Shown here: in pieces, positions 1 to 64,000 of the stretch
Position numbering within the stretch: position 1 is the stretch's first letter
Layout of the letters: each line of letters opens with the position of its first letter
DNA from: Paenibacillus sonchi
Lineage (GTDB): Bacteria; Bacillota; Bacilli; Paenibacillales; Paenibacillaceae
Direction of reading: 5' to 3'
NCBI RefSeq assembly: GCF_016772475.1
Contig: NZ_CP068595.1
Span: 1,054,001-1,118,000 of the forward strand
Length of the DNA: 64,000 nucleotides
Position numbers and translations under genes: made by a program
Notes under the pieces: generated by a model
What the model saw: the letters and a program-made list of their open reading frames with translations, nothing else
What the model was told of the DNA's origin: nothing
Database searches by the model: none

Positions 1-214
1 CTAGCTCTGTAACAGGAGCTCCTGTCGCACCATCCCCGGCATCTGCTTAGTTCCGGTACGCCGCTCAGAGACTTGGTTCAATACACCTTTCCTTGCCCCT
101 TTTCAGCGTCCGGGGCTCTCTGTAAAAGAACGGATATATCTACTCTTCTCATCATCGCATTTGATTATAATTTCTTGTATTTTACAAAATAACTGCGCTG
201 CTGTAAAGACAGCC
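1..214. other. left-edge spacer, no firm gene
   Basis: No convincing gene. A 14-bp perfect palindrome ACAGGAGCTCCTGT lies at 12-25. On the minus strand a possible 26-residue ORF runs from a TTG at 81 to a TAG at 1-3, preceded by GGAAAGG, but I recognise nothing in it and the start codon is weak. The rest is the downstream flank of the methyltransferase gene. Confidence 0.3.
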
Positions 215-1771
215 TCAGCCCCCGCTGAGCGCCGCCAGGAGATCCAATGCCTCCTCATGCTCCGGCTCCAGCACCAGCGCCTGGCGGGTGTACTCCAGCG
301 CGGCCTCCAGATCCTCAAGCTCATAGCTGCAGATGGCCAGGCAATAGAGCACTGTGACGACCGGCTCATCCTCCGTCTCCCGCAGCGATTGCGCCAGAAA
401 ACGCCGCGAATCTTCGTACAGTCCCATCTCGAACAGCAGCAGCCCGCTGTCCAGGGCGAGATCATATTTTTGCGGCATCGGATAAAAGCCTGTCCACATC
501 CGGTCGATCCCCAGCTTCAAATCGAGAATCTCCTCATCGCTGGCATCTTCCAGCAGGCCGGAAATCCGCTCGGCACTCTGGATGAACAGCTCGGCATCAT
601 AGCCGCCCAGCCGCCAGAAGCCCAGAATCTGCTGCAGCCCGATGGTGTCGTAGTTCTGGTCGATCCAGAGCTTCAGACTGAAGAAGTCATCGGGCCCAAA
701 ACGTTCGATGAACCTGCGGTAGGCCAGACGGGTCTGGACATGGCGCAGCGGCTCCTCCAGCATAAAGATGCAGCCCACATTCAGGTTCTTATAATGATGT
801 TCGGTAAATGAAGCCAATGCGCCTTTTTGTTCAAAATAGCACACCAGCGCATGATAGTTGGCTGTAAGTGAGATGCTGCCATGATGGATCAGCTTCGGCG
901 GCTCAGCAAATTCCCAGTTCTCCAGCCGGTGGTCGCCCTTGTCGGCGGTCAGCAGCAGGAAGCCTGCCCCGGACAGCGCACTCAGCCGCTCCATACATTC
1001 CAGCGCCGCCGCCGGGAAAAGTACATGCGAATCCTCCAGCTTCTCCTGATAGAACGCGATTACCTCGCGGTACGGGTAGAACTTCTCTTCATAGCCTGCT
1101 GCCCGGCGGTAGTGATACTCCGGAATCAGATCCCTCAGCACCTCGGAGGGCCCCATCGTGTCTGACTGTTCCGGGTACTGCAGCGATACCTCGCACTCAT
1201 ATATTTTGCCTTCATCTACATAGAGCAGCTCCTGCGGGATACTGTCAAAAAAGTAGTTGGCGATCACCATCAGCGGCTGTGCCAGCATCCCCGGTGTTAT
1301 CACCTTTCCACTTTCTATAAGATGCAGTTCAGTATCCGCAACGGCATCGAAACGCGCGAAATCGAGGATGCCCTGCTCCACAAAAGGGATCAGGCCGGGA
1401 TGCTGCTGCCAGCCGGTGATATTTTTCCACGGAAGATCGCTCATGACATAGGTAAACGGAGGCAGCGGCAGCCCCGCATAATCCATTAATTCACACAGCT
1501 TCTGCAGCACATGGAACGCGAGGCGCCCGGCACCTGCACCCAGCTCCAGAATAATGACCGGCTCCGTGGTGTGCCCCATCCCCGCCCGGTCCTGCAAAAA
1601 CCCGAAGATCATCTCCGCATAGCCGGTCCCGATCATCGGATTGCTTGTAATATACTGCGGAACCTGGTCGTTTTTCCAGGCCTGCATCCCCAGCTCTTCA
1701 TAATATTTGCGCTGCAGCTCCCATATCGGGGCTTCGCTGAAGCGGTAGCGTATTGGTCCGCTGTCTGTCAT
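215..1771 (-). CDS. MidA-like SAM-dependent methyltransferase with C-terminal TPRs
   Basis: A 518-residue protein. Residues 75-84 (LELGAGAGRL) form the glycine-rich SAM-binding loop, and an ANYFFDSIPQELLYV-type segment near 171-185 resembles the MidA/DUF185 methyltransferases. The last 80 or so residues contain TPR-like helical repeats (alternating ALEYTRQAL and EHEEALDLL patterns), suggesting a protein partner. In the family, MidA (NDUFAF7) methylates a respiratory complex I subunit; the substrate here is unknown. The gene stands alone, divergent from the bicupin gene downstream of its start, with no strong Shine-Dalgarno. The methyltransferase class is fairly safe; the partner is not. Confidence 0.72.
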   Translation of the reverse strand: MTDSGPIRYRFSEAPIWELQRKYYEELGMQAWKNDQVPQYITSNPMIGTGYAEMIFGFLQDRAGMGHTTEPVIILELGAGAGRLAFHVLQKLCELMDYAGLPLPPFTYVMSDLPWKNITGWQQHPGLIPFVEQGILDFARFDAVADTELHLIESGKVITPGMLAQPLMVIANYFFDSIPQELLYVDEGKIYECEVSLQYPEQSDTMGPSEVLRDLIPEYHYRRAAGYEEKFYPYREVIAFYQEKLEDSHVLFPAAALECMERLSALSGAGFLLLTADKGDHRLENWEFAEPPKLIHHGSISLTANYHALVCYFEQKGALASFTEHHYKNLNVGCIFMLEEPLRHVQTRLAYRRFIERFGPDDFFSLKLWIDQNYDTIGLQQILGFWRLGGYDAELFIQSAERISGLLEDASDEEILDLKLGIDRMWTGFYPMPQKYDLALDSGLLLFEMGLYEDSRRFLAQSLRETEDEPVVTVLYCLAICSYELEDLEAALEYTRQALVLEPEHEEALDLLAALSGG

Positions 1772-1949
1772 ATGTGTATACCCTGCTCTCTATAATCTTC
1801 TGGTTAATGTTCTCTTAGTACTCCATTATTAAGAATCCATCTTCGAGCGGTCTCTGTCAATTCCTGATTTGCAATTGTGGGCATCTTCAAACGGCCTTCC
1901 GGCATATATTCTCTATTAAGCAATTGCAATCAGGAAAGGAGCCAGACCC

Positions 1950-3149
1950 ATGGAATCCCCGGAACATGGTTCAGCCAAAAAAGCAGGCATTCCCCAGCCG
2001 ATACGCAGCGACGGCGCAGGCAACGTAGACCTTGGCCCCCGCGATGTGATGCGGGACCGGGAGAACCCGGATATGTTCATCCCTCCGGTTACGGACAATG
2101 GACTCATTCCCAATCTGAAATTCTCTTTCTCCGACGCCCATATGCAGCTTAATCACGGCGGCTGGTCCAGAGAGGTAACGGTTAGAGAATTGCCCGTTGC
2201 CACCACCCTTGCCGCAGTTAATATGAGCCTGACTCCGGGCGGCGTACGGGAGCTGCACTGGCATCAGCAGGCCGAATGGTCCTATATGCTGCTTGGAAGT
2301 GCACGGATTACAGCGGTGGACCAGAACGGCCGGAACTTTATTGCCGATATCGGCCCGGGGGATCTGTGGTATTTTCCTCCGGGTATTCCCCACTCCATTC
2401 AAGGGCTTACAGAAGGCTGCGAATTTTTGCTTGTTTTTGACGACGGCACGTTCTCCGATCTCAATACCCTGTCCCTCTCCGACTGGTTCGCCCATACACC
2501 GAAGGAAGTGCTGTCGGCCAATTTCGGGGTGCCGCCTTCGGCCTTTGACTATCTTCCGAAGGATCAGGTCTACATCTACCAGGACCAGGTCCCCGGCTCC
2601 CTGCAGAGTCAAAAGGTACAATCTCCCTTCGGCGAAATTCCGCTGAGCTTCAAGCACCGGCTGCTGGCCCAGCCTCCGCTGAAAACGCCGGGCGGAAGCG
2701 TGCGGATCATTGACAGCTCGAATTTCCCCATCTCCAGGACGATCGCCGCAGCGCTCGTCGAGATTGAGCCGGGGGCGATGCGCGAGCTGCACTGGCATCC
2801 GAACAACGATGAGTGGCAGTATTATCTGGCCGGAGAAGGCCGCATGACGGTCTTTGGCGGCAACGGTGCCGCCCGTACCTTCAATTACAGGGCCGGAGAT
2901 GTCGGCTATGTTCCTTTTGCCTTCGGACATTATATCCAGAATACCGGCAAGGAAACCCTCTGGTTCCTGGAAATGTTCAAAAGTGACCGCTTTGCCGATG
3001 TTTCACTGAACCAATGGATGGCCCTCACGCCTGAAGAGCTTGTCAGCAGCAATCTGAACGTGGGGCCGGAGCTGATAGATGCGCTGCGCAAGATCAAATG
3101 GCCTGTCGTCACCTATCCGGGATATGGCGGGCCGGAGCGAAAAGCATGA
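1950..3149 (+). CDS. oxdC: oxalate decarboxylase-type bicupin
   Basis: A 399-residue two-cupin protein of the usual OxdC length. The N-terminal metal site is H103, H105, E109 and H148, with R100 next to it. The C-terminal site is H281, H283, E288 and H327. OxdC splits oxalate to formate and CO2 using manganese. The lid loop that carries catalytic Glu162 in the Bacillus subtilis enzyme (S-E-N-S-T) reads S-D-L-N-T here (S169 to T173), so Asp170 replaces Glu. That could lower activity or shift it toward oxidation. AAAGGAG sits upstream of the ATG. It appears monocistronic, and no signal peptide is seen, so it should be cytoplasmic. Confidence 0.85.
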
Positions 3150-3206
3150 GGAGGAAGGATCACAGGTTCCACAGGAGATCCATTCAGCAGCATAATGATT
3201 CAGGGG

Positions 3207-3236
3207 ATGAAGTAATAACCTCAGTTATCCCTTCAT
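3207..3236 (+). terminator. possible terminator after oxdC
   Basis: An imperfect inverted repeat, ATGAAG..ATAAC facing GTTAT..CTTCAT, lies about 60 bp after the oxdC stop. There is no clear T-tract, so the terminator call is weak. Confidence 0.3.
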
Positions 3237-3327
3237 AGTCTGTATTAGGGGAACAAAGCAGCTCCTTGGGAGAGGGGATGCGGTCCGAAGAGCCATCCTA
3301 TACTTAAGGATTGGAGGCCGGACCCCT

Positions 3328-3408
3328 ATGAGTACAGACCAGCTCATTGCCTTGCTCGTTCTTGTCATCATGATTGTGCAGCTTGCCGTTGGCAAAAAAA
3401 AATCCTAA
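3328..3408 (+). CDS. 26-residue single-helix membrane peptide, toxin-like
   Basis: A 26-residue ORF preceded by GGAGG. It has a short polar start (MSTDQ), one unbroken hydrophobic helix of about 17 residues, and a basic KKKS tail. It is followed within about 20 bp by a strong rho-independent terminator. This layout (tiny membrane peptide, own SD, own terminator) matches the type I toxins and holin-like toxin peptides of Firmicutes, such as the TxpA/BsrG class. No antisense RNA promoter was identified with confidence. It could instead be an uncharacterised small membrane protein. I see the ORF, SD and terminator directly; the toxin role is inference. Confidence 0.55.
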   Translation: MSTDQLIALLVLVIMIVQLAVGKKKS

Positions 3409-3428
3409 ACACAGCACTACTGCATCCG

Positions 3429-3465
3429 CCTGCCGCCCATACTTAATGGGTGGCGGGTATTTTTT
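3429..3465 (+). terminator. rho-independent terminator of the small peptide gene
   Basis: CCTGCCGCCCA (3429-3439) pairs with TGGGTGGCGGG (3447-3457) with two G-U pairs, followed by a T-tract at 3459-3465. Confidence 0.8.
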
Positions 3466-3489
3466 ATGATCCAATTCCACTTACTAAAG

Positions 3490-3518
3490 TTGAGAAACAT
3501 TAAAAAATATAGTAAGAT
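3490..3518 (+). promoter_or_regulatory. sigma-A-type promoter of the flavin oxidoreductase
   Basis: TTGAGA at 3490-3495 and TAAGAT at 3513-3518 are spaced by exactly 17 bp. The start codon at 3548 follows an AAAGGAGG ribosome binding site. Confidence 0.55.
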
Positions 3519-3547
3519 AAAGATACGAAAAAAGGAGGCGGATTGAA

Positions 3548-4615
3548 ATGTCCAAGATGGAAAACAGTATGGAAATCGGCATCAGCACATTTTTGGAGAC
3601 TACACCGGACCCGGTGACCGGCGAGGTCATCAGCCACGCCGAAAGACTGCGTGAAGCGGTAGAAGAAATTGTACTCGCCGATCAGGTCGGCCTGGATGTA
3701 TATGGAATCGGGGAACATCACCGCGCGGATTATGCCGGCAGCGCCCCTGCTGTAGTGCTCGCTGCGGCGGCGGCTATGACGAAGAATATCCGGCTCACCA
3801 GTGCCGTTACTGTACTGTCTTCGGATGATCCGGTGCGCGTCTACCAAGCCTTCTCTACGCTGGACGGCCTCTCGGGCGGCCGGGCGGAAATCATGGCGGG
3901 CCGGGGCTCTTTTATCGAATCCTTCCCGCTCTTCGGCTACAGTCTGGATGATTATGACGAATTGTTCGAAGAAAAGCTGGAGCTGCTGCTGAAGATTAGA
4001 GCCTCGGAAAAGGTTACCTGGCGCGGCGGTCATCGTCCGGCGATCAACAACCTTCCGGTTTATCCCCGCGCCGTCCAGGACCCGCTGCCGGTATGGATTG
4101 CCAGCGGCGGCAATCCCGAATCTGCGATCCGGGCAGGCATGCTCGGCCTTCCCATCGCGTTCGCCATCATCGGCGGCATGCCGGAGCGCTTCGCTCCGCT
4201 GGTCCAGCTCTACAAGGACGCTGCCGCCAAAGCAGGGCATAACCCCGACAAGCTGCAGATCGCCACACACTCGCATGGCTTTGTCGGTGAAACCACTGAA
4301 CAGGCGGCCGCTTTGTTCTATCCGTCAACAATGGCCCAGATGAATGTGATCGGGCGCGAACGGGGCTGGGGCCAAGCCTATAACCGTGCGACTTATGACG
4401 ATGCCCGCAGCCTGCGGGGTGCCCTGTATGTAGGCGATGCCGAATATGTCGCCGAGAAGATTCTGCTGCTGCGCAAAAATCTCGGCGTTACCCGCTTCTT
4501 CCTGCATGTAAATGTCGGCACCATGCCGCACCGCGAAGTCCTGCGCGCCATCGAGCTGCTGGGCACAAAGGTTGCCCCGATTGTGCGCCGGGAGCTTGCG
4601 AAAGGCGCTCTGTAA
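3548..4615 (+). CDS. LLM-class flavin-dependent oxidoreductase
   Basis: A 355-residue bacterial luciferase-like protein. The N-terminal beta strand (MEIGISTF), the GIGEHH segment near residue 57, the [16 protein letters not shown] stretch near 85-100 and [10 protein letters not shown] near 117 are hallmarks of the F420/FMN-dependent luciferase superfamily. The family catalyses FMNH2- or F420-dependent oxygenation or hydride transfer; the substrate is not predictable here. No membrane or secretion signals, so cytosolic. It has its own promoter and AAAGGAGG ribosome binding site and shares a convergent terminator with the following hydrolase gene. Confidence 0.85.
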
Positions 4616-4639
4616 AAAAAGCCGCCTGACCTTACAAAA

Positions 4640-4692
4640 CAAGGGATGCTGCATCGCCATAAGGTTTACCTGTGGCGGTCCAGCATCCCTTG
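4640..4692. terminator. convergent hairpin between two genes
   Basis: CAAGGGATGCTG (4640-4651) and its exact complement CAGCATCCCTTG (4681-4692) flank a loop between the + strand oxidoreductase and the minus strand hydrolase. It probably serves both directions. Confidence 0.55.
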
Positions 4693-4699
4693 TTATAGG

Positions 4700-5269
4700 T
4701 TATGGTAAAATGACCGAATTGCGAAGACACAGCTCCAGCATCATAGGCCAAGGACCATGACCGGATTCCACGTTGATATGCCCGCTGTTCGGGAGGATGA
4801 GATTGGGCAAGCCCAGTTTCATATAAGGCACCGCATCTTCTACTGAGCAAAAGGGGTCTGCCGAGGAATGAATGAACACCGTTCGCTCTGCGCCGCTCAC
4901 CACTTCCTCCAGATTTGCGGGAATCGGAAAAAAGCTTGCCACCTCTGCGAAATCTGTCGCTGGAGATACAGGAGATACCAGAATGGCCTGCTTCATAGTG
5001 CGGCGGGGAGCCGAGCATACGTAATGGAACCATAGGATACAGGCCAGACTATGGGCAATCACGGTAACTTCCTCTTCTTCAGGAATGCCCGCGGTCACCT
5101 GATCAAGCGTCTCCATCCAGTCTTTTCTTTGCGGCTGATCCTTCTCAGGAAATTCGGGGTAATATACCGTTTCATCCCGTTCCAGCAGCTCGTGAGACAG
5201 CCAGGTCTGCCAATGATCCGGTCCGCTGCCCCCAAGTCCATACAGTATCAGAAAGCTTCTTTTTGCCAA
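4700..5269 (-). CDS. RBBP9/YdeN-family alpha/beta hydrolase
   Basis: A 189-residue small serine hydrolase. The nucleophile elbow is A-H-S74-L-A, with Asp138 (SSADPF) and His164 (NSGHIN) in the positions expected for the RBBP9/YdeN triad. Residues 11-20 (GLGGSGPDHW) form the family oxyanion region. It has no signal peptide. Members are esterases or peptide hydrolases of mostly unknown substrate. It appears monocistronic, convergent with the flavin oxidoreductase. Confidence 0.8.
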   Translation of the reverse strand: MAKRSFLILYGLGGSGPDHWQTWLSHELLERDETVYYPEFPEKDQPQRKDWMETLDQVTAGIPEEEEVTVIAHSLACILWFHYVCSAPRRTMKQAILVSPVSPATDFAEVASFFPIPANLEEVVSGAERTVFIHSSADPFCSVEDAVPYMKLGLPNLILPNSGHINVESGHGPWPMMLELCLRNSVILP

Positions 5270-5372
5270 ATTTGATCCATTCCCTTCATCTTCATCTGGG
5301 TAGTGGTGTTTACCTCAATTTATAAGAAGATAGTAAAGACCTTTCACACCTTTGTAAACCCAGAAGAACAAA

Positions 5373-5408
5373 ACGGCTGTGCCGTGCTCCACGGGACAGC
5401 GCAGCCGT
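5373..5408 (-). terminator. hairpin, probable terminator
   Basis: ACGGCTGTGC (5373-5382) pairs with GCGCAGCCGT (5399-5408) with one G-U pair. On the minus strand it is followed by TTTTGTTCTT. It may end transcripts arriving from the ars operon, although it is far downstream of arsC. Confidence 0.4.
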
Positions 5409-5462
5409 CTTGGTTCTAGCGTTACCTGGAGAACGACTCCCCATGAATCCTACGGCAACTCT

Positions 5463-5700
5463 TTAAGTGGAAAAAGGTTACCTAATTTGCCGAAGTACCC
5501 TACCCTCGGGCAGATGAAGTGGAAAAAGGGACACTAATTCCGCTCATTTCGCCCCTGACAAGGTAATATGACCCACTTAAGTTCCCTTTTTCCACTTAAA
5601 TCACTCAATTGTTGATTTTCAGGAAAAATAAGTTCCCTTTTTCCACTTAGCATTGCTCACCTGCGTCTTTTCATGCGCTAGTTGGAAAAGAGCAAACGAA
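5463..5700. repeat. cluster of AAGTGGAAAAAGG repeats
   Basis: The 570-bp gap between the hydrolase and arsC holds no gene. It contains four close copies of AAGTGGAAAAAGG. Two are on the plus strand, near 5465-5477 and 5517-5530. Two are on the minus strand, near 5585-5598 and 5634-5648, and both extend to GGGAACTTA. A degenerate fifth copy is near 5690. The opposed copies can fold into long stems. I read this as a family of short extragenic repeats; function unknown. Confidence 0.6.
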
Positions 5701-5839
5701 TCTGGCTAATTTCCACCCTTTTGGGTGAACACGCTGAAATTCGCTTTTGCCCGTAATGAGCTCGGTGATAATTCGCCGCTATAGTTCTCTCCTATGTTCC
5801 CCCGCAGCAATCGCTCCCGCCACTTGGCCGTTCCCCTAT

Positions 5840-6259
5840 TTACTCGCCGGTTTCCGCAAACCGCTTAATGCGCTCGCCCACCTGGTCGCGTACCCGCTGG
5901 AAAACCGCCCATTTCTCTTCATCCGTTCCCTGCGCTTTTGCCGGATCATCGAATCCCCAGTGCTCACGTCTCACCTGTGGTGGTGTAACCGGGCATCTAT
6001 CAGCGGCATCGCCGCACAACGTAACGACAAGGTCAGCGTTTCCCAGCAGCTGCGGGTCAATGATGTCCGAGGTCTGCGCTGAAATATCAATCCCCGCTTC
6101 ATTCATGGCTTGTACGGCTTTCGGATTCAGACCATGGGCCTCTATTCCTGCGCTGTACACCTTCCATTCATCGCTCAAGTATTTCTTGGCCCAGCCTTCG
6201 GCCATCTGGCTCCGGCAGGAGTTCCCTGTACACAAAAAATAAAGGGTTTTCTTGTCCAT
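5840..6259 (-). CDS. arsC: arsenate reductase, thioredoxin-coupled
   Basis: A 139-residue low-molecular-weight phosphatase-fold arsenate reductase. Cys10 starts the CTGNSCRS P-loop, and Cys82 and Cys89 (LCGDAADRC) are the resolving cysteines. These are the catalytic positions of the Staphylococcus pI258 and Bacillus ArsC enzymes. It reduces arsenate to arsenite in the cytoplasm using thioredoxin, for export by ArsB. It is the last gene of arsR-arsB-arsC, 22 bp after arsB. Complete and confident. Confidence 0.93.
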
Positions 6260-6281
6260 GATTCACAATCTCCTTTGAGTT

Positions 6282-7570
6282 TTAAAATAGCTTCAAGGTT
6301 ATATAGAGGCCAAGCAGCGTGATGAACAGCGTGGGGATGGTCAGGATAATACCTGTTTTGAAATAGGTTCCCCAGGATATTTTTACCCCTTTGGCTGACA
6401 GCACATGCAGCCACAGCAGCGTTGCCAGAGAGCCGATTGGTGTAATCTTGGGTCCCAGATCGGAGCCGATAACATTTGCATAGATTAAAGCTTCCTTGAT
6501 CAGCCCGAAGGTATGCGTTGCATCAATCGCCAGCGCATCTATCATCACGGTAGGCAGATTATTCATTACTGAAGAGATGACAGCGGCAATAAAGCCCATC
6601 CCCACGCTCGCAGCGAACAGCCCCTGATCGGCTACAGCCTGAATCACATCAGCCAGGACATCCGTCAGACCGGCATTGCGCAGACCATACACGACAACAT
6701 ACATGCCAATGGAAAAGAACACAATCGCCCAAGGCGCACCCTTCACTATTTCCATAGCATGCACATTAGGGCTCTTCCTTGCCATAACGAGGAAAAAGAT
6801 TGCGACAATCCCGGCCACGGCCGACACCGGAATGTTCAGGAATTCACTGACGAAATATCCGGCCAGCAGAACCGCAAGCACAAACCAGGACAGCTTGAAC
6901 ATCTGCTTGTCTTTAATAGCCTCTTCCGGGTTTTTCAGCTGTGAGCTGTCAAAATTCCGCGGGATGCTTCTTCTGAAAAAGAGATACAGAACAAGAACAC
7001 TTGCCCCAAGGAGAACAGGGTAGGGATTAGCATACGGCCAGCGTATTCCCTAAAGGTCACCCCGAAAAAATCCGCCGATACGATATTCACCAGATTACTC
7101 ACAACAAGCGGCAATGAAGTGGTATCGGCAATGAATCCTCCGGCAATGATGAACGGAAAGACCTTCTTCTCATCAAAATTCAGCGCACGGACCATAGCCA
7201 GCACAATCGGGGTTAGAATGAGCGCCGCACCGTCGTTGGCAAAAAACGCGGCCACCACTGCCCCAAGCAGCGTGACGAAGAAGAACATCCGGGTACCACT
7301 CCCGCGTGCGGCTCTGGCCATATGCAATGCAGACCATTCGAAGAAACCAATTGTATCGAGGATTAAAGAAATCAGAATGATCGCGATAAATGCCAATGTG
7401 GCATTCCAGACAATCAGGGTGACATCGATAACATCGCCAAAGCGGACTACACCGGCAAGCAAAGCGAGTATCGCCCCGCCGCAGGCAGACCACCCGATGG
7501 ACAGATTCCTGGGCTGCCAAATGACAAATACCAGTGTTACAACAAAGATAAGACCTGCTAAAATCCCCAA
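6282..7570 (-). pseudogene. arsB: arsenite efflux pump ArsB, broken by a one-base frameshift
   Basis: The N-terminal half (7570 down to about 7004) and C-terminal half (6282 to about 7004) are both typical of the ArsB family, with many membrane helices and conserved [13 protein letters not shown] and VMNNLPTVM segments. They lie in different frames. Adding one G in the run GGGG (7004-7007, CCCC on the plus strand) restores a continuous protein across the junction, through [12 protein letters not shown] to [10 protein letters not shown]. Without repair the first frame ends soon after and the second could only restart at Met 6902. Either a sequencing error or a real loss of arsenite export. Confidence 0.88.
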
Positions 7571-7627
7571 AAGTTAACCTCCAGTGTACATCCGGAATTC
7601 ATCCGGGCCTTTCAAAAAACGTCTTGA

Positions 7628-7981
7628 TTAATGCAATAATTCACAGCAAGCTGTCACCTGTGTTTTATTCAGCATGGCCAGGATAGTGGAAGCATCAGGT
7701 GTAAACCGAAGCACGGCCTGGATATGGGGCTTGTCCTCAACATTAAGGGAATAGTGTACCCACTGGCCTCTCTTCTGTTCGTTGACGATGCCTTTGCTTC
7801 TTAATTTCCGCAGGTGCTGGCTGATGGCAGGCTGGGAGATGTCAAAAATCTCAACAAATTCGCACACGCACCATTCCCGTTCCTTTAATAGAGACAGCAT
7901 CAGGAGACGCGTTCTATCACCTAACAGCTTCAGGTCATCAGCGAGCTCGGACATATCTGCAATGACAGTAGTTTCCTCCAT
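7628..7981 (-). CDS. arsR: ArsR-family arsenic-responsive repressor
   Basis: A winged-helix repressor. The metal site motif WCVCE sits at the start of the recognition region, followed by ISQPAISQHLRKLRSKGIV (DNA-binding helix), and the protein ends with a CC pair (ACCELLH). I place the start at the ATG at 7981 (117 residues), because GGAGAGG lies five bases upstream. The longer reading from 8005 would begin inside the operator palindrome. As(III) or Sb(III) binding to the cysteines should release it from DNA. It leads the arsRBC operon. Confidence 0.9.
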   Translation of the reverse strand: MEETTVIADMSELADDLKLLGDRTRLLMLSLLKEREWCVCEFVEIFDISQPAISQHLRKLRSKGIVNEQKRGQWVHYSLNVEDKPHIQAVLRFTPDASTILAMLNKTQVTACCELLH

Positions 7982-8003
7982 GACAGCCTCTCCATCCCCA
8001 GAC

Positions 8004-8050
8004 ATATAAGCCTGTGCTTATATACTAAACGAGGTCTTCAAAATTGGCAA
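8004..8050 (-). promoter_or_regulatory. ars promoter and ArsR operator
   Basis: On the minus strand TTGCCA (8045-8050) and TAGTAT (8022-8027) are 17 bp apart. A perfect palindrome, ATATAAGC-CTGT-GCTTATAT (8004-8023), overlaps the -10 end and the start of the transcript. It matches the AT-rich ArsR operators known in Firmicutes. Confidence 0.8.
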
Positions 8051-8168
8051 TCCACAAATACACATGACCCACTTCGGGCGTGTGTTCAAGGAAATCACCG
8101 GCCGGTCACCGCTGAAATACCGGCAGACCTACCGGCACATTGATCAGCTTAGTTACGGTATGAAATAG
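8040..8168 (+). pseudogene. remnant of an AraC-family regulator C-terminus
   Basis: An open + strand frame encodes the end of an AraC HTH domain: IGNPQIHMTHFGRVF, then KEITGRSPLKYRQ, then a stop at 8166-8168. These match the second helix-turn-helix and the conserved F..VFK..TG.SP..YR signature. The upstream part of the gene is missing, so this is a fragment. Its left part overlaps the -35 box of the ars promoter, suggesting that the ars operon arrived next to or inside an older regulator gene. Confidence 0.7.
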
Positions 8169-8189
8169 GCCCTTTAAAAAAAAGCATAA

Positions 8190-8224
8190 AACCGCCAGGT
8201 TGCTTCTTAGGCAACCTGGCGGTT
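8190..8224 (-). terminator. terminator of the SLH protein gene
   Basis: AACCGCCAGGTTGC and its complement GCAACCTGGCGGTT form a 14-bp stem. On the minus strand a T-rich tract (TTTTTTTT near 8176-8183) follows. Confidence 0.8.
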
Positions 8225-8263
8225 GTGCTTACATTGCAGCCATCTTAGGCTAAGGCAGGAACA

Positions 8264-11200
8264 TCACCCATTAATTAGTCCTGTTTGCAGCAGCATTCTA
8301 TGCAGCAATACGGTCGTCTCAGCACGGGTTAATGCCTGCTGCGGGCGCAATTCATTGCCATACCCTTTCATAAGACCTTCATAAATCGCTGTCCGCAGCG
8401 CTTCACTTGCCCAGCCGCCAATTTGACTGCTGTCAGTGTAAAGGGACAGATCGACTTGTACTCCAATGTTGCTTGCTGGAGCAGCATCCGCTACACGCAG
8501 CGCCCGCATGATCGTTACGATCGCTTCTTGCCGCGATACTTTCTGGTCAGGTCTGAATGACCCATCACTGAAACCATTCATAATCCCGGATGCTTTTACT
8601 GCCGCCACAGCCCCGCTGTACCAGCTCAAGCCGTTTACATCCCGGAACCCTGCAGAATTGTCTCCTTCCGGCAACCCCAGCGCTCTTGCAAGCATTGCAG
8701 CGAATTCGGCCCGTGTAACCTCTGCTTCAGGAGCGAAGCGTCCTCCTTCTGTCCCCTGTACAATCATTCTGTTACTCATTCGGGAAATTTCCGCTTCCGC
8801 CCAGTGTCCCTGAATATCTGTTAATGGGGATGTTTTGGATACCACTACATAAGTGCTGTTCGTGAGACTGCGGATAACAGCAGCCCGGTGCCCGTCAACT
8901 ATGGTGAATTCCGTTGGTACTGGGCGCACCCCTGAGTTCTGGTCCCATAGGATAGCTGTTGATGCCGCTCCGGCATTCTCGGGTAAGTAAATGACTCTTT
9001 CTACATAATGGTTAAAGCCGGTAACTTCTTTTTTCTTGCCATTCCCCGTTACAAGGACATTGAAATGTACTGGATCGGTTGCCAGTTGAAAACCATTTAT
9101 ATTGGCCTCCACTTGCAGTCCTGTTTCCCGCTTGCCACGCTCGATGATAATCCGGGCCTCCACATCGTTTGACCAAGTGGTCTCCCGGTTAATCATTTCA
9201 GCCAGTGGCAGGCGATATTGGCCAAATTGTGTTTTTATAGTAATTACAGCCGTCTTGCCGGCCAGGATTGGGACTATACTGCCGGTAAGCCTGAGCGCCA
9301 GTTGATCCGCCTCTTCTTCTACTGAAATCGATAGATTAGCTTCAGCTGTATTGGATAGCGAATCAAGGACCTGGGACAGATTGTCCATATTTAGCAGAAC
9401 ATCAATAGCTTTTGCTCCATCGGCATTTACTTTACGTGTGGCAAGCCCCGTTACTTTTTTGTCATTAATCCAAACCACCGGTGCATTGCCAGGCGACGGC
9501 TGACTCGAAGGGCCGGGAGCAACCGAAGGGCTGCCCGGAACTGATCCGGAATCCGGAACCTTACTGGCCGCTGAACGAATCACGTTGAGCGTGTAGGTTT
9601 TAATTGAACCGTCCTGCGCCTTGACACGGATCTCAAACTTATTTGGACCTGTTGCAAGAACATACTCTCTGGTTGGGACATTACTGTCTACCTGGAGATC
9701 GTTCACACTAACGGCAGCATATACATTTGCAGGGGTCAGCAGCATCTTCAAACCATACACCGAATCACTGACTTCGAGCGTGTTGTTTAGTTTCCCCGCG
9801 TCAAAATCAAACTTCACCGTCCCGCCAAGTCCGATTAGCTGCCAGCCCATCAAGTTCGAATTGCTGCTCAAAGGCACGATATTCTGGATTTCAATCAGGC
9901 TAACATTCGCGTTGCCCGCTGTATCTGCCGCATAGACTGAATAAATTCCATTCTCCTGTACGGTGAAATGGTCCTTAATTGGTGTTCCCTCTGTATCAAA
10001 ATAAGAGACCGGACGGCTTCCTGCTGCCCATTTAATTGAAGAAATGCTATTGTATTCGCCATATACTGACGCATAAACCGCAACACGCACACTGGAGAAG
10101 GTTGGAGCGGCAGAATCAACCTGCAATTTGATCACTGGAGGCTGGTCGTACGTAAATGTTATATCCACCGTTTGGTCCATTAATAGACCACTTTCTTCTT
10201 TAGCAGAATATGTCACTTTCTCTGCCACTACATTGCTGACCGCAAATGCGGCAAGGCCTTCCGCGTTGGTCAATCCATATACTTCATTGGTGACGGAGCT
10301 TCCATAAACTTCTTTAATAACAGAGCTTCCATCTTGAGCTTGAAGCTGCACCCGTTTTCCAGCAAGCGGATGGCCATATTCGTCTTTAAGCTTCACATAG
10401 ATCAAAGCTTGACTTTTGCCATCCGCCCGTACGACCAGATCGCTTGCCGTAACTGTAGAGTGAAATGAGCTTACTTCACCCGGTAAAAGCTGAACCGTTA
10501 CCGTTGAGGCTAGCGCACTGCCATCGGCAGTGGCACTTATCTTTGCGGTCCCTACCGTTGTCGGTGCTGTCAGCGTCGCCGTATAGGTCCCGTTATGGTT
10601 GTCCGTTACGGTGCTAACCGTACCTAATGTCGATGTGACCAACACCACCGCCCCTCCAGTCGTCAGCGCATTGCCCATCGCATCCTTCAGCTTCACCGTC
10701 ACTGTTGTCTTGCTCGTTCCGTCTGCCTTCAACGAAGCATCTCCTGACTCGACTGTGCTGTTCGCAATCGACGGACTTCCCGCCACGAACTGGACCGCTG
10801 CCGTCTCTGTCAATGCTGCACCGCCGACGGTTGCACTTACGGTCGCCGTTCCGGCCGTGGTCGGCGCTGTCAGTGTCGCCGTGTAGGTCCCGTTATGGTT
10901 GTCCGTGACTGGACCCACCGTACCGGATGTCGACGTGATTCCCACCGTCGCCCCTCCAGTCGTCAGCGCATTGCCCTGCGCATCCTTCAGCTTCACCGTC
11001 ACTGTCGTCTGGCTCGTTCCGTCTGCCGTCAACGAAGCATCTCCTGACTCGACTGTGCTGTTCGCAATCGACGGAGTTCCCGCCACGAACTGGACTGTTG
11101 CCGTCTCTGTCAATGCTGCACCGCCGACAGTTGCACTTACGGTCGCCGTTCCGGCCGTGGTCGGCGCTGTCAGCGTCGCCGTATAGGTCCCGTTATGGTT

Positions 11201-13102
11201 GTCCGTGACTGGACCTACCGTACCCTGCGTCGCTGCAACCGTTACTGCCGCCCCTCCAGCCGCCAGCGCATTGCCCTGCGCATCCTTCAGCTTCACCGTA
11301 ACTGCCGTCTGGCTCGTGCCATCCGCCGTCAATGAACTGGTGACCACTTCTATTGTGCTGTTCGCAATTGACGGGGACCCGGCCACGAACTGGACTGTTG
11401 CCGTCTCTGTCAATGCAACACCGCCGACGGTTGCACTTACGGTCGCCGTTCCGGCCGTAGTCGGCGCTGTCAGCGTCGCCGTGTAGGTCCCGTTATGGTT
11501 GTCCGTGACTGGACCCACCGTACCGGATGTCGACGTGATTCCCACCGTCGCCCCTCCAGTCGTCAGCGCATTGCCCTGCGCATCCTTCAGCTTCACCGTC
11601 ACTGTCGTCTGGCTCGTTCCGTCTGCCGTCAACGAAGCATCTCCTGACTCGACTGTGCTGTTCGCAATCGACGGAGTTCCCGCCACGAACTGGACTGTTG
11701 CCGTCTCTGTCAATGCTGCACCGCCGACAGTTGCACTTACGGTCGCCGTTCCGGCCGTGGTCGGCGCTGTCAGCGTCGCCGTATAGGTCCCGTTATGGTT
11801 GTCCGTGACTGGACCCACCGTACCTTGCGTCGCTGCAACCGTTACTGCCGCCCCTCCAGCCGCCAGCGCATTGCCCTGCGCATCCTTCAGCTTCACCGTA
11901 ACTGCCGTCTGGCTCGTGCCATCCGCCGTCAATGAACTGGTGCCCACTTCTATTGTGCTGTTCGCAATCGACGGAGTTCCCGCCACGAACTGGACTGTTG
12001 CCGTCTCTGTCAATGCTGCACCGCCGACAGTTGCACTTACGGTCGCCGTTCCGGCCGTGGTCGGCGCTGTCAGCGTCGCCGTATAGGTCCCGTTATGGTT
12101 GTCCGTGACTGGACCTACCGTACCCTGCGTCGCTGCAACCGTTACTGCCGCCCCTCCAGCCGCCAGCGCATTGCCCTGCGCATCCTTCAGCTTCACCGTC
12201 ACTGCCGTCTGGCTCGTGCCATCCGCCGTCAATGAACTGGTGCCCACTTCCACTGTGCTGTTCGCAATCGACGGAGGCCCCGCCACGAACTGGACCGCTG
12301 CCGTCTCTGTCAATGCTGCACCGCCGACGGTTGCACTTACGGTCGCCGTTCCGGCCGTGGTCGGCGCTGTCAGCGTCGCCGTGTAGGTCCCGTTATGGTT
12401 GTCCGTTACTGGACTCACCGTACCGGATGTCGACGTGATTCCCACCGTCGCCCCTCCGGCGGTCAGCGCATTGCCTTGCGCATCCTTCAGCTTCACCGTC
12501 ACTGTCGTCTGGCTCGTCCCGTCCGCTACAAGACTAGATTCAGCACTGGAGATCTCACTTAATGCAGGGGATGTGGAATAATCAGCAATCATGTACGTTC
12601 TGAAAGAGAAGTCATAATTGGCAGCCGCTGAATATCCTCTTGGGTACGGGCTCCCTGAGCTTCCATACCACCCGAAACCACTCGATCCTCCGAACTCCGT
12701 GGAAGCAACCATTCTATACATCGTGTCCTTCTGCAAATAAGGCGATGCTCCTGAGAAGTCAACCGACACCCAGCCTGGGCTATAGGAAGCAAGTTGCGCT
12801 TCAGCGAGCAATGTCGAAAGGCCGCTTTCCTTATATATTTTCAGCTTCAGGGCTCCCGGGGAACCATAGGTATCCATAATGTTCAGATCAATCCTGCTGA
12901 GATTCCCGGTAATCGCCGGAGTAAAGGTCTGATATCTTCCATAATCCGAATTAACCCATACATTCCCTGTTGCATTTTCCTGCTTTTGATCCAATAGCAT
13001 TGGATCTGCTGCGGATACATACCCTTCAGAAGCCGGACCAAGAAGCACCATGAAAATCAGGGTCAAGGCAAGCCAGCGCTTGTATCGTTGTATACCTTTC
13101 AC
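8264..13102 (-). CDS. secreted SLH-domain surface protein with Ig-like tandem repeats
   Basis: About 1612 residues from a GTG at 13102, chosen because GGAGGA lies six bases upstream; a reading from 13174 has no ribosome binding site. It begins with a signal peptide (basic start, hydrophobic ALTLIFMVLLG, then SAAD). A beta-rich N-terminal domain follows, then seven invasin/intimin-like (Big_1) domains of about 100 residues. After these come a diverged eighth, further Ig-like and cadherin-like segments (ending TYTLNVIRS), a Pro/Ser linker, and three SLH motifs at the C-terminus (DIQGHWAEAEI, SWYSGAVAAVK, IGGWASEALR). SLH motifs bind pyruvylated wall polymers, so it should be cell-surface anchored. 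An adhesin or matrix role is inference. Confidence 0.85.
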   Translation of the reverse strand: MKGIQRYKRWLALTLIFMVLLGPASEGYVSAADPMLLDQKQENATGNVWVNSDYGRYQTFTPAITGNLSRIDLNIMDTYGSPGALKLKIYKESGLSTLLAEAQLASYSPGWVSVDFSGASPYLQKDTMYRMVASTEFGGSSGFGWYGSSGSPYPRGYSAAANYDFSFRTYMIADYSTSPALSEISSAESSLVADGTSQTTVTVKLKDAQGNALTAGGATVGITSTSGTVSPVTDNHNGTYTATLTAPTTAGTATVSATVGGAALTETAAVQFVAGPPSIANSTVEVGTSSLTADGTSQTAVTVKLKDAQGNALAAGGAAVTVAATQGTVGPVTDNHNGTYTATLTAPTTAGTATVSATVGGAALTETATVQFVAGTPSIANSTIEVGTSSLTADGTSQTAVTVKLKDAQGNALAAGGAAVTVAATQGTVGPVTDNHNGTYTATLTAPTTAGTATVSATVGGAALTETATVQFVAGTPSIANSTVESGDASLTADGTSQTTVTVKLKDAQGNALTTGGATVGITSTSGTVGPVTDNHNGTYTATLTAPTTAGTATVSATVGGVALTETATVQFVAGSPSIANSTIEVVTSSLTADGTSQTAVTVKLKDAQGNALAAGGAAVTVAATQGTVGPVTDNHNGTYTATLTAPTTAGTATVSATVGGAALTETATVQFVAGTPSIANSTVESGDASLTADGTSQTTVTVKLKDAQGNALTTGGATVGITSTSGTVGPVTDNHNGTYTATLTAPTTAGTATVSATVGGAALTETAAVQFVAGSPSIANSTVESGDASLKADGTSKTTVTVKLKDAMGNALTTGGAVVLVTSTLGTVSTVTDNHNGTYTATLTAPTTVGTAKISATADGSALASTVTVQLLPGEVSSFHSTVTASDLVVRADGKSQALIYVKLKDEYGHPLAGKRVQLQAQDGSSVIKEVYGSSVTNEVYGLTNAEGLAAFAVSNVVAEKVTYSAKEESGLLMDQTVDITFTYDQPPVIKLQVDSAAPTFSSVRVAVYASVYGEYNSISSIKWAAGSRPVSYFDTEGTPIKDHFTVQENGIYSVYAADTAGNANVSLIEIQNIVPLSSNSNLMGWQLIGLGGTVKFDFDAGKLNNTLEVSDSVYGLKMLLTPANVYAAVSVNDLQVDSNVPTREYVLATGPNKFEIRVKAQDGSIKTYTLNVIRSAASKVPDSGSVPGSPSVAPGPSSQPSPGNAPVVWINDKKVTGLATRKVNADGAKAIDVLLNMDNLSQVLDSLSNTAEANLSISVEEEADQLALRLTGSIVPILAGKTAVITIKTQFGQYRLPLAEMINRETTWSNDVEARIIIERGKRETGLQVEANINGFQLATDPVHFNVLVTGNGKKKEVTGFNHYVERVIYLPENAGAASTAILWDQNSGVRPVPTEFTIVDGHRAAVIRSLTNSTYVVVSKTSPLTDIQGHWAEAEISRMSNRMIVQGTEGGRFAPEAEVTRAEFAAMLARALGLPEGDNSAGFRDVNGLSWYSGAVAAVKASGIMNGFSDGSFRPDQKVSRQEAIVTIMRALRVADAAPASNIGVQVDLSLYTDSSQIGGWASEALRTAIYEGLMKGYGNELRPQQALTRAETTVLLHRMLLQTGLING
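10440..12540 (-). repeat. seven tandem 300-bp coding repeats
   Basis: The landmark TTATGGTTGTCCGT recurs at 300-bp steps (near 10595, 10895, 11195, 11495, 11795, 12095 and 12395). Two main unit types alternate, distinguished by GITSTSGTV and TVAATQGTV. In protein order they read A, B, B, A, B, A, then a third variant. Near identity suggests recent duplication or gene conversion, and copy number could be mis-assembled. Confidence 0.9.
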
Positions 13103-13202
13103 TAAATATCCTCCATTCTTGATTTCCCCATAAATCGAAATAACGCTTATGCAAGTTGCATTTTTATCTACCAAAACCGGACAGGTTTACCGATATAATG
13201 AC

Positions 13203-13373
13203 TTAACTCACGAAAAAAGTGCCTCCCCCGACAATCAGCGCCGCTAATAAAAAAATGCCAAAATACCATTTTGTAAACTTAAAGCTTATCCCGGGTCCAT
13301 CCCACCAAATCTTCACAAAGATCACAACGCCAAGAAGAAGAATACTAATAAAAGCAATTAGGGCATTCTCCAT
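13203..13373 (-). CDS. 56-residue two-helix membrane protein
   Basis: A short ORF with AGGTGA upstream of its ATG. It has two hydrophobic segments (ALIAFISILLLGVVIFV and FGIFLLAALIVGGG) separated by a Trp-rich, charged loop (KIWWDGPGISFKF). I do not recognise the family. It lies 100 bp upstream of the SLH protein gene on the same strand and is divergent from the large LuxR-type regulator, so it may be cotranscribed with the SLH gene. The coding call rests on the SD and membrane pattern. Confidence 0.6.
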   Translation of the reverse strand: MENALIAFISILLLGVVIFVKIWWDGPGISFKFTKWYFGIFLLAALIVGGGTFFVS

Positions 13374-13528
13374 TTATTCACCTAGACCTCTCCCATTTCA
13401 TAAATCAGCCAATTAGCCATGCCTTTAGCATAGAATTAATATTTAAAATTCTCTATACCTAAAAAGTTGTATCTTCCATTACAATGAAATGTATTCGCTA
13501 CTAAGCCTAACATTAGAGGTGTCCGAAA

Positions 13529-16500
13529 ATGAAAGTAAATCAACAAATCCACAGTGTTATCAGAAGCTCACTATCCGAAAATGCTGATTCTGGTTTTAAC
13601 CTGCAGCATGACGCAGATATAACGCTAAGAGAATTCATGAAGGGACAGCCCTGCGTGAAACCGGAGGTGTTTCTCCCCCTTGCCAGGTCTATCACGGCAG
13701 GTGTCCTGCAGCTTCACCAGCTACAGACCCTTCATCTCGATTTGCGGCCGGAGCGGATCGGGGTTCGTTCCATTGGCCAAGAGGCTTATTTAATAGATTC
13801 AGGTTATGCGCTGCATCGCTCAGATAACGGTTACGTCCCTACGGCTGGCTATAGTATGTCTGACACGGGTTTACCCTATTGTTCACCTGAGAACACAGGC
13901 AGAATGCTGCGGACAGTAGATGAGCGAAGTGATCTATATTCTATCGGCGTTATTTTCTACGAATTATTGGCCGGACATCTGCCCTTTCTTACCGAAGATC
14001 CTCTGGAATGGGTGTATATGCACCTGGCACAAGCCCCTCCTCCACTTGCACAGAAACAGTCACATTTACCTGACGGCTTGGAGGCTGTTGTAATGAGGCT
14101 GCTCGACAAAAATCCGGACAACCGCTACCAGAATGTCGGTTTTTTACTGGCAGACTTGGACAAAATTGGACGTTCCCAAGAAACTATTTTCATGGAACCG
14201 GGGTTTCACGGAAGAGAATATGAGATTTCCATGCTGACCCAAGCCTTCTATTCTGCTTGCTTCGGATCAACAGAGATGGTCTACGTTTCGGGGGAAGCCG
14301 GAATCGGCAAAACGAGCCTCATGGACGAGGTTTTCCGCAAACAGCAGCATACCCGTAATTTTTTCTATGTCGCCGGAAAGTTCGAGCAAATATCTAAAGA
14401 AAGCCCCTATCATCCGATTATCCAAGCCTTTCGTGGATTGATGAGGCATTTGCTGGGAGAACGCGAGGAACAGTCCAAGCTATGGAGACAAAAGCTGCAG
14501 GGAACACTTGGGGCAAGCGCTAACGTAATTTCTGCGATTATCCCTGAAGTGGAGCTGATCCTCGGCTCAATGCCGCCTGCGGAGGAGCTTCCGGCCAATG
14601 AATCAAAGAAACGGTTCATCTATGTTTTCCGCAAATTTGTACAAGCTCTGGCCTCCAAAGAACATCCCCTCGTCCTGTTTATCGATGACTTGCAGTGGGC
14701 GGATTCTTCATCGATGCAGTTAATTCATGCGCTGCTGTGCGACCCGGAATGCCAATATTTGATGTTCATCTGCGCCTATCGCCCTAACGAAACAGACTGC
14801 AGCAAGCTGCCAGGATACGAGTTGGACGGGAGCGTTACCGACCAGGCAGTTATCCGCCATATTCATCTGTCACCGCTTAATCTTGAGCAAATGAACCATA
14901 TTGTAATGGAGACGCTCAATAGCGGGAAGGATACTGCACTATCCTTTACGGAGCTGTTGTATCCTGAATCAGGCGGCAACCCGTTTCATTTCAAGCAAAT
15001 ATTGCTGCACCTTCAAGACGACGGTATCCTGGAATATAACCATGGGAGTCAATGCTGGCAATGGAATTTAGGACAGATTATCGGGCAGGAACCGAGCTAT
15101 GCCATCAATGATTTGATGGAGCACAGGCTGCGGCGTCTCTCAAGCGCTGCGCAGGAGCTGCTCCAAATTGCGGCTTGCGCGGGAAGCACCTTCCACCCGG
15201 ATTTGATAGCCCGCGTTGCTAAGCAGAAGACCGGGGAGGTCAATGCGGAATGGGCCGTGATTGAAGCCGAAGGCATGATTTTGCCATATGATACAGATAA
15301 GTTCCGTTTTGCCCACGATAATATCCAGAAACTGATTTACAGTCAGATGGAGGATGAGACGAAGCAGGCCATTCATATCCGAATAGGCACAACCTTGCAG
15401 GCTGCCGGGGATGAAGAGGACTTGTTTGATGTGGTCAACCATTTGAACAAAGGCTCCGGTAAAAACATGGATGAAGCGGAGAACCTTAGACTCGTACAAT
15501 TAAATCTTGACGCGGGCAATCGTGCCAAGGCTGCTTCCGCCTACGATGTTGCGCTGGTTTATTTCAGAAAAGGGGTAGAACTGCTGTCCGAAGAAGCCTG
15601 GAACAAAACCTTCGGGCTCTGCTTCGAACTGCATGCGGAGCAAGCAGAATGTGAATATTTATGTGGAAATCTCAAGGAGTCTGACCGGCAAATCGATTCC
15701 CTGCTCAGGTCTGCGCGCAATCCGGCGGAGCGGAGCAGAGTTCAAATGATCCGGATTATGCAGTATATTAATCAAGGCAAATATTTGGAGGGCACTGCAC
15801 TCGGTCTCGAAAGCCTGCGGGAGCATCATATCATCATTCCGCCCGATCCGGGAAAATTCGTACTGATGATAGAAGCGATGCGAATTGAGGTTCTTCTACG
15901 CAACCGGTACGATAAGCTCGCTGATTTGGAGGAAATGTCCGATCATAACCGGATAGCTGCAATGAATCTCATTCTTGCGATTATTCCCTCCACCTTCTTC
16001 ACGAATAAAAAGATCTATTTCCTTCTGATGTGCAGAGCTATTCAATTATCCATTAAATATGGAAATACCCCTGTTTCCGCAGCAGTTTATTCAGCTTATG
16101 GCATGCTTTTGGGAAGTGCATGGGGCAAATTCGATAAGGGCTACGCCCTTGGCAAGGTCGGCATGGAGCTTTCAGAGCGTTATAATATCACTTCAGTTAA
16201 AAGCAAAACCTATACTATGTTCGGCGGAGTACTCTGCCAATTTGCCGGAAATGCACTCGAAGGTGAGGGATACCTGACCAAGGCGCTTCGCTTTGGCCTG
16301 GAATCGGGAGACTATGTGTTTGCCAGCTATGCAATTGGTGCGCATGTTAATTCGCTCTATACCAGAGCACCGTTAAGTGAATTTGCAAGAACCATAGCCG
16401 AATATATGGCGGTCCTTGATACTACAAATGACGGGTTCGTGAAGCAAAACTTCTATCTGTATCAACAATTTATTCTTGCCCTTCAAGGGAGGACGGCTGC

Positions 16501-18022
16501 GCCAGACTCCTTCAGCAGCGCTGGTATTGAGGAGGAAGAGTTTCTCTGCCGGATTCAGACTGAGGAGACCTCAGCCACCACCTTATTTCAATACAACACT
16601 TATAAAACCCAGCTTTGTTACTTGCTCGGTAATTATGAGGATGCCATTCAATGGGCGCGGCGGGCGGAATCCTATAAAGACTACGCGACACATTTGCCGC
16701 ATTTGCCGGAATGCCTTTTCTATGAGTCGCTCGCCATATTGGCCGGTTCTGCACAGCCATGGAAAGAGGCCGGGGCTCATACCAGGAAGCGTCTCCTAAG
16801 CCATCTCGACCGTTTCCAAAAATGGGCGGCATGGAGCCCGGATAATTACCGGCCCAGATACGAGCTCCTTCAAGCCGAATTTGCCCGTGCTTCCGGCGAA
16901 TTCATGAGAGCTGAAGAATTGTATGACAAAGCCATTCGTGAAGCCAGGGAGCAAGATGATATACAGGTGACCAGCCTATCGGGCGAGCTTGCCGCCAGCC
17001 ACTACTGGAGTCGCGGTAATAAAAAAACGGCTGTATTTTATTTGCAATTGGCCCTGGAGGCATATACCGGGTGGGGCGTACAAGTGAAGCTCGCGCAGTT
17101 AGAAAAGCTTATGCGGCGCTGGCAGCGGGATGAGGATGCCGATACAGCATCCGAAAGCCTGCAGAGCCCGGCAGAGCCTGACAAAGCACGGCAAGCGGCA
17201 GAAACATCCGCCTCTCGTAATATGCCAAATGCCTTTGAAAACTTTGATCTTGCGGCGATCCTCAAAACCACCCAGGCGATAACCAATCAGATGGACATCG
17301 ATACGGTGCTTGCAGAGATCATGAATACCATAATGAAGTACGCCGGTGCCAGCAAGGGTGCTCTGCTGATGGGCAGTAATGATGGACTCTATATACAGGT
17401 ATATGCTGATTCTGAAGCGCAGGTTGCCCCCACACCATTAGAGTTGAATGACAGCTCTCTCTTGCCTGAGGGCATTATCAGATATGTTTTTCGTACGCAG
17501 GAGGATGTCCATTATTCCGGGGACGAGGACAGCTGGCTTATTCATAACCCGTATATTGCGAAGCATCGCCCCGGGTCCGCGCTCTGCATACCGGTAACCG
17601 TTCATAGTAATATGCTCGGGATTCTTTATCTCGAAAACAGGCTGGCAAGCGGTGTGTTCGCGTACGAGCGGATGGCTGTTCTTCAGGCTATGGCTTCAAA
17701 CGGAATATTGATGTGCATGCTGCAAAACTCGGCTGAGCCATCCCTCCCGGAGCCGGGGCTAATCGAAGAACCCCCGCTATTGTCCCCTATAATGGAAGAG
17801 CCGCTCACAGATCGTGAGCTTGAGGTCCTCGCCTTACTGGCGGCAGGATTATCGAATAAGGAAATTGCCGATCAACTGATTATCGCCATAGGCACAGTAA
17901 AGGTGCATGTCAAAAACATCTTTGCCAAACTAAAAGTCAACCGGCGCACCAAAGCAATCGTTCAGGCCAAGGAGCTTAAGCTGCTCGATCCGTCCAAGGA
18001 TCATTACGTCCGGATGCGATAG
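13529..18022 (+). CDS. kinase-like/AAA-ATPase/TPR/GAF/LuxR giant regulator
   Basis: 1497 residues. Residues about 20-225 resemble a Ser/Thr kinase: the catalytic loop reads HLDLRPE, DFG is replaced by IDSG, and YCSPENTG and [15 protein letters not shown] follow. The glycine loop and VAIK lysine region is missing, so kinase activity is doubtful. A NACHT/AAA-like ATPase follows, with Walker [10 protein letters not shown] near 254 and Walker [13 protein letters not shown] near 381. A long TPR-like helical region spans about 630-1190, a GAF domain about 1235-1390, and a LuxR-type helix-turn-helix lies near 1425-1485 ([20 protein letters not shown]). Related architectures occur in large signal-integrating ATPases (LAL/STAND type). 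It diverges from the small membrane and SLH genes. Confidence 0.8.
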
Positions 18023-18111
18023 GCGAGAGCGGAGGCTGGAGAAGACTCTCTTTCCGCATAGCGGGCGCCTCCATACTCCTCTTCTCCTCAGCGCTTCTTC
18101 ACAAAAAAATT

Positions 18112-18150
18112 GCCGGAGCCCTAGAATTGCATTCATTCTAGGGCTCCGGC
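18112..18150. terminator. bidirectional terminator
   Basis: GCCGGAGCCCTAGAAT and its complement ATTCTAGGGCTCCGGC form a 16-bp stem with a short loop. Seven A's to the left (T's on the minus strand) fit termination of the minus-strand ABC gene. It lies between that gene and the convergent LuxR-type gene. Confidence 0.8.
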
Positions 18151-18186
18151 GTCTGTAGTTAGTTCACAGCTTCGCCGCTATAGCCG

Positions 18187-20562
18187 TCACTCACTGCGCA
18201 AGGCAGTAACCGGATCCTTCTTCGCGGCCATCTTGGCCGGAATGAATCCGCCGATCATTGTAAGCCCCACGCTGATCACACCCAGAATTAGCGCATGCAG
18301 CGGATTCAGCTGGGCGACATTCGACAGCTCAGTCAGATTATAGAGTATGGCATTTACCGGAATCGTCAGCAGGTAGGTAATACCTATTCCCAGGAGGCCT
18401 GAGCAGGCTCCGATAATAAAGGTCTCGGCATTGAATACCCGTGTGATATCCTTCTTGCGGGCACCCAGCGCGCGCAGGACTCCAATCTCCTTCGTCCGTT
18501 CCATGACGGAGATATAGGTGATGATCCCGATCATGATCAGCGACACCACCAGGGAAATCGCCGCAAAAGCAACAAGCACCATCGTAATCCCGTCCATAAT
18601 ACCGCCGGATATATTGGTAACGATAGCGGCCAAATCGGTATATTTCACCTGATCCTTGGTATCACGTCCTTCATTCCATTTATCCAGATAAGCCGTGACC
18701 GATTCCTTGGCGCTGAAATCAATCGGGTACAGCGAAACCGAGTTAGGGATGTCCGTTGCCCCCAGAGACGCCAGCACATCCTCTTTAGTTAAGGAAGCAG
18801 CGCCCGGTACTAAGCTTCCCGCAGAACTCATTCTCCCTATCGGCCCTGGGCTGGCTCCTGCCCCGCCGCCTGTGACACCATCAGACAATGCCTGGCCGGT
18901 CAGCACATTGAAATCTGCTTTTTCCTGCGCCAGAACAATTTCCGATTTCTGTGCATCTGCTATAAACGAAGCGGCAAGCTCATCCGAATAGGCAATGCCC
19001 GGAGACAGCGTAGATATGCTTGAACCTTCCTGGCCCCGCAATACCCCAACGATGTTCAGAGTTACTGCTTTGGGGTTATTATAGAGGTCCATTACATTCG
19101 CAGCTGTTCCGTTTACAGTAAACTGCCCGCCGTTTTTACGGTAATAGTCATTGTTCATAACAAGCTTCAGTTGTTTACCAATAAGATCTCCAAGACCGAT
19201 ACTGTCCGCTGTATAATCCAGCCCCAGGGCATGAACCGCAGCATCGGTCAGGCGGTTGTATTCATCCACAATGAGTACAACATCCGTCGGCTTGGCAGGG
19301 AATGTTCCTTCCAGCACATCATAATATTGCTCCAGATAGCTCCCCGCCTCACTCCCCTGTTTGCTGGGATATGCGGTGAAGCTGATATTGCTTTTGTCCA
19401 GAACAGCCGCCTTATCCCCATCCGAAACCAGTACATTCATATTCACGGTGCGGGTATAGGAAATACCATCAATAAGCTCCGGGTCAATCTGATTCAAATA
19501 CCCGATATATTCTTTGGTGAGCACATTTGTATGCTGTGATGAATTCTCGCTGGGATCATAGGGGTATAGCTTTTTCTCTTTGGGGTACGGGGGAAGCTCA
19601 GAATCTTTGCCGGCTGGCGGTCCCAGTTCTACATTTATTGGCGTCTGAGAAATCTGGATCGGGAAGTTGGAGAGCGCCCCCGTTTCATAGGTGTTAATCT
19701 GCTTATCGAATCCATTCGACAAGGACAGGATCAAGGCAATGCCAATGATTCCGATACTTGAGGCAAAAGCAGTCAGGCCCGTCCGCCACTTCTTGGTCGC
19801 GATATTTTTCCCGGATAATTTCAGGGCGGTAAAAAAGCTCATGCTGGTTTCCTTCAGCTTATAAGAGCTTGAGGTCTTCTGATTCGCCAGCGGGTTGCTG
19901 TCCGAAACCGCATGACCGTCCGAAAAACGAATGACACGGTCCGCATAACTCTCAGCCAGCTCCGGATTATGCGTAACCATGATGACCAGCTTATCCTCCG
20001 CTATGGTTTTGATCAGCTCCATGATCTGCTCGCTGGTTTCCGTATCCAGCGCCCCCGTCGGCTCATCCGCGAGAATAATATCCGGATTGTTGGCCAGGGC
20101 GCGGGCAATCGCTACCCGCTGCATCTGTCCGCCGGAGAGCTGGTTCGGCTTTTTGTGGACATGCTCCTTGAGTCCGACCTTCTCCAGGGCTTCAAGCGCC
20201 TTGCGGTGCTTCTCGGCTGCGGTTACCCCGCTGAGCGTCATCCCCATCTCCACATTATCCGTGATGCTCAGGTGCGAAATCAGATTATAGCTTTGAAAAA
20301 TAAAGCCAACACTATTATTGCGGTACGCATCCCAATCACCGTCTTTGAAGTGCTCTGTTGACTGCCCGTTGATAACCAGCTCTCCGCTGTCATACTGATC
20401 CAGCCCGCCGATAATATTCAGCAGTGTGGTTTTGCCCGATCCGCTTTGGCCCAAAATCGCAACAAATTCACTTTCCCTGAAATTCAGATTCACCTTATCC
20501 AGTGCAACCTGCGTGAAATCTCCGGTCTTATAGCTTTTCGTGATGTTTTTTAATTGCAGCAT
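18187..20562 (-). CDS. MacB-type ABC exporter, ATPase fused to FtsX permease
   Basis: About 791 residues from the ATG at 20562, chosen because AAAGGAG lies upstream; the longer reading lacks one. The N-terminal ATPase has Walker [10 protein letters not shown], signature LSGGQMQR and Walker [10 protein letters not shown]. The C-terminal part has one membrane helix, a large extracytoplasmic domain, and three helices ending in an FtsX fold ([17 protein letters not shown]). MacB/YknZ-type transporters move peptides, antimicrobials or lipoprotein substrates across the membrane or perform mechanotransmission. It is divergent from a two-component system, so it may be that system's target. Confidence 0.85.
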
Positions 20563-20759
20563 CTTATCCAGTCTCCTTTTTCTATCCCTGTACTCTTTGC
20601 TCTCTCTATTCTTTCTCTGTTCTTGTCTTGCTGGCCCCAGTATAAGCGCTAAATATAAACTAAACCTCAACTTCGCAGTTGAGATTCACTTGATGTTCAT
20701 GATGTATACTTAAGCCATCTATATACTGAACCCTATGAAGCATCCCGGGAGGAAACCTC

Positions 20760-21434
20760 ATGTTTAATATTCTTGTAGTTGAGGATGACAGCAAATTACG
20801 GCAGCTCTTCTGTACAGTCCTGACCAAAAATGGATACCGGGCAATCCCGGCAGTTAACGGCGAGGATGCACTCACGGTACTGGATAAGGAATACATCGAT
20901 TTGATCATCTGCGATATTATGATGCCGCTCATGGATGGCTACGAGCTGACGCGGACACTCAGAGACAATAACAATAATCTTCCGGTTCTTATGGTGACTG
21001 CACGGGAGACCTTTGCCGACAAACAACAGGGATTTCTCGTTGGGATCGACGATTATATGGTGAAGCCGATCAATGTGAATGAAATGCTTCTGCGTGTGGG
21101 GGCACTGCTGCGGCGTGCCAAAATTATCAGCGAACGCCGGATTGAGTGGGGAGCAACCGTACTGGATTATGACGCTTTAACCGTTATCCAGGGACAGGAG
21201 AGCATCCTTCTTCCGCAGAAGGAATTTTATTTACTCTATAAACTAATCTCCTATCCGAATAAAATCTTTACCAAACAGCAGCTGATGGATGAAATATGGG
21301 GAATGGATACGGAATCTGACGAGCATACGGTGGTAGTCCATATTAACCGCTTGCGCGAGCGTTTCAGGGAGAGCACTGACTTTGAAATTGTCACCGTAAG
21401 AGGACTCGGCTATAAGGCGGTGAAGCTGGGATGA
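20760..21434 (+). CDS. OmpR-family response regulator
   Basis: A 224-residue regulator. The receiver domain has Asp9/Asp10, phospho-acceptor Asp52 (ICDIMMPLMDG) and Lys102 in the MVKPI loop. A winged-helix output follows, ending in the typical VVVHINRLRERF and TVRGLGYK segments. It binds DNA when phosphorylated. Its stop overlaps the start of the histidine kinase by four bases, so the two are translationally coupled. The divergent MacB-type exporter is the most likely target. GGAGG precedes the ATG. Confidence 0.9.
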   Translation: MFNILVVEDDSKLRQLFCTVLTKNGYRAIPAVNGEDALTVLDKEYIDLIICDIMMPLMDGYELTRTLRDNNNNLPVLMVTARETFADKQQGFLVGIDDYMVKPINVNEMLLRVGALLRRAKIISERRIEWGATVLDYDALTVIQGQESILLPQKEFYLLYKLISYPNKIFTKQQLMDEIWGMDTESDEHTVVVHINRLRERFRESTDFEIVTVRGLGYKAVKLG

Positions 21435-22486
21435 GGATAAGCCCCCCTAAAAACAGAGGCTTGTGGTGGCATTTTGTATCGTTGGTGTTTGTAATTGTTG
21501 TGTCCTTCCTCTTAGTCATGGCGATCTTGGCTTATCTATATATCCGTCTGGGCAACGATGCCATGCAGCATAGAAATCCTTTCCCGCCGGTCCTGACCAT
21601 TATATTATTCAGCCTCGTCATCGGGACGACGATCACTGTGACCGTAGGCCGGAAAATACTGGCTCCCATCGCGGATCTGATCAAGGCGGCCAAGGAAGTC
21701 TCCAAAGGCAACTTCGAGATTCATTTGGATGAATCGCACCGGGTGGGCGAAATCAGCGAGGCCGCTCACCACTTCAATATTATGGTTCAGGAGCTGCGCA
21801 GCATCGAGACGCTCCGTAATGATTTCGTGGTCAATGTGTCTCACGAGTTCAAGACACCCATTGCGGCGATCGAGGGGTATGCCACCCTTTTGCAGGAAGA
21901 TAATCTCAGTAAAAAAGAGCATGACGAATACACCGGAATGATTATAGACAGCGCCAGGCAGTTGTCCGCCCTATCCGGCAATATCCTCAAAATATCCAAG
22001 CTCGAAAACCAGGAACTGCTCACAGAACAAACAGAATACCGCCTGGATGAGCAGCTCCGGCAGGCATTGTTATTGCTGGAATCGGCTTGGGGGCCTAAGC
22101 AGTTGAACCTTAACATTGATCTGGACGAGCTTCACTATTACGGGAATGAAGAGCTGATGATGCAGGTATGGCTCAATGTGCTTGGCAATGCGATCAAATT
22201 CACGCCGGAAGGCGGAGAAATCTCGGTTTCTCTCCGGCCCGGCACCCCTTGGATTACGGCGGTCATCTCCGATACAGGAATAGGAATGACCCCGAAGGTC
22301 CGCAAGCATATTTTCGAGAAATTCTACCAGGGCGACCCCGCCCGCTCTGCCGAAGGCAACGGCCTCGGCCTGCCTTTGGTTGCCCGCATTATCAGCTTAA
22401 GCGGAGGAAGGATTGAGGTCAGCAGCGAGCCGGGGGTGGGGTCGGCTTTTACGCTTAAGCTGCCTGGGCCAGTCAGTGCAAAATAA
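21431..22486 (+). CDS. membrane sensor histidine kinase
   Basis: 351 residues. Two N-terminal membrane helices (about 14-38 and 54-74) flank a very short outside loop, then a HAMP-like segment, His138 in NVSHEFKTPIAAIEGYATLLQ (H-box), an N-box near NVLGNAIKFTPEGG, and G-boxes (DTGIGM and GNGLGLPL). The short sensor loop is like the intramembrane-sensing kinases that detect cell-wall-active compounds with their ABC partners. The partner could be the divergent exporter, which is inference from position. Confidence 0.9.
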   Translation: MRISPPKNRGLWWHFVSLVFVIVVSFLLVMAILAYLYIRLGNDAMQHRNPFPPVLTIILFSLVIGTTITVTVGRKILAPIADLIKAAKEVSKGNFEIHLDESHRVGEISEAAHHFNIMVQELRSIETLRNDFVVNVSHEFKTPIAAIEGYATLLQEDNLSKKEHDEYTGMIIDSARQLSALSGNILKISKLENQELLTEQTEYRLDEQLRQALLLLESAWGPKQLNLNIDLDELHYYGNEELMMQVWLNVLGNAIKFTPEGGEISVSLRPGTPWITAVISDTGIGMTPKVRKHIFEKFYQGDPARSAEGNGLGLPLVARIISLSGGRIEVSSEPGVGSAFTLKLPGPVSAK

Positions 22487-22522
22487 ACATTTAGAGTCAT
22501 GAGTTTACACAGAAACACAAAT

Positions 22523-22559
22523 AAGGATGTCTCCGAAGCATTAGCTTCAAGACATCCTT
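22523..22559. terminator. convergent terminator
   Basis: AAGGATGTCT (22523-22532) and its complement AGACATCCTT lie between the histidine kinase and the convergent sugar ABC operon. Confidence 0.6.
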
Positions 22560-22618
22560 AAACGGGTGACCAAATGATTAAAATTGGCCGCCATTAGACT
22601 TAATTGCCCGGAAAGGGG

Positions 22619-23473
22619 TTATTCTTTGACGCCTCCGAGCGCTACGCCTGCGATAATGTAGCGGGATAACAGGAAGTACACCACAAACAGCGGTAAAGCC
22701 GTCAAGGCCAGCCCCATATAGATCGAGCCAAACTCCGTCTTATAAATATCGCCGCGCAGTAAGCTCACCATGACCGGCATGGTATACTTTTCCTTCTGTG
22801 TCAGCAAAATCAGCGGCATAAACAAGTTATTCCAATTGGCCACAAAGGCAAAGATGGCTTGCGTCGCCACAGCCGGCATCATCAGCGGCAGGATGATCCG
22901 GTTAAAGGTTTTGAATTCGCCGGACCCGTCTACGCGCGCTGCTTCTACGATCTCTATCGACAGCGTTGCGAGCAGGTATTGGCGCATGAAGAACACCACC
23001 GCCGGGGCTGCTATCGCAGGCAGAATCAGGGGAAGAAAGCTGTTTGTCCAATGTATTTTATACATGAACTGATAGAATCCGATGGCACTTGCCTGAGAAG
23101 GAATCATCATCACACATAAGATAAAGGTAAAGAATGGCTTGCGCAGCTTCCAGTCATAAGTCACAAGCCCATAGGCCGCCAAGGACGAGAAGTAAACGGT
23201 TAAGATGGTTGCTGAACTGGAGATAGTAAACGAATTCAGGAACCCTTGTATAGGGTCGAAGCTCTTATCGAGCAGCACCCGCAGGTTGCTCATCATATGG
23301 GTCGAAGGAAGCAGTGACAGACCGCTTTGGATTTCCGCTGTAGAGCGGGTAGCATTTACAAACATGATCCAAAAAGGGAGGATACTCAGCACCGCCAAAA
23401 AGATGCAGACGATATAGATAATCGACTTGTTTAGCTTTCGGGTAACGGTTCCGTTTTTATGATTGTGGTCCAT
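22619..23473 (-). CDS. sugar ABC transporter permease, MalG type
   Basis: 284 residues, six membrane helices, with the EAA loop EAARVDGSGEFKTFNRIILPLM near residue 175 that contacts the ATPase. It is the second permease of a carbohydrate ABC importer. No ATPase gene lies in this operon, so the shared MsmX-type ATPase of Firmicutes would be needed. It starts three bases after the upstream permease ends, so they are coupled. Ligand unknown. Confidence 0.9.
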   Translation of the reverse strand: MDHNHKNGTVTRKLNKSIIYIVCIFLAVLSILPFWIMFVNATRSTAEIQSGLSLLPSTHMMSNLRVLLDKSFDPIQGFLNSFTISSSATILTVYFSSLAAYGLVTYDWKLRKPFFTFILCVMMIPSQASAIGFYQFMYKIHWTNSFLPLILPAIAAPAVVFFMRQYLLATLSIEIVEAARVDGSGEFKTFNRIILPLMMPAVATQAIFAFVANWNNLFMPLILLTQKEKYTMPVMVSLLRGDIYKTEFGSIYMGLALTALPLFVVYFLLSRYIIAGVALGGVKE

Positions 23474-23476
23474 CTG

Positions 23477-24448
23477 CTATACCTCCCTCACGGCTGCTGC
23501 TTTGGCAGATTTTTTATAATTCTTTTCCGCTTTTTTTATTCTCCCCGCGTCGCGGTCACGCATTAGATAGAACACTAATCCAGACAATATGGCCGCAATG
23601 ACGAACATGATCATGCTTGCGGCTGCAGCGCGGTTGTACATATAGCTTCCCTTGAACGCTTGCCCATAGATGAACATGGACGTGGTAAGCGTGGAGTCGT
23701 CCGGTCCGCCTGCAAGAAACAGCTGCGGAATATCGAACATAGTCAAACCACCGATCATCGATGTAATCAGCGTAAATAGCAAGATGGTACGGAGGCTCGG
23801 CAGCGTAATACGGAAAAAGGTCTGAAATCCGTTGGCGCCGTCAATCGCCGCAGACTCGAAGAGCGCGGGATTTATGCCCATAACGCCTGCGACAAGAATG
23901 ATCATGGTGTTGCCGTACCACATCCAGAACTGGATGAACGCCACAATGCCCCGCGCTGTTGTTTTATCCTGAAGGAAGAAAATCGGAGCGTCGGACCATC
24001 CCAGCATCTCAAAAATACTGTTTACGGGACCCATCGGATAAGCAAACAAACTGCTGAAAAGCACGGCGATTGTACCTGCTGTGATAATATTCGGCATATA
24101 GAGCAGAACCTTGAACGCACCTTGTCCCTTTATGTTGAGGCGCTTGTTCGTGAACCAGGCAGTGAGTAAAAGCGCGAGAACGATCTGAGGAATGAAATTG
24201 ACGATCCAGAGCAACCCGGTGTTGATTAGAGACTTCCGGAATGAGACGTTATCAAAGAGGAGATCTTTGAAATTCTGAAACGGGTTATCCAAAATATGAA
24301 CCGGTTTGGGTATCAGCCCCTGCATATTGGTGAACCCGATGACTGCGGTGTACAAAATGGGATATAACGAGAAGATCAGAAATGCCAAAACAAACGGCAA
24401 CGTGAAGATATAGCCGAATTTTGAGTAGTTCACACCTTTGCGGCGCAT
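23477..24448 (-). CDS. sugar ABC transporter permease, MalF type
   Basis: 323 residues with a typical CUT1 MalF-like membrane layout and EAA loop ESAAIDGANGFQTFFRITLPSL near residue 195. It heads the permease pair. A strong hairpin separates it from the upstream binding-protein gene, a common way to make more binding protein than permease. It pairs with the MalG-like permease downstream. Imports an unidentified sugar or oligosaccharide. Confidence 0.9.
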   Translation of the reverse strand: MRRKGVNYSKFGYIFTLPFVLAFLIFSLYPILYTAVIGFTNMQGLIPKPVHILDNPFQNFKDLLFDNVSFRKSLINTGLLWIVNFIPQIVLALLLTAWFTNKRLNIKGQGAFKVLLYMPNIITAGTIAVLFSSLFAYPMGPVNSIFEMLGWSDAPIFFLQDKTTARGIVAFIQFWMWYGNTMIILVAGVMGINPALFESAAIDGANGFQTFFRITLPSLRTILLFTLITSMIGGLTMFDIPQLFLAGGPDDSTLTTSMFIYGQAFKGSYMYNRAAAASMIMFVIAAILSGLVFYLMRDRDAGRIKKAEKNYKKSAKAAAVREV

Positions 24449-24470
24449 GCTCTCACCCCTTTAGTTATAT

Positions 24471-24498
24471 GAAGGGACGGGATAACTCCCGTCCCTTC
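24471..24498 (-). terminator. intra-operon hairpin between binding protein and permease
   Basis: GAAGGGACGGG and its exact complement CCCGTCCCTTC with a six-base loop lie directly after the binding-protein stop. This placement usually causes partial termination or mRNA stabilisation. Confidence 0.6.
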
Positions 24499-24507
24499 GA
24501 TTCTTTC

Positions 24508-25920
24508 TTATTCGCTATCGATACCAAGCTGGTCTTTGACCTGCTGCTTGAAGGTTTCAATCGCTTTAGCGCGGTCTTTGTTGCCCGCAGTATATTCGCG
24601 TACTTGCTCGCGCCATAGCTTGTTAATCGTTTCGTCGTACTGGGTTAAGTTCTTGCCTGAAGCGTTAGCGTTGGCCGGAACGAACACATCGAACATGTTC
24701 TGTCCGCCGAGCAGCGGAACTTCGCCGTTGGACTTCGCCATGACGACAGAGGATGCCACACTGTCCTTCGTGCCTTGCTCGCCCTCTTTCATCGTTCCGT
24801 TAGCCCAGTAATATTGGAGCCCGGTTTCGGAGGTATCGAGCGTCACCCACTTGATAAAGTCTGCAACCGCCTGTTTCTTGGCATCGTCCTTGGTAACGTC
24901 TTTGTTGGCAAGCAGCCAGGTGCCTCCCCAGAAGAAGCCTGTCGGCGGCTCGGTAACTGCCCAGTCGCCACTCGTGTCTTTTACTTGTCCGCTCATCGTA
25001 TAGTTAATGAGCCAAGCGGGACCGAAGAAACCGAAGACCGGTTGGGCCCCGGAGCCGGACATATCTGCGTACCATGCTTCCGTCCAGTCCGTCGTATCGT
25101 TGTGATAACCGTTATCCTTCAGCTTCTTGGAGAGATCAAGGAACTCTTCACGCTTCGGATCGATATGCAGCTTGCCGTCGACAATCCAGCCTTTCTCAGA
25201 GCTGTTCTCAATCGCGTGCCAAATATCGCCGTCTCCGGAAACGATGCCATACCCTTTGGCTTTTAGCTTCGCAGCCGCTTCGTAGAACTTCTCCCAGCCA
25301 GGTCCAACTTCATTCTTGATGGTGGCCGGATCATCCGATCCAAAAACATCCTTGGCAATCGAGCGGCGATAGATAAAGGCTCCGCCGGTCGCCTGGTAGC
25401 CGAGTCCTTTCAGTTGGCCGTCTTTGCTGCCGATGTCGACCGAGTATTGGGCAATCCCTGCATCCTTAACCATCTGATCGTCAAGGCCCAGGTCCGCATA
25501 GTTAGCAGCATAGCCGGATGCATCGCCTTGTGTATATTTGAGGACGAACGCCGCTTCAGCCGCAAAAATATCCGGAGCATCCTTCCCGCCAGCGGCCAGG
25601 GCCTGGTCAAGAGCAGGCTGATACGCGCCATCTGTGGTTGCAATCACCGTAGTTTTAAATTCCACATTTGCGTCAGGATGAGTTTCCAGATACTTTTTGC
25701 CCATGTTCGGAATCTCGTCCGTGAAGCTCCAGAGATTGATGGTGACCTTCGAGCCATCTCCCTTGGCTGGTGCCGCTGATGCACTAGCCGAAGCTGCTGG
25801 AGCTTCGCTTGGACTGGATGAGTTAGATTTAGAATTCGAGTTTCCGCCGCACGCTGTAAGAGCAGTTGTCATCACAAGCATAGTAGAGATCCCTACTAAA
25901 ACACGTTTCATACTTTTCAT
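24508..25920 (-). CDS. sugar-binding lipoprotein of the ABC importer
   Basis: About 470 residues from the ATG at 25920, chosen because AAAGGGGAGG lies upstream. The signal peptide ends in a lipobox with LTAC, Cys24 becoming the lipid-anchored residue, followed by a Ser/Asn/Ala-rich linker. The rest is an extracellular solute-binding protein type 1 fold. It should sit on the outer face of the membrane and deliver the ligand to the two permeases downstream. The regulator or two-component system often found upstream of such operons is not here. An IS element sits about 200 bp upstream. Confidence 0.9.
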   Translation of the reverse strand: MKSMKRVLVGISTMLVMTTALTACGGNSNSKSNSSSPSEAPAASASASAAPAKGDGSKVTINLWSFTDEIPNMGKKYLETHPDANVEFKTTVIATTDGAYQPALDQALAAGGKDAPDIFAAEAAFVLKYTQGDASGYAANYADLGLDDQMVKDAGIAQYSVDIGSKDGQLKGLGYQATGGAFIYRRSIAKDVFGSDDPATIKNEVGPGWEKFYEAAAKLKAKGYGIVSGDGDIWHAIENSSEKGWIVDGKLHIDPKREEFLDLSKKLKDNGYHNDTTDWTEAWYADMSGSGAQPVFGFFGPAWLINYTMSGQVKDTSGDWAVTEPPTGFFWGGTWLLANKDVTKDDAKKQAVADFIKWVTLDTSETGLQYYWANGTMKEGEQGTKDSVASSVVMAKSNGEVPLLGGQNMFDVFVPANANASGKNLTQYDETINKLWREQVREYTAGNKDRAKAIETFKQQVKDQLGIDSE

Positions 25921-26151
25921 ACTTTGCCTCCCCTTTATATTGATTCCTCGGTTTCGTGTAACCGCATACATAATTATAGAACCGATGGTCCGCAGGCATA
26001 AGGAACCGATCATTGGGTAAAATTCCACTTTTATTGGATTTCGTTCAGGCACCAGCCGCCTATGCCCCTTGATTGGCTAAAAGTAAAACCCCGGAAAGGC
26101 ACCTGTTCGGCGCTGGTCAAGCCCCTATTTTGTAGACACTGAAAAAAGACC

Positions 26152-27162
26152 CTAGGCTGTAAGCTGCTTCCGGTACTCCACCGGAGGCAGCTTATTTAGT
26201 CTTCGTTGCGGTCGATACTGGTTGTAAAATTGAATATAGGCTTCAATTCGTCTTTGTGCCTCGTCCAGATTTCGGATATCATAAGGGTAGAGCCCTTCCG
26301 TTTTGAGATGCGAGAAGAAGCTCTCCATGGAGGCATTGTCATAACAATTTCCTCGGCGGGACATGCTGATTCGGGCGCCAACCTTTGGCAGCATGTCATG
26401 GTATGCATGAGACGTGTATTGGAATCCCTGGTCGCTGTGAACGATCAGTCCGGTCACGTCTTTTGTCTTGTTCAAGGCTTTCTCAAAGGTCTGTAGAACC
26501 AGTGGATTGTCATTTTTCTGACTCATGTGGTAGGCTACAATTTCATTGTTAAACAAATCTTTCACCGCAGAAAGATAGAGCCACGATTCTCCCACCCGGT
26601 ATTGAGTCACATCGGTAACCCATTTTTGGTTAGGAGCATCCGCCTTGAAATCTCGCTTCAGTAGGTTTTTAGCGACTCGCCCTCCGTCCGAAGATGCGTA
26701 ATTACAGCGATGTTTTCGCCTTATTCGTGACCGGATTCCAAGTACCTGCATGAGCCGTAGCACCTTCTTATGATTCATCCAGACTCCATGATCCTGCAGC
26801 AAGAATAACTGGATCTGTCGGTATCCGTAAACTCCGTTGTAGTGCTCGTAAACCTTCTTCACAAGTTCTCTATCTTCTCGGTCCCGATCGAATGCTTTGC
26901 GCTTTAGAAAGGCGTAATATCCGCTTCTGGAGACCCCAAACACTTTGCACAAATGACGAACCGGATATTCACTTGAGGCTCTCTCAATTGTTACATACCG
27001 CTCTGTTTCATCTCCTGCATCCAGATTTCCAAGCACTTTTTTAGCATTTCGTTCTCCTGTTTGAGCCATTTGACCTGTCTTTCTTGATCGACATATTGTT
27101 CTCGCCGTCCTCGCTGGTCCACAAGTCCGAACTCTCCCAGTTCCCGGTATTTCCTCATCCAT
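26152..27162 (-). CDS. IS3-family OrfB, DDE transposase
   Basis: The reading frame is open from 27162, but the meaningful protein starts at the slippery site near 27040 and runs to 26152. The rve integrase core has Asp in DVTQYRV, Asp in HSDQGFQ and Glu in NASMESFFSHL, the DDE triad. An HTH_21-like region (HLCKVFGVSRSGYYAFL) lies at its N-terminus. It is made as an OrfAB fusion through the -1 frameshift. Apparently full length. Confidence 0.88.
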   Translation of the reverse strand: MDEEIPGTGRVRTCGPARTARTICRSRKTGQMAQTGERNAKKVLGNLDAGDETERYVTIERASSEYPVRHLCKVFGVSRSGYYAFLKRKAFDRDREDRELVKKVYEHYNGVYGYRQIQLFLLQDHGVWMNHKKVLRLMQVLGIRSRIRRKHRCNYASSDGGRVAKNLLKRDFKADAPNQKWVTDVTQYRVGESWLYLSAVKDLFNNEIVAYHMSQKNDNPLVLQTFEKALNKTKDVTGLIVHSDQGFQYTSHAYHDMLPKVGARISMSRRGNCYDNASMESFFSHLKTEGLYPYDIRNLDEAQRRIEAYIQFYNQYRPQRRLNKLPPVEYRKQLTA

Positions 27163-27305
27163 GTTTTCAACCGATGTCTGTCTGTAATTTCGAACTTCTC
27201 CATAATTTTACGATAGGTCCAACCTTCGACCATATGAAGACGTATTGCCTCCAGCTTTGTTTCATAAGAATACGTTTTAGACTTCTTTCCTTTAATCGCT
27301 GGCAT
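26991..27305 (-). CDS. IS3-family OrfA, helix-turn-helix transposase subunit
   Basis: 104 residues with a Leu-rich HTH (YSYETKLEAIRLHMVEGWT) and a coiled-coil-like C-terminus (ERQVKWLKQENEMLKK). In IS3 elements OrfA binds the ends and regulates. Near its end it contains A AAA AAG (27036-27042), a classic -1 slippery site; slipping produces the OrfAB transposase by fusing to OrfB in the -1 frame. Confidence 0.88.
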   Translation of the reverse strand: MPAIKGKKSKTYSYETKLEAIRLHMVEGWTYRKIMEKFEITDRHRLKTWMRKYRELGEFGLVDQRGRREQYVDQERQVKWLKQENEMLKKCLEIWMQEMKQSGM

Positions 27306-27393
27306 AAAAAATGCACCCCCTAGAATTCATCGGATAAACCAGGGGTTTATTCCAATGTCTATTCTAAGGGGTGCACTTCAGCGCCTTCCCGGG

Positions 27394-27519
27394 GTGTATT
27401 TGCTGTCTAATGAAAAAACGTATGCGAAAGGAACTGGGCTAATATCAGAGATTGCCGGATTTGTTGCGGAAATAGTTTTGAAGAAATTAAGGATTAAGCT
27501 GCGCCTGGATTGCCTTTAA
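27394..27519 (+). pseudogene. possible gene tail cut by the IS
   Basis: An open + strand frame ends at TAA 27517-27519 and encodes an amphipathic Leu/Ile/Lys-rich tail (SEIAGFVAEIVLKKLRIKL). No start or family could be recognised, and its upstream part is not visible across the IS. It may be the end of a gene interrupted by the element, or chance. Confidence 0.25.
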
Positions 27520-27580
27520 CTCAGCTTCTTTCTCATTGATCTTGCTCCTTTAAACGTATGAAGGAGCCAACCCGTGTCTG

Positions 27581-27865
27581 CTATCTGATGTAACTATTAA
27601 TCGCTGCATTTAGCTCCGCAATAACCTGTGCTTCATCTCCATGGTGAACTGCGTCAACCACACAGTTCTCCAAATGATCCTTTAACAGAAGCTTTGCGGC
27701 ACCATCCAGTGCTTTCTGAACGGCTGCAATCTGTAACAGGATATCAGGACACTGACGGCCATTGATGGCCATCTCTTTGACTGAACGCAAATGTCCTTCC
27801 ACTTTTGACAAGCGGTTAATAATATCTTTCCGATATTTATGTTCATGATGATGCTCTTCAGACAT
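27581..27865 (-). CDS. CsoR/DUF156-family metal-sensing repressor
   Basis: 94 residues, all helical. The metal ligands Cys (RQCPDIL), His and Cys (KDHLENCV) fit the Cys-His-Cys pattern of CsoR-type Cu(I) sensors. The N-terminus carries an extra His-rich stretch (EEHHHEHKY) that may add metal binding. Such repressors release DNA when they bind metal, usually in front of copA or nickel/cobalt genes. No partner gene is adjacent here (the IS lies on one side), so the target is unknown. Confidence 0.85.
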   Translation of the reverse strand: MSEEHHHEHKYRKDIINRLSKVEGHLRSVKEMAINGRQCPDILLQIAAVQKALDGAAKLLLKDHLENCVVDAVHHGDEAQVIAELNAAINSYIR

Positions 27866-28128
27866 ATGTCTTACCTCCCTAATTGAATCCTTGATATATG
27901 CACTACTACCGCAATTTAAGGCATATCTAAATAGTACCGTTGTCTTTGGAGACTGTCCAATCGGGCAGATAGCTAAAAAGAAATTTCAATCTGTAAGAGG
28001 GATAGGCTGTAATTTTCTGAGAAGATGAAGTTTCCGTTACTAAAACCTGCATGGGGCACCTTCCTCCAAGGCATCTGCGGTTATCGATGAACGGAAGTAA
28101 ATATGGCTGAAGCCCTTTTTCTAACCTT

Positions 28129-28746
28129 TCAAGTTGTTTGAGAAAACAGACGTTTATAGATCATGTAAATTACACCTAAAAATCCGCTATAGATTAGAAG
28201 CAAGGGAACCCAATAAAGCGAACCGGAAGTTACGGAAACACCAACATAGGCAAACACAAGCATCATCGGAATTTTACCAATGACAGTGGCCGTTAAAAAC
28301 GGAGCGAACGGGATTTTAAACAACCCCGCATATCCATTGATGAAAACAGCAGGGATAAAAGGTAGCATACGCCCGATCAGAACGAAAAAGAAGGTATGGT
28401 TTCGTATACGTTCATTCCATGTGTTAATCCTATTTATGGAACTCTGTTTCCCTCCACCAGCTCCTCCTTGCCCAAAAATCCAGTAGGCGAAAATGGCAGC
28501 AAGTGATGAGGCGATGACGCTCATGCCACTTCCTCCCCATAGTCCGTATTTGACTCCTAATATGCTCGATACCAAAGCAAAGGGGATAACGGGAACCATT
28601 CCAAGCATAACAGAGATCAGCAGGATGATTGGCCAGCTGCTTGAATCCAGATCCTTCAGCCATGGCATAATTTCACCCCTGTATATGAAAATAAGTACAA
28701 ACAAAACAAAATATAAAACACCAGCAGCTATTCTTTGGATAAGCAT
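28129..28746 (-). CDS. TVP38/TMEM64 (VTT) family membrane protein
   Basis: 205 residues with about five or six membrane helices. The VTT/SNARE-associated core is visible in GMVPVIPFALVSSILG and LIGRMLPFIPAVFINGYAG. Family members are linked to lipid handling (scramblase-like) but have no fixed function in bacteria. It lies 24 bp after the MATE transporter gene, so the two are probably one operon under the palindrome upstream. AGGGGGC precedes its ATG. Confidence 0.8.
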   Translation of the reverse strand: MLIQRIAAGVLYFVLFVLIFIYRGEIMPWLKDLDSSSWPIILLISVMLGMVPVIPFALVSSILGVKYGLWGGSGMSVIASSLAAIFAYWIFGQGGAGGGKQSSINRINTWNERIRNHTFFFVLIGRMLPFIPAVFINGYAGLFKIPFAPFLTATVIGKIPMMLVFAYVGVSVTSGSLYWVPLLLIYSGFLGVIYMIYKRLFSQTT

Positions 28747-28770
28747 TTTACGTATTTGCCCCCTGAAAGT

Positions 28771-30129
28771 TTACTCGGAAACAGCCTCTGGCATGGAACC
28801 AACCGTCTTTCTGAACCGGTAAAACAAAAAGACGGCTCTGATTGCCAGATCAATGGCTATTGACAACCAAATTCCCGCGATGCCCAAATCAAGCTGAATA
28901 CCAAGTACATAGACCCCGATTACCCGGATCAGCCACATCCCGATGGCAGTGCTGTACATTGGACTTTTCGTATCTCCAGCACCTTGAAGTGCTCCCGCCA
29001 AGACCAGTCCTACCGCCAAAAATGGTTGAGCGAATGCATCAATTCTAAGAGCTGTAGTAACCATATCTATCACTCCCTGCTCGCCGGTGAACCATGCTGC
29101 GGCAATCGGAGCAAGTACAAACAGCAGGACACCCGCTATTCCCATGAAGACAACCGCAACAGCAGAAGTATATATTCCAAACTGGTATGCGTCCCGGTGC
29201 CGGTTCGCTCCCAGGTATTGTCCGACTAAAGTTGTCGCAGCAATCGCCAATCCATAACCCGGCATATATGAAAAAATCTCAATGTTCCCGGCTATCGTAT
29301 GCGCTGCGTACACTTCAGTTCCAATTCTGACGATCAGCCCCATATATAAAACCTGACCCAGCCGCATAATTAAGCGTTCTGCGGCAGCTGGCCCGGAGAG
29401 TTTTAGGAGCGGTTTTGTAAATTCATTCCCATCTTTTTTGAAGAGTGAAAAGGAGAGCGGCGACTTCCGGATATACTTGTACAGCGCAAAACAGCCGATT
29501 ATACGTACCAGTACTGTGGCTAATGCAGCCCCGGCAATCCCCAAGCCCGGGATACCGGATATTCCGAAGATCAGTACATAGTCCAGAATAATATGTACCA
29601 AATTGATCCATATCCCTACTTTCATCGGTGTTTTGGTATCACCGGCAGAGCGTAATATACTGCCAAACACGGTCATCACTGAAATAAAAATTGATGGAAC
29701 AGCGACAATTCTAAAATAAACCACTCCACTGCTTAACACTTCCGGTTCAGCGCCCATGATGCGCAGCAGAGGTTCGGCAAAAAACAGGGTGATGATGCCG
29801 AACAAAAGTCCGGCGATGATAGAGAGCCATGTTGATTGCCGGGCAATCTGCCTGGCCTCTTCTATTTTTCCGGCACCGACCCGCTTGGCAATCATCGAAG
29901 AAGTCCCGACACCAATAGCGAGGAAGATCGCGATATAAACATTGAGTATCGTGTTGGATACGCCTACTGCCGTGACCTCGTTCAAACCAATTTTCGAAAC
30001 AAATAAGGTATCCACAAAACCAACTACTGTTTGAAGAAGATTTTCAATCATAGCAGGAACACCGAGTGCTAAAATAATCCGTATTTTTTCTTTTGGAGTG
30101 GTATCTGCAATTTCTATTGTCTTTGCCAC
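28771..30129 (-). CDS. MATE-family multidrug efflux protein
   Basis: About 452 residues from a GTG at 30129, which has AAGGA nine bases upstream; the reading to 30168 lacks a ribosome binding site. Twelve membrane helices are expected, with duplicated MATE signatures (VDTLFVSKIG and FVGQYLGANR-type segments). It exports cationic compounds using Na+ or H+. It forms a likely operon with the VTT gene behind a promoter carrying a perfect 22-bp palindrome. The regulator that reads it is not next door. Confidence 0.87.
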   Translation of the reverse strand: MAKTIEIADTTPKEKIRIILALGVPAMIENLLQTVVGFVDTLFVSKIGLNEVTAVGVSNTILNVYIAIFLAIGVGTSSMIAKRVGAGKIEEARQIARQSTWLSIIAGLLFGIITLFFAEPLLRIMGAEPEVLSSGVVYFRIVAVPSIFISVMTVFGSILRSAGDTKTPMKVGIWINLVHIILDYVLIFGISGIPGLGIAGAALATVLVRIIGCFALYKYIRKSPLSFSLFKKDGNEFTKPLLKLSGPAAAERLIMRLGQVLYMGLIVRIGTEVYAAHTIAGNIEIFSYMPGYGLAIAATTLVGQYLGANRHRDAYQFGIYTSAVAVVFMGIAGVLLFVLAPIAAAWFTGEQGVIDMVTTALRIDAFAQPFLAVGLVLAGALQGAGDTKSPMYSTAIGMWLIRVIGVYVLGIQLDLGIAGIWLSIAIDLAIRAVFLFYRFRKTVGSMPEAVSE

Positions 30130-30176
30130 ATCAATCGATCCTTTCCATACTCCTTGGTATATAGACATACTAAGAA

Positions 30177-30203
30177 ATTAACCCCCCGGGGGGTTAATGT
30201 CAA
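30177..30203 (-). promoter_or_regulatory. perfect 22-bp palindrome abutting the MATE -35 box
   Basis: ATTAACCCCCC is followed at once by its own exact complement (30177-30198), giving a GC-rich operator-like palindrome with no loop. The -35 sequence TTGACA (30198-30203, minus strand) adjoins it, so a bound repressor or MerR-type activator would sit in the spacer. The cognate regulator is not identified. Confidence 0.65.
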
Positions 30204-30345
30204 GGAGTTTGTCCGTATCACGAGCGTTCGATATCGAGAAAGTACCTGTTCATGGATGTGGTACATGTCTGCTCCAAGCAGCTTTTCAATTTTAAAAAAC
30301 GACACATTCCATAAAATAAGTAATAGACTGGACCCAACAATAAAG

Positions 30346-30388
30346 ACAGCGGCAGCCTTGGACGAATAAAGTCCTAGACTACCGCTGT
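30346..30388. terminator. terminator after the PadR-ABC operon
   Basis: ACAGCGGCAGCCTTGGAC pairs with GTCCTAGACTACCGCTGT (one mismatch, G-U pairs). It lies about 140 bp beyond the permease stop, with TTTTATT on the plus strand and TTTATT on the minus side. The region 30204-30529 otherwise shows no gene. Confidence 0.55.
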
Positions 30389-30529
30389 TTTATTCAACTA
30401 TTGTTTCCCTTTAGCTTAACGGCCTCCAAAGGAGTAATAAAACATCACTTCACTTCGACAGCCTTGATCTCAACGGGCAAACTGGTGAAGCTAACGCTTT
30501 GACAATGTGGAAGGCCCTGCATACAAACA

Positions 30530-31303
30530 TTAAGCTGCATTCCGTTTGTATGCGTGCATCGCAAATAGATATGCGACGATCATTATCCCTAAGCACCACG
30601 CTAAAGCGACCCAGATATCATTGCCTACCGGTTGACTTGACAATAGTGCACGGATGGTCTCTACGATAGACGTCACCGGCTGGTTTTCGGCAAAGACGCG
30701 AACAACTTTCGGCATCGAGTCAGTCGGTACAAATGCCGAGCTGATAAACGGCAGGAAGATTAATGGATAGGAAAAGGCGCTTGCACCTTCCATCGTTTTT
30801 GCGGACAGTCCGGCAATGGCCGCAACCCAAGTCAAAGACAGCGTAAACAACACGAGTATACCGGCTACGGCAAGCCAGGACAGTACCCCTGCCGACGAGC
30901 GAAAGCCCATAATAAGTGCTACGAGAATGATGACCACAATAGAAATGACGTTGGATACTACCGAGGTTAGCACATGCCCCCACAGCACAGTCGAACGCGC
31001 AATCGGCATGGAGTGGAACCGCTCATCAATGATGCCCCGTTGCTTATCCATAAACAGGCGGTAAGCCACGTAGGCCACCCCGCTGGCAATAGCCATAAGT
31101 AGTATGCCAGGCAACAGATAGTTCACATAGTTATCCGTACCCGTTTCGATTGCGCCGCCAAACACATAGACGAACAGCAGCATCATTGCAATCGGAGTGA
31201 TACAGACCGTGAAGATGGTATCCAGACTGCGGAAAATATGACGCATGGAACGACCAAGCATAACGTTCATGTCGCTGAAAAAATGTTTTTTTGCCGCCTC
31301 CAT
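30530..31303 (-). CDS. ABC-2 type drug/lipid exporter permease
   Basis: 257 residues with six predicted membrane helices and the ABC-2 pattern seen in daunorubicin DrrB-type permeases (LPGILLMAIASGVAY, RSTVLWGHVL and PVTSIVETIRALL segments). It pairs with the ATPase immediately upstream, overlapping it by one base, in the PadR-DUF1048-DUF1048-ABC operon. It probably exports a toxic small molecule. Confidence 0.85.
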   Translation of the reverse strand: MEAAKKHFFSDMNVMLGRSMRHIFRSLDTIFTVCITPIAMMLLFVYVFGGAIETGTDNYVNYLLPGILLMAIASGVAYVAYRLFMDKQRGIIDERFHSMPIARSTVLWGHVLTSVVSNVISIVVIILVALIMGFRSSAGVLSWLAVAGILVLFTLSLTWVAAIAGLSAKTMEGASAFSYPLIFLPFISSAFVPTDSMPKVVRVFAENQPVTSIVETIRALLSSQPVGNDIWVALAWCLGIMIVAYLFAMHAYKRNAA

Positions 31304-32061
31304 TAGATGGCCTCCTTTTTACCGATGATTGCAAGAAATATTTCCTCTAGTGTCGGCTGTTTTTCAACGTACTCCACCTTTGCGGATGGAAACAGCTTTT
31401 TCAGTTCTGCGAGCGTACCGCTGGCGATAATCCTGCCCTCGTGCAGAATGGCAATCCGGTCGGCAAGCTGCTCGGCTTCCTCTAAATACTGCGTGGTCAG
31501 GAATACCGTAGTGCCGCCGTCCGCAAGCTCCTTTACAATTTTCCAAACCTCGATACGTGCCTCGGGGTCAAGCCCGGTGGTTGGCTCGTCGAGGAAAATA
31601 ATCTGCGGTTTTCCCACAAGGCTTAAGGCGATGTCGAGCCTACGGCGCATACCACCCGAATAAGTAGATGGCTTACGGTCGGCCGCATCGGTTAAGCCGA
31701 AACGTTTCAGCAAATCGTCCGCAATTTGACGCGGATGATCCAGATGCCGCAGCTTGGCAATCATGATCAGATTTTCCCGCCCGGTCAATATCTCGTCTAC
31801 GGCGGCAAATTGCCCGGTCAGACTGATCGCATGCCGCACATTCCCGGGTTTTGACGCTATGTCAAATCCGTTTACGGTGGCGGTGCCCTTGTCCTGTTTG
31901 AGCAGCGTGGTGAGGATTCTGACAATCGTCGTCTTGCCCGCGCCGTTAGAACCAAGCAGAGCGAAAATCTCACCTCGCTTCACTTCAAAATCGACGCCCT
32001 TTAGGACTTCTGTGTCCTTGAAAGACTTTCGCAGACCTTTCACTTCAATTGCTTTTCCCAT
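31303..32061 (-). CDS. ABC transporter ATPase, DrrA/ABC-2 type
   Basis: 252 residues. Walker A is GSNGAGKTT, signature YSGGMRRRLDIA and Walker B IIFLDEPTTGLD. The C-terminal extension (KVEYVEKQPTLEEIFLAIIGK) is of the daunorubicin-resistance type. It energises the downstream permease and is regulated by the PadR protein at the head of the operon. Complete. Confidence 0.9.
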   Translation of the reverse strand: MGKAIEVKGLRKSFKDTEVLKGVDFEVKRGEIFALLGSNGAGKTTIVRILTTLLKQDKGTATVNGFDIASKPGNVRHAISLTGQFAAVDEILTGRENLIMIAKLRHLDHPRQIADDLLKRFGLTDAADRKPSTYSGGMRRRLDIALSLVGKPQIIFLDEPTTGLDPEARIEVWKIVKELADGGTTVFLTTQYLEEAEQLADRIAILHEGRIIASGTLAELKKLFPSAKVEYVEKQPTLEEIFLAIIGKKEAI

Positions 32062-32102
32062 CCCGGTATCCCCCTTTTACTTTGTTTTATCCGTACTCTT
32101 TT

Positions 32103-32426
32103 TCATGGCCTTGTTATCTTTTTGGCAACAGATTCTTGATAGATGTCAGCGTAAGTTTTTGAATCTTTGATTAGATCGTCGCAGAAAGCCGCTACGTCAG
32201 TGCCCGTCACTTCGAGCACGCCTTTCCCCAAGGCCGCGCCATCTTCAAAAAGATCGACAATCCCCGCGAGCAACCCCGTCCCTTCGGTCAGCTGGGCAGG
32301 GCCGACCTTAAAGAGATATTTTTGAATCTCTTTATAAACAATCTGATAATCTTGCGGGAGCGCTTTGACACGCGCCACGTGTGCTCGCCACTCTTTTTTG
32401 CCTTCGATGATATCTCGTATTTTCAT
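32103..32426 (-). CDS. DUF1048-family protein, copy 2
   Basis: 107 residues, cytoplasmic and helical. It shares with the adjacent upstream gene the ALPQDYQIVYKEIQKYLFKV-like and GIVDLFEDGAALGKGVLEVTG pattern of the DUF1048 family, but is more diverged. DUF1048 proteins are regularly found between PadR regulators and ABC-2 exporters; their role is not established. The two copies here are tandem duplicates. Confidence 0.8.
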   Translation of the reverse strand: MKIRDIIEGKKEWRAHVARVKALPQDYQIVYKEIQKYLFKVGPAQLTEGTGLLAGIVDLFEDGAALGKGVLEVTGTDVAAFCDDLIKDSKTYADIYQESVAKKITRP

Positions 32427-32438
32427 TTTATCCTCCTC

Positions 32439-32786
32439 CTATTTACCTAATTTTTTAGCAATATTATTGTTGAGTTGCTCACGCCACTTGTCGCGATACG
32501 ACTTTGCCCCTTCTTCGCCGGCCAGCGCTGAACAGAAGCCTTTGATATCGTCGCCTAAAACCTCTTGGACACTTTGACCGTCCGCCGCCGTTTCTTCTAG
32601 CAGACCAAGCACACCGTCAAGAATTGGCAAGAGGTTGCGACCGGTAAAATCTGAATGCGGCCAAAGATTGGCATTAATTTTTTCCCATGCCGCTTGATAA
32701 TCAGCCGGCAGCTTTTTGGCTCGCGTTTCAAAAGTTTTGAATTCTTTAGTCATGTCGCTGCCGGTGATTTTTTCCCAAAAGTTCAT
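32439..32786 (-). CDS. DUF1048-family protein, copy 1
   Basis: 115 residues. The LPADYQAAWEKINANLWPHSDF and GLLEETAADGQSVQEVLGDD segments are the DUF1048 pattern. It follows the PadR gene with a one-base overlap and precedes the second DUF1048 gene by 12 bases. The operon layout suggests a role with the PadR sensor or the exporter. Function unknown. Confidence 0.82.
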   Translation of the reverse strand: MNFWEKITGSDMTKEFKTFETRAKKLPADYQAAWEKINANLWPHSDFTGRNLLPILDGVLGLLEETAADGQSVQEVLGDDIKGFCSALAGEEGAKSYRDKWREQLNNNIAKKLGK

Positions 32787-33118
32787 TATTTTCTCTCCTT
32801 TAACTCGTTAATTTTTGATGATACGAACTCCCATTTTTCCCAGAACCTCCGCAGCTCCTCGCGCCCCGCATCGTTGATCGCGAAAAACTTTCGCGGCGGT
32901 CCCATATCGGATGGCTTCTTTGTGATCTCCACCAACTTGTTTTTTTCAAGCCGGATCAGGATGGTGTACACCGTTCCCTCCACAACATCTGTGAAGCCGA
33001 GGGCGTTCAGCCGCCGCGTGATTTCGTAGCCGTAGGTTTCTTTGCGGCTTATAATTTCAAGGACACAGCCCTCAAGCACGCCTTTGAGCATTTCCGTTAG
33101 GTTTTCCAGCACAATCAC
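32786..33118 (-). CDS. PadR-family transcriptional repressor
   Basis: 110 residues. The winged helix of the PadR type is visible in the GCVLEIISRKETYGYEITRRL start and VVEGTVYTILIRLEKNKLVE recognition region, followed by a C-terminal dimerisation helix. It leads an operon with two DUF1048 genes and an ABC-2 exporter. A 9-bp inverted repeat lies upstream in its own promoter, so autorepression and induction by an exported compound are likely. Confidence 0.87.
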   Translation of the reverse strand: MIVLENLTEMLKGVLEGCVLEIISRKETYGYEITRRLNALGFTDVVEGTVYTILIRLEKNKLVEITKKPSDMGPPRKFFAINDAGREELRRFWEKWEFVSSKINELKERK

Positions 33119-33147
33119 CCCTTACTATTCTGTACGACAGGTATGCA

Positions 33148-33177
33148 GTGTTACTTACTACCACTATAAAGTAACAC
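33148..33177 (-). promoter_or_regulatory. PadR operator/promoter
   Basis: GTGTTACTT (33148-33156) and its exact complement AAGTAACAC (33169-33177) flank a 12-bp spacer that contains TATAGT on the minus strand. TTGACA lies upstream (33191-33196). The arrangement fits a repressor site over the promoter. Confidence 0.6.
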
Positions 33178-33205
33178 GTAGTAGTCGGTCTGTCAATAGC
33201 GTTTG

Positions 33206-33292
33206 CTCTACATTAATCCGATACCCGTCGATAAGGTTATTCTGAATCAGATAATGGGAAAGGCTGGCACTGCCTATAACAATCATATCCTT
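33206..33292 (-). pseudogene. remnant of a RibD/DHFR-like reductase
   Basis: The minus strand encodes KDMIVIGSASLSHYLIQNNL and then IDGYRINVE. This matches the C-terminal part of dihydrofolate-reductase-family proteins (pattern VIGSASL...L..LIDEYRL). It lacks a start and most of the domain, so it is a short remnant. Confidence 0.55.
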
Positions 33293-33582
33293 TTACAGGC
33301 TGCCTAAGATCATTCGATCCTCACCAGCTCAAGTATTTGCAGGATGACAAGAAGCACGGAGTATCGGGAGACGTTGCGCAAAAAGGGCTATGACCCGTTG
33401 AGACATGGGAGTGAGAATCGCTAGGGCGACGTGGAAACGTGCACATATGGAACAATATAGGTGCATGAATATTCACCTTTATTCCCGCATGCCCAGTTTT
33501 ACGTCCCCCTGACCCAAGCTCCCCCTACATTGTCTTCTTCGTTCTAACTACAGGATGAAATCCTGCGAATTCATGAGTCTGA

Positions 33583-33714
33583 GTGAGGAAACTGAATCAT
33601 TCTGAGGAAGCGCAATGCAACTATGTGTCGTTCACGATCTTCAACGCAAGCGACCTAGCATTGCCGGAGGGCTTTTTCGATGGCACCGAGAAACGCAAAG
33701 TGATCAAATTCTAG
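33583..33714 (+). pseudogene. unidentified C-terminal gene fragment
   Basis: A + strand frame from a GTG at 33583 ends at TAG 33712 and encodes a hydrophilic tail (YVSFTIFNASDLALPEGFF, then GTEKRKVIKF). It looks like the end of a real protein but has no good ribosome binding site and no family that I can name. The surrounding 33300-33860 stretch shows no other gene. Confidence 0.3.
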
Positions 33715-33860
33715 GAAGATGATTGGTTGAATTAAGAAGAACTGTTAACCCGTCTGCTCACGCATGCATCCTCTGCTATCTAGACTCGCCTTGCCAATAG
33801 CAGAATTAGCCTATTTGCTGCCTATAATATGGTGGCTGCAAACAGGCTTTTTGATTCCGC

Positions 33861-34283
33861 TTATATGATGATATGTCTTCGTTCAATGCCAGCCACTGCA
33901 CCGCCAACCCGAACTTGGTTGATTTCACCGCTCTCGCTCAGGCGCAATCGTGCCTTGATTTCTGAAGGACAATCCATCGAATACCCTTGCCTGAACATGA
34001 CATGCTCCACTTCCCGCAAAGATCGTTGGCCATGTTGGTACAAATAGCTGAGCAGGGCACCGTTGGATGTTCCTGTCGCGCTTTCCTCGGAAACATCGTA
34101 CAGCGGCGCAAAATTCCGGCATTCCGCAGCAGCACCGTCTGGAGTATCCAACGTGAACAAATGATATCCAACCACATCATATTTTTCACTGATGGCGGTT
34201 ATGGCGTCAAAATTTGGCTGAACCTCATCCAAGAGCTTCCGATATCCTTTCAAGAAATTGTGGTAAAGCCTGTGATAAATAAA
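33861..34283 (-). pseudogene. 5'-truncated PhzF-family isomerase
   Basis: The minus strand keeps the C-terminal half of a PhzF/phenazine-biosynthesis-like protein, including CRNFAPLYDVSEESATGTSNG, a family signature, with an FRQGYSMDCPSEI segment. Family members are about twice this length. The reading frame is closed by a TAG just upstream of 34283. The truncation point lies within about 10 bp of a dispersed structured repeat (34292), which may mark the rearrangement. Confidence 0.7.
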
Positions 34284-34291
34284 CTATATAA

Positions 34292-34475
34292 TTGAACTTG
34301 TGATTTTTCTATTTGGGATTGGTCGTGACTCCAGAGAATGTTTGGACTTCCGGCCGCTGCCCATCTGCAGATTTCTTGATTATATACCGTTATTAACGGT
34401 GGAAATCCGCAGACAAAGGCGGACGCTACCGCTCCTACAGTTCCAAACTTCTCCTTCGCCACTTTTCCCTTCATT
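34292..34475. repeat. structured dispersed repeat, copy A
   Basis: About 180 bp, closely similar to 50471-50652 and more distantly to 45043-45175. It contains the stem TCTGCAGATTTC / GAAATCCGCAGA (34364-34375 and 34402-34413), an inner ACCG..CGGT hairpin, and outer TTTGGA..TCCAAA arms. No ORF. It looks like a non-coding structured repeat or miniature element. Confidence 0.75.
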
Positions 34476-34616
34476 AAAAAGAGTATAGCGGTCGCTTTCT
34501 TAGATCTATTGAAGTCCAAGCTACTTTAAGAAAAACGCCAGCCGATCTCTTGGTAAAAATTAATCTTAAAATAAATGTGAGACTTAAAGGAAGTTCTTGA
34601 TATTTGTCTCATCTAA

Positions 34617-35519
34617 TTATCCCCTGTGCATATTGCTATGCTTTTGCAGTGATTTCATTTTGAAATTTACCAGTCCAATACCTAAGATAATTAGAACAAG
34701 TCCCACCACCATCTTCGTAGTAATCGTTTCTCCCAAAAAGAAAACGCTGATCACTATTGCAATGAGTGGGACCAGAAAGTTAAACGATCCGATTTTTCCG
34801 GCTTCGCCTGATCTGACAAGCAAAAAGAAAACAAGCCAGGTTAGCGCCGTACAGAAGATCGCAATAATCGACAATGTCGAGATGAATTGCTGATTCCAAA
34901 TGATATCCGTCCAATTCTCAACGGTTGTCCCCGCAATTAACAATACAATTCCACCAAAGATCATCTGAAGAGTAGTCAACCAGATCGCATCGACTTTAGT
35001 GGATGTTTTCTTCATATAAATCGTACCGAATGTCCAAGTAATTGTGCTGGCTAAACCAAGCAAGATGCCAAGGATCGAAATATTACTAGAGCCATCAGTT
35101 ATGCTGATAACAGCAACTCCTATGAAGCCTAGAATAAGGCCAACTATTTTGAAACCGTTCATGGATTCACCCAACCACAACCAAGCTCCGATTCCAAGTA
35201 AAACGGGTTGCATAAACACGATCGTCGAAAATAAACCGGCAGGCATCATATTCAGTCCAAACGTTTGAAAGCCGAAAAAGAGAATAATATTTAGCAATGC
35301 GGAGATCAGGTAAATATGCCAAGTATCCTTCAAATTAATGTATTTATAACGTGGTATAGCGAACAGAAGCAAAATGAAACCTCCGATCGTGATCCTCAAA
35401 CCGGCGAAGAGCAATGGTGTTGCAAATTCGAGCGCATATTTAGATAACGGCCAGTTCACCCCCCACATTGCTACTAAAAACGTTAAAAGCAAAAAAGTAT
35501 GTGCTTTTGAAAGCTGCAT
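34617..35519 (-). CDS. EamA/DMT-family membrane transporter
   Basis: 300 residues with ten predicted membrane helices in two EamA halves, including the WGVNWPLSKYALEF start and GLILGFIGVAVISITDG at the end of the first half. The family exports amino acids or metabolites; substrate unknown. It is divergent from a LysR-type regulator gene, so that regulator probably controls it. Confidence 0.88.
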   Translation of the reverse strand: MQLSKAHTFLLLTFLVAMWGVNWPLSKYALEFATPLLFAGLRITIGGFILLLFAIPRYKYINLKDTWHIYLISALLNIILFFGFQTFGLNMMPAGLFSTIVFMQPVLLGIGAWLWLGESMNGFKIVGLILGFIGVAVISITDGSSNISILGILLGLASTITWTFGTIYMKKTSTKVDAIWLTTLQMIFGGIVLLIAGTTVENWTDIIWNQQFISTLSIIAIFCTALTWLVFFLLVRSGEAGKIGSFNFLVPLIAIVISVFFLGETITTKMVVGLVLIILGIGLVNFKMKSLQKHSNMHRG

Positions 35520-35620
35520 GAATTATCAGTCCCCTTTGTATAATGATGTTCACTTATGGTACAATATCTCGAAAAATAAATAAAATGCATTATTGTCATT
35601 AAGGAGATATCAAATTTGTT

Positions 35621-36514
35621 ATGAATATTTCTCAACTCATATTGTTTGTGAAGATCGTCGAGACCGGTAGCTTTACCAAGGCTGGGGAACAACTGCATAT
35701 GTCGCAACCTGCTGTAAGCCGCGCCATCTCTACACTTGAATCAGAATTAGGAGTTACTCTCATGATACGGGAACGAAGAAACGGGGTTATTCATCTTACC
35801 GATATTGGCGCGCGCCTGCTTGTCATATTCAGAGAGATTTTAAATGGATTTAATAAGGTTGAGCAGGAGGTTACCGCTGAAAAAGGATTTGAAGTTGGCA
35901 CCGTTCGTGTTGGTGTATTCCCAATTGTGTCCGCGTACTTCTTGCCGAAAATACTGCGAATCATTGGGGAGAAACATCCGGGGCTGACATTCGAACTGTT
36001 TGAAGGGACAATCGAAGAGATTAAAAATTGGCTAGAATCCAGAATAATCGATGTCGGATGGATTATTCCGCCATGCAACGAACTTGAAACGATTCCTTTC
36101 TTTCGTGATGAATTATGTCTGGTCCACCGGGATGATCATCCATTGCAAAGTCGTCAAACAATTCATATAACGGATTTAGATAATGAGCCTATGATTGTGT
36201 GCCAAGGTGGTTTTGTAACGCCGATTATCGAGTTATTCAAAGAATTCGGAACCACTTTGCACGCCAAATATAACGGCCACAACATAAACACGGCGTTGAG
36301 TATGATTCAAGAAGGGCTTGGCGTCTCGATCGTTTCGAGAACATCTTTGTCACTATCGTCACTACCGCCAAATGTCCGCATCAGGACAATTGATCCGCAA
36401 CCCGTTAGAGAGATTCACCTGGCTGTTCCTTCTTTAAAGGAGTCCTCGCACGGGGTGAAACTCTTCATTCAGACTGCAAGAGAGCTGTATTTATCTGGGG
36501 ATCGGATCCAATAA
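35621..36514 (+). CDS. LysR-family transcriptional regulator
   Basis: 297 residues. The N-terminal winged helix is plain (FVKIVETGSFTKAGEQLHMS, then QPAVSRAISTLESELGVTL), followed by a LysR substrate-binding domain. It starts about 100 bp from the divergent EamA gene, the usual arrangement where a LysR protein controls its neighbour and itself. The effector is unknown. AAGGAGATAT lies upstream of the ATG. Confidence 0.92.
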   Translation: MNISQLILFVKIVETGSFTKAGEQLHMSQPAVSRAISTLESELGVTLMIRERRNGVIHLTDIGARLLVIFREILNGFNKVEQEVTAEKGFEVGTVRVGVFPIVSAYFLPKILRIIGEKHPGLTFELFEGTIEEIKNWLESRIIDVGWIIPPCNELETIPFFRDELCLVHRDDHPLQSRQTIHITDLDNEPMIVCQGGFVTPIIELFKEFGTTLHAKYNGHNINTALSMIQEGLGVSIVSRTSLSLSSLPPNVRIRTIDPQPVREIHLAVPSLKESSHGVKLFIQTARELYLSGDRIQ

Positions 36515-36699
36515 TGTGCATCTTTACGCATTACAGAATACTCTCAAAACATCGCAGTACCCCGAATAACTAAAGAAAAGGTATGATCAGTCGCCTTTTA
36601 AAGTATACGAAGTAGAGATTGGCTTCCAATATGTAATAGCCACGTTAACATTGGTTCCTTAACGGACAAACTAATCTGTCCGAAAGATTACAAAAAAAT

Positions 36700-36727
36700 G
36701 AACAGCCTGCTAGCCTGCAGACTGCTC
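36700..36727 (-). terminator. terminator at the end of the orphan ORF
   Basis: GAACAGCCTGC (36700-36710) pairs with GCAGACTGCTC (36717-36727) with two G-U pairs. Seven T's follow on the minus strand (36692-36698). The stop codon of the 73-residue ORF lies inside the stem. Confidence 0.7.
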
Positions 36728-36931
36728 AATATTGATTTGTGCAAAAATGGGGAAAAACATGTTCTTCTCGTTATCTGTATAAACGTGTTCCAAACTTTTC
36801 AACAAAAAAACCTTTAATTCGTTTAACATTTTTTCTTTCATTTGCGGTAAGACCAAGCCACCATAGCTACTGCGACATTCAATGTTCGGTTGTTGATAAA
36901 AATCGCAATCGCTCATCTTTTTCACCGCCAC
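36710..36931 (-). CDS. 73-residue orphan protein
   Basis: An unrecognised small protein with two cysteines in its N-terminal third (SDCDFY and IECRSSYGG) and an amphipathic middle (EKMLNELKVFLLKSLEHVY). It starts at GTG 36931 or possibly ATG 36916 after GGCGGTG. It sits just downstream of the glmS terminator and has its own strong terminator, which supports a real gene. The codon use looks more AT-rich than that of neighbours. Function unknown; could be species-specific. Confidence 0.5.
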   Translation of the reverse strand: MAVKKMSDCDFYQQPNIECRSSYGGLVLPQMKEKMLNELKVFLLKSLEHVYTDNEKNMFFPIFAQINIEQSAG

Positions 36932-36951
36932 TTTTCATAGTCCTTATAAAA

Positions 36952-36989
36952 AGAGAGCAGCCTGAATTATTTCTTTCAGGCTGCTCTCT
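36952..36989 (-). terminator. glmS terminator
   Basis: AGAGAGCAGCCTGAA (36952-36966) and its exact complement TTCAGGCTGCTCTCT (36975-36989) form a 15-bp stem about 90 bp after the glmS stop; on the minus strand TTTTTATAAGG follows. Confidence 0.75.
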
Positions 36990-37082
36990 AGGCGTATTAC
37001 ATTTACATAGTGGTTCACGACATTTATTACTGGTTCCACTGTTTTATTTCACCGGACAAAGATTTTATAATACCTTAACCCC

Positions 37083-38915
37083 TTACTCCACCGTAACGCT
37101 TTTCGCCAGGTTTCGTGGTTTATCGACATCGTGGCCCAGGGCCAGCGAAGCGTAGTAGGCGAGCAATTGCAGCGTAACTACGGACAATGCAGCGGTCAGC
37201 AGCGGCAGGGTCTTAGGAATCACGAAGGCTTGATCGACGGATTTCAACAGGTCGGTAACATGCTCTTCGTGCGTAATCGCCAGGACGTCTGCGCCGCGGG
37301 CTTTTACTTCCTTGATGTTGCTGACGGTTTTCTCCAGAACGGATTCCTGGGTGGCCAGGGCAATCACCGGAACGCCCTCTTCGATCAGCGCCAGGGTGCC
37401 GTGCTTCAATTCGCCCGCAGCGTAAGCTTCGGAGTGAATATAGGAGATTTCTTTCAGCTTCAGCGAGCCTTCCTGAGCAACAGCGTAATCAACGCCGCGG
37501 CCAATGAAGAACAGGTGCTTATGATCAGCAATCTGCTCAGCGTAGGTTTTGATCGCTTCTTTTTGGGCGAGAATTTGTTCTACCTGCTCTGGCAGGGATT
37601 GCATAGCGGCCAAAATCTCAGCGACCTGTGCTTCGCTCTGAGTACCGCGCACTTCAGCCAGATACAGACCAAGCAGCGTGAATGCGATAATCTGTGAAGT
37701 GTAGGCTTTGGTGGAAGCTACGGCAATTTCCGGTCCAGCCAGGGTTACCAGCACATCATTAGCTTCACGGGCAATGGAGCTGCCCACTACGTTAGTAATT
37801 GCCAGTACATGCGCACCGTTCGCTTGCCCTTCGCGCAGCGCTGCCAGTGTATCCGCAGTTTCGCCGGATTGGCTAACTACGATAACCAGGGTTTCCGGTG
37901 TAACGATCGGCGAACGGTAACGGTATTCCGAAGCGATATCATTTTCTACAGGAATACGTACCAGGGACTCGATCAGATTGCGTCCAACAAGTCCGGCATT
38001 ATAAGCCGTACCACAGGCAACGATCTGGATGTTGCGGATGTTCTTGATCTGCTCTTCCGTCAGGTTAAGCTCTGGCAGAATCACTTTGCTGCCTTCAGCA
38101 TTCGTACGTCCACGCATCGTATCGCGGTATGCTTTTGGCTGCTCGTGGATTTCTTTCAGCATGAAATGCTCATAGCCGCCTTTTTCTGCGGTAACTGCAT
38201 CCCAATCGACAGTAATCATTTCCCGAGAAATAAAGTTGCCTTCAATCGTCATCAATTCGACAGCATCCCGTGTCAGTACAGCCATTTCGCCGTCGTTCAA
38301 AATATATACGTTGCGGGTATATTCCAGCAAAGCAGGAATGTCGGACCCGATAAAGTTTTCGCCTTCGCCCAGACCAATGATTAGCGGGCTTGCTTGACGC
38401 ACAGCCACCAGTTTGTCGGGCTCATATTCAGTAAGAACTCCCAGTGCAAATGCACCGCGCATGAAGGTGATCGCTTTTTGTACAGCTTTTACGATATCAC
38501 CATTGTATTCGCGGGCGATCAGGTGGGAAATCACCTCCGTATCCGTTTCGGAAGTAAAGTGGCATCCCCCGGCAATCAGTTCTTCCTTAAGGTCAAGGTA
38601 GTTCTCCACAATCCCGTTGTGTACGACCGAGAACTTCTTGCTCTCGTCGGTGTGCGGGTGGGAGTTCTCATCGGAAGGTTTACCATGCGTCGCCCACCGT
38701 GTATGCCCGATTCCGGCGCTGCCGGTAAGTGGAGTTGCTTCCAGTCTGGATTCCAGGTTCGCCATACGGCCTTGTGCTTTTACAACCTGAAGGCCCTCTT
38801 TGGTAAATACGGCAATCCCTGCCGAATCATAACCGCGATACTCCAGCTTCTTCAAGCCCTCTACCAAGATCCCCTGCGAATTCTGATTCCCGATATATCC
38901 TACAATACCACACAT
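37083..38915 (-). CDS. glmS: glucosamine-6-phosphate synthase
   Basis: 610 residues, full length. The N-terminal glutaminase has Cys2 as nucleophile (MCGIVGYIG). The C-terminal half has two SIS sugar-isomerase domains (VSQSGETADTLAAL) and ends with the family tail PRNLAKSVTVE. It makes glucosamine-6-phosphate from fructose-6-phosphate and glutamine, the first step of amino-sugar supply for peptidoglycan. It has its own promoter and lies behind a glmS ribozyme that shuts it off when the product accumulates. It is the last gene of the sigW-glmS block. Confidence 0.97.
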   Translation of the reverse strand: MCGIVGYIGNQNSQGILVEGLKKLEYRGYDSAGIAVFTKEGLQVVKAQGRMANLESRLEATPLTGSAGIGHTRWATHGKPSDENSHPHTDESKKFSVVHNGIVENYLDLKEELIAGGCHFTSETDTEVISHLIAREYNGDIVKAVQKAITFMRGAFALGVLTEYEPDKLVAVRQASPLIIGLGEGENFIGSDIPALLEYTRNVYILNDGEMAVLTRDAVELMTIEGNFISREMITVDWDAVTAEKGGYEHFMLKEIHEQPKAYRDTMRGRTNAEGSKVILPELNLTEEQIKNIRNIQIVACGTAYNAGLVGRNLIESLVRIPVENDIASEYRYRSPIVTPETLVIVVSQSGETADTLAALREGQANGAHVLAITNVVGSSIAREANDVLVTLAGPEIAVASTKAYTSQIIAFTLLGLYLAEVRGTQSEAQVAEILAAMQSLPEQVEQILAQKEAIKTYAEQIADHKHLFFIGRGVDYAVAQEGSLKLKEISYIHSEAYAAGELKHGTLALIEEGVPVIALATQESVLEKTVSNIKEVKARGADVLAITHEEHVTDLLKSVDQAFVIPKTLPLLTAALSVVTLQLLAYYASLALGHDVDKPRNLAKSVTVE

Positions 38916-39184
38916 TATAATTTCCCCCGTCCAATTTATATTGTGGGCGGCATAAGGAAAGAAACGTGCCGTGCGGCATGTTTTTGAGAAAAAGCAAATA
39001 TTCTGTTGTATTTCAGGCTCACCAAGTTCACACGATTACGCCATCCTTAAAAAAGAACAGTATCCGTTTCCCTTGTGTCTATGTTCATGAAATGCACAGT
39101 CTTCTCCTCTGCCGCAGCAGAACGCTCTGTGTTTCTCTCCGTTACTGCACTAGCCCATGAAATGAAAAATAACTTCTGGTTGCA

Positions 39185-39382
39185 CCCACAGAAACGTTGT
39201 GTGAAAGGTCGCCCTCGCATTTTCCGTTCCCGTTTACGGCTCTGGTGCATCACCGGGAGGTCCCCGCCGAACATTTCGAACACCTCCACCTCGTCAGCTT
39301 ACATCTGCCGTGATCCGTTCAAGCCTCGCCCTACGGGCAACTGCTGTCCCTTCTCCCCGCGCAAGATCAAGCTCTGGCGCTT
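39185..39382 (-). ncRNA. glmS ribozyme/riboswitch
   Basis: The minus-strand leader of glmS begins with A-GCGCCAGAGC, the cleavage site (between 39381 and 39380) and P1. The conserved core TGACGAGGTGGAGGTGTTCG lies at about 39268-39287, followed by GGCGGGGACCTCCCGG. These are diagnostic of the GlcN6P-activated self-cleaving ribozyme. Cleavage lowers glmS expression when GlcN6P is high. The 3' boundary is approximate. Confidence 0.92.
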
Positions 39383-39434
39383 GCTGTTGCCAACCTTACT
39401 ATCCCCGCTTTCCTTCTGGAATGACACTTAATCT

Positions 39435-39463
39435 ATTATATGCACCTTACATCGTTTTTGCAA
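39435..39463 (-). promoter_or_regulatory. glmS promoter, sigma-A type
   Basis: TTGCAA (39458-39463) and a perfect TATAAT (39435-39440) on the minus strand are 17 bp apart, about 55 bp upstream of the ribozyme cleavage site. Confidence 0.8.
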
Positions 39464-39589
39464 TGCTGTATCACAGGAATACTTTTGACAGTTCGTACAG
39501 ATGAATGGACATAAATTTAAATATTCAGCCGCTGAAGCAGATCAAGCACTTCCTTCACCGGCCGAACAACTCTAACTTAATCTGATTAA

Positions 39590-40930
39590 TTACACCAGTT
39601 CACGCTGAACAACATCAACAATGTGACCAACATAAAGATCCAGCTCCGCCTTATCCGGACCTTCCGCCATCACGCGGATCAACGGCTCTGTACCGGAAGG
39701 ACGCACCAGCACACGGCCATTATCGCCGAGCTTGCCTTCCACTTCCTGAATAGCCGCTTCAATCGCCGGATTGTTCGGATAGTTGGTCTTATCCTGTACG
39801 CGAACATTCACCAGCACCTGCGGATATTTGGTCATCATCGATTTCAGCGCACTGAGCTTCTTGCCCGATGACTTCATTGTGTCCACCAGCTGGATCGCGG
39901 TCAGAATACCGTCACCTGTGGTGTTGTAATCCAGGAAAATAACATGACCGGACTGTTCCCCGCCCAAATTATATCCACCCCGGCGCATTTCTTCCATTAC
40001 GTAGCGGTCACCGACTGCGGTTTTTGCCGTGTTCAGCGCCAATTGCTCTGTCGCTTTGTAGAACCCGATATTGCTCATTACTGTGGATACAATGGTGCCA
40101 TCCTTAAGCTTGCCGGCACGGTTCATTGCATCCCCGCAAATGCAGAGGATAAAGTCTCCGTCGACTTCGTCACCATTCTCATCAATGGCAATCAAGCGGT
40201 CAGCATCCCCGTCAAAAGCAAGTCCCAGATCCGCGCCCTGACGCAGAACTTCCTCGCGCAGCGTCTCCGGATGTGTGGAGCCAAAGCCGTCATTAATGTT
40301 CAGTCCATCCGGTTCCGAACCGATGGCAATCACTTCCGCCCCCAGCTCTCTGAACAAGCGCGGCGCGAGTTCATAGGCTGCTCCATGAGCGCAGTCCAGT
40401 ACCACCTTAAGTCCAGCGAAGCTATGGGAAATCGTTGTTTTAAGATAGTCCAAATATAAATATTTTGCATCATTATCTAGGCTTACTGTCCCCAGACCCG
40501 CACCTACAGGGCGCGGCAATTCATCGATTTCGGCATCCATCAGCTCTTCAATCCGCAGCTCGGTTTCATCTGTCAGCTTGAAGCCGTCTCCGCCAAAAAA
40601 CTTAATCCCGTTGTCTTCAACCGGATTATGCGAAGCAGAAATCATCACTCCCGCATCAGCCTTCAGCAATCTGGTGATATAAGCCACCGCAGGCGTGCTT
40701 ACGATACCCAGACGAATGACCCGGGCCCCAATGGACAACAGGCCCGCTACAAGCGCCGATTCCAGCAGTGGACCCGAAATCCGCGTGTCCATGCCTATAA
40801 CCACCTTAGGCTTCTCCACATTTCCTGCCAATACATATCCTCCGCAGCGGCCGATGCTATAGGCCATTTCTGCAGTTAATTCACGGTTTGCAACTCCGCG
40901 CACGCCATCTGTTCCAAAATACTTACCCAT
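39590..40930 (-). CDS. glmM: phosphoglucosamine mutase
   Basis: 446 residues. The phosphoserine loop is [13 protein letters not shown] with Ser100, and the metal loop is DGDADR. It converts glucosamine-6-phosphate to glucosamine-1-phosphate, between GlmS and GlmU in UDP-GlcNAc synthesis. It follows cdaR and precedes glmS, the standard Firmicute order that ties c-di-AMP synthesis to cell-wall sugar supply. Full length. Confidence 0.96.
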
Positions 40931-41040
40931 CTGTTTTCTCCTTTAGAATACGCTGCTTCAGCTTAATGAATTATTGTATGAATGAATTCTTGTTTCGTGT
41001 GCTTCTGACTCACAGGTTAGACGCCGACCGGCTGAAAAAG

Positions 41041-42501
41041 TTACGTTCCATCCGTACTGCTTATATTGTTGCCAACTCCGTTAAGAGCACCTGAATTAGC
41101 ACCGTTCTCCGGTACCCCTTCGGAAGGGGTTGGCGTGACTGTAGGCTCAGCAGTGTCCGGGCTCTGTGGAGGTGCTGTCGGGCTCTCTTCAACGAAGGCT
41201 GGCTCCGTACTTGGCTCAGGGGTCACTGCTGCACTGCTGTTATCCGGCGTTGCTGTGGGTTCCGGCGTGGCCGGAGCCAGCAGTTCTACCGTTGCCGTGA
41301 GCCGTTGCGATGCATTTGCGAGAGCAATGAACCTGGGCAGCGAGACATGCAGCGTTACGGCATGGTTACCGGCCGTGAGGCCAACAACATCCGCCACCAC
41401 ACTGATATTATTTTTGTCCAGCTGATTCAGCAAAGCCGGGGCTCCAGATACTGTCAGAGCAACAGCTTTGCTGGCTGGATCTGTGATCCGAGCGGATAGC
41501 CCGTTGTCTACCCCCTCCAGCTTAATGGGGATATTATCGATGGTTTTCTCGGCTACTTCCGAGGTCACTACAGACACATTCAAGACTGCAGGTTCAATCT
41601 TCACCGTGCCTTCCGGAGCAGGCAGCTCCAGCTTCAGCTCTTTTGTACCTGCGGAATCTATTGCGCTTAAATTCAGCGTTGCTTCATAGGAGGATAAACC
41701 GGCTAAGGACTCTTCGGTTCCATATACCGTTACCGTGTCCTGCCCGGGCAACACCCGGGACAACGCCAACGCTCCTGGAAGCTGGCCGGTAAAGCTGATG
41801 TCAAGCGGCAGGCTTTTGAATGGCATAGTGACCGGCAGATCCACAGTAACAGCGGACGGCTCGATGACCGCATCCTTAATCTCATTGCCGCTGCTGTCAA
41901 CTGCGTACAGCTTCAGCTTTTTATCCTTAATCGTCTCGCTTTCTCCATCCAGTTCAATGGTCCCCTGTACCTTGGACACCTTGCTAAGCTCACTTGAAGC
42001 CAGCGTAACCTGCGCTTCCGCTGGATCTATGACAGGTGCACCCACCTGATAACCCGCCGCCGGCTTCCCTTTAGTAACGATGGAAACAGGAAAAGACTTG
42101 GTATTCCGCAGTTCCACACGGACATTCACTTCATTGGGGTTAATATCCTGCAGCGTCACTCCGCTCGGAAGTGAATAATGAAGCGGCAGTGTGGTATCCC
42201 CCGGTTGAATGTTGCTTAAATCAATCCACACTTTATAGGCATCCGAAAATTTATAGGTAAGATCCGATTTTTTGCCCAGGACCTCGAGTCTGACGCTTAC
42301 GGCATCCTGGGATGTGATTACATATTTGTCCTCATCGAATCCTTTGACCTCTATCTTAACATTTTCGATAATTTTGGACTCCTTGTTGACCGTGGTCTGG
42401 CTGGTAGGTGCAGTATCTACATGGACGATGGTCCACAGGATAATCGCAAAGGCAAGGGCAAGAATTTTGTTAAAATTGTTGTTCTTCATCCACTTATCCA
42501 T
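41041..42501 (-). CDS. cdaR: CdaA regulator, YbbR-domain protein
   Basis: 486 residues from ATG 42501, chosen because AAGGGGG precedes it; the ATG overlaps the cdaA stop. One N-terminal membrane helix (ILALAFAIILWTIVHV) is followed by about four YbbR beta repeats outside the cell and a Thr/Pro/Glu-rich C-terminal tail. In other Firmicutes CdaR binds and regulates the diadenylate cyclase CdaA. Complete. Confidence 0.92.
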   Translation of the reverse strand: MDKWMKNNNFNKILALAFAIILWTIVHVDTAPTSQTTVNKESKIIENVKIEVKGFDEDKYVITSQDAVSVRLEVLGKKSDLTYKFSDAYKVWIDLSNIQPGDTTLPLHYSLPSGVTLQDINPNEVNVRVELRNTKSFPVSIVTKGKPAAGYQVGAPVIDPAEAQVTLASSELSKVSKVQGTIELDGESETIKDKKLKLYAVDSSGNEIKDAVIEPSAVTVDLPVTMPFKSLPLDISFTGQLPGALALSRVLPGQDTVTVYGTEESLAGLSSYEATLNLSAIDSAGTKELKLELPAPEGTVKIEPAVLNVSVVTSEVAEKTIDNIPIKLEGVDNGLSARITDPASKAVALTVSGAPALLNQLDKNNISVVADVVGLTAGNHAVTLHVSLPRFIALANASQRLTATVELLAPATPEPTATPDNSSAAVTPEPSTEPAFVEESPTAPPQSPDTAEPTVTPTPSEGVPENGANSGALNGVGNNISSTDGT

Positions 42502-43324
42502 TGTTCTTATCCCCCTTCCGTTTCCAGAAAGCGGAGCTTTTCTCCTTGAGCGATGAAGTGGCACGCAGTTCCTCATACAGCTTGGAGATCAAGGATTCTT
42601 CCTTAATATCGCGCACGATCTGCCCGTTAATCGCCAGCGAAATCTGTCCGGTCTCTTCCGAGACTACAACGGAGACAGAGTCAGCTACTTCACTAATCCC
42701 GATCGCGGCGCGGTGACGGGTCCCCAGTTCCTTGCTGATAAACGGATTCTCCGACAGCGGCAAATAACAGGCGGCAGCGGCAATCTGCCCTTCCTGCATA
42801 ATCAGCGCACCGTCGTGCAGCGGCGTATTCGGAATAAAAATATTGATCAGCAGCTCGGAACTGACCACAGAACGCATAGGAATACCGGATTCCGTATATT
42901 CGTTGAGCCCGGTCGCTCTTTCGAAGACAATTAACGCGCCTATTTTTCGCTGCGCTAAATAATTCACAGCTTTAATGACTTCACCGATCAGCTTGCTGAT
43001 CTCTTCATCGTTCTCGGCAGCCCGTCCAAAAAACTTGCCCCGGCCAAGCTGCTCCAGCCCCCTTCGCAGTTCCGGCTGAAAGATAATAAATATCGCAAAG
43101 ATCCCGAAGGTAAAAATCTGGTTCATCAGCCATTTGAGGGTATACAAATCGAGCAGTGTGCTCAGTGCCCAAATCACAACCAGCACCAGAATCCCCTTGA
43201 GCAGCTGAACCGCCCGGGTTCCGCGCACCATATTGAGCACTTTGTAAATAATATAGCTGACGATCAGTATATCGATTATATCTTTAATGGAATCTTTCCA
43301 TGTCATGTCTGAAAAATAACTCAT
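42494..43324 (-). CDS. cdaA: diadenylate cyclase, membrane type
   Basis: 276 residues. Three N-terminal membrane helices are followed by a DAC domain with DGA at 171-173 and RHR at 203-205, the catalytic motifs. It makes c-di-AMP, which controls potassium and osmolyte transport and wall homeostasis. It lies upstream of its regulator cdaR and of glmM, with which CdaA is known to interact. Confidence 0.95.
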   Translation of the reverse strand: MSYFSDMTWKDSIKDIIDILIVSYIIYKVLNMVRGTRAVQLLKGILVLVVIWALSTLLDLYTLKWLMNQIFTFGIFAIFIIFQPELRRGLEQLGRGKFFGRAAENDEEISKLIGEVIKAVNYLAQRKIGALIVFERATGLNEYTESGIPMRSVVSSELLINIFIPNTPLHDGALIMQEGQIAAAACYLPLSENPFISKELGTRHRAAIGISEVADSVSVVVSEETGQISLAINGQIVRDIKEESLISKLYEELRATSSLKEKSSAFWKRKGDKNNG

Positions 43325-43470
43325 GCCAAAACCCCCGTCAATTCATATTAGCTGGGTTTATGTAAAATGTCTGTAAGTTCTCTAACATATCTAGGTTATA
43401 ACGTTCCAGCCCAGGTTGCAAGTTTAGACCCGCAGGGATTCACCGCATGATATTTCCAGGCAGCAAAAAA

Positions 43471-43497
43471 GCGCCATCTTTCCGGAAAAAGAGGCGC
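43471..43497 (-). terminator. hairpin between rsiW and cdaA
   Basis: GCGCCATCTTT pairs with AAAGAGGCGC (one bulge) around a short loop, followed on the minus strand by six T's (43465-43470). It would end or attenuate sigW-rsiW transcription before cdaA. Confidence 0.6.
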
Positions 43498-43532
43498 AAA
43501 TGATATTTCTGCTAAAAGTGACCAAGTGTTAT

Positions 43533-44147
43533 TTAACGGTAGGCAACTTCAGAGAACATGTTCGTCACTTTATACCAGAGCCAACTTACCGCTTGGTCTA
43601 TGCTTTTGACTTGCCCGGAGATATGGGCTGTTGAAGCCTGATACAAGGAGCCGTCGATCACCGTCACATTGCCGTTCACTTCACCATACACCTGAGTTTT
43701 ACCATTCTCCACCGTCAGATCACCGGATATTGTTTTGCCGGAAGGTACAATAACCGTATCACCCTTGATGACAACCTGTTCCAGGTCACTTCCCCTGACA
43801 ACAAGCTGCCGGTCCTGATTCCAAAAAGTAACGGAGCTCATCAGCATTACGAGAATAAATACGGACGCCGCTGTAAGCGCAGGATGCCGCTTGATCCAGG
43901 TAATAAAAGCCCGCTCCTTCTTGACATGCGGTAATGAATTCATAATCCGGCCTACAAGATCCTCAGAAGCCACAGGATTCTGGTGCATCAGGGAAAACAT
44001 CAGCATATCGGTCTGTTCCAATTCTTTGAACTTGGCACGGCAATCTGTACAGGATAGAAGATGCTCCTTCAATTCCCTCTGCTGCAGTTCGGGCAAGTCG
44101 TCATCCAGGTAGTCGTGCATCATAGAGACGGCCAGTTTGCATTCCAT
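43533..44147 (-). CDS. rsiW: anti-sigma-W factor with zinc-finger ASD
   Basis: About 204 residues from ATG 44147, preceded by AAAGGA. The anti-sigma domain has Cys3 and the H29-X3-C33-X2-C36 zinc motif. One membrane helix (TAASVFILVMLMSSVTFW) follows, then a beta-rich outer domain of short VxGD/VNGNVTVIDG repeats. It holds SigW inactive until site-1/site-2 proteolysis under envelope stress. It directly follows sigW. Confidence 0.9.
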   Translation of the reverse strand: MECKLAVSMMHDYLDDDLPELQQRELKEHLLSCTDCRAKFKELEQTDMLMFSLMHQNPVASEDLVGRIMNSLPHVKKERAFITWIKRHPALTAASVFILVMLMSSVTFWNQDRQLVVRGSDLEQVVIKGDTVIVPSGKTISGDLTVENGKTQVYGEVNGNVTVIDGSLYQASTAHISGQVKSIDQAVSWLWYKVTNMFSEVAYR

Positions 44148-44269
44148 AGGAGCCAATCCTTTCATGAGTGCTATTTAATTATTACATGGCAAAGGGGCAG
44201 AGCGCATAAGACTTGCTTAACTTACATACGTCGCTGCCCGTCAGGCGTTTCATAAAAAATAATCTATTT

Positions 44270-44836
44270 TTACATTTTGGGGCCTAATTTTTTACGTAAA
44301 AATTCCCGTCCGCGGTGCACGCGGGTCTTAATCGTAGTTACAGGCATATCCATGACGTCACTAATCTCCTGAAGAGATAAATCCTGCAGGTAGCGCAAAA
44401 TCATCACCGACCTGTATTTCACAGGCAGGCTGTCGATGGCCTCATAGATCAGACTCTGCGTCTCGGAGAGCAGCAGTTCTGTTTCCGGGGTCACATTATC
44501 GCTGGGGATCATGGAATAGCCGTCAATCCCCTCCTGGTCATTCATCTCGGCATCCAATGAATACGTCGGCCGCCGCTTGCGGAGCCGGTCAATACAAAGG
44601 TTCGTGCCGATGCGGTAGATCCAGGTTGAAAATTTCTGTTTGTCATCGTAACGGTCCAAATTCCGGTACACGCGTAAAAACGTTTCCTGAACAATATCCT
44701 CCGCCTCATGGCGGTTGTTCAGCATCCGGTAGGCCAAATGATATATTTTGTCTTTATATAGTTCCACAAGCTCGGCAAATGCCCTTTGGTCGCCCTTCAA
44801 GGCGAGCTTTGTCAATCTGCCTTCCAAATTCTCCAC
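44270..44836 (-). CDS. sigW: ECF sigma factor SigW
   Basis: 188 residues. Sigma region 2 is seen in HEAEDIVQETFLRVYRNLDRY and region 4 in LSLQEISDVMDMPVTTIKTRVHRGR. It directs the envelope stress and antimicrobial peptide regulon in Bacillus. It heads sigW-rsiW-cdaA-cdaR-glmM-glmS, the conserved order. Confident by sequence and position. Confidence 0.92.
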   Translation of the reverse strand: MENLEGRLTKLALKGDQRAFAELVELYKDKIYHLAYRMLNNRHEAEDIVQETFLRVYRNLDRYDDKQKFSTWIYRIGTNLCIDRLRKRRPTYSLDAEMNDQEGIDGYSMIPSDNVTPETELLLSETQSLIYEAIDSLPVKYRSVMILRYLQDLSLQEISDVMDMPVTTIKTRVHRGREFLRKKLGPKM

Positions 44837-44905
44837 CGATTAACTCCCCCAGACTTGCCGCCCTTGGTCGTTCATCTCTTGATTGTCCACGGTACAAGCT
44901 CTTAA

Positions 44906-44934
44906 ATCGTAATTCAAGTTTGTGTAAAAATCAA
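44906..44934 (-). promoter_or_regulatory. possible sigW promoter
   Basis: TTGATT (44929-44934) and TACGAT (44906-44911) on the minus strand are 17 bp apart, 70 bp upstream of sigW. I did not find a convincing ECF-type TGAAAC/CGTA pair, so autoregulation is not shown. Confidence 0.4.
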
Positions 44935-45042
44935 GGATAGTATTGTTACCTTCTATATATATTGGGCAAAAGCAATTGCACAGTAGGGGCAGGTGGATAC
45001 GGCGGTATTCAGGAATATCCGCAGATTCATCGCGGCTCCGTG

Positions 45043-45175
45043 GAACATTTGGATTTCCGGCCGCTGTTATTGTCAGATTTCCTGATTGAAGCCGCGAGCA
45101 GCGGTTGAAATCTGACAATAAAGGCGAACGCTGACGCTCCTACAGTTCCAAAATTCTTCTCCATGCCTTCTCCTC
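45043..45175. repeat. structured dispersed repeat, copy C
   Basis: A diverged copy of the repeat at 34292 and 50471, in the gap between sigW and ppc. Its main stem is TTGTCAGATTTC / GAAATCTGACAA (45071-45082 and 45108-45119), with different bases from the other copies but restored pairing. No ORF in the gap 44837-45403 is convincing. Confidence 0.7.
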
Positions 45176-45326
45176 ACCTATACCCTAGCGTTACTTTGCC
45201 GCTTTGCCCAAAATCCATATCGGCAACAATGGGCAGGGGCAAAAGGCAGGAAGCTGCTTGATCCTTGCAGCTTCGTTTTTTGAATCCGTCCCTACCGGAT
45301 TCCCAAGTCCCGGTTACCAAAGCAAA

Positions 45327-45366
45327 ATCCCCGTCCGGCCTCCAGTACAGAGGCGGACGGGGATTG
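45327..45366 (-). terminator. ppc terminator
   Basis: ATCCCCGTCCGGCCTCC pairs with GGAGGC-type bases ending in GGACGGGGAT around AGTACA (GGACGGGGAT begins the stem on the minus strand). Only ATTTTGCTTT follows, so the T-run is weak. Confidence 0.55.
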
Positions 45367-45403
45367 GGAAGCGGACGGGCCGGCTTCCAGGTCCACTATA
45401 ATA

Positions 45404-48196
45404 TCAGCCGGTATTCCGCAGTCCGGCGGCAATGCCATTGATTGTAAGCAGCACCTCGCGCAGAAGCTCGGCGTCATCGCCCTCGGCTTCACGAAGGGCT
45501 CTCAGCTCAGACAAAAGCTGCACCTGCAGGTAGCTGAGCGGATCAACGTAAGGATTCCGCAAGCGAATGGATTCCTGGATGACAGGAACGTTATCCAGAA
45601 TATCCTGCTGTCCGGTGATCTTGAGAATCAGCTCGGAGGTCAGCTTGAATTCCGCTTCGATCTGTCCGAAGATGCGCTGACGCGCCTCCTCATTTTTGCC
45701 CATGCCGGCGTATTCCTTGGCAATAATCAGATCCGCCTTGGCAATCGCCATTTGCAGAGTATCAATTAACGTAGTGAAGAACGAAAATTTTTCATACATA
45801 TGCTGCATGATCTTCAGGTTCTCTTCCTTGTCGTCGTAGAAGCTCTGCAGCCCCGTTCCGGCAGCGTACCATGCAGGAAGCAGGTAACGGCTCTGTGTCC
45901 AGGCAAAAACCCACGGGATTGCACGCAGATCTTCAAAGCGGTCGCTGTTCTTTCGTTTGGAAGGACGCGACCCAATATTAAGCTCTCCAACCTCAGGAAG
46001 CGGCGTCGATTCCTTGAAGTAGTTCAGGAAATCCGGATCACGGAAGATCAGGTCCTGATATTTGCTCAGTGATACTTCAGAAATCCGGGCCACAATCTCT
46101 TCCCATTTAGGCTCGTACAGATCAGCCTGCGGTGATCTGGCATTAATCGCTGCCGTGATCAGCGCGGAGGTTGCCTGTTCCAAGCTGCGGTAGGCGATTC
46201 CCTGCATCGAGTACCGTGAGGAGATGACCTCGCCCTGCTCTGTAATCTTAATGCCGCCGCCAATCGTCGAGGCCGGTTGTGCCAGAATACTGCGGTTCAG
46301 CGGCATGCCTCCACGGCCAAGGGCTCCGCCGCGGCCATGGAAAAATTTCAGTTTGATGCCGAATTCATCCGCCGTAGCCGTAATTTCCTTAAGTGCCACC
46401 CGCAGCTCATAGTTGGCGGTAACCACGCCGCCATCCTTGTTGCTGTCCGAATATCCCAGCATGATCTCCTGCAGGTCATTCATCGCCCTAACCGCATCAC
46501 GGTAGATCGGCAGGTTGAGCAATGTCCGCATGATTTGCGGTGCATCATGCAGATCGTCAATGGTTTCGAACAGTGGCACAGCCTGAAGTGTGCAAACAAC
46601 CGTTCCATCGTTGTCTTTGCGGAATAAGCCGACTTCCTTGGAGAACACCATAACCTCCAGAATATCGCTCGCAGCTTCAGCCATACTGATCAGGTAGCTA
46701 GTGATACATTGTTTGCCGTACTCCTCTTGCGCCGTAAAAATGGCACGGTACACAGCAAGACATTCCTCCGTGCTTTCGCTGTAGGTCTGATACGGCGAAG
46801 TTAGCGGACGCGGATCATTCAGCAGTTTTTCCAGAAGCTCGATCTTCTCGCTCTCCTGCAGTTTGGCATAATCCTGCGTAACATTCATTTTGGCCAGAAT
46901 CTCGGTCATCGCATTTTCATGCTCCTGGCTGTGCTGGCGGACATCAAGAGTTGCGGTATGGAATCCAAACAACTCTACCTGGCGAATCAATTTCTTAATG
47001 TAGGTATCCGCAACATAGTCGGCATAGTGATGCCGCAGACTGCGGTCAATCACATTCAAATCATCTATAAATTGCTCCGGTGAAGCGTAGCGCTCAGGCG
47101 TACCTTTTTTCTCATCATCCATAACGTTCTGTGTCTTCGCGATCATATAGGCAAGCTTAATCCGGTACGGCTCATTATCATTATGCCAGGATTTCGCCTT
47201 ATCCAGATGAATAATGCCCCGATCCAGTTCAATGGATTGCAGCAGCTCCGGCGTTACCTTAACGATGCTTGTACTAAAGCTCAGATACTGCATCAGTTCG
47301 CGCATAATGCGCTGATATTCCCGAATCGCCAGCTTACGCTGCAAACGCAGAGTCTGTAAGGTCACAGCCGCCGTTACTGAAGGGTTGCCGTCACGGTCCC
47401 CGCCGATCCACGAGCCAAAACGCAGATAGGTTGGAACATGCCAATTCTGGCCCGGATAATATTTGCTTAGACATCGTTCAAGTTCTTGATACACATCCGG
47501 CAGCACCTGAAAAATCGTCTCATGGAAATAGTACATTCCATTGCGGACTTCATCCAATACCGTAGGCTTGCGGTCACGCAACTCATCCGTCTGCCACAAG
47601 GTAATAACTTCATTCAGCAGCTTCTCACGCAGCTGTTCGCGTTCCCGGAATGTCAGGGTAGGGTTATCCAGACCCATCACATCATCGGAGATACGCTTAT
47701 GAATATCAAGGATCGCCCGCCGCATGGCTTCCGTAGGGTGAGCCGTCATGACCAGCTCCAGTGACAGGCCGTTCATGATCTCATGAACATCCTCGTGTGA
47801 GAAATCCCGCTCGCGGAGCTCCTGAATCGCGCTTTCGATAGAACCAGGCTGTACAGTCTCCCCGGCTGAACGTTCGTAGTCGCGTTTTCGGCGAATCCGG
47901 TGGTTCTGCTCGGCAATGTTCACCAATTGAAAATAAATAGCGAACGCCCGTATCACCTGGTGTCGATTCTCAGGATCAAGTGAATTGATTAGCTCCTTGA
48001 ATTCATTGTGCAGTTCAGGCAAAAACAATGAGCGCAGCGATTTGCTGGTTTCGCGGATCTTCTCTACGATCTCCAGCAGTTCGTTGCCGCCTTGGTGAAC
48101 CAAGACTTCGCCCAAAATATTCCCCAGGAACCGTACGTCACGCCGCAGCAGATTGTTAGAGTTGCTTTTGCTCACGGCAGTCGTAAGTTCGGTCAT
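45404..48196 (-). CDS. ppc: phosphoenolpyruvate carboxylase
   Basis: 930 residues, full length. His153 in the TAHPTEAMRR motif and the FHGRGGALGRGG loop carry out catalysis. The conserved C-terminus RNTG is intact. It carboxylates PEP to oxaloacetate to refill the TCA cycle. It is monocistronic; a TATAAT-like -10 lies on the minus strand near 48327-48332. It separates the sigW-glm block from the phage-type region. Confidence 0.97.
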   Translation of the reverse strand: MTELTTAVSKSNSNNLLRRDVRFLGNILGEVLVHQGGNELLEIVEKIRETSKSLRSLFLPELHNEFKELINSLDPENRHQVIRAFAIYFQLVNIAEQNHRIRRKRDYERSAGETVQPGSIESAIQELRERDFSHEDVHEIMNGLSLELVMTAHPTEAMRRAILDIHKRISDDVMGLDNPTLTFREREQLREKLLNEVITLWQTDELRDRKPTVLDEVRNGMYYFHETIFQVLPDVYQELERCLSKYYPGQNWHVPTYLRFGSWIGGDRDGNPSVTAAVTLQTLRLQRKLAIREYQRIMRELMQYLSFSTSIVKVTPELLQSIELDRGIIHLDKAKSWHNDNEPYRIKLAYMIAKTQNVMDDEKKGTPERYASPEQFIDDLNVIDRSLRHHYADYVADTYIKKLIRQVELFGFHTATLDVRQHSQEHENAMTEILAKMNVTQDYAKLQESEKIELLEKLLNDPRPLTSPYQTYSESTEECLAVYRAIFTAQEEYGKQCITSYLISMAEAASDILEVMVFSKEVGLFRKDNDGTVVCTLQAVPLFETIDDLHDAPQIMRTLLNLPIYRDAVRAMNDLQEIMLGYSDSNKDGGVVTANYELRVALKEITATADEFGIKLKFFHGRGGALGRGGMPLNRSILAQPASTIGGGIKITEQGEVISSRYSMQGIAYRSLEQATSALITAAINARSPQADLYEPKWEEIVARISEVSLSKYQDLIFRDPDFLNYFKESTPLPEVGELNIGSRPSKRKNSDRFEDLRAIPWVFAWTQSRYLLPAWYAAGTGLQSFYDDKEENLKIMQHMYEKFSFFTTLIDTLQMAIAKADLIIAKEYAGMGKNEEARQRIFGQIEAEFKLTSELILKITGQQDILDNVPVIQESIRLRNPYVDPLSYLQVQLLSELRALREAEGDDAELLREVLLTINGIAAGLRNTG

Positions 48197-48455
48197 GCTG
48201 CTCCCCCCATCCTCTTCCGGATCAATGCTTTTAACATTGTCTATTTGAAGCTTTCCTCATATCATACAATAAAACTGCCCGGAAATCTCCAACTTCATTA
48301 CGCGGTAAAGCGATACAGCAATTACGATTATACACCAATCCGGCTGTTTATACAGTCTAAAAAAATATATGTAGCTCTTCCTATTTATGCTGCCTGATCT
48401 GCGTCGGGTTTATGTAGTTTTGGTGTAATAATATATCACGCAGAAACACAAAAAA

Positions 48456-48477
48456 AGCCAGCTCCAGGGAGCCGGCT
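48456..48477 (-). terminator. terminator of the lysis cassette
   Basis: AGCCAGCTCC pairs with an AGCCGGCT-containing arm around AGGG, followed on the minus strand by seven T's. It closes the phage-type transcript just upstream of ppc. The 48197-48455 gap holds no gene apart from the ppc promoter. Confidence 0.7.
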
Positions 48478-48495
48478 GTCAATTAAATTCACGCT

Positions 48496-48777
48496 TTATT
48501 TTGAAGTGGTTCCCGGGCGGTCATTGAAGGCTAATTCAAATAAACCTGTCGCGGATAATCCGGCAAGCCCCCCTGACCATAACCGGAGCGTAAGCCCCAG
48601 GTCGGTAAAAGGATACGCAGCAGCCCCTATGAGCAGCCCAATCCCAAGTCCGATAAAAGGCACTGCATTGCGCGGAAGATTGATATTATTTTTGATCAAC
48701 TGCACCAAGGCAAGTGTAAATACCGCTAATACCGATGCAAAAGCCAATACATTATCCAGAATATCACTTTGGATCAT
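48496..48777 (-). CDS. phage holin-like small membrane protein
   Basis: 93 residues from the ATG at 48777, chosen because AAAGGAGTGA lies upstream. Two or three hydrophobic helices (LAFASVLAVFTLALVQL, PFIGLGIGLLIGAAAY, GGLAGLSATGLFELA) and a short charged tail are typical of phage holins. It lies next to a peptidoglycan hydrolase at the end of the tail operon. Its specific holin family was not identified. Confidence 0.6.
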   Translation of the reverse strand: MIQSDILDNVLAFASVLAVFTLALVQLIKNNINLPRNAVPFIGLGIGLLIGAAAYPFTDLGLTLRLWSGGLAGLSATGLFELAFNDRPGTTSK

Positions 48778-48875
48778 AAAAGTCACTCCTTTCAGTTTCG
48801 CGTTTATCATTCAAATATGTTAATATTTCCAATCCAGGGTGATTATTGCTTATTATTCATAATATACAGCTGCGG

Positions 48876-49586
48876 TTATTCTAGCGGCCATTTGCCACTT
48901 GTAATCTCAATAGTTTGGGTAACCGAATCATAACCAACCGAAGCTCCCAGCGCCTCCGCTACAGCACGTACAGGCACATAAGTTACACCGTTCTCTAACC
49001 GGCCGTCGGCTATTTTTGCGCCATTTACTTTTACTATTGTAATCACATCACTATTCAGATTCTGTTCCTCCTTAGTCCTTCCGTTGATTAGCTTATACGC
49101 TGCTTCCACCGCTTGTAATGAAGGCTGTACTCCCGCTCGCAGCTTGGAAAGCGTTAATCCGAAGCTCATCTGAAAATGGGGATAATCCTTTAGACTCGTC
49201 CAGTCTCCACCCCATTCAAACCCCAGTCGCTTAGCCTGCTGCACCACCTCCAGCCAATCCGCTGCCTGATCATTGTCTCCGTCGCGCACCATGTCCCAGG
49301 ACACGCTTGAGCCATTCGGCAGCAGCAATGCAAAATCAACCGCCAAGCCATAATTGTGGTAGCTCTGTCCTCCCCGGGCATTGGTAACAATCGCCCCCGG
49401 CTTCGTGCGTCCTTGAGCATAGAGCGCATCCTGCTCAGCAGCCGTCCGGAGTCCTTGCGTAATGAGGATCGGGACACCGCAGGCGTAACTGCGTTCGATT
49501 AGAGCACCCACTGCTGCGAGTACGACGGGATGCAGGCCGATTAGGCGGGAAGCGGATTTATTTTTGATTTGTGTCAGGGTCAGCAT
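48876..49586 (-). CDS. M15-type endolysin with copper-amine-oxidase-like stalk
   Basis: 236 residues from ATG 49586, which has GGGAGGAG upstream. The N-terminal part is a VanY/M15C L-Ala-D-Glu peptidase (SYHNYGLAVDF and DYPHFQM zinc and active-site motifs). The last 60 residues resemble a copper amine oxidase N-terminal-type wall domain (NGVTYVPVRAVAEALGASV). No signal peptide, so it should use the holin for release. Confidence 0.8.
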   Translation of the reverse strand: MLTLTQIKNKSASRLIGLHPVVLAAVGALIERSYACGVPILITQGLRTAAEQDALYAQGRTKPGAIVTNARGGQSYHNYGLAVDFALLLPNGSSVSWDMVRDGDNDQAADWLEVVQQAKRLGFEWGGDWTSLKDYPHFQMSFGLTLSKLRAGVQPSLQAVEAAYKLINGRTKEEQNLNSDVITIVKVNGAKIADGRLENGVTYVPVRAVAEALGASVGYDSVTQTIEITSGKWPLE

Positions 49587-49950
49587 GGCTTGCTCCTCCC
49601 TTCTTGCCCTCCTGGAGAACAATGAACAAATCTTGACGTTTCGTTAACACCAATAAGGTTAGGATCAGCAGCCCAATCGTGGTTCCGGTCTGGGCAACCG
49701 CCAAGGCCTCTGTTTGGAGTGATGCCAGCACAGCACCTGCTCCAGGCACTGCAGTGAAGCAAATCCACAAGGCGATTGCCATTTGGAAGGTGTAGGCACT
49801 CAGAAAGAAAAAGGCTGCCACCATAAACAGGCTGACCGCCTTTGCCCGCAGACGTCTGCGAAAATACAAAAAAAGCGCAGCTATCAGCAGCAGCGCACAA
49901 ATCAAAGACATCGAATATGCAATTAACAGCAAAACATCAATTACGCCCAT
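49558..49950 (-). CDS. four-helix membrane protein of the lysis region
   Basis: 130 residues from ATG 49950 after GGGGTG. About three or four membrane helices and a charged tail (LQEGKKGGASHADPDTNQK). Its 3' end overlaps the start of the endolysin gene by 29 bases, so the two are probably coupled. No family recognised; the position suggests holin-antiholin or spanin-like function, not shown. Confidence 0.55.
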   Translation of the reverse strand: MGVIDVLLLIAYSMSLICALLLIAALFLYFRRRLRAKAVSLFMVAAFFFLSAYTFQMAIALWICFTAVPGAGAVLASLQTEALAVAQTGTTIGLLILTLLVLTKRQDLFIVLQEGKKGGASHADPDTNQK

Positions 49951-50134
49951 TGTTGACACCCCGATCATAGATTAGAAATTCGGCAAATCCGTTATTTTGG
50001 ATCTCCTCCTGAATCTCTTTGGATACGTCCTTATATCGAAGGATAGAGAACATTACCCGGGCCGAGGCTTGGGTCAGCTCCCTTTCCTTTTCCCGGTGCA
50101 GGGGCGATAATCGTTTGATCCATCTACTCAGCAC
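49937..50134 (-). CDS. small soluble phage-region protein
   Basis: 65 residues from GTG 50134, which has GGGGAGG upstream. Basic and helical (SRWIKRLSPLHREKERELTQ). Overlaps the next gene by 14 bases. No family assigned. Confidence 0.45.
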   Translation of the reverse strand: MLSRWIKRLSPLHREKERELTQASARVMFSILRYKDVSKEIQEEIQNNGFAEFLIYDRGVNNGRN

Positions 50135-50135
50135 G

Positions 50136-50444
50136 TTATCCTCCCCGATCTTCTTCATTTACTACATTCACACCGCTTGATGTGTAATCAACTTTCAGTC
50201 TCTGCAGCACTTCAAGCGTGGGTGCCATGAAATCTGAGCGTTCTTTATCCAGAATATTTTGCAGACGGTCCCGGTCTTCTTCAGCCCGCTCGAGCAGTTC
50301 ACGCGGCACCAGATTCCCTTTGACAATCGAGCGCAAAAGCACCAGAACAATCACCAGCAGGATCAAAGCCACGATATAAGCCAGCCCATATTTATCAGCC
50401 AGGGGAAGAATTTTCTCCAAGTTTGCAATATCGTTGCTGTCCAT
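50136..50444 (-). CDS. membrane-anchored coiled-coil protein of the lysis region
   Basis: 102 residues. An N-terminal membrane helix (AYIVALILLVIVLVLLRSIV) is followed by a charged, coiled-coil-like segment (LLERAEEDRDRLQNILDKER). Position and layout resemble XhlA/XhlB-type or spanin-like lysis accessory proteins, but the family is not identified. It begins the lysis cassette downstream of the tail genes. Confidence 0.5.
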   Translation of the reverse strand: MDSNDIANLEKILPLADKYGLAYIVALILLVIVLVLLRSIVKGNLVPRELLERAEEDRDRLQNILDKERSDFMAPTLEVLQRLKVDYTSSGVNVVNEEDRGG

Positions 50445-50470
50445 TGTTTCACCCCTTTCTTTTTAGTAGG

Positions 50471-50652
50471 TTGAACTTTAGATTTTCATATTAGGTCTGG
50501 TCGTAACTGCGGGGAATGTTTGGACTTCCGGCCGCTGTTATCTGCAGATTTCTTGAATTTATACCGCTTTTCGCGGTGGAAATCCGCAGACAAAGGCGGA
50601 CGCTACCGCTCTTCCAGTTCCAAACTTCTCCTCCGTCACTTTCCCCTTAATT
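50471..50652. repeat. structured dispersed repeat, copy B
   Basis: Closest to copy A at 34292-34475, including the flank GGTCGT..ACT. Stem TCTGCAGATTTC / GAAATCCGCAGA (50541-50552 and 50579-50590) with inner ACCGC..GCGGT. It lies between the tail fibre genes and the lysis cassette, inside the phage-like region, so the repeat has been gained or kept there. Confidence 0.75.
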
Positions 50653-50715
50653 GATTCTCAAATTCAATATATATAGTTTTAGAATAATCCCCTTGTCCCC
50701 GGGGGCAAAATAAAA

Positions 50716-50731
50716 ACGCCACAGCGGGCGC
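50716..50731 (-). terminator. possible terminator after the tail fibre module
   Basis: CGCC..GGCG stem (with a G-U at the base) followed by TTTTTATTTT on the minus strand, just after the CD1375-like gene. Confidence 0.45.
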
Positions 50732-50741
50732 CAGCATTACC

Positions 50742-50873
50742 CTATTCTTCTTTGGCCAGATATTCAAGTCCGCTATCCACCAGGATTTCTTTTACGCCAG
50801 CTTTCAATGTAGCCGGAACTTCAACAAACTTGGTTTTCCCCAGGATTACACGCTGTGCGAAAAACATAGTCAT
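50742..50873 (-). CDS. CD1375-family-like phage protein
   Basis: 43 residues with GAAGGTGA upstream of ATG. The pattern FVEVPATLKAGVKEIL...SGLEYL resembles the small CD1375 family of phage proteins that lies next to XkdW-type genes. Function unknown. It is shorter than usual ORF cutoffs but has SD, start and stop, and a hairpin after it. Confidence 0.6.
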   Translation of the reverse strand: MTMFFAQRVILGKTKFVEVPATLKAGVKEILVDSGLEYLAKEE

Positions 50874-50927
50874 TAAAAATCACCTTCTTCCCATTTTGAC
50901 CTTCAACCACATAGAACAGGCTGGTTA

Positions 50928-51251
50928 TTACTGATAGACCCTCATCGCCATCTCTGCAATAATATCTTCAATAAAGTCAGCCCGCTCGGACAGAGCATTG
51001 TTTTGCGACTTCAGCAGAAGATTCTCCTTTTGGAGCTGTTCAAGTTCAGTAAGTTCCGGCGGCTTGTTGGCTTCGGCTTCCTGGTAGGCTTTCCAGGCTG
51101 CTTGCAGTTCAGCTTCTGTGGGTTTGGGTTTGTCCAGATTCCAGGCGGCGATGTATGGGCCTTTTCCGTCTCCATCGTCTTGTACCATAAAATCCTTGGT
51201 TGGGTCTGCACTTGGATACATATATAAGATTGCTAAAGCCGGATTCAACAT
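50928..51251 (-). CDS. XkdW-like phage tail protein
   Basis: 107 residues. A short N-terminal part (ALAILYMYPSADPTKDF) is followed by a Glu/Lys-rich coiled-coil tail (TELEQLQKENLLLKSQNNA). Matches XkdW-type proteins that end PBSX-like fibre modules. Likely a fibre-associated or attachment protein. Confidence 0.7.
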   Translation of the reverse strand: MLNPALAILYMYPSADPTKDFMVQDDGDGKGPYIAAWNLDKPKPTEAELQAAWKAYQEAEANKPPELTELEQLQKENLLLKSQNNALSERADFIEDIIAEMAMRVYQ

Positions 51252-51268
51252 GTCATTTTTCTCCTTAT

Positions 51269-52867
51269 CTATGCGATTCTTGTTACGTCGATAAATGTAT
51301 CAGCGCCAGCGCTCAACGTGACCGAGTGTGTAGTATAAAAGTAAATTTCAACATAATCTCCGGTACCAAGGTAAAGTGACGCAGATCCGTTCATGTAGTA
51401 GTTTCTGGCAGTAGAACTTTCGTTATCCTTGTAACCAAGACGGTAAAAGTCAGAGCCCGAAACTCTTAACACAAGTTGTATGCTCCCTGTTGCTGGCAAA
51501 GAGAGTACGGTAACACCAGTGTTAATATTGTAAATCCCTGGCGCTGGAGCTACAAATCGATATGTGCCAGATGAAGTTTGGAAATTCCCTAGATGATCCT
51601 TAATCTTTGCATCAAATATTATTTTGCTCCATACACTTGGAACCATAACATATTGCTGCGAAAGTTGCACTCGTGCATGGACTCGTTGATCTTGTGTATT
51701 ATCGCCCCATGGGTTGATAACCCCAATTCCTTTCGTGACCATTCCGCCCTCTACTGAGATTTGCATCAGAGTAGAGCCTACATAAGTTCCCGCTATGTGT
51801 ATTCTACCGCCGTATGCCGCCTTGTGCCCTACATTATTAGCCGATCCGCCACAATCCTGTACAAATATTTCACTATTTACGTGAGCATAAAAAGCCGCAT
51901 CTGTCTTCCCTGAAACAACACAACCATTCAAGTAAACCTTTGCGTTTTCGACGTATACGCCGAAGTTAGATGTACTTACATCTGTTGTGCAATATTGAAT
52001 AAATGTTTCGTTTGTATTGGTTACATAAATTGCTGAACCAGTTGAAAATGTTGTTTTAAATCCAATTATTTGTACGCGGCATGCATTTCTCATTGAAGCA
52101 ATCTGTCCTGTAACGATATAAGTTGATGCGGCGGAAGAAATTGATCCTGCCACTGAAAGCGAACCGCGACCAGTGAATCCATATATAACTAATGATTCTG
52201 TATAGGTTCCAGCGCCAACCATTATGTTAACGGTATGGTTTACAACTGACGGAACCGCATTAAGAGCTTTCGCTATCGTCCTAAACGCCCCACCCGCCGT
52301 ATTCGCCAATCCATTATTACCATCGTTCCCATCCGTACGCACATAATAGGTAATATCCGCCGTCGTCTGCTGCGGGGTTGTCGCCAGAGGCGCTTTACTG
52401 TTGAGTTGTCCCTGTATCCCGCTGGTGACTCCATCCAAATACCCAAACTCCGCATTCGATACAACGCCAGTGCCGATCTTGGTTGCATCGATTGCCGCAG
52501 CCGCGTTAATATCCGCATTTACAATAACCCCGGGAGCAATCGCGGTAACCCCATCCCCTGTGCTGGTCACATCCCCGGTATGATTGGGATGCACATATTT
52601 ATTGGCTCCGGCCGCTATTCCGTCCAGCTTCGCCTTATCCGCTGCGGCCATCAGCCCGGCAGCACTGGCAGTGGCTGCAGCTGTGGAAGCCTTAGCGTTC
52701 CAAGCGGTGCGTTCCGCCGCTGTAATATGCTTTACCGTATCCACGGTATGATCCTGCACATTTTTAACGGCAGTATCCAAAACATCCATATTGCCGTTCA
52801 AATCGGCGATATCAACTATATCTGTGCCATCCGGCTTTTTCAGCCCCAAATTGCCCGTAGTCTGCAT
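51269..52867 (-). CDS. tail fibre/receptor-binding protein with beta-helix
   Basis: 532 residues. The N-terminal part resembles phage tail fibre attachment regions (NGNMDVLDTAVKNVQ) and has internal collagen-like/linker sequence. Residues about 180-400 look like a pectate-lyase-type right-handed beta-helix (many VxIxGxxT turns). The C-terminus looks like a C1q/TNF-type trimeric head (GIYNINTGVTVL). It probably binds or cleaves surface glycan. XkdV-like in position. Confidence 0.72.
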   Translation of the reverse strand: MQTTGNLGLKKPDGTDIVDIADLNGNMDVLDTAVKNVQDHTVDTVKHITAAERTAWNAKASTAAATASAAGLMAAADKAKLDGIAAGANKYVHPNHTGDVTSTGDGVTAIAPGVIVNADINAAAAIDATKIGTGVVSNAEFGYLDGVTSGIQGQLNSKAPLATTPQQTTADITYYVRTDGNDGNNGLANTAGGAFRTIAKALNAVPSVVNHTVNIMVGAGTYTESLVIYGFTGRGSLSVAGSISSAASTYIVTGQIASMRNACRVQIIGFKTTFSTGSAIYVTNTNETFIQYCTTDVSTSNFGVYVENAKVYLNGCVVSGKTDAAFYAHVNSEIFVQDCGGSANNVGHKAAYGGRIHIAGTYVGSTLMQISVEGGMVTKGIGVINPWGDNTQDQRVHARVQLSQQYVMVPSVWSKIIFDAKIKDHLGNFQTSSGTYRFVAPAPGIYNINTGVTVLSLPATGSIQLVLRVSGSDFYRLGYKDNESSTARNYYMNGSASLYLGTGDYVEIYFYTTHSVTLSAGADTFIDVTRIA

Positions 52868-52878
52868 AGTTCACACTC

Positions 52879-53490
52879 CTATTCGTATACTCTTAATTCA
52901 TTCCATGTTCTGGCGTGCGCAGCATTCCAGGTGAGTGACTTCAGCGAATTCCACCAGGTATAGCTGTACACAAACTTATAATCCAGATGGGCAGGCTTAA
53001 TCTCTTCTATGATTTGGATTAACCCTGCCATGTTCTCCGGGATGCCCAGCGTCCCTACAAAACGCACCTCAAAGCTGTACGCTCCCGGCACCTCCACAAC
53101 CTGAACATCCCCTCCGGAAAAAGCGGACGCCGTCCGCCGGATCATCTCCGGCGTAGTGGTCCCGCTTCCGCGCAGCTTGGCTTTGATCATTTCCCGGCGG
53201 GCGGCATAGGATTTGGTATTGTCTGTGGTCAGGGCCAGCACCTTTTCCCAGCGCGCAAGCCCCCAGGTTGCCGACTCCACATTCGTCTGCAATGCTGAAT
53301 CCTCTATCGAATAGGCCAGCTGTCCGCATTCCGCAGCATGGCTATCCTGGATCTGTTCCATCTCAAGTACACCCTGATAATACTCCGGCAGGTATTTCAT
53401 CAGGTCAGGTTTGCTAAATTCCGGCCCGTCTTGTGTGGCGGGACTGGAAGAATAGCTTAGGGTCCCGTATAAATTCTCGCCATAGGTCAT
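52879..53490 (-). CDS. YmfQ/XkdU-type tail protein (DUF2313)
   Basis: 203 residues. LPEYYQGVLEMEQIQ near the start, a TTTPEMIRRTASAFSGG segment in the middle and an IKPAHLDYKFVYSY end fit the YmfQ/DUF2313 baseplate-to-fibre connector family. It lies just upstream of the large fibre gene, typical for this module. Confidence 0.85.
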   Translation of the reverse strand: MTYGENLYGTLSYSSSPATQDGPEFSKPDLMKYLPEYYQGVLEMEQIQDSHAAECGQLAYSIEDSALQTNVESATWGLARWEKVLALTTDNTKSYAARREMIKAKLRGSGTTTPEMIRRTASAFSGGDVQVVEVPGAYSFEVRFVGTLGIPENMAGLIQIIEEIKPAHLDYKFVYSYTWWNSLKSLTWNAAHARTWNELRVYE

Positions 53491-53492
53491 AG

Positions 53493-53828
53493 TTACACCC
53501 CTTTAAGCTGATTCCAGCTCAGCGGACCTTTAGGCATGTACTCATGCGTATGAGCCGCTGGCGGATACACCGCCGGCTTCCCGTCTACCCCTGACCAAGG
53601 TACGGTATCCGCCGCCTGCGCGTAATCCACTTTGCCGTTGTTGTTGGTGTCATAGATGCTTTTCAGCATATCACCGGTGCTTTGTGAAGCTACAAGCAGT
53701 TTGTTGACACTGCCAGTTCCGATATAGAGCTTGCCTGTATCGGTGCAGAACCCGAGTTCGCCAACAGCAAGAGTTCCCAGTGCGCTTTCTTGGCCGCGGC
53801 GGATTTGAATTAAAGTTTTCAGAGCCAT
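53493..53828 (-). CDS. short tail fibre-like protein with tropism domain
   Basis: 111 residues from ATG 53828, chosen because AGGGGG lies eight bases upstream. Starts with the tropism-determinant-like repeat (LIQIRRGQESALGTLAVGELG, in short TLAVGELGFCTDTGKLYIG) and ends in a collar-like HTHEYMPKGP tail. It shares this domain with the next upstream gene. Confidence 0.65.
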   Translation of the reverse strand: MALKTLIQIRRGQESALGTLAVGELGFCTDTGKLYIGTGSVNKLLVASQSTGDMLKSIYDTNNNGKVDYAQAADTVPWSGVDGKPAVYPPAAHTHEYMPKGPLSWNQLKGV

Positions 53829-53840
53829 TATCATCGCCCC

Positions 53841-54863
53841 CTAGAATGTGCCGCCGTCAATAGCACCCACCATCAGCCGGTTGCCATTAACTGTGTCGTA
53901 TACGATGCTGCTTCCATCTACATTGGCCGCTACACCGTTCGCATCGACGGTGATCCCTTTGCCGGCGGTCACTGCAATCGCATCGGCGGTCACACCAATC
54001 CCGTAGCCTGCCCCAATGTTCAGTGTTACTGAATCGGCTTGTCCGCCCCCGGTAAGGCCATTGCCGGCTGTAATCGTCTGTAATGCTCCACCCGTACGAA
54101 CCCAGGCACTGCCGTTCCAGCTATAGATTTTCTGCTCATCGTCAACATAAGCCGTCCAGCCCACAGCCGGTGTATAATACACCCATGCCGCAGATTGATA
54201 CTCGGCAATTTGACTGGTTTTGCCCGCCCAGACGCCTGTTGCCGCCGCAGGAATAATGTAACGGTCGCCCTCCGCAGGACTCACCGGGGGAATGGCCAGA
54301 TTCTGGTCCTTCACTGAACTCTGCGGCTCGATGTTATGCTTGGCCAGCTCGATCTCATTCCTGATTTTTTGTGCTGACCACAGATCGGTAATAGCCGTTC
54401 CCGCATCATTGATTACACGGTGCTTGGACGCATCGTCGATATGGGTTTTGATCTCAGCTGCAGTTTTGATATTTGTGCCGTCAGAGATCTTATTTACATG
54501 TCCTGCCGTGATGTCTGCCTTCAGTACCTTGGCATAGGTTGCCCCATCGGCAACCTCGTCCACTGACCCTGTCAGATCACTCAGCTTCTGCACATTGATC
54601 CGGCGCCAGGCCGCGCCATCGTCAAAATACAAATAGCCGCTGTTCGTTCCGCTGGTTACAATGTATACCCGCCCCGCAGAAGCGGCTGCCGGACGTGAAG
54701 CCTCCGGACCGGACATCGCCCGGCCAACCATGGAGTTGGAGGTGCCGTCACCAATATAGACTTCCTTGGTATCTGTGCAGAAGCCCATCTCGCCCGCCTG
54801 CAGAACTCCATAAGCGGCAAGCTCCGCCCGGGTGCCGCGTTTTACTTGAATGGTTTGTGCCAT
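53841..54863 (-). CDS. tail fibre protein with tropism and DUF2793 domains
   Basis: 340 residues. The N-terminal repeat (VLQAGEMGFCTDTKEVYIGDG) matches the next gene downstream. The middle contains a DUF2793-like segment (PPVSPAEGDRYIIPAAATGVW, in short PAEGDRYII, with WNGSAWVRTGG). Gly-rich C-terminus. Adjacent paralogous fibres suggest exchange or duplication of the receptor-binding end. Confidence 0.68.
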   Translation of the reverse strand: MAQTIQVKRGTRAELAAYGVLQAGEMGFCTDTKEVYIGDGTSNSMVGRAMSGPEASRPAAASAGRVYIVTSGTNSGYLYFDDGAAWRRINVQKLSDLTGSVDEVADGATYAKVLKADITAGHVNKISDGTNIKTAAEIKTHIDDASKHRVINDAGTAITDLWSAQKIRNEIELAKHNIEPQSSVKDQNLAIPPVSPAEGDRYIIPAAATGVWAGKTSQIAEYQSAAWVYYTPAVGWTAYVDDEQKIYSWNGSAWVRTGGALQTITAGNGLTGGGQADSVTLNIGAGYGIGVTADAIAVTAGKGITVDANGVAANVDGSSIVYDTVNGNRLMVGAIDGGTF

Positions 54864-54864
54864 T

Positions 54865-55278
54865 TTACACCTCTCTTCTAAAAGATCCTCCGTCTATGCG
54901 TCCCGTTGCCTTGTAGCGTTCCAGCTCCCTTTGGGCAGCAGTCAGCCCCCACTGCAGGACATTGATATCATCGGCTTCCACAGTATCGCCCGGTGTCTCA
55001 TAAGTGACATAGACTTCAGGGACCTCGGCAAAAATCTTAATCATCCTCCGCCAAGGCGTTTCATCCGGAAAAGAAACCGAGAAATTCCGCAGCTCCACTC
55101 CGCTGTAACGGGAACCTGTGTACACCGCAATGCTCTGGTTGTTAATGTTGTCATGCGCGAGCAGACCGCTGTAAACCCCATCTGTAAGCAACAGTTTCTC
55201 CTCAACAACATAGCTGCCGCCGTTTGCTTTTTTGTTCAGCTTGTCCGTAAATTCATCGATCTGCTGCGGGTATCCCAT
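54865..55278 (-). CDS. phage tail region hypothetical protein
   Basis: 137 residues. No recognised family. It lies between baseplate J-like and fibre genes, where PBSX has ymf-type or xkdT-adjacent genes. Content includes NNQSIAVYTGSRYSGVELRN and a basic end. Possibly a baseplate wedge or fibre adaptor. Confidence 0.6.
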   Translation of the reverse strand: MGYPQQIDEFTDKLNKKANGGSYVVEEKLLLTDGVYSGLLAHDNINNQSIAVYTGSRYSGVELRNFSVSFPDETPWRRMIKIFAEVPEVYVTYETPGDTVEADDINVLQWGLTAAQRELERYKATGRIDGGSFRREV

Positions 55279-55282
55279 CAGC

Positions 55283-56347
55283 CTACACCTCCAGCGCGAC
55301 GCTGCTGAACAGCGGCACTTCAGTTTCGCTTAGAGTGACATTGCCCGTTACGCCGTTCAGCTTCAGCCCGCTATAGTCGACAACGCCTTCTGTATCCAGC
55401 AGCAGCGAGCCAATTACAGATTGGCTGATATAGGACGCAGTAAAGGCCTTTTCCTTGCGGTATTTCTCCAGGATCTCCTTAAAAGCATCGATTACCGCCT
55501 GCAGACTATAACCGGAAGCAAGTGTAACCTTGGCGCTCACGCTGATGTTTTTCCCGGCTGCAGCCGCCACAGTCACTACCGCACCCACCGGCGCTTGGCC
55601 TTCACCCTGTCCAGAGACAGGATCGATATATTGCTGCACCTGGGACACCAGCAATTCTGAGGCAGGCCGCTTCGCGGCATCCACAATGACCACCTTTACC
55701 GTCTTCGGTCCATTCCATAACGGAAAAACCCGCGCTCCCCCTACGCCGTCTATTTGCAGCGCCCATTCCATATAATGATATTTGTTGCCGCTCGTTGACG
55801 GGCGTCTGACCGACTCCAGATAACGCTGGCGCAGCGCCTCGTCATCCTCGGCATTTTCACCGGGAATCAGCAGAGCTGTTATCTCTCCGCGTGTCAGATC
55901 AGGAATATAATCAATAGGCAGCAAGGAGCCAAAATACCGGTTGCCTTCCTCCCCCGCTGTTTCGCTCTCCAGCCTGTAGGTTCTCGGAGCCAGCTTCTCC
56001 ACCGCCGTATAATGCAGCAAATCGAGCGAAAAACGGCTGCCCGGCGGAATATCCAGCAGTTCATTAGCACTGTTATAGAACATTGCTTTAAGCTCGGCCT
56101 TGCTTGCGGCACGTCTGGTTATTCCCGACCAGGCAATGCTGCGTTCCAAATATTCACCAGTAGCCGTATCCGCGAAAAACAGATTGCTGTTTACATCCAG
56201 CTCAATATACATCTGGGCCATTTCGGCGGCCGCCGGAGCCAGCGCATCGTAAATGATGCTGCCTTCACGTTTATCCAGGCTGGATGGCACCCGGTCCAGC
56301 ATCCGCTCAAGCAGAGCCTCGAACGTCTGATCTTCATACACCCTCAC
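55283..56347 (-). CDS. XkdT/baseplate J-like protein
   Basis: 354 residues. The REGSIIYDALAPAAAEMAQMY, GEYLERSIAWSGITR and GSRFSLDLLHY-like segments are typical of the gpJ/XkdT baseplate wedge family. It overlaps the DUF2634 gene upstream by 14 bases. Essential in contractile tails for joining the baseplate ring. Confidence 0.88.
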   Translation of the reverse strand: MRVYEDQTFEALLERMLDRVPSSLDKREGSIIYDALAPAAAEMAQMYIELDVNSNLFFADTATGEYLERSIAWSGITRRAASKAELKAMFYNSANELLDIPPGSRFSLDLLHYTAVEKLAPRTYRLESETAGEEGNRYFGSLLPIDYIPDLTRGEITALLIPGENAEDDEALRQRYLESVRRPSTSGNKYHYMEWALQIDGVGGARVFPLWNGPKTVKVVIVDAAKRPASELLVSQVQQYIDPVSGQGEGQAPVGAVVTVAAAAGKNISVSAKVTLASGYSLQAVIDAFKEILEKYRKEKAFTASYISQSVIGSLLLDTEGVVDYSGLKLNGVTGNVTLSETEVPLFSSVALEV

Positions 56348-56765
56348 TCATCTCCTTTCTTAGCTCGAAATTTCCGTACTGCGTAATTACCTTGCAGCTA
56401 AAGCTCAGATTATCTCCGTTAAAAGAAACCTTAGTGTCCTCCAGCCCGATAATCCGCTCATCCTGAAGCAATGCTTCACTGACAATACGCCTGATTTCAG
56501 CTCTCACCAGCAGCCTGTCTTTTCCCAGCACAAGACCCCACTCAGTCCCGTAATCAGAACTGTAGATCAGATGCTCATAACGGTCTGTCCGCAGCATTTT
56601 GGCCACTGCCTGCTGTACAGCTTCAAGGCCGTCCAACCGGCTCGTAATTCGTTTTTTGTCCCAATCCATTCTGTAGGTCAGACTGGACATTTCAGTGTTC
56701 TCCAGGGAGGTGTCTCCTTCAAGAGTTGCGGTGATCGGGCCTGCATTTCCAATTACGGGTATCAT
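56334..56765 (-). CDS. XkdS-like baseplate protein (DUF2634)
   Basis: 143 residues. The MLRTDRYEHLIYSSDYGTEW segment and VSFNGDNLSFSCKVITQYG end match the DUF2634/gp25-like baseplate family of PBSX phages. It overlaps XkdR upstream by four bases. Confidence 0.85.
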   Translation of the reverse strand: MIPVIGNAGPITATLEGDTSLENTEMSSLTYRMDWDKKRITSRLDGLEAVQQAVAKMLRTDRYEHLIYSSDYGTEWGLVLGKDRLLVRAEIRRIVSEALLQDERIIGLEDTKVSFNGDNLSFSCKVITQYGNFELRKEMSEGV

Positions 56766-57058
56766 ACCGGATCCACCAGCCTGTCCAGTACAACATAACT
56801 CTGCCCGCCCTGCATCCGGACCATCAGGACACGGTCACCCTTCTCAAGCCCCCGGCGCAGAACAATTTCCCGTCCCTCCCATTCGAGCTTGCTCTCCATG
56901 ACCGATTCGGGAAGCACCAGAGCAGCGCCGGACAAAATAAACCGCTGGTCCACCTGAATCTGCAGCGGTGCTGCCACGGTTACCGTCCCATACGAAAAAG
57001 CCACAGGGTTGGTACTCCCTACGGCGCCGAGACTTGCTTTTTTAATAATATCGAGCAT
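56762..57058 (-). CDS. XkdR-like protein (DUF2577)
   Basis: 98 residues, of the DUF2577 type found between XkdQ and XkdS in PBSX-like tails (VQVDQRF-type strand, RGLEKGDRVLMVRMQGGQSY). Probably a baseplate hub component. Confidence 0.82.
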   Translation of the reverse strand: MLDIIKKASLGAVGSTNPVAFSYGTVTVAAPLQIQVDQRFILSGAALVLPESVMESKLEWEGREIVLRRGLEKGDRVLMVRMQGGQSYVVLDRLVDPV

Positions 57059-57063
57059 TATTT

Positions 57064-58026
57064 CTACACCACCTTTATATCCAGGGACATGGTATGCTCC
57101 CCGCCAGAAATCTTATGGCTGCATTGCTCCACCAGAAACAGCCTGACATCCAGCGCATCCAGCAGCACATAAACCAGGTTGCCTGCACGAACCCGCAGAT
57201 CGCCTATGGCCTGTACGGAAAGACTTGTTTTTTCCCGGTTATGCAGCTTCAGCAGGTTGTCTGCGTTCTCTTGAATCTGTGCGGCGTTCGCCTTGTCATC
57301 GGCTTTTTTGTAGAGATGCAGAATACCCCAGCGTTTCACATTCTCCGGGTCGCTGACCGGGTAGAACTCCCGCTTGCCGCTCTCTTTGTTGTCCTTATAG
57401 AGATAGATCGTATTGTAGGTATCATCATCAATGCTTTTTTTGAGCGAATAGTCATAAAGATAATGCCCTGCTCCCAGCACCAGATCAAGCTTCATCGAGT
57501 CCATTCCCCGCAGCGTCAGCTGGCCGAAGTCATCATAAAAAGCCATTAGCCGCCCCTTCTTCTCCAGCTCACCGCCAATAGCCCTCATAATAATATCCAG
57601 CAGCTTCTTATCATCTTCTATTAAAGAAGGCATGCGGTATGTGGTTTCTTCAAGCACTCCGGTCTTCAATCCGTAGTCCTTGGCAATTTTTGTAATGAGC
57701 TCACCGGCTGTAACATCCTGAAGCACGTAGCTTCCGTTGCCGAGCAGATAGCGGATCTGGTCATAAGCCGTCAGCTTGATCTGCTGGTCACTCCCGGTCT
57801 CAATGCTGAACACGAAGCCGTAGAACACATTGATGCCATCTTTGCGGAACTGGACAATATCCCCGTTGCTGATCTTAAATTTGGGGTGCTGATAGATGCC
57901 GCTGTCGATAATAGTCATGTCCAGCGTTGCCGGCTTGCCTGCCCGGGACGTCTTCCAGGAGAGATCTGAGACAATCCCGGCAATATCCCACAGGAGTCCT
58001 TCTTTATTTTTCAACAGCAGTTCCAT
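57064..58026 (-). CDS. XkdQ/YqbQ-like baseplate hub protein
   Basis: 320 residues. A hub protein of the gpD/T4 gp27 class, with NGDIVQFRKDGINVFYGFVFSIETG strand-rich start and KLLDIIMRAIGGELEKKGR middle. In PBSX it sits between XkdP and XkdR. It forms the trimer that holds the tail spike. Confidence 0.85.
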   Translation of the reverse strand: MELLLKNKEGLLWDIAGIVSDLSWKTSRAGKPATLDMTIIDSGIYQHPKFKISNGDIVQFRKDGINVFYGFVFSIETGSDQQIKLTAYDQIRYLLGNGSYVLQDVTAGELITKIAKDYGLKTGVLEETTYRMPSLIEDDKKLLDIIMRAIGGELEKKGRLMAFYDDFGQLTLRGMDSMKLDLVLGAGHYLYDYSLKKSIDDDTYNTIYLYKDNKESGKREFYPVSDPENVKRWGILHLYKKADDKANAAQIQENADNLLKLHNREKTSLSVQAIGDLRVRAGNLVYVLLDALDVRLFLVEQCSHKISGGEHTMSLDIKVV

Positions 58027-58038
58027 ACGCTTTCCCTC

Positions 58039-58740
58039 CTACGGCAGCTTAAGGACTTTGCCGATGGGGAGCTTTTTCAGCTCACTGTCCTTGATGCCGT
58101 TAAGCTTCTGTATCACCTTATATTTCTGGCCATCACCGAGAACCTTCTTGGCAATGCTCCACAGACTGTCGCCCGCTTTCATCGTGTATGTTTTGGGGGC
58201 CGCTTTATCACTCGCCCGCTTTGACTCTGCCTTAACTTGGCCCTTGACGATCTTTACAGGACTGGCCTGGTAGAACACGTACTTTTTGAGGGATAGTGAA
58301 TACTCCACGTCACCGGAGGTGCCCGCGCTAAGCTTCCAAGTAAAGCCCTCGATACTCATGGCCATATTCAAGGCCAAATCATTCGGTATGGCTGAGTCAT
58401 CCTGCTCCCCCTTCAAGTTTACCCCGGACAACACAAACCGGATCGGCCTGCGGCTCTTCATCCATTTCTGGATCATCTCTACATATTCAAAAGGCCGCAG
58501 CAGCCGGTTAGGCCCCTCACTGCGCACCAGCACAAAAGGATAATGCTGCGCCGGGAAGATACTCTCAATCGTGATCTCCGTCAGCTTCGGATAGGCAATG
58601 GCATTGATTTCACCCAGATCGACAATGGTATAGCTTTTGCTGTCTCCCGACTCTTTGATTTCCAGCGTCTCCGGATTCACAGGCAACCGGAAAAGATCCT
58701 CCAGCTCATTAAAACTCAAGAAAAAACCGTATTCTTCCAC
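58039..58740 (-). CDS. XkdP-like LysM protein, tail tip
   Basis: 233 residues from GTG 58740 after AGGGGG. The C-terminal LysM motif is plain (TMKAGDSLWSIAKKVLGDGQKY). In PBSX, XkdP connects tail hub and membrane-proximal lytic activity; LysM binds peptidoglycan or chitin. It starts two bases before the tape measure stop codon ends, so it is coupled. Confidence 0.88.
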   Translation of the reverse strand: MEEYGFFLSFNELEDLFRLPVNPETLEIKESGDSKSYTIVDLGEINAIAYPKLTEITIESIFPAQHYPFVLVRSEGPNRLLRPFEYVEMIQKWMKSRRPIRFVLSGVNLKGEQDDSAIPNDLALNMAMSIEGFTWKLSAGTSGDVEYSLSLKKYVFYQASPVKIVKGQVKAESKRASDKAAPKTYTMKAGDSLWSIAKKVLGDGQKYKVIQKLNGIKDSELKKLPIGKVLKLP

Positions 58741-58741
58741 G

Positions 58742-60691
58742 TTACGTATACACCCCCTGCGCCGTAGAGACAAATTCCTCATTCAGCTTTTGCCCGATCT
58801 TGTTGATGATCGTATCGATGTCCCCGGCATTGTTGATGTTCCCGGTAGTCACCTGCACTGTGGGCGTCAGCTCCACAAAGTTCTGAATGGCCTGAATCTC
58901 CGCCAGCTCGCGCATCATTTCGAGATCTTCGCTGGAGATGTCTACGGTGTCGTTGATGGAGCCGACCTCATTTACCCTGTTCACATTGTTCAGGTTGCCG
59001 CCCTGATTGGCAAAAAGACCGGCAGTGTTCTGAATCTGTTGCCCGTCTGCTGGCGGTTTTGTTAATTTCTTGGCATCGCGCCCTTTATCAGAAAATGCAC
59101 TCGAAATACTTTCGACCTTGTTGTCTGTCCATTCTTTAGCCTGTGTATAGCTGGAGTTAAAAGCATCTTTCGTATCCACATACTCTTTATGCTTCGTTTC
59201 CTGCTTAGTGATATCCTCAGGAGGCTCCAGTGTTTTGAATTCTTTACGGTACTTATCCACCAGCTCGCTGGCGGCATGGGGAACCTTCAGCCCATCCAGA
59301 TCAAGCTTGATAGTGCCGATCCCCATCTTATCGAAGAAAGGAATTTTGCTTAACGCTTCAGCCATGCCGTTGAACTTGTCAACCACCCAACGGATCGCCT
59401 CTACCATAACCTTCACAAAACCATCAGCAAAGCTCTCAACACCAACCGCCATATTATAGAGGACATCCAGCGTACCCATACCTAAGCCATATAACAATTG
59501 CTTCACAAAAAGAACAGCAGCATTAAATCCATTAACAATGCCATCCCAAACCACATAAAATCCATTTTGCAGGCCTATCCAAATATTTTGGAAAACCGCC
59601 ATCAACCAGCTGAACGCCCCCGCGATAGCCCCTACAACCTGCCCCGCCGATATCCCCAGGTTCTGAAAGATTAAGATCAGAGCCGCGATTACCGCAATCA
59701 CGATTAGAATCGGCCAGTTCGCAGCCAGCCAGGCTGCAGCAAGCAAATATACCTGAACGATCATTTCCGCCAGATAGACAACCGCTATCGCGATAAGAAT
59801 CGGCTCAATAATCGCCCAATTCTCCTGCACTACACCAACCAGCCATAATAATCCATCCACAATCATCCCGATTACATTGGCTATCACCAAAAAGCCATTT
59901 GCCAATGCGTCAATCGTTGGGGCCAGTTGGCCGGAGGTGAGCGCTTGATTCAGTGTATCCATTACAGGCCGCAGGGCCCCCAGCGCCTTTACACCTATTT
60001 GGCCCATTGCCTTATCCACATTTTTATTCAACTTGTTCCAGTCTGCAATATCTCCTGGTTTTACAGCAGCCTTGACTGCCTTCTCCCCGAAAGACTTAAT
60101 CTTGTTGAACGGGGTAACCCAGTCCGCAGTCTTCAAAAAATTCAGTATCTTGGAATCTGGCTGTGGCGGCGTTGGAGGGGCCGGCGGAACCGGAGGCTCT
60201 TTTTTCAAATTGATCTTGGGTGTAGGTACGGGTTCAACTTTAACTTCAGGCTTCTTTTCCTCTTCCTTTTCTTCCTTTTTTGCTTTCTTTTCGAACCCTT
60301 TCCACCATTCCACCTTTTTGGCCTTTTCTTCTTCCTTCTTAGCCGCCTGTACGGTTGGAGAAGCATTCAGCATACGCACCCCAAGCTGCTGGGACTGACT
60401 AACCTGCTGACTCTGTCCGACAACAATGTCTCTGGAGACCAGAATCTGCTGCGGCATTCGCTTGAAGCCTTCCAGCAGCGTATCATTAATATCCAGCAAA
60501 GATTGGTTAACTTTGTCCAAGGAGCGGTTTAATTCATCGCTGGAGCGTGTAAGTGCGGCTTGCATTCCCTTAATCGAACGATTAGCAAAATCCAGCTGGA
60601 CACCAATGCGCAGGGACTGTTTATTTATCACTTTCCAGATCGCAAGCGACTTGACCGGAAGCATCACCGCTTTAGAAACATCTATTCTCAT
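58742..60691 (-). CDS. tail tape measure protein, short form
   Basis: 649 residues. Helical and coiled-coil N-terminal half (DVSKAVMLPVKSLAIWKVIN then KKEEEKAKKVEW), a Pro/Lys-rich linker, a cluster of hydrophobic helices near 300-420 (TM segments typical of tape measures) and a Lys-rich C-terminus. It sits after the chaperone and before the LysM gene, exactly where XkdO is. PBSX XkdO is much longer, so this tail should be shorter. Confidence 0.8.
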   Translation of the reverse strand: MRIDVSKAVMLPVKSLAIWKVINKQSLRIGVQLDFANRSIKGMQAALTRSSDELNRSLDKVNQSLLDINDTLLEGFKRMPQQILVSRDIVVGQSQQVSQSQQLGVRMLNASPTVQAAKKEEEKAKKVEWWKGFEKKAKKEEKEEEKKPEVKVEPVPTPKINLKKEPPVPPAPPTPPQPDSKILNFLKTADWVTPFNKIKSFGEKAVKAAVKPGDIADWNKLNKNVDKAMGQIGVKALGALRPVMDTLNQALTSGQLAPTIDALANGFLVIANVIGMIVDGLLWLVGVVQENWAIIEPILIAIAVVYLAEMIVQVYLLAAAWLAANWPILIVIAVIAALILIFQNLGISAGQVVGAIAGAFSWLMAVFQNIWIGLQNGFYVVWDGIVNGFNAAVLFVKQLLYGLGMGTLDVLYNMAVGVESFADGFVKVMVEAIRWVVDKFNGMAEALSKIPFFDKMGIGTIKLDLDGLKVPHAASELVDKYRKEFKTLEPPEDITKQETKHKEYVDTKDAFNSSYTQAKEWTDNKVESISSAFSDKGRDAKKLTKPPADGQQIQNTAGLFANQGGNLNNVNRVNEVGSINDTVDISSEDLEMMRELAEIQAIQNFVELTPTVQVTTGNINNAGDIDTIINKIGQKLNEEFVSTAQGVYT

Positions 60692-60711
60692 TCTTCCACC
60701 CCCTTCATCCC

Positions 60712-60894
60712 CTATCTCCTCTTCCCCTTGCTCCGCGAATGCTCCCGCTTCTCCTTCTCCACCCGGACAGCGATCATCGCATAGATGGCAGCCCGTTCGC
60801 GTGAGGACAGCCTCATCAGTTCATGCGGCAAAATATGCAGCTCATGGAGGGCGTAGTAGGCCAGGTTGGCCTCACTGTCGCCCCCGTTAATTAG
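60712..60894 (-). CDS. -1 frameshift extension of the tail chaperone
   Basis: This 60-codon ORF has no start codon of its own and begins in frame with a -1 slip at A AAA AAC. It encodes NGGDSEANLAYYALHELHIL, then PHELMRLSSRERAAIYAMIA, and a basic end. Many tailed phages make a longer chaperone (gpGT-type) by this slip between the tube and tape measure genes. Its length and position fit that. Confidence 0.8.
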   Translation of the reverse strand, partial: LINGGDSEANLAYYALHELHILPHELMRLSSRERAAIYAMIAVRVEKEKREHSRSKGKRR

Positions 60895-61313
60895 TTTTTT
60901 ACTTCTTCCACCAATTCGTTCATATCGGTGCCGAAGCCGTTAAGCGCCTGAACCCGTTCACCAAGCGCAGCGAATTCGCCGGGCAGCAGCATTTTACGCA
61001 GCAAGGCCTCTGCACCAAGCACATTATAGGAACGCTGCAGTTCCGCATTTTTCAGATCGGGGTGCACTACGCTCGAAGTCATCAACTTGGCCATGTAGTC
61101 ATTGGGATCAATCTCGGAGGTATACACCCCGCTTTTTCCCTTAACCTTGCGGGTAGCCGCCTTGCGGCATTCCTGGTTCTCATCCTCGGTCATACTGCGC
61201 AGCTTCCAGGCCACGGGTTGGCCCTCTTTATCCTTAAAGCGCTGGGAAACCACAAATTCCTCCGTTGTATCACAAGCCACATTTTGCGCAAAAAACATAC
61301 TTAATTCACTCAT
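60891..61313 (-). CDS. XkdN-like tail assembly chaperone
   Basis: 140 residues from ATG 61313, which has AGGAGGATC upstream. The zero-frame product ends in GFGTDMNELVEEVKN and then the slippery stop. A longer form is made by the -1 slip. XkdN-type chaperones coat tape measure protein during tail assembly. The domain pattern (MTEDENQECRKAATRKVKG) fits. Confidence 0.82.
   Translation of the reverse strand: MSELSMFFAQNVACDTTEEFVVSQRFKDKEGQPVAWKLRSMTEDENQECRKAATRKVKGKSGVYTSEIDPNDYMAKLMTSSVVHPDLKNAELQRSYNVLGAEALLRKMLLPGEFAALGERVQALNGFGTDMNELVEEVKN
60894..60900 (-). promoter_or_regulatory. -1 ribosomal frameshift site, A AAA AAC
   Basis: The zero frame reads GTA AAA AAC TAA. Slipping by one on the minus strand gives AAA AAA CTA and avoids the stop. 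A GC hairpin (GGCC-AACCT-GGCC, about 25 bp downstream) could help pausing. Confidence 0.75.
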
Positions 61314-61487
61314 GATGATCCTCCTAAAAGTTATATGAAGCATTATCTGCTTGAGCTTCTCCGCAATATAACTCGCTTCGGAAGCATTTGCTTAAGTTTA
61401 TGGGCTTAAGTTTTACCGGACAGACAGAGAAGAGACCCGCCGCCTGCCGCGTCCGGGCCGTTCTTGCTCAGATCTGTATTTCTCTTA

Positions 61488-61951
61488 TTACTGAAGAGCA
61501 GGGCTGCCAAATGCCTGGGCAATCTGCACATCCTCAAAGGTAAAGCTGACTTCTTCCTCCAGCGCATCCGACTCCGTATCCAGTGAAGCCATAATTACAC
61601 TGTCCAGGTTAACACCTTTCAGAATGATCCGCTGCGCCCCGACACTCGATGAAGGATCATCATTGGTAACCTCAATATCGAAGTACTGGTCCACACCGGT
61701 ATGCATGTAGTCAAGCATCATTTGACGGAAACGGCTGGTCATATAAAAAATCGTCATCGTGCCGCTACCCGACCATCCGGTCGCTTTATGCTGCACCCCC
61801 GGCGTCCGAGTGTTTTCACTTCCGCTTTTGTTTTCTCCACGGTAGCCTCAAGCGTTTTTACATAGAACATCTCTTCTGTTTGTGTACCAATCACAGCGTA
61901 AGCACGGCCTTCCTGGCCGGAAAGAGTATCGCTAGCCTTCAAAAATGCCAT
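61488..61951 (-). pseudogene. XkdM-like tail tube protein, broken by a one-base frameshift
   Basis: The N-terminal part from ATG 61951 encodes the XkdM start (ASDTLSGQEGRAYAVIG, KTLEATVEKTKAEVKTLGRR), then shifts frame. The C-terminal part resumes at QHKATGWSGSGTMTIFYMTS, matching tube protein beta strands, and ends at 61488. One extra G in the run GGGGG (61796-61800, minus strand) joins them. Could be a sequencing error. If real, the tail tube would not form. Confidence 0.85.
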
Positions 61952-61952
61952 C

Positions 61953-63275
61953 TTAGACCACCTTCACTTTCATATATACTTTTTCCACGGAATCGACTGG
62001 TTTTACAGCTACATCCACAACGATGCTGTCACTGTCCGTACCGGCAGCAACCACAACATCCGTCTGGGCCTTAAAATCTTCAATCGCCCCGATATTCTGC
62101 AGGTCATTCATATAAGTCGCACATTGCGACCAGAATAATGTCCGGCCATCTTCATTATTGGCAACCTTGCCAATATAGTACTTTTCAAAGATAGACTTCA
62201 GATCATTTGCAATTCCATCCAGCACACGGAGTACACGGTTTTTGGAGAAGGCTCTGCCTTTATCCGGTGCATATGCTGTAAAAGTGTTGATATCCTGCTC
62301 TACAACAGCCCTGCCGCCGCTGTAAGTGAAGAGGAATTCACCGTTCAGCAGGGCATCTGTCGTCTCAGAATGGCTGAGGCGCACATCGGCGTCTACGGCA
62401 TCATCATAAGCTTGATAAGTTAGAGACTCGTTTACGGCAGCAGCTGCCGTGGCACCGGCTACCCAGGCAACCGCATGCTCACCATCAATTGCAGTCCCAT
62501 CGCTGAGTACTACCCCATTTTTCACACTAATAATGCCCTCATGGCCGGCAGCAGCATAATCAGACACTACAGCCTGTACCTTTTTGCCTTCCATATCCCG
62601 GAGCCGTTTCACAAAAGCGCTATACAGCGCCTTCAGTGAATTGTCCTTGGACAGCAGCCCGACGGTCTGAAACTCTTGAACTTCAAGGGCACCCAGGAAA
62701 TCACTATGCGCAGCGTTCGTTACTGTACCGCCCGCTCCACCCGCAAGACGTATACCTGCCGTCAGGGTCAAGCCTTCAGTCCCGTTCTTCTGGAACGTAA
62801 CATAATCATTAGCTGCGAGTTCATCGGCGTCGCCGACAGTTTGTTTGTCCAGCTCTGTTCCAGCCAAGAGTGTTTTTACATCGAACAAAACATTATTTTC
62901 AATATTTTTTTCAATGATTACAGAGATATCATTCCCACGCTCGCCGCCGTACTTGGCCGTAACCTGCAGACCATTATTCGTTACCGTTGCTTTCACGCCT
63001 TCATTCAATCGGTATAGCAGCACAGTGCTGGCCCGCTTCAGTGCTTCACGTACCGGCAGCAGGGTGGGATGTCCCAAATCGTAGCCAAGCAGCTTTTCAA
63101 AATCCTCCTGGGCTGTAATCTTTGTAATGACTCCCGGTGCTCCCCACGAAAGAGAAAGCGCGAGCGCTGTAATGCCGCGTGTCCCCATTTTTCCAATTGC
63201 ACTCTGATTTGATGCTACATTCACATACACCCCAGGGCGCACCTTATTTTGCGTTGTCCATGTTCCACCAGCCAT
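61953..63275 (-). CDS. contractile tail sheath protein
   Basis: 440 residues. Family features are WTTQNKVRPGVYVNV at the start, GKVANNEDGRTLFWSQC near 385 and the VDSVEKVYMKVKVV C-terminal strand used for sheath interlocking. It is the XkdK counterpart and places the system among contractile tails. GGAGG lies in the end of the preceding ORF. Confidence 0.92.
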   Translation of the reverse strand: MAGGTWTTQNKVRPGVYVNVASNQSAIGKMGTRGITALALSLSWGAPGVITKITAQEDFEKLLGYDLGHPTLLPVREALKRASTVLLYRLNEGVKATVTNNGLQVTAKYGGERGNDISVIIEKNIENNVLFDVKTLLAGTELDKQTVGDADELAANDYVTFQKNGTEGLTLTAGIRLAGGAGGTVTNAAHSDFLGALEVQEFQTVGLLSKDNSLKALYSAFVKRLRDMEGKKVQAVVSDYAAAGHEGIISVKNGVVLSDGTAIDGEHAVAWVAGATAAAAVNESLTYQAYDDAVDADVRLSHSETTDALLNGEFLFTYSGGRAVVEQDINTFTAYAPDKGRAFSKNRVLRVLDGIANDLKSIFEKYYIGKVANNEDGRTLFWSQCATYMNDLQNIGAIEDFKAQTDVVVAAGTDSDSIVVDVAVKPVDSVEKVYMKVKVV

Positions 63276-63450
63276 TAGATAACCTCCTTAGTTAAAAAGC
63301 TCTTCAGTTGCTCTCTTGCTTCTTCCAGCGTGTAGCTCTGATCCTCCAGCAAAATAACATTCAGCACATCTTTTTCCCCGGGGAAAAGTGCAGCGAGTTT
63401 ACAATCTGCTTTGTGCTGAAGGCTGTATCACTAACTTCATTTGTATTCAT
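63275..63450 (-). pseudogene. XkdJ-like small tail protein, broken by a one-base frameshift
   Basis: From ATG 63450 the frame reads MNTNEVSDTAFSTKQIVNS and soon stops; the following part in another frame reads GEKDVLNVILLEDQSY, TLEEAREQLKSFL. Adding one G to the C/G run at 63376-63383 gives a single 58-residue protein that ends with TAATG overlapping the sheath start. Matches the small xkdJ-type genes. Function unknown. Confidence 0.7.
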
Positions 63451-63869
63451 TTCAGCCTTTCTCCTCCCGTCATATGCCTCATAGGCACCCTCTCCACTGC
63501 TGCAGTTTGCAGATAGATCATGAAATCAGCCGTAAACAGCGGCCCTTTCCCTTCTGTGCCTGCCTCCCAAGCCTGTCTGATTACGCGAAAGGCCTCGCCT
63601 TCACGCTCCATTGAAGCCAAAGCTTCACTTAATCCATCAGCCATATTCTCCGCATTCAAGCGGCTGCCTTGTTCATAACGGATACCAAAACGATAGACCG
63701 CCAGATATCTGCCTTCCCGCTGCCTGTCCAGAGTTGCCGAGATTAACCCAGGCTCAAAATAAGCACCCTGCGGCTTTTCCCCGCTGACATATACCGGTAC
63801 GTCCGGAAAGTAGCGGCCAAGAGCAGCATTGATATGATTCCGCAATTGTTGTACAGACATATTAAGCAT
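63447..63869 (-). CDS. tail terminator-type protein (DUF6838-like)
   Basis: 140 residues with the pattern GEKPQGAYFEPGLISATLDR-RQ, RYEQGSRLN and a FTADFMIYLQ strand, as in PBSX XkdI/phage tail terminator proteins. The first ATG at 63869 overlaps the upstream stop by several bases. It probably caps the tail. Confidence 0.7.
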   Translation of the reverse strand: MLNMSVQQLRNHINAALGRYFPDVPVYVSGEKPQGAYFEPGLISATLDRQREGRYLAVYRFGIRYEQGSRLNAENMADGLSEALASMEREGEAFRVIRQAWEAGTEGKGPLFTADFMIYLQTAAVERVPMRHMTGGERLK

Positions 63870-64000
63870 CCTTTCCTGACCCTGCTGGCACGGTCACCCG
63901 ATGGCATTTACCTTTAAGTCCATTAATAGATAGCGCTGTATTCCCCCTCATAGGTAAATTAAAAACGGATATATCCCCCTCTGCAGGAGTAATATCCGCC
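63862..64000 (-). CDS. partial upstream tail/head-joining gene, truncated by window edge
   Basis: An open frame runs from the right edge to TAA at 63862-63864 and ends NGLKGKCHRVTVPAGSGKDA. Its start is outside the window. Position fits the head-tail connector region (XkdH/XkdI-like). The family was not assigned. Confidence 0.55.
   Translation of the reverse strand, partial: ADITPAEGDISVFNLPMRGNTALSINGLKGKCHRVTVPAGSGKDA

Follow-up and report, generated by a model that had tools for sequence, protein, structure and literature searches.

Three intergenic copies (A, B and C) of a folded repeat lie within a 64,000-nt stretch of the Paenibacillus sonchi genome (from here: the window) and raise the question whether such a repeat is a structured RNA or a mobile DNA element. 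A sequence-only reading had noted compensatory stem changes between the copies and had proposed that they are either a structured RNA of a new kind or a family of miniature mobile elements. The structured repeat with its compensatory changes is confirmed here, and both options are supported at once, as a mobile element family with a conserved structured core. The repeats form a large set of small mobile DNA repeats in Paenibacillus and relatives, in which the fold is kept while the letters change. We put at about 0.6 the probability that the repeat is a non-autonomous mobile element with IS630-type outer ends and a conserved core that folds on one strand.

The window copies and the folded strand

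Copy A as a whole extends over positions 34287..34475 (+ strand) and consists of the left IS630-type end TATAATTGAACTTG starting at 34287, the left arm, the core and the greater part of the right arm, its right end repeat being unrecognisable. Its core matches the model R1 at 34337..34451 (contig 1088337-1088451) on the - strand, probably the one kept folded; the earlier reading had used the + strand. Copy B is a whole element at approximately 50464..50676 (+ strand) with a degenerate left end TAGTAGGTTGAACTT and the right end CAATATATATAG; its R1 match, at 50515..50628 (contig 1104515-1104628), again falls on the - strand as the putative folded strand. Copy C is a core at 45044..45156 (- strand, contig 1099044-1099156) without recognisable IS630-type ends, and no outer arms of the A/B type were found in it, the match covering the core only. 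The limits first drawn for the three copies were hence approximate and are replaced by these.

Common to A, B and C is a core of ~113 nt with a main stem altered in matched pairs. This stem reads TCTGCAGATTTC / GAAATCCGCAGA in A (34364-34375 / 34402-34413) and B (50541-50552 / 50579-50590) and TTGTCAGATTTC / GAAATCTGACAA in C (45070-45081 / 45107-45118). The sequences and the shared layout are present as first described, including the three named replacements (C-G to T-A, T-A to G-C, G-C to T-A). Folding energies gave z values from -3.0 to -4.9 over five strands (both strands of A and C, the originally read strand of B), with 0, 0, 0, 0 and 1 of 200 shuffles per strand folding equally well. 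Covariation of C against A alone is weak evidence, because closely related genomes differ at the C locus by a block exchange of the whole stem.

A diverse alignment of 71 sequences was assembled from the three window copies, 58 of the 68 printed representatives (10 were dropped for size) and 10 distant copies. Here, 22 of the 32 pairs were altered on both sides, and 217 double-change cells were counted versus 44.7 ± 6.2 in shuffles; the covariation score was 0.332, compared to 0.128 for shuffles and 0.040-0.113 for the slid control. This excess over both controls supports the structured part of the proposal. The core folds as a long interrupted hairpin composed of P1, P2, P3 and a terminal hairpin. 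P1 was not predicted by RNAalifold on the diverse set; it was also scored for covariation by naming its pairs explicitly, and its arms formed better duplexes with their own partners than when swapped (-18.9 vs -13.7 kcal/mol), the own partner being favoured in 63 of 71 sequences.

The choice of strand had to be reversed. When the 77 arm pairs were limited to the 71 with 9 or more Watson-Crick pairs out of 13, the originally read strand showed 56 A.C mismatches versus 2 G.T (67:15 for all 77), an asymmetry of wobble pairs from which we infer that the reverse strand is the one kept folded. The A.C mismatch in the A/B stem becomes a G.U pair on this strand, on which the arms were more stable in 65 of 71 cases and the unpaired stretches have near-invariant letters. 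The test does not single out RNA, since single-stranded DNA, too, tolerates G.T better than A.C. By direct reading, the folded strand is purine-rich and resembles a leading strand.

Where genomes share a locus, the differences between them affect whole hairpins or paired arms as units. The orthologous pairs comprised 27 rows, of which four (L016/L234) were ambiguous owing to two copies lying close together, leaving 23 plus copy C. P3 had been exchanged as a whole at 3 of these 24 loci, every row being covered, and both outer arms were altered together in two cases among the pairs listed. Contiguous unit differences might result from conversion between dispersed copies, an account that would leave the paired-arm cases aside. 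The block swaps could also suggest that the matched changes are a mutational by-product of template switching in hairpins, or of conversion, with no selection on folding. However, template switching should erase wobbles, yet at P3 position 7 a G.U pair is kept in 37 of the 71 sequences (G-C in 17, A-U in 13), and together with the 56:2 asymmetry this makes a by-product very improbable.

Family size, inverted ends and target sites

The source genome (G000) contains 75 R1 matches to the core and a relative with 95-99% identical aligned blocks at least 150. Across the order, the core was detected in 222 of 296 genomes and 30 of 48 genera. Plasmids and phages gave no match. At A, B and C no Rfam family reached its gathering cut-off, glmS elsewhere being the sole match in the window, and sub-threshold matches occurred at A and C only. 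An HDV-like ribozyme was rejected, the sole match being CPEB3 at C with 14.4 bits against a cut-off of 35. The repeat family is unnamed in Rfam and in the open-licence papers searched.

Such a distribution, together with the near-invariant unpaired letters, would also be expected of a host regulatory or structural RNA in many copies for which mobile ends are secondary. Against this speak copy numbers ranging from 5 to 85 in 24 genomes of the same genus and presence that varies between close relatives: when 24 copies of genome G043 were mapped to G000, 14 were scored as empty there by script, 13 of them without a truncated pair. Moreover, of six ORFs adjoining the window copies, four gave different Pfam families and two gave no family. 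We regard a host RNA as improbable. Around 24 loci are common to the two genomes, and the copies are for this reason not independent.

IS630-type inverted ends TATARRNTGAACTT, flanked by TA in most cases, were found at both sides of 128 of 179 copies, at one side of 22 and at none of 29; the left-zone pattern occurred in 3 of 178 control zones. TA duplication was seen at the presence/absence sites L300, L259 and L272, the three clean ones among 13 polymorphic G043 copies, and L237 is consistent with it; the others carry extra changes. A CTAG target was considered and dropped, as the clean sites show TA and L259 reads CTAT. TA flanks alone also fit an element without duplication whose ends include TA, which we count, like the small number of clean sites, against the preferred reading.

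Two relatives contain IS630-type elements that are bounded by these 12-letter ends and flanked by TA, one of 1137 bp with a 353-aa DDE_3 ORF (G040) and one of 1133 bp with the ORF split across two frames (G009); the 12-letter ends are those found at the loci L539 and L525. At a third DDE_3 locus (L549), weak end-like pairs with 2+2 substitutions surround the domain. A partner transposase with matching ends was not found in G000, whose three DDE_3 matches lack such ends, and this too counts against the preferred reading. Inverted ends matching an IS630-family element and TA duplication were both found, as for an IS630-type MITE, while copy C is without ends. The proposal of a mobile family is supported by the presence/absence sites with their TA duplication, by the inverted ends and by the candidate IS630-type partner that relatives carry. 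An IS630-family transposase would act in trans and duplicate the TA target.

Cores lacking these ends are found as well, and further families of the order have cores with largely different letters but the same fold. The core may be a selfish folded element, older and more widespread than the transposon ends, which would be one of several vehicles; its spread would be coupled to replication as strand-specific RNA or lagging-strand single-stranded DNA, and selection on the fold, visible in compensatory change and whole-hairpin exchange, would be selection for its own propagation. We consider this a possibility, well behind the IS630-type mobile element with a conserved core.

Orientation relative to replication

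The elements are oriented against the replication fork in 153 of 179 cases, the folded strand being the lagging-strand template, and 12 of the 13 polymorphic G043 copies have the prevailing orientation. Neighbour genes were taken as ORFs of at least 90 codons rather than annotated genes, and the terminus of G000 was assumed to lie opposite dnaA. On this basis, ratios were 97:6 with both neighbours leading, 45:14 with mixed and 8:2 with both lagging neighbours, and 3:4 for seven copies in which one of the neighbours had no assignment. The gene context contributes to the bias, given 97:6 with both neighbours leading versus 53:16 in the remainder (p 0.0018), and element orientation tracks replication more closely than adjoining genes do.

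These numbers bear on the alternative that the repeat is simply an IS630-type MITE like Correia, ERIC or RUP, in which the fold is kept only because tight hairpins make transcribed copies less harmful, and orientation follows from selection against effects on neighbour genes plus strand composition. The ends, the TA sites and the way the copies behave agree with it, as do the maximum of the bias between leading neighbours and the purine-rich folded strand. However, the bias persists with disagreeing or lagging neighbours and in the polymorphic copies, and the core exists beyond these ends with the same fold; we judge this explanation unlikely.

As controls, DDE_Tnp_1 elements were codirectional with the fork in 10 of 20 near-full copies (10 other rows uncounted), IS200-type (Y1) copies of 157/158 aa in 13 of 13 (8 fragments uncounted) and group II introns of the 430-aa type in 21 of 21 (8 other RVT_1 rows uncounted). 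Two 136-aa Y1 copies in G043 are oriented against the fork, which is counted against the preferred reading. Intron- or retron-like spread was rejected: the introns are codirectional, but the core occurs in 0 of 29 RVT_1 loci. A group II intron derivative was dropped on the same 0 of 29 reverse-transcriptase loci and the lack of an Rfam intron match at the copies.

The repeat could instead be a mobile single-stranded DNA element like IS200/IS605 or REP, its reverse strand folding on the lagging-strand template, cut and pasted there by a Y1 (HUH) transposase, with the flanking TA as part of the recognition sites and no duplication. The orientation resembles the one seen for IS200-type copies of these genomes, the folded strand is indeed the lagging-strand template, and such a rule is described for IS200/IS605 in excerpts of PMC5371812. 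But the ends are inverted repeats common to a DDE (IS630-type) element, and none of 23 Y1 loci in G000 and G043 has a Y1 gene bounded by them; three hold cores and end-repeat pairs, as ordinary neighbour copies outside the Y1 domain match. A Y1-driven element, too, appears unlikely.

For the IS630-type element with a folded core, the reverse strand would be recognised by some factor as a folded single strand, G.U pairs being allowed. The active form is more likely RNA in transcripts, or otherwise the exposed lagging-strand template. The orientation bias, already present in polymorphic copies, would arise at or soon after insertion, for example if transposition were coupled to the fork.

Significance and comparison with known repeats

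An order of bacteria from soil and plants would gain a large repeat family for which the sources searched gave no name. Copy number, order-wide spread, the folded strand and the replication-linked orientation were beyond the reach of the sequence-only reading. Since each genome holds tens to hundreds of natural copies and close relatives differ in their presence, test material is at hand for the questions whether selection on the fold in bacterial MITEs acts at the level of RNA or of single-stranded DNA, and how a symmetric-ended element gains an orientation tied to replication.

The following comparisons draw on excerpts of the cited papers. With IS200/IS605 and REP elements, for which a strand-specific dependence on hairpins is described (PMC5371812), the repeat shares an orientation that follows replication (153/179); it differs by inverted ends common to an IS630-type element, which bound 0 of 23 Y1 genes. 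Correia/NEMIS and ERIC are likewise small folded repeats with inverted ends and terminal TA, and Correia also has length classes that differ by an additional segment inside the repeat (PMC2229807), as seen here, whereas sequence and hosts differ; compensatory covariation or replication-linked orientation is not reported for them in the excerpts of PMC2229807. The BOX repeats of pneumococcus are modular and folded as well, but modules and ends differ, and their leading-strand placement is 60.8% (PMC3049150). RUP, the repeat unit of pneumococcus, is a 107-bp MITE for which mobilisation by IS630-Spn1 has been proposed; as in our case it is intergenic, occurs in high copy number, has inverted ends resembling an IS630-type element and inserts at TA (PMC2229807). 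In contrast to RUP, the Paenibacillus repeat has a longer core, covarying stems and occurrences without the ends, and while 60.9% of RUP copies are on the leading strand, mirroring coding bias (PMC3049150), 85% of the Paenibacillus copies are oriented against the fork.

Structure and distribution of the repeat

The sequence-only reading had described three copies of a structured repeat, A, B and C, with three matched pair changes in the main stem; judged from the sequence, copies and changes are present as claimed, and all three copies fold better than shuffled sequences. Their folding cores of about 113 nt lie on the reverse strand at 34337–34451 (A), 50515–50628 (B) and 45044–45156 (C). Each core forms an interrupted hairpin on that strand, made up of the successive stems P1, P2 and P3 (13 bp, the main stem) and a terminal hairpin. 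The arms of the common type of P1 are TTTGGA and TCCAAA, and an additional hairpin module of ~40 nt sits next to P3 in some copies. Copy A adjoins, as had been proposed, a probable gene remnant: the 130-aa ORF at 33861–34253 (minus strand) matches the PhzC-PhzF model only at positions 166–274 of 281. The other neighbour of A is an EamA transporter gene. Copy C, placed earlier between sigW and ppc, is indeed flanked by an ECF sigma-factor gene and a PEPcase gene, and two nearby ORFs without Pfam match are the neighbours of copy B. The folded strand has the sense orientation for all these neighbours, since they are encoded on the minus strand. Rfam reported no family at its cut-off at the copies; a glmS ribozyme/riboswitch was found at 39180–39392 (minus strand, 59.3 bits vs. 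a cut-off of 37).

In the own genome, blastn with copy A yielded 41 matches, and a covariance model for the core, made from 30 copies, found 81 places at E ≤ 0.01 and 75 at E ≤ 0.001, one match being the opposite strand of another. At least 150 core matches were found with the model in a close relative (G043), 5 to 85 in each of 24 other genomes of the genus, and 1 to 7 in each of four out of 15 genomes outside it. The search of relatives that had been suggested located the core in 222 of the 296 genomes covered across the order, representing 30 of 48 genera (E ≤ 1e-5, with at most 12 candidates scored per genome and rough model E-values). A 19-base core motif occurred in at least 120 stretches, and the titles among the matches listed were all Paenibacillus or Bacillus sp. 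FJAT-27264. The plasmid and phage collections contained no core match, and nothing on this repeat family was found in open-licence papers.

Covariation and the folded strand

The matched stem changes had been taken as covariation, and 71 diverse sequences bear this out. In these, 92.3% of cells were paired and 22 of 32 pairs showed two-sided changes. Double-change cells numbered 217 vs. 44.7 ± 6.2 in 500 shuffles, which ignore relatedness, and the covariation score was 0.332 vs. 0.128 for shuffled alignments and 0.040 to 0.113 with partners slid. Distant copies from four other families (L117, L124, L125 and L126, the last weak by covariance model, E 2.3e-4) kept the fold with largely different letters in P1 and P3. 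On the strand of the sequence-only reading, mismatches in 71 well-formed P3 stems were 56 A.C vs. 2 G.T (19 vs. 2 without P3 position 7; 67 vs. 15 in all 77 stems), and in 65 of 71 sequences the P1 arms paired more stably on the reverse strand, in five less so. Therefore, the reverse strand is the one kept folded.

Insertion sites, end repeats and block changes at shared loci

Over a 400-kb stretch, the own genome and G043 share blocks of 95–99% identity. Among 106 G043 copies examined, 24 mapped to three segments of the own genome, where a script called ten sites filled and 14 empty; at one of the latter (L196), the G043 copy is truncated and has a counterpart that is likewise truncated. The proposed empty-site comparison revealed clean presence/absence sites with a duplicated TA at L300, L259 and L272. 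A TA duplication also fits L237 if one base of the own genome has changed, and the remaining presence/absence sites carry extra changes, small or larger. At L178 the copy sits inside an older end repeat. Conversely, an element with extra bases at 980,708 and a derivative of ~137 bp at 1,043,230 of the own genome are missing in G043, and the element at the locus of copy B is present in genomes G015 and G043 and absent in G042.

Outside the core, TATARRNTGAACTT-like ends resembling IS630-type inverted repeats were found on both sides in 128 of 179 copies of the two genomes, on one side in 22 and on neither in 29; a control for the left zone matched in 3 of 178. Some derivatives have the ends with little or no core, and at L417 (4440–5460, Paenibacillus sp. 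HW567) five units stand head to tail with a period of ~199 bp. A second dispersed repeat, approximately GTTGGAAAAAGGGAACTTATT, directly abuts the ends of many copies and also occurs at other sites (loci including L002, L009, L016, L088, L089, L312 and L178).

IS630 elements duplicate their TA target. In a search covering genomes other than G043, two of 30 scanned DDE_3 loci had the transposase domain enclosed by these ends with TA flanks, namely elements of 1137 bp in G040 (353-aa ORF, DDE_3 and HTH_33) and 1133 bp in G009 (ORF in two frames); in the own genome, none of the three DDE_3 matches had such ends. Judged by ends and TA sites, the mobiliser is likely of IS630 type. Insertion of RUP is described for target sites containing TA (PMC2229807). 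Presence/absence sites, TA duplication and inverted ends agree with the suggested miniature mobile element family, and the case for a mobile element whose fold is specific to one strand and widely conserved is well supported; the folded strand may act as RNA or as single-stranded DNA.

Among 24 loci shared by the two genomes (23 unambiguous pairs plus copy C), P3 had changed on both arms together at three (C, L068/L269, L069/L223); three (L079, L080, L082) showed gain or loss of the 40-nt module. Locus-specific letters were retained on either side of the changed patch at L068/L269. A single conversion tract explains these P3 swaps and module changes but does not account for L067/L197 and L072/L197, where the core is near-identical and both strongly different outer arms were replaced together. 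The outer arms at L067 and L072 pair within each genome (−34.4, −65.8, −38.5 and −36.8 kcal/mol; 0 of 200 shuffles equally stable), whereas pairing across genomes is much weaker (−19.3 to −27.9 kcal/mol); they had no match elsewhere in the loci examined. Separately, one loop change between the same two genomes, from CTTGATTGTTACC to CTTCAATTGATACC, was seen twice, at the different loci L007/L247 and L013/L246.

Orientation relative to replication

With the replication origin set at dnaA, 131 of 150 G043 copies among the matches listed and 153 of 179 copies of both genomes had the core oriented against the fork; the 179 are not independent because about 24 loci are common to both. The ratio against:with the fork was 97:6 where both neighbours were leading, 45:14 where they disagreed, 8:2 where both were lagging and 3:4 with one unassigned; 214 of 280 ORFs were leading in a 400-kb sample. 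Thus, gene context contributes to the orientation bias (p 0.0018) without accounting for it. The common orientation was found in 12 of 13 G043 copies absent from the own genome (13 of 14 with the copy at 980,708), and copies without end repeats have the same bias (25:4). As controls, IS200-type elements (13/13, apart from two 136-aa Y1 copies pointing the opposite way) and group II introns of the 430-aa type in both genomes (21/21) were codirectional with the fork, as were 10 of 20 DDE_Tnp_1 elements.

Beta clamp binding and replication-linked orientation are described for several insertion-sequence families (PMC5371812); such binding could be one route to this orientation for an IS630-type transposase. 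Leading-strand placement of the pneumococcal repeats BOX, RUP and SPRITE is given as 60.8, 60.9 and 63.3%, which mirrors the coding bias (PMC3049150).
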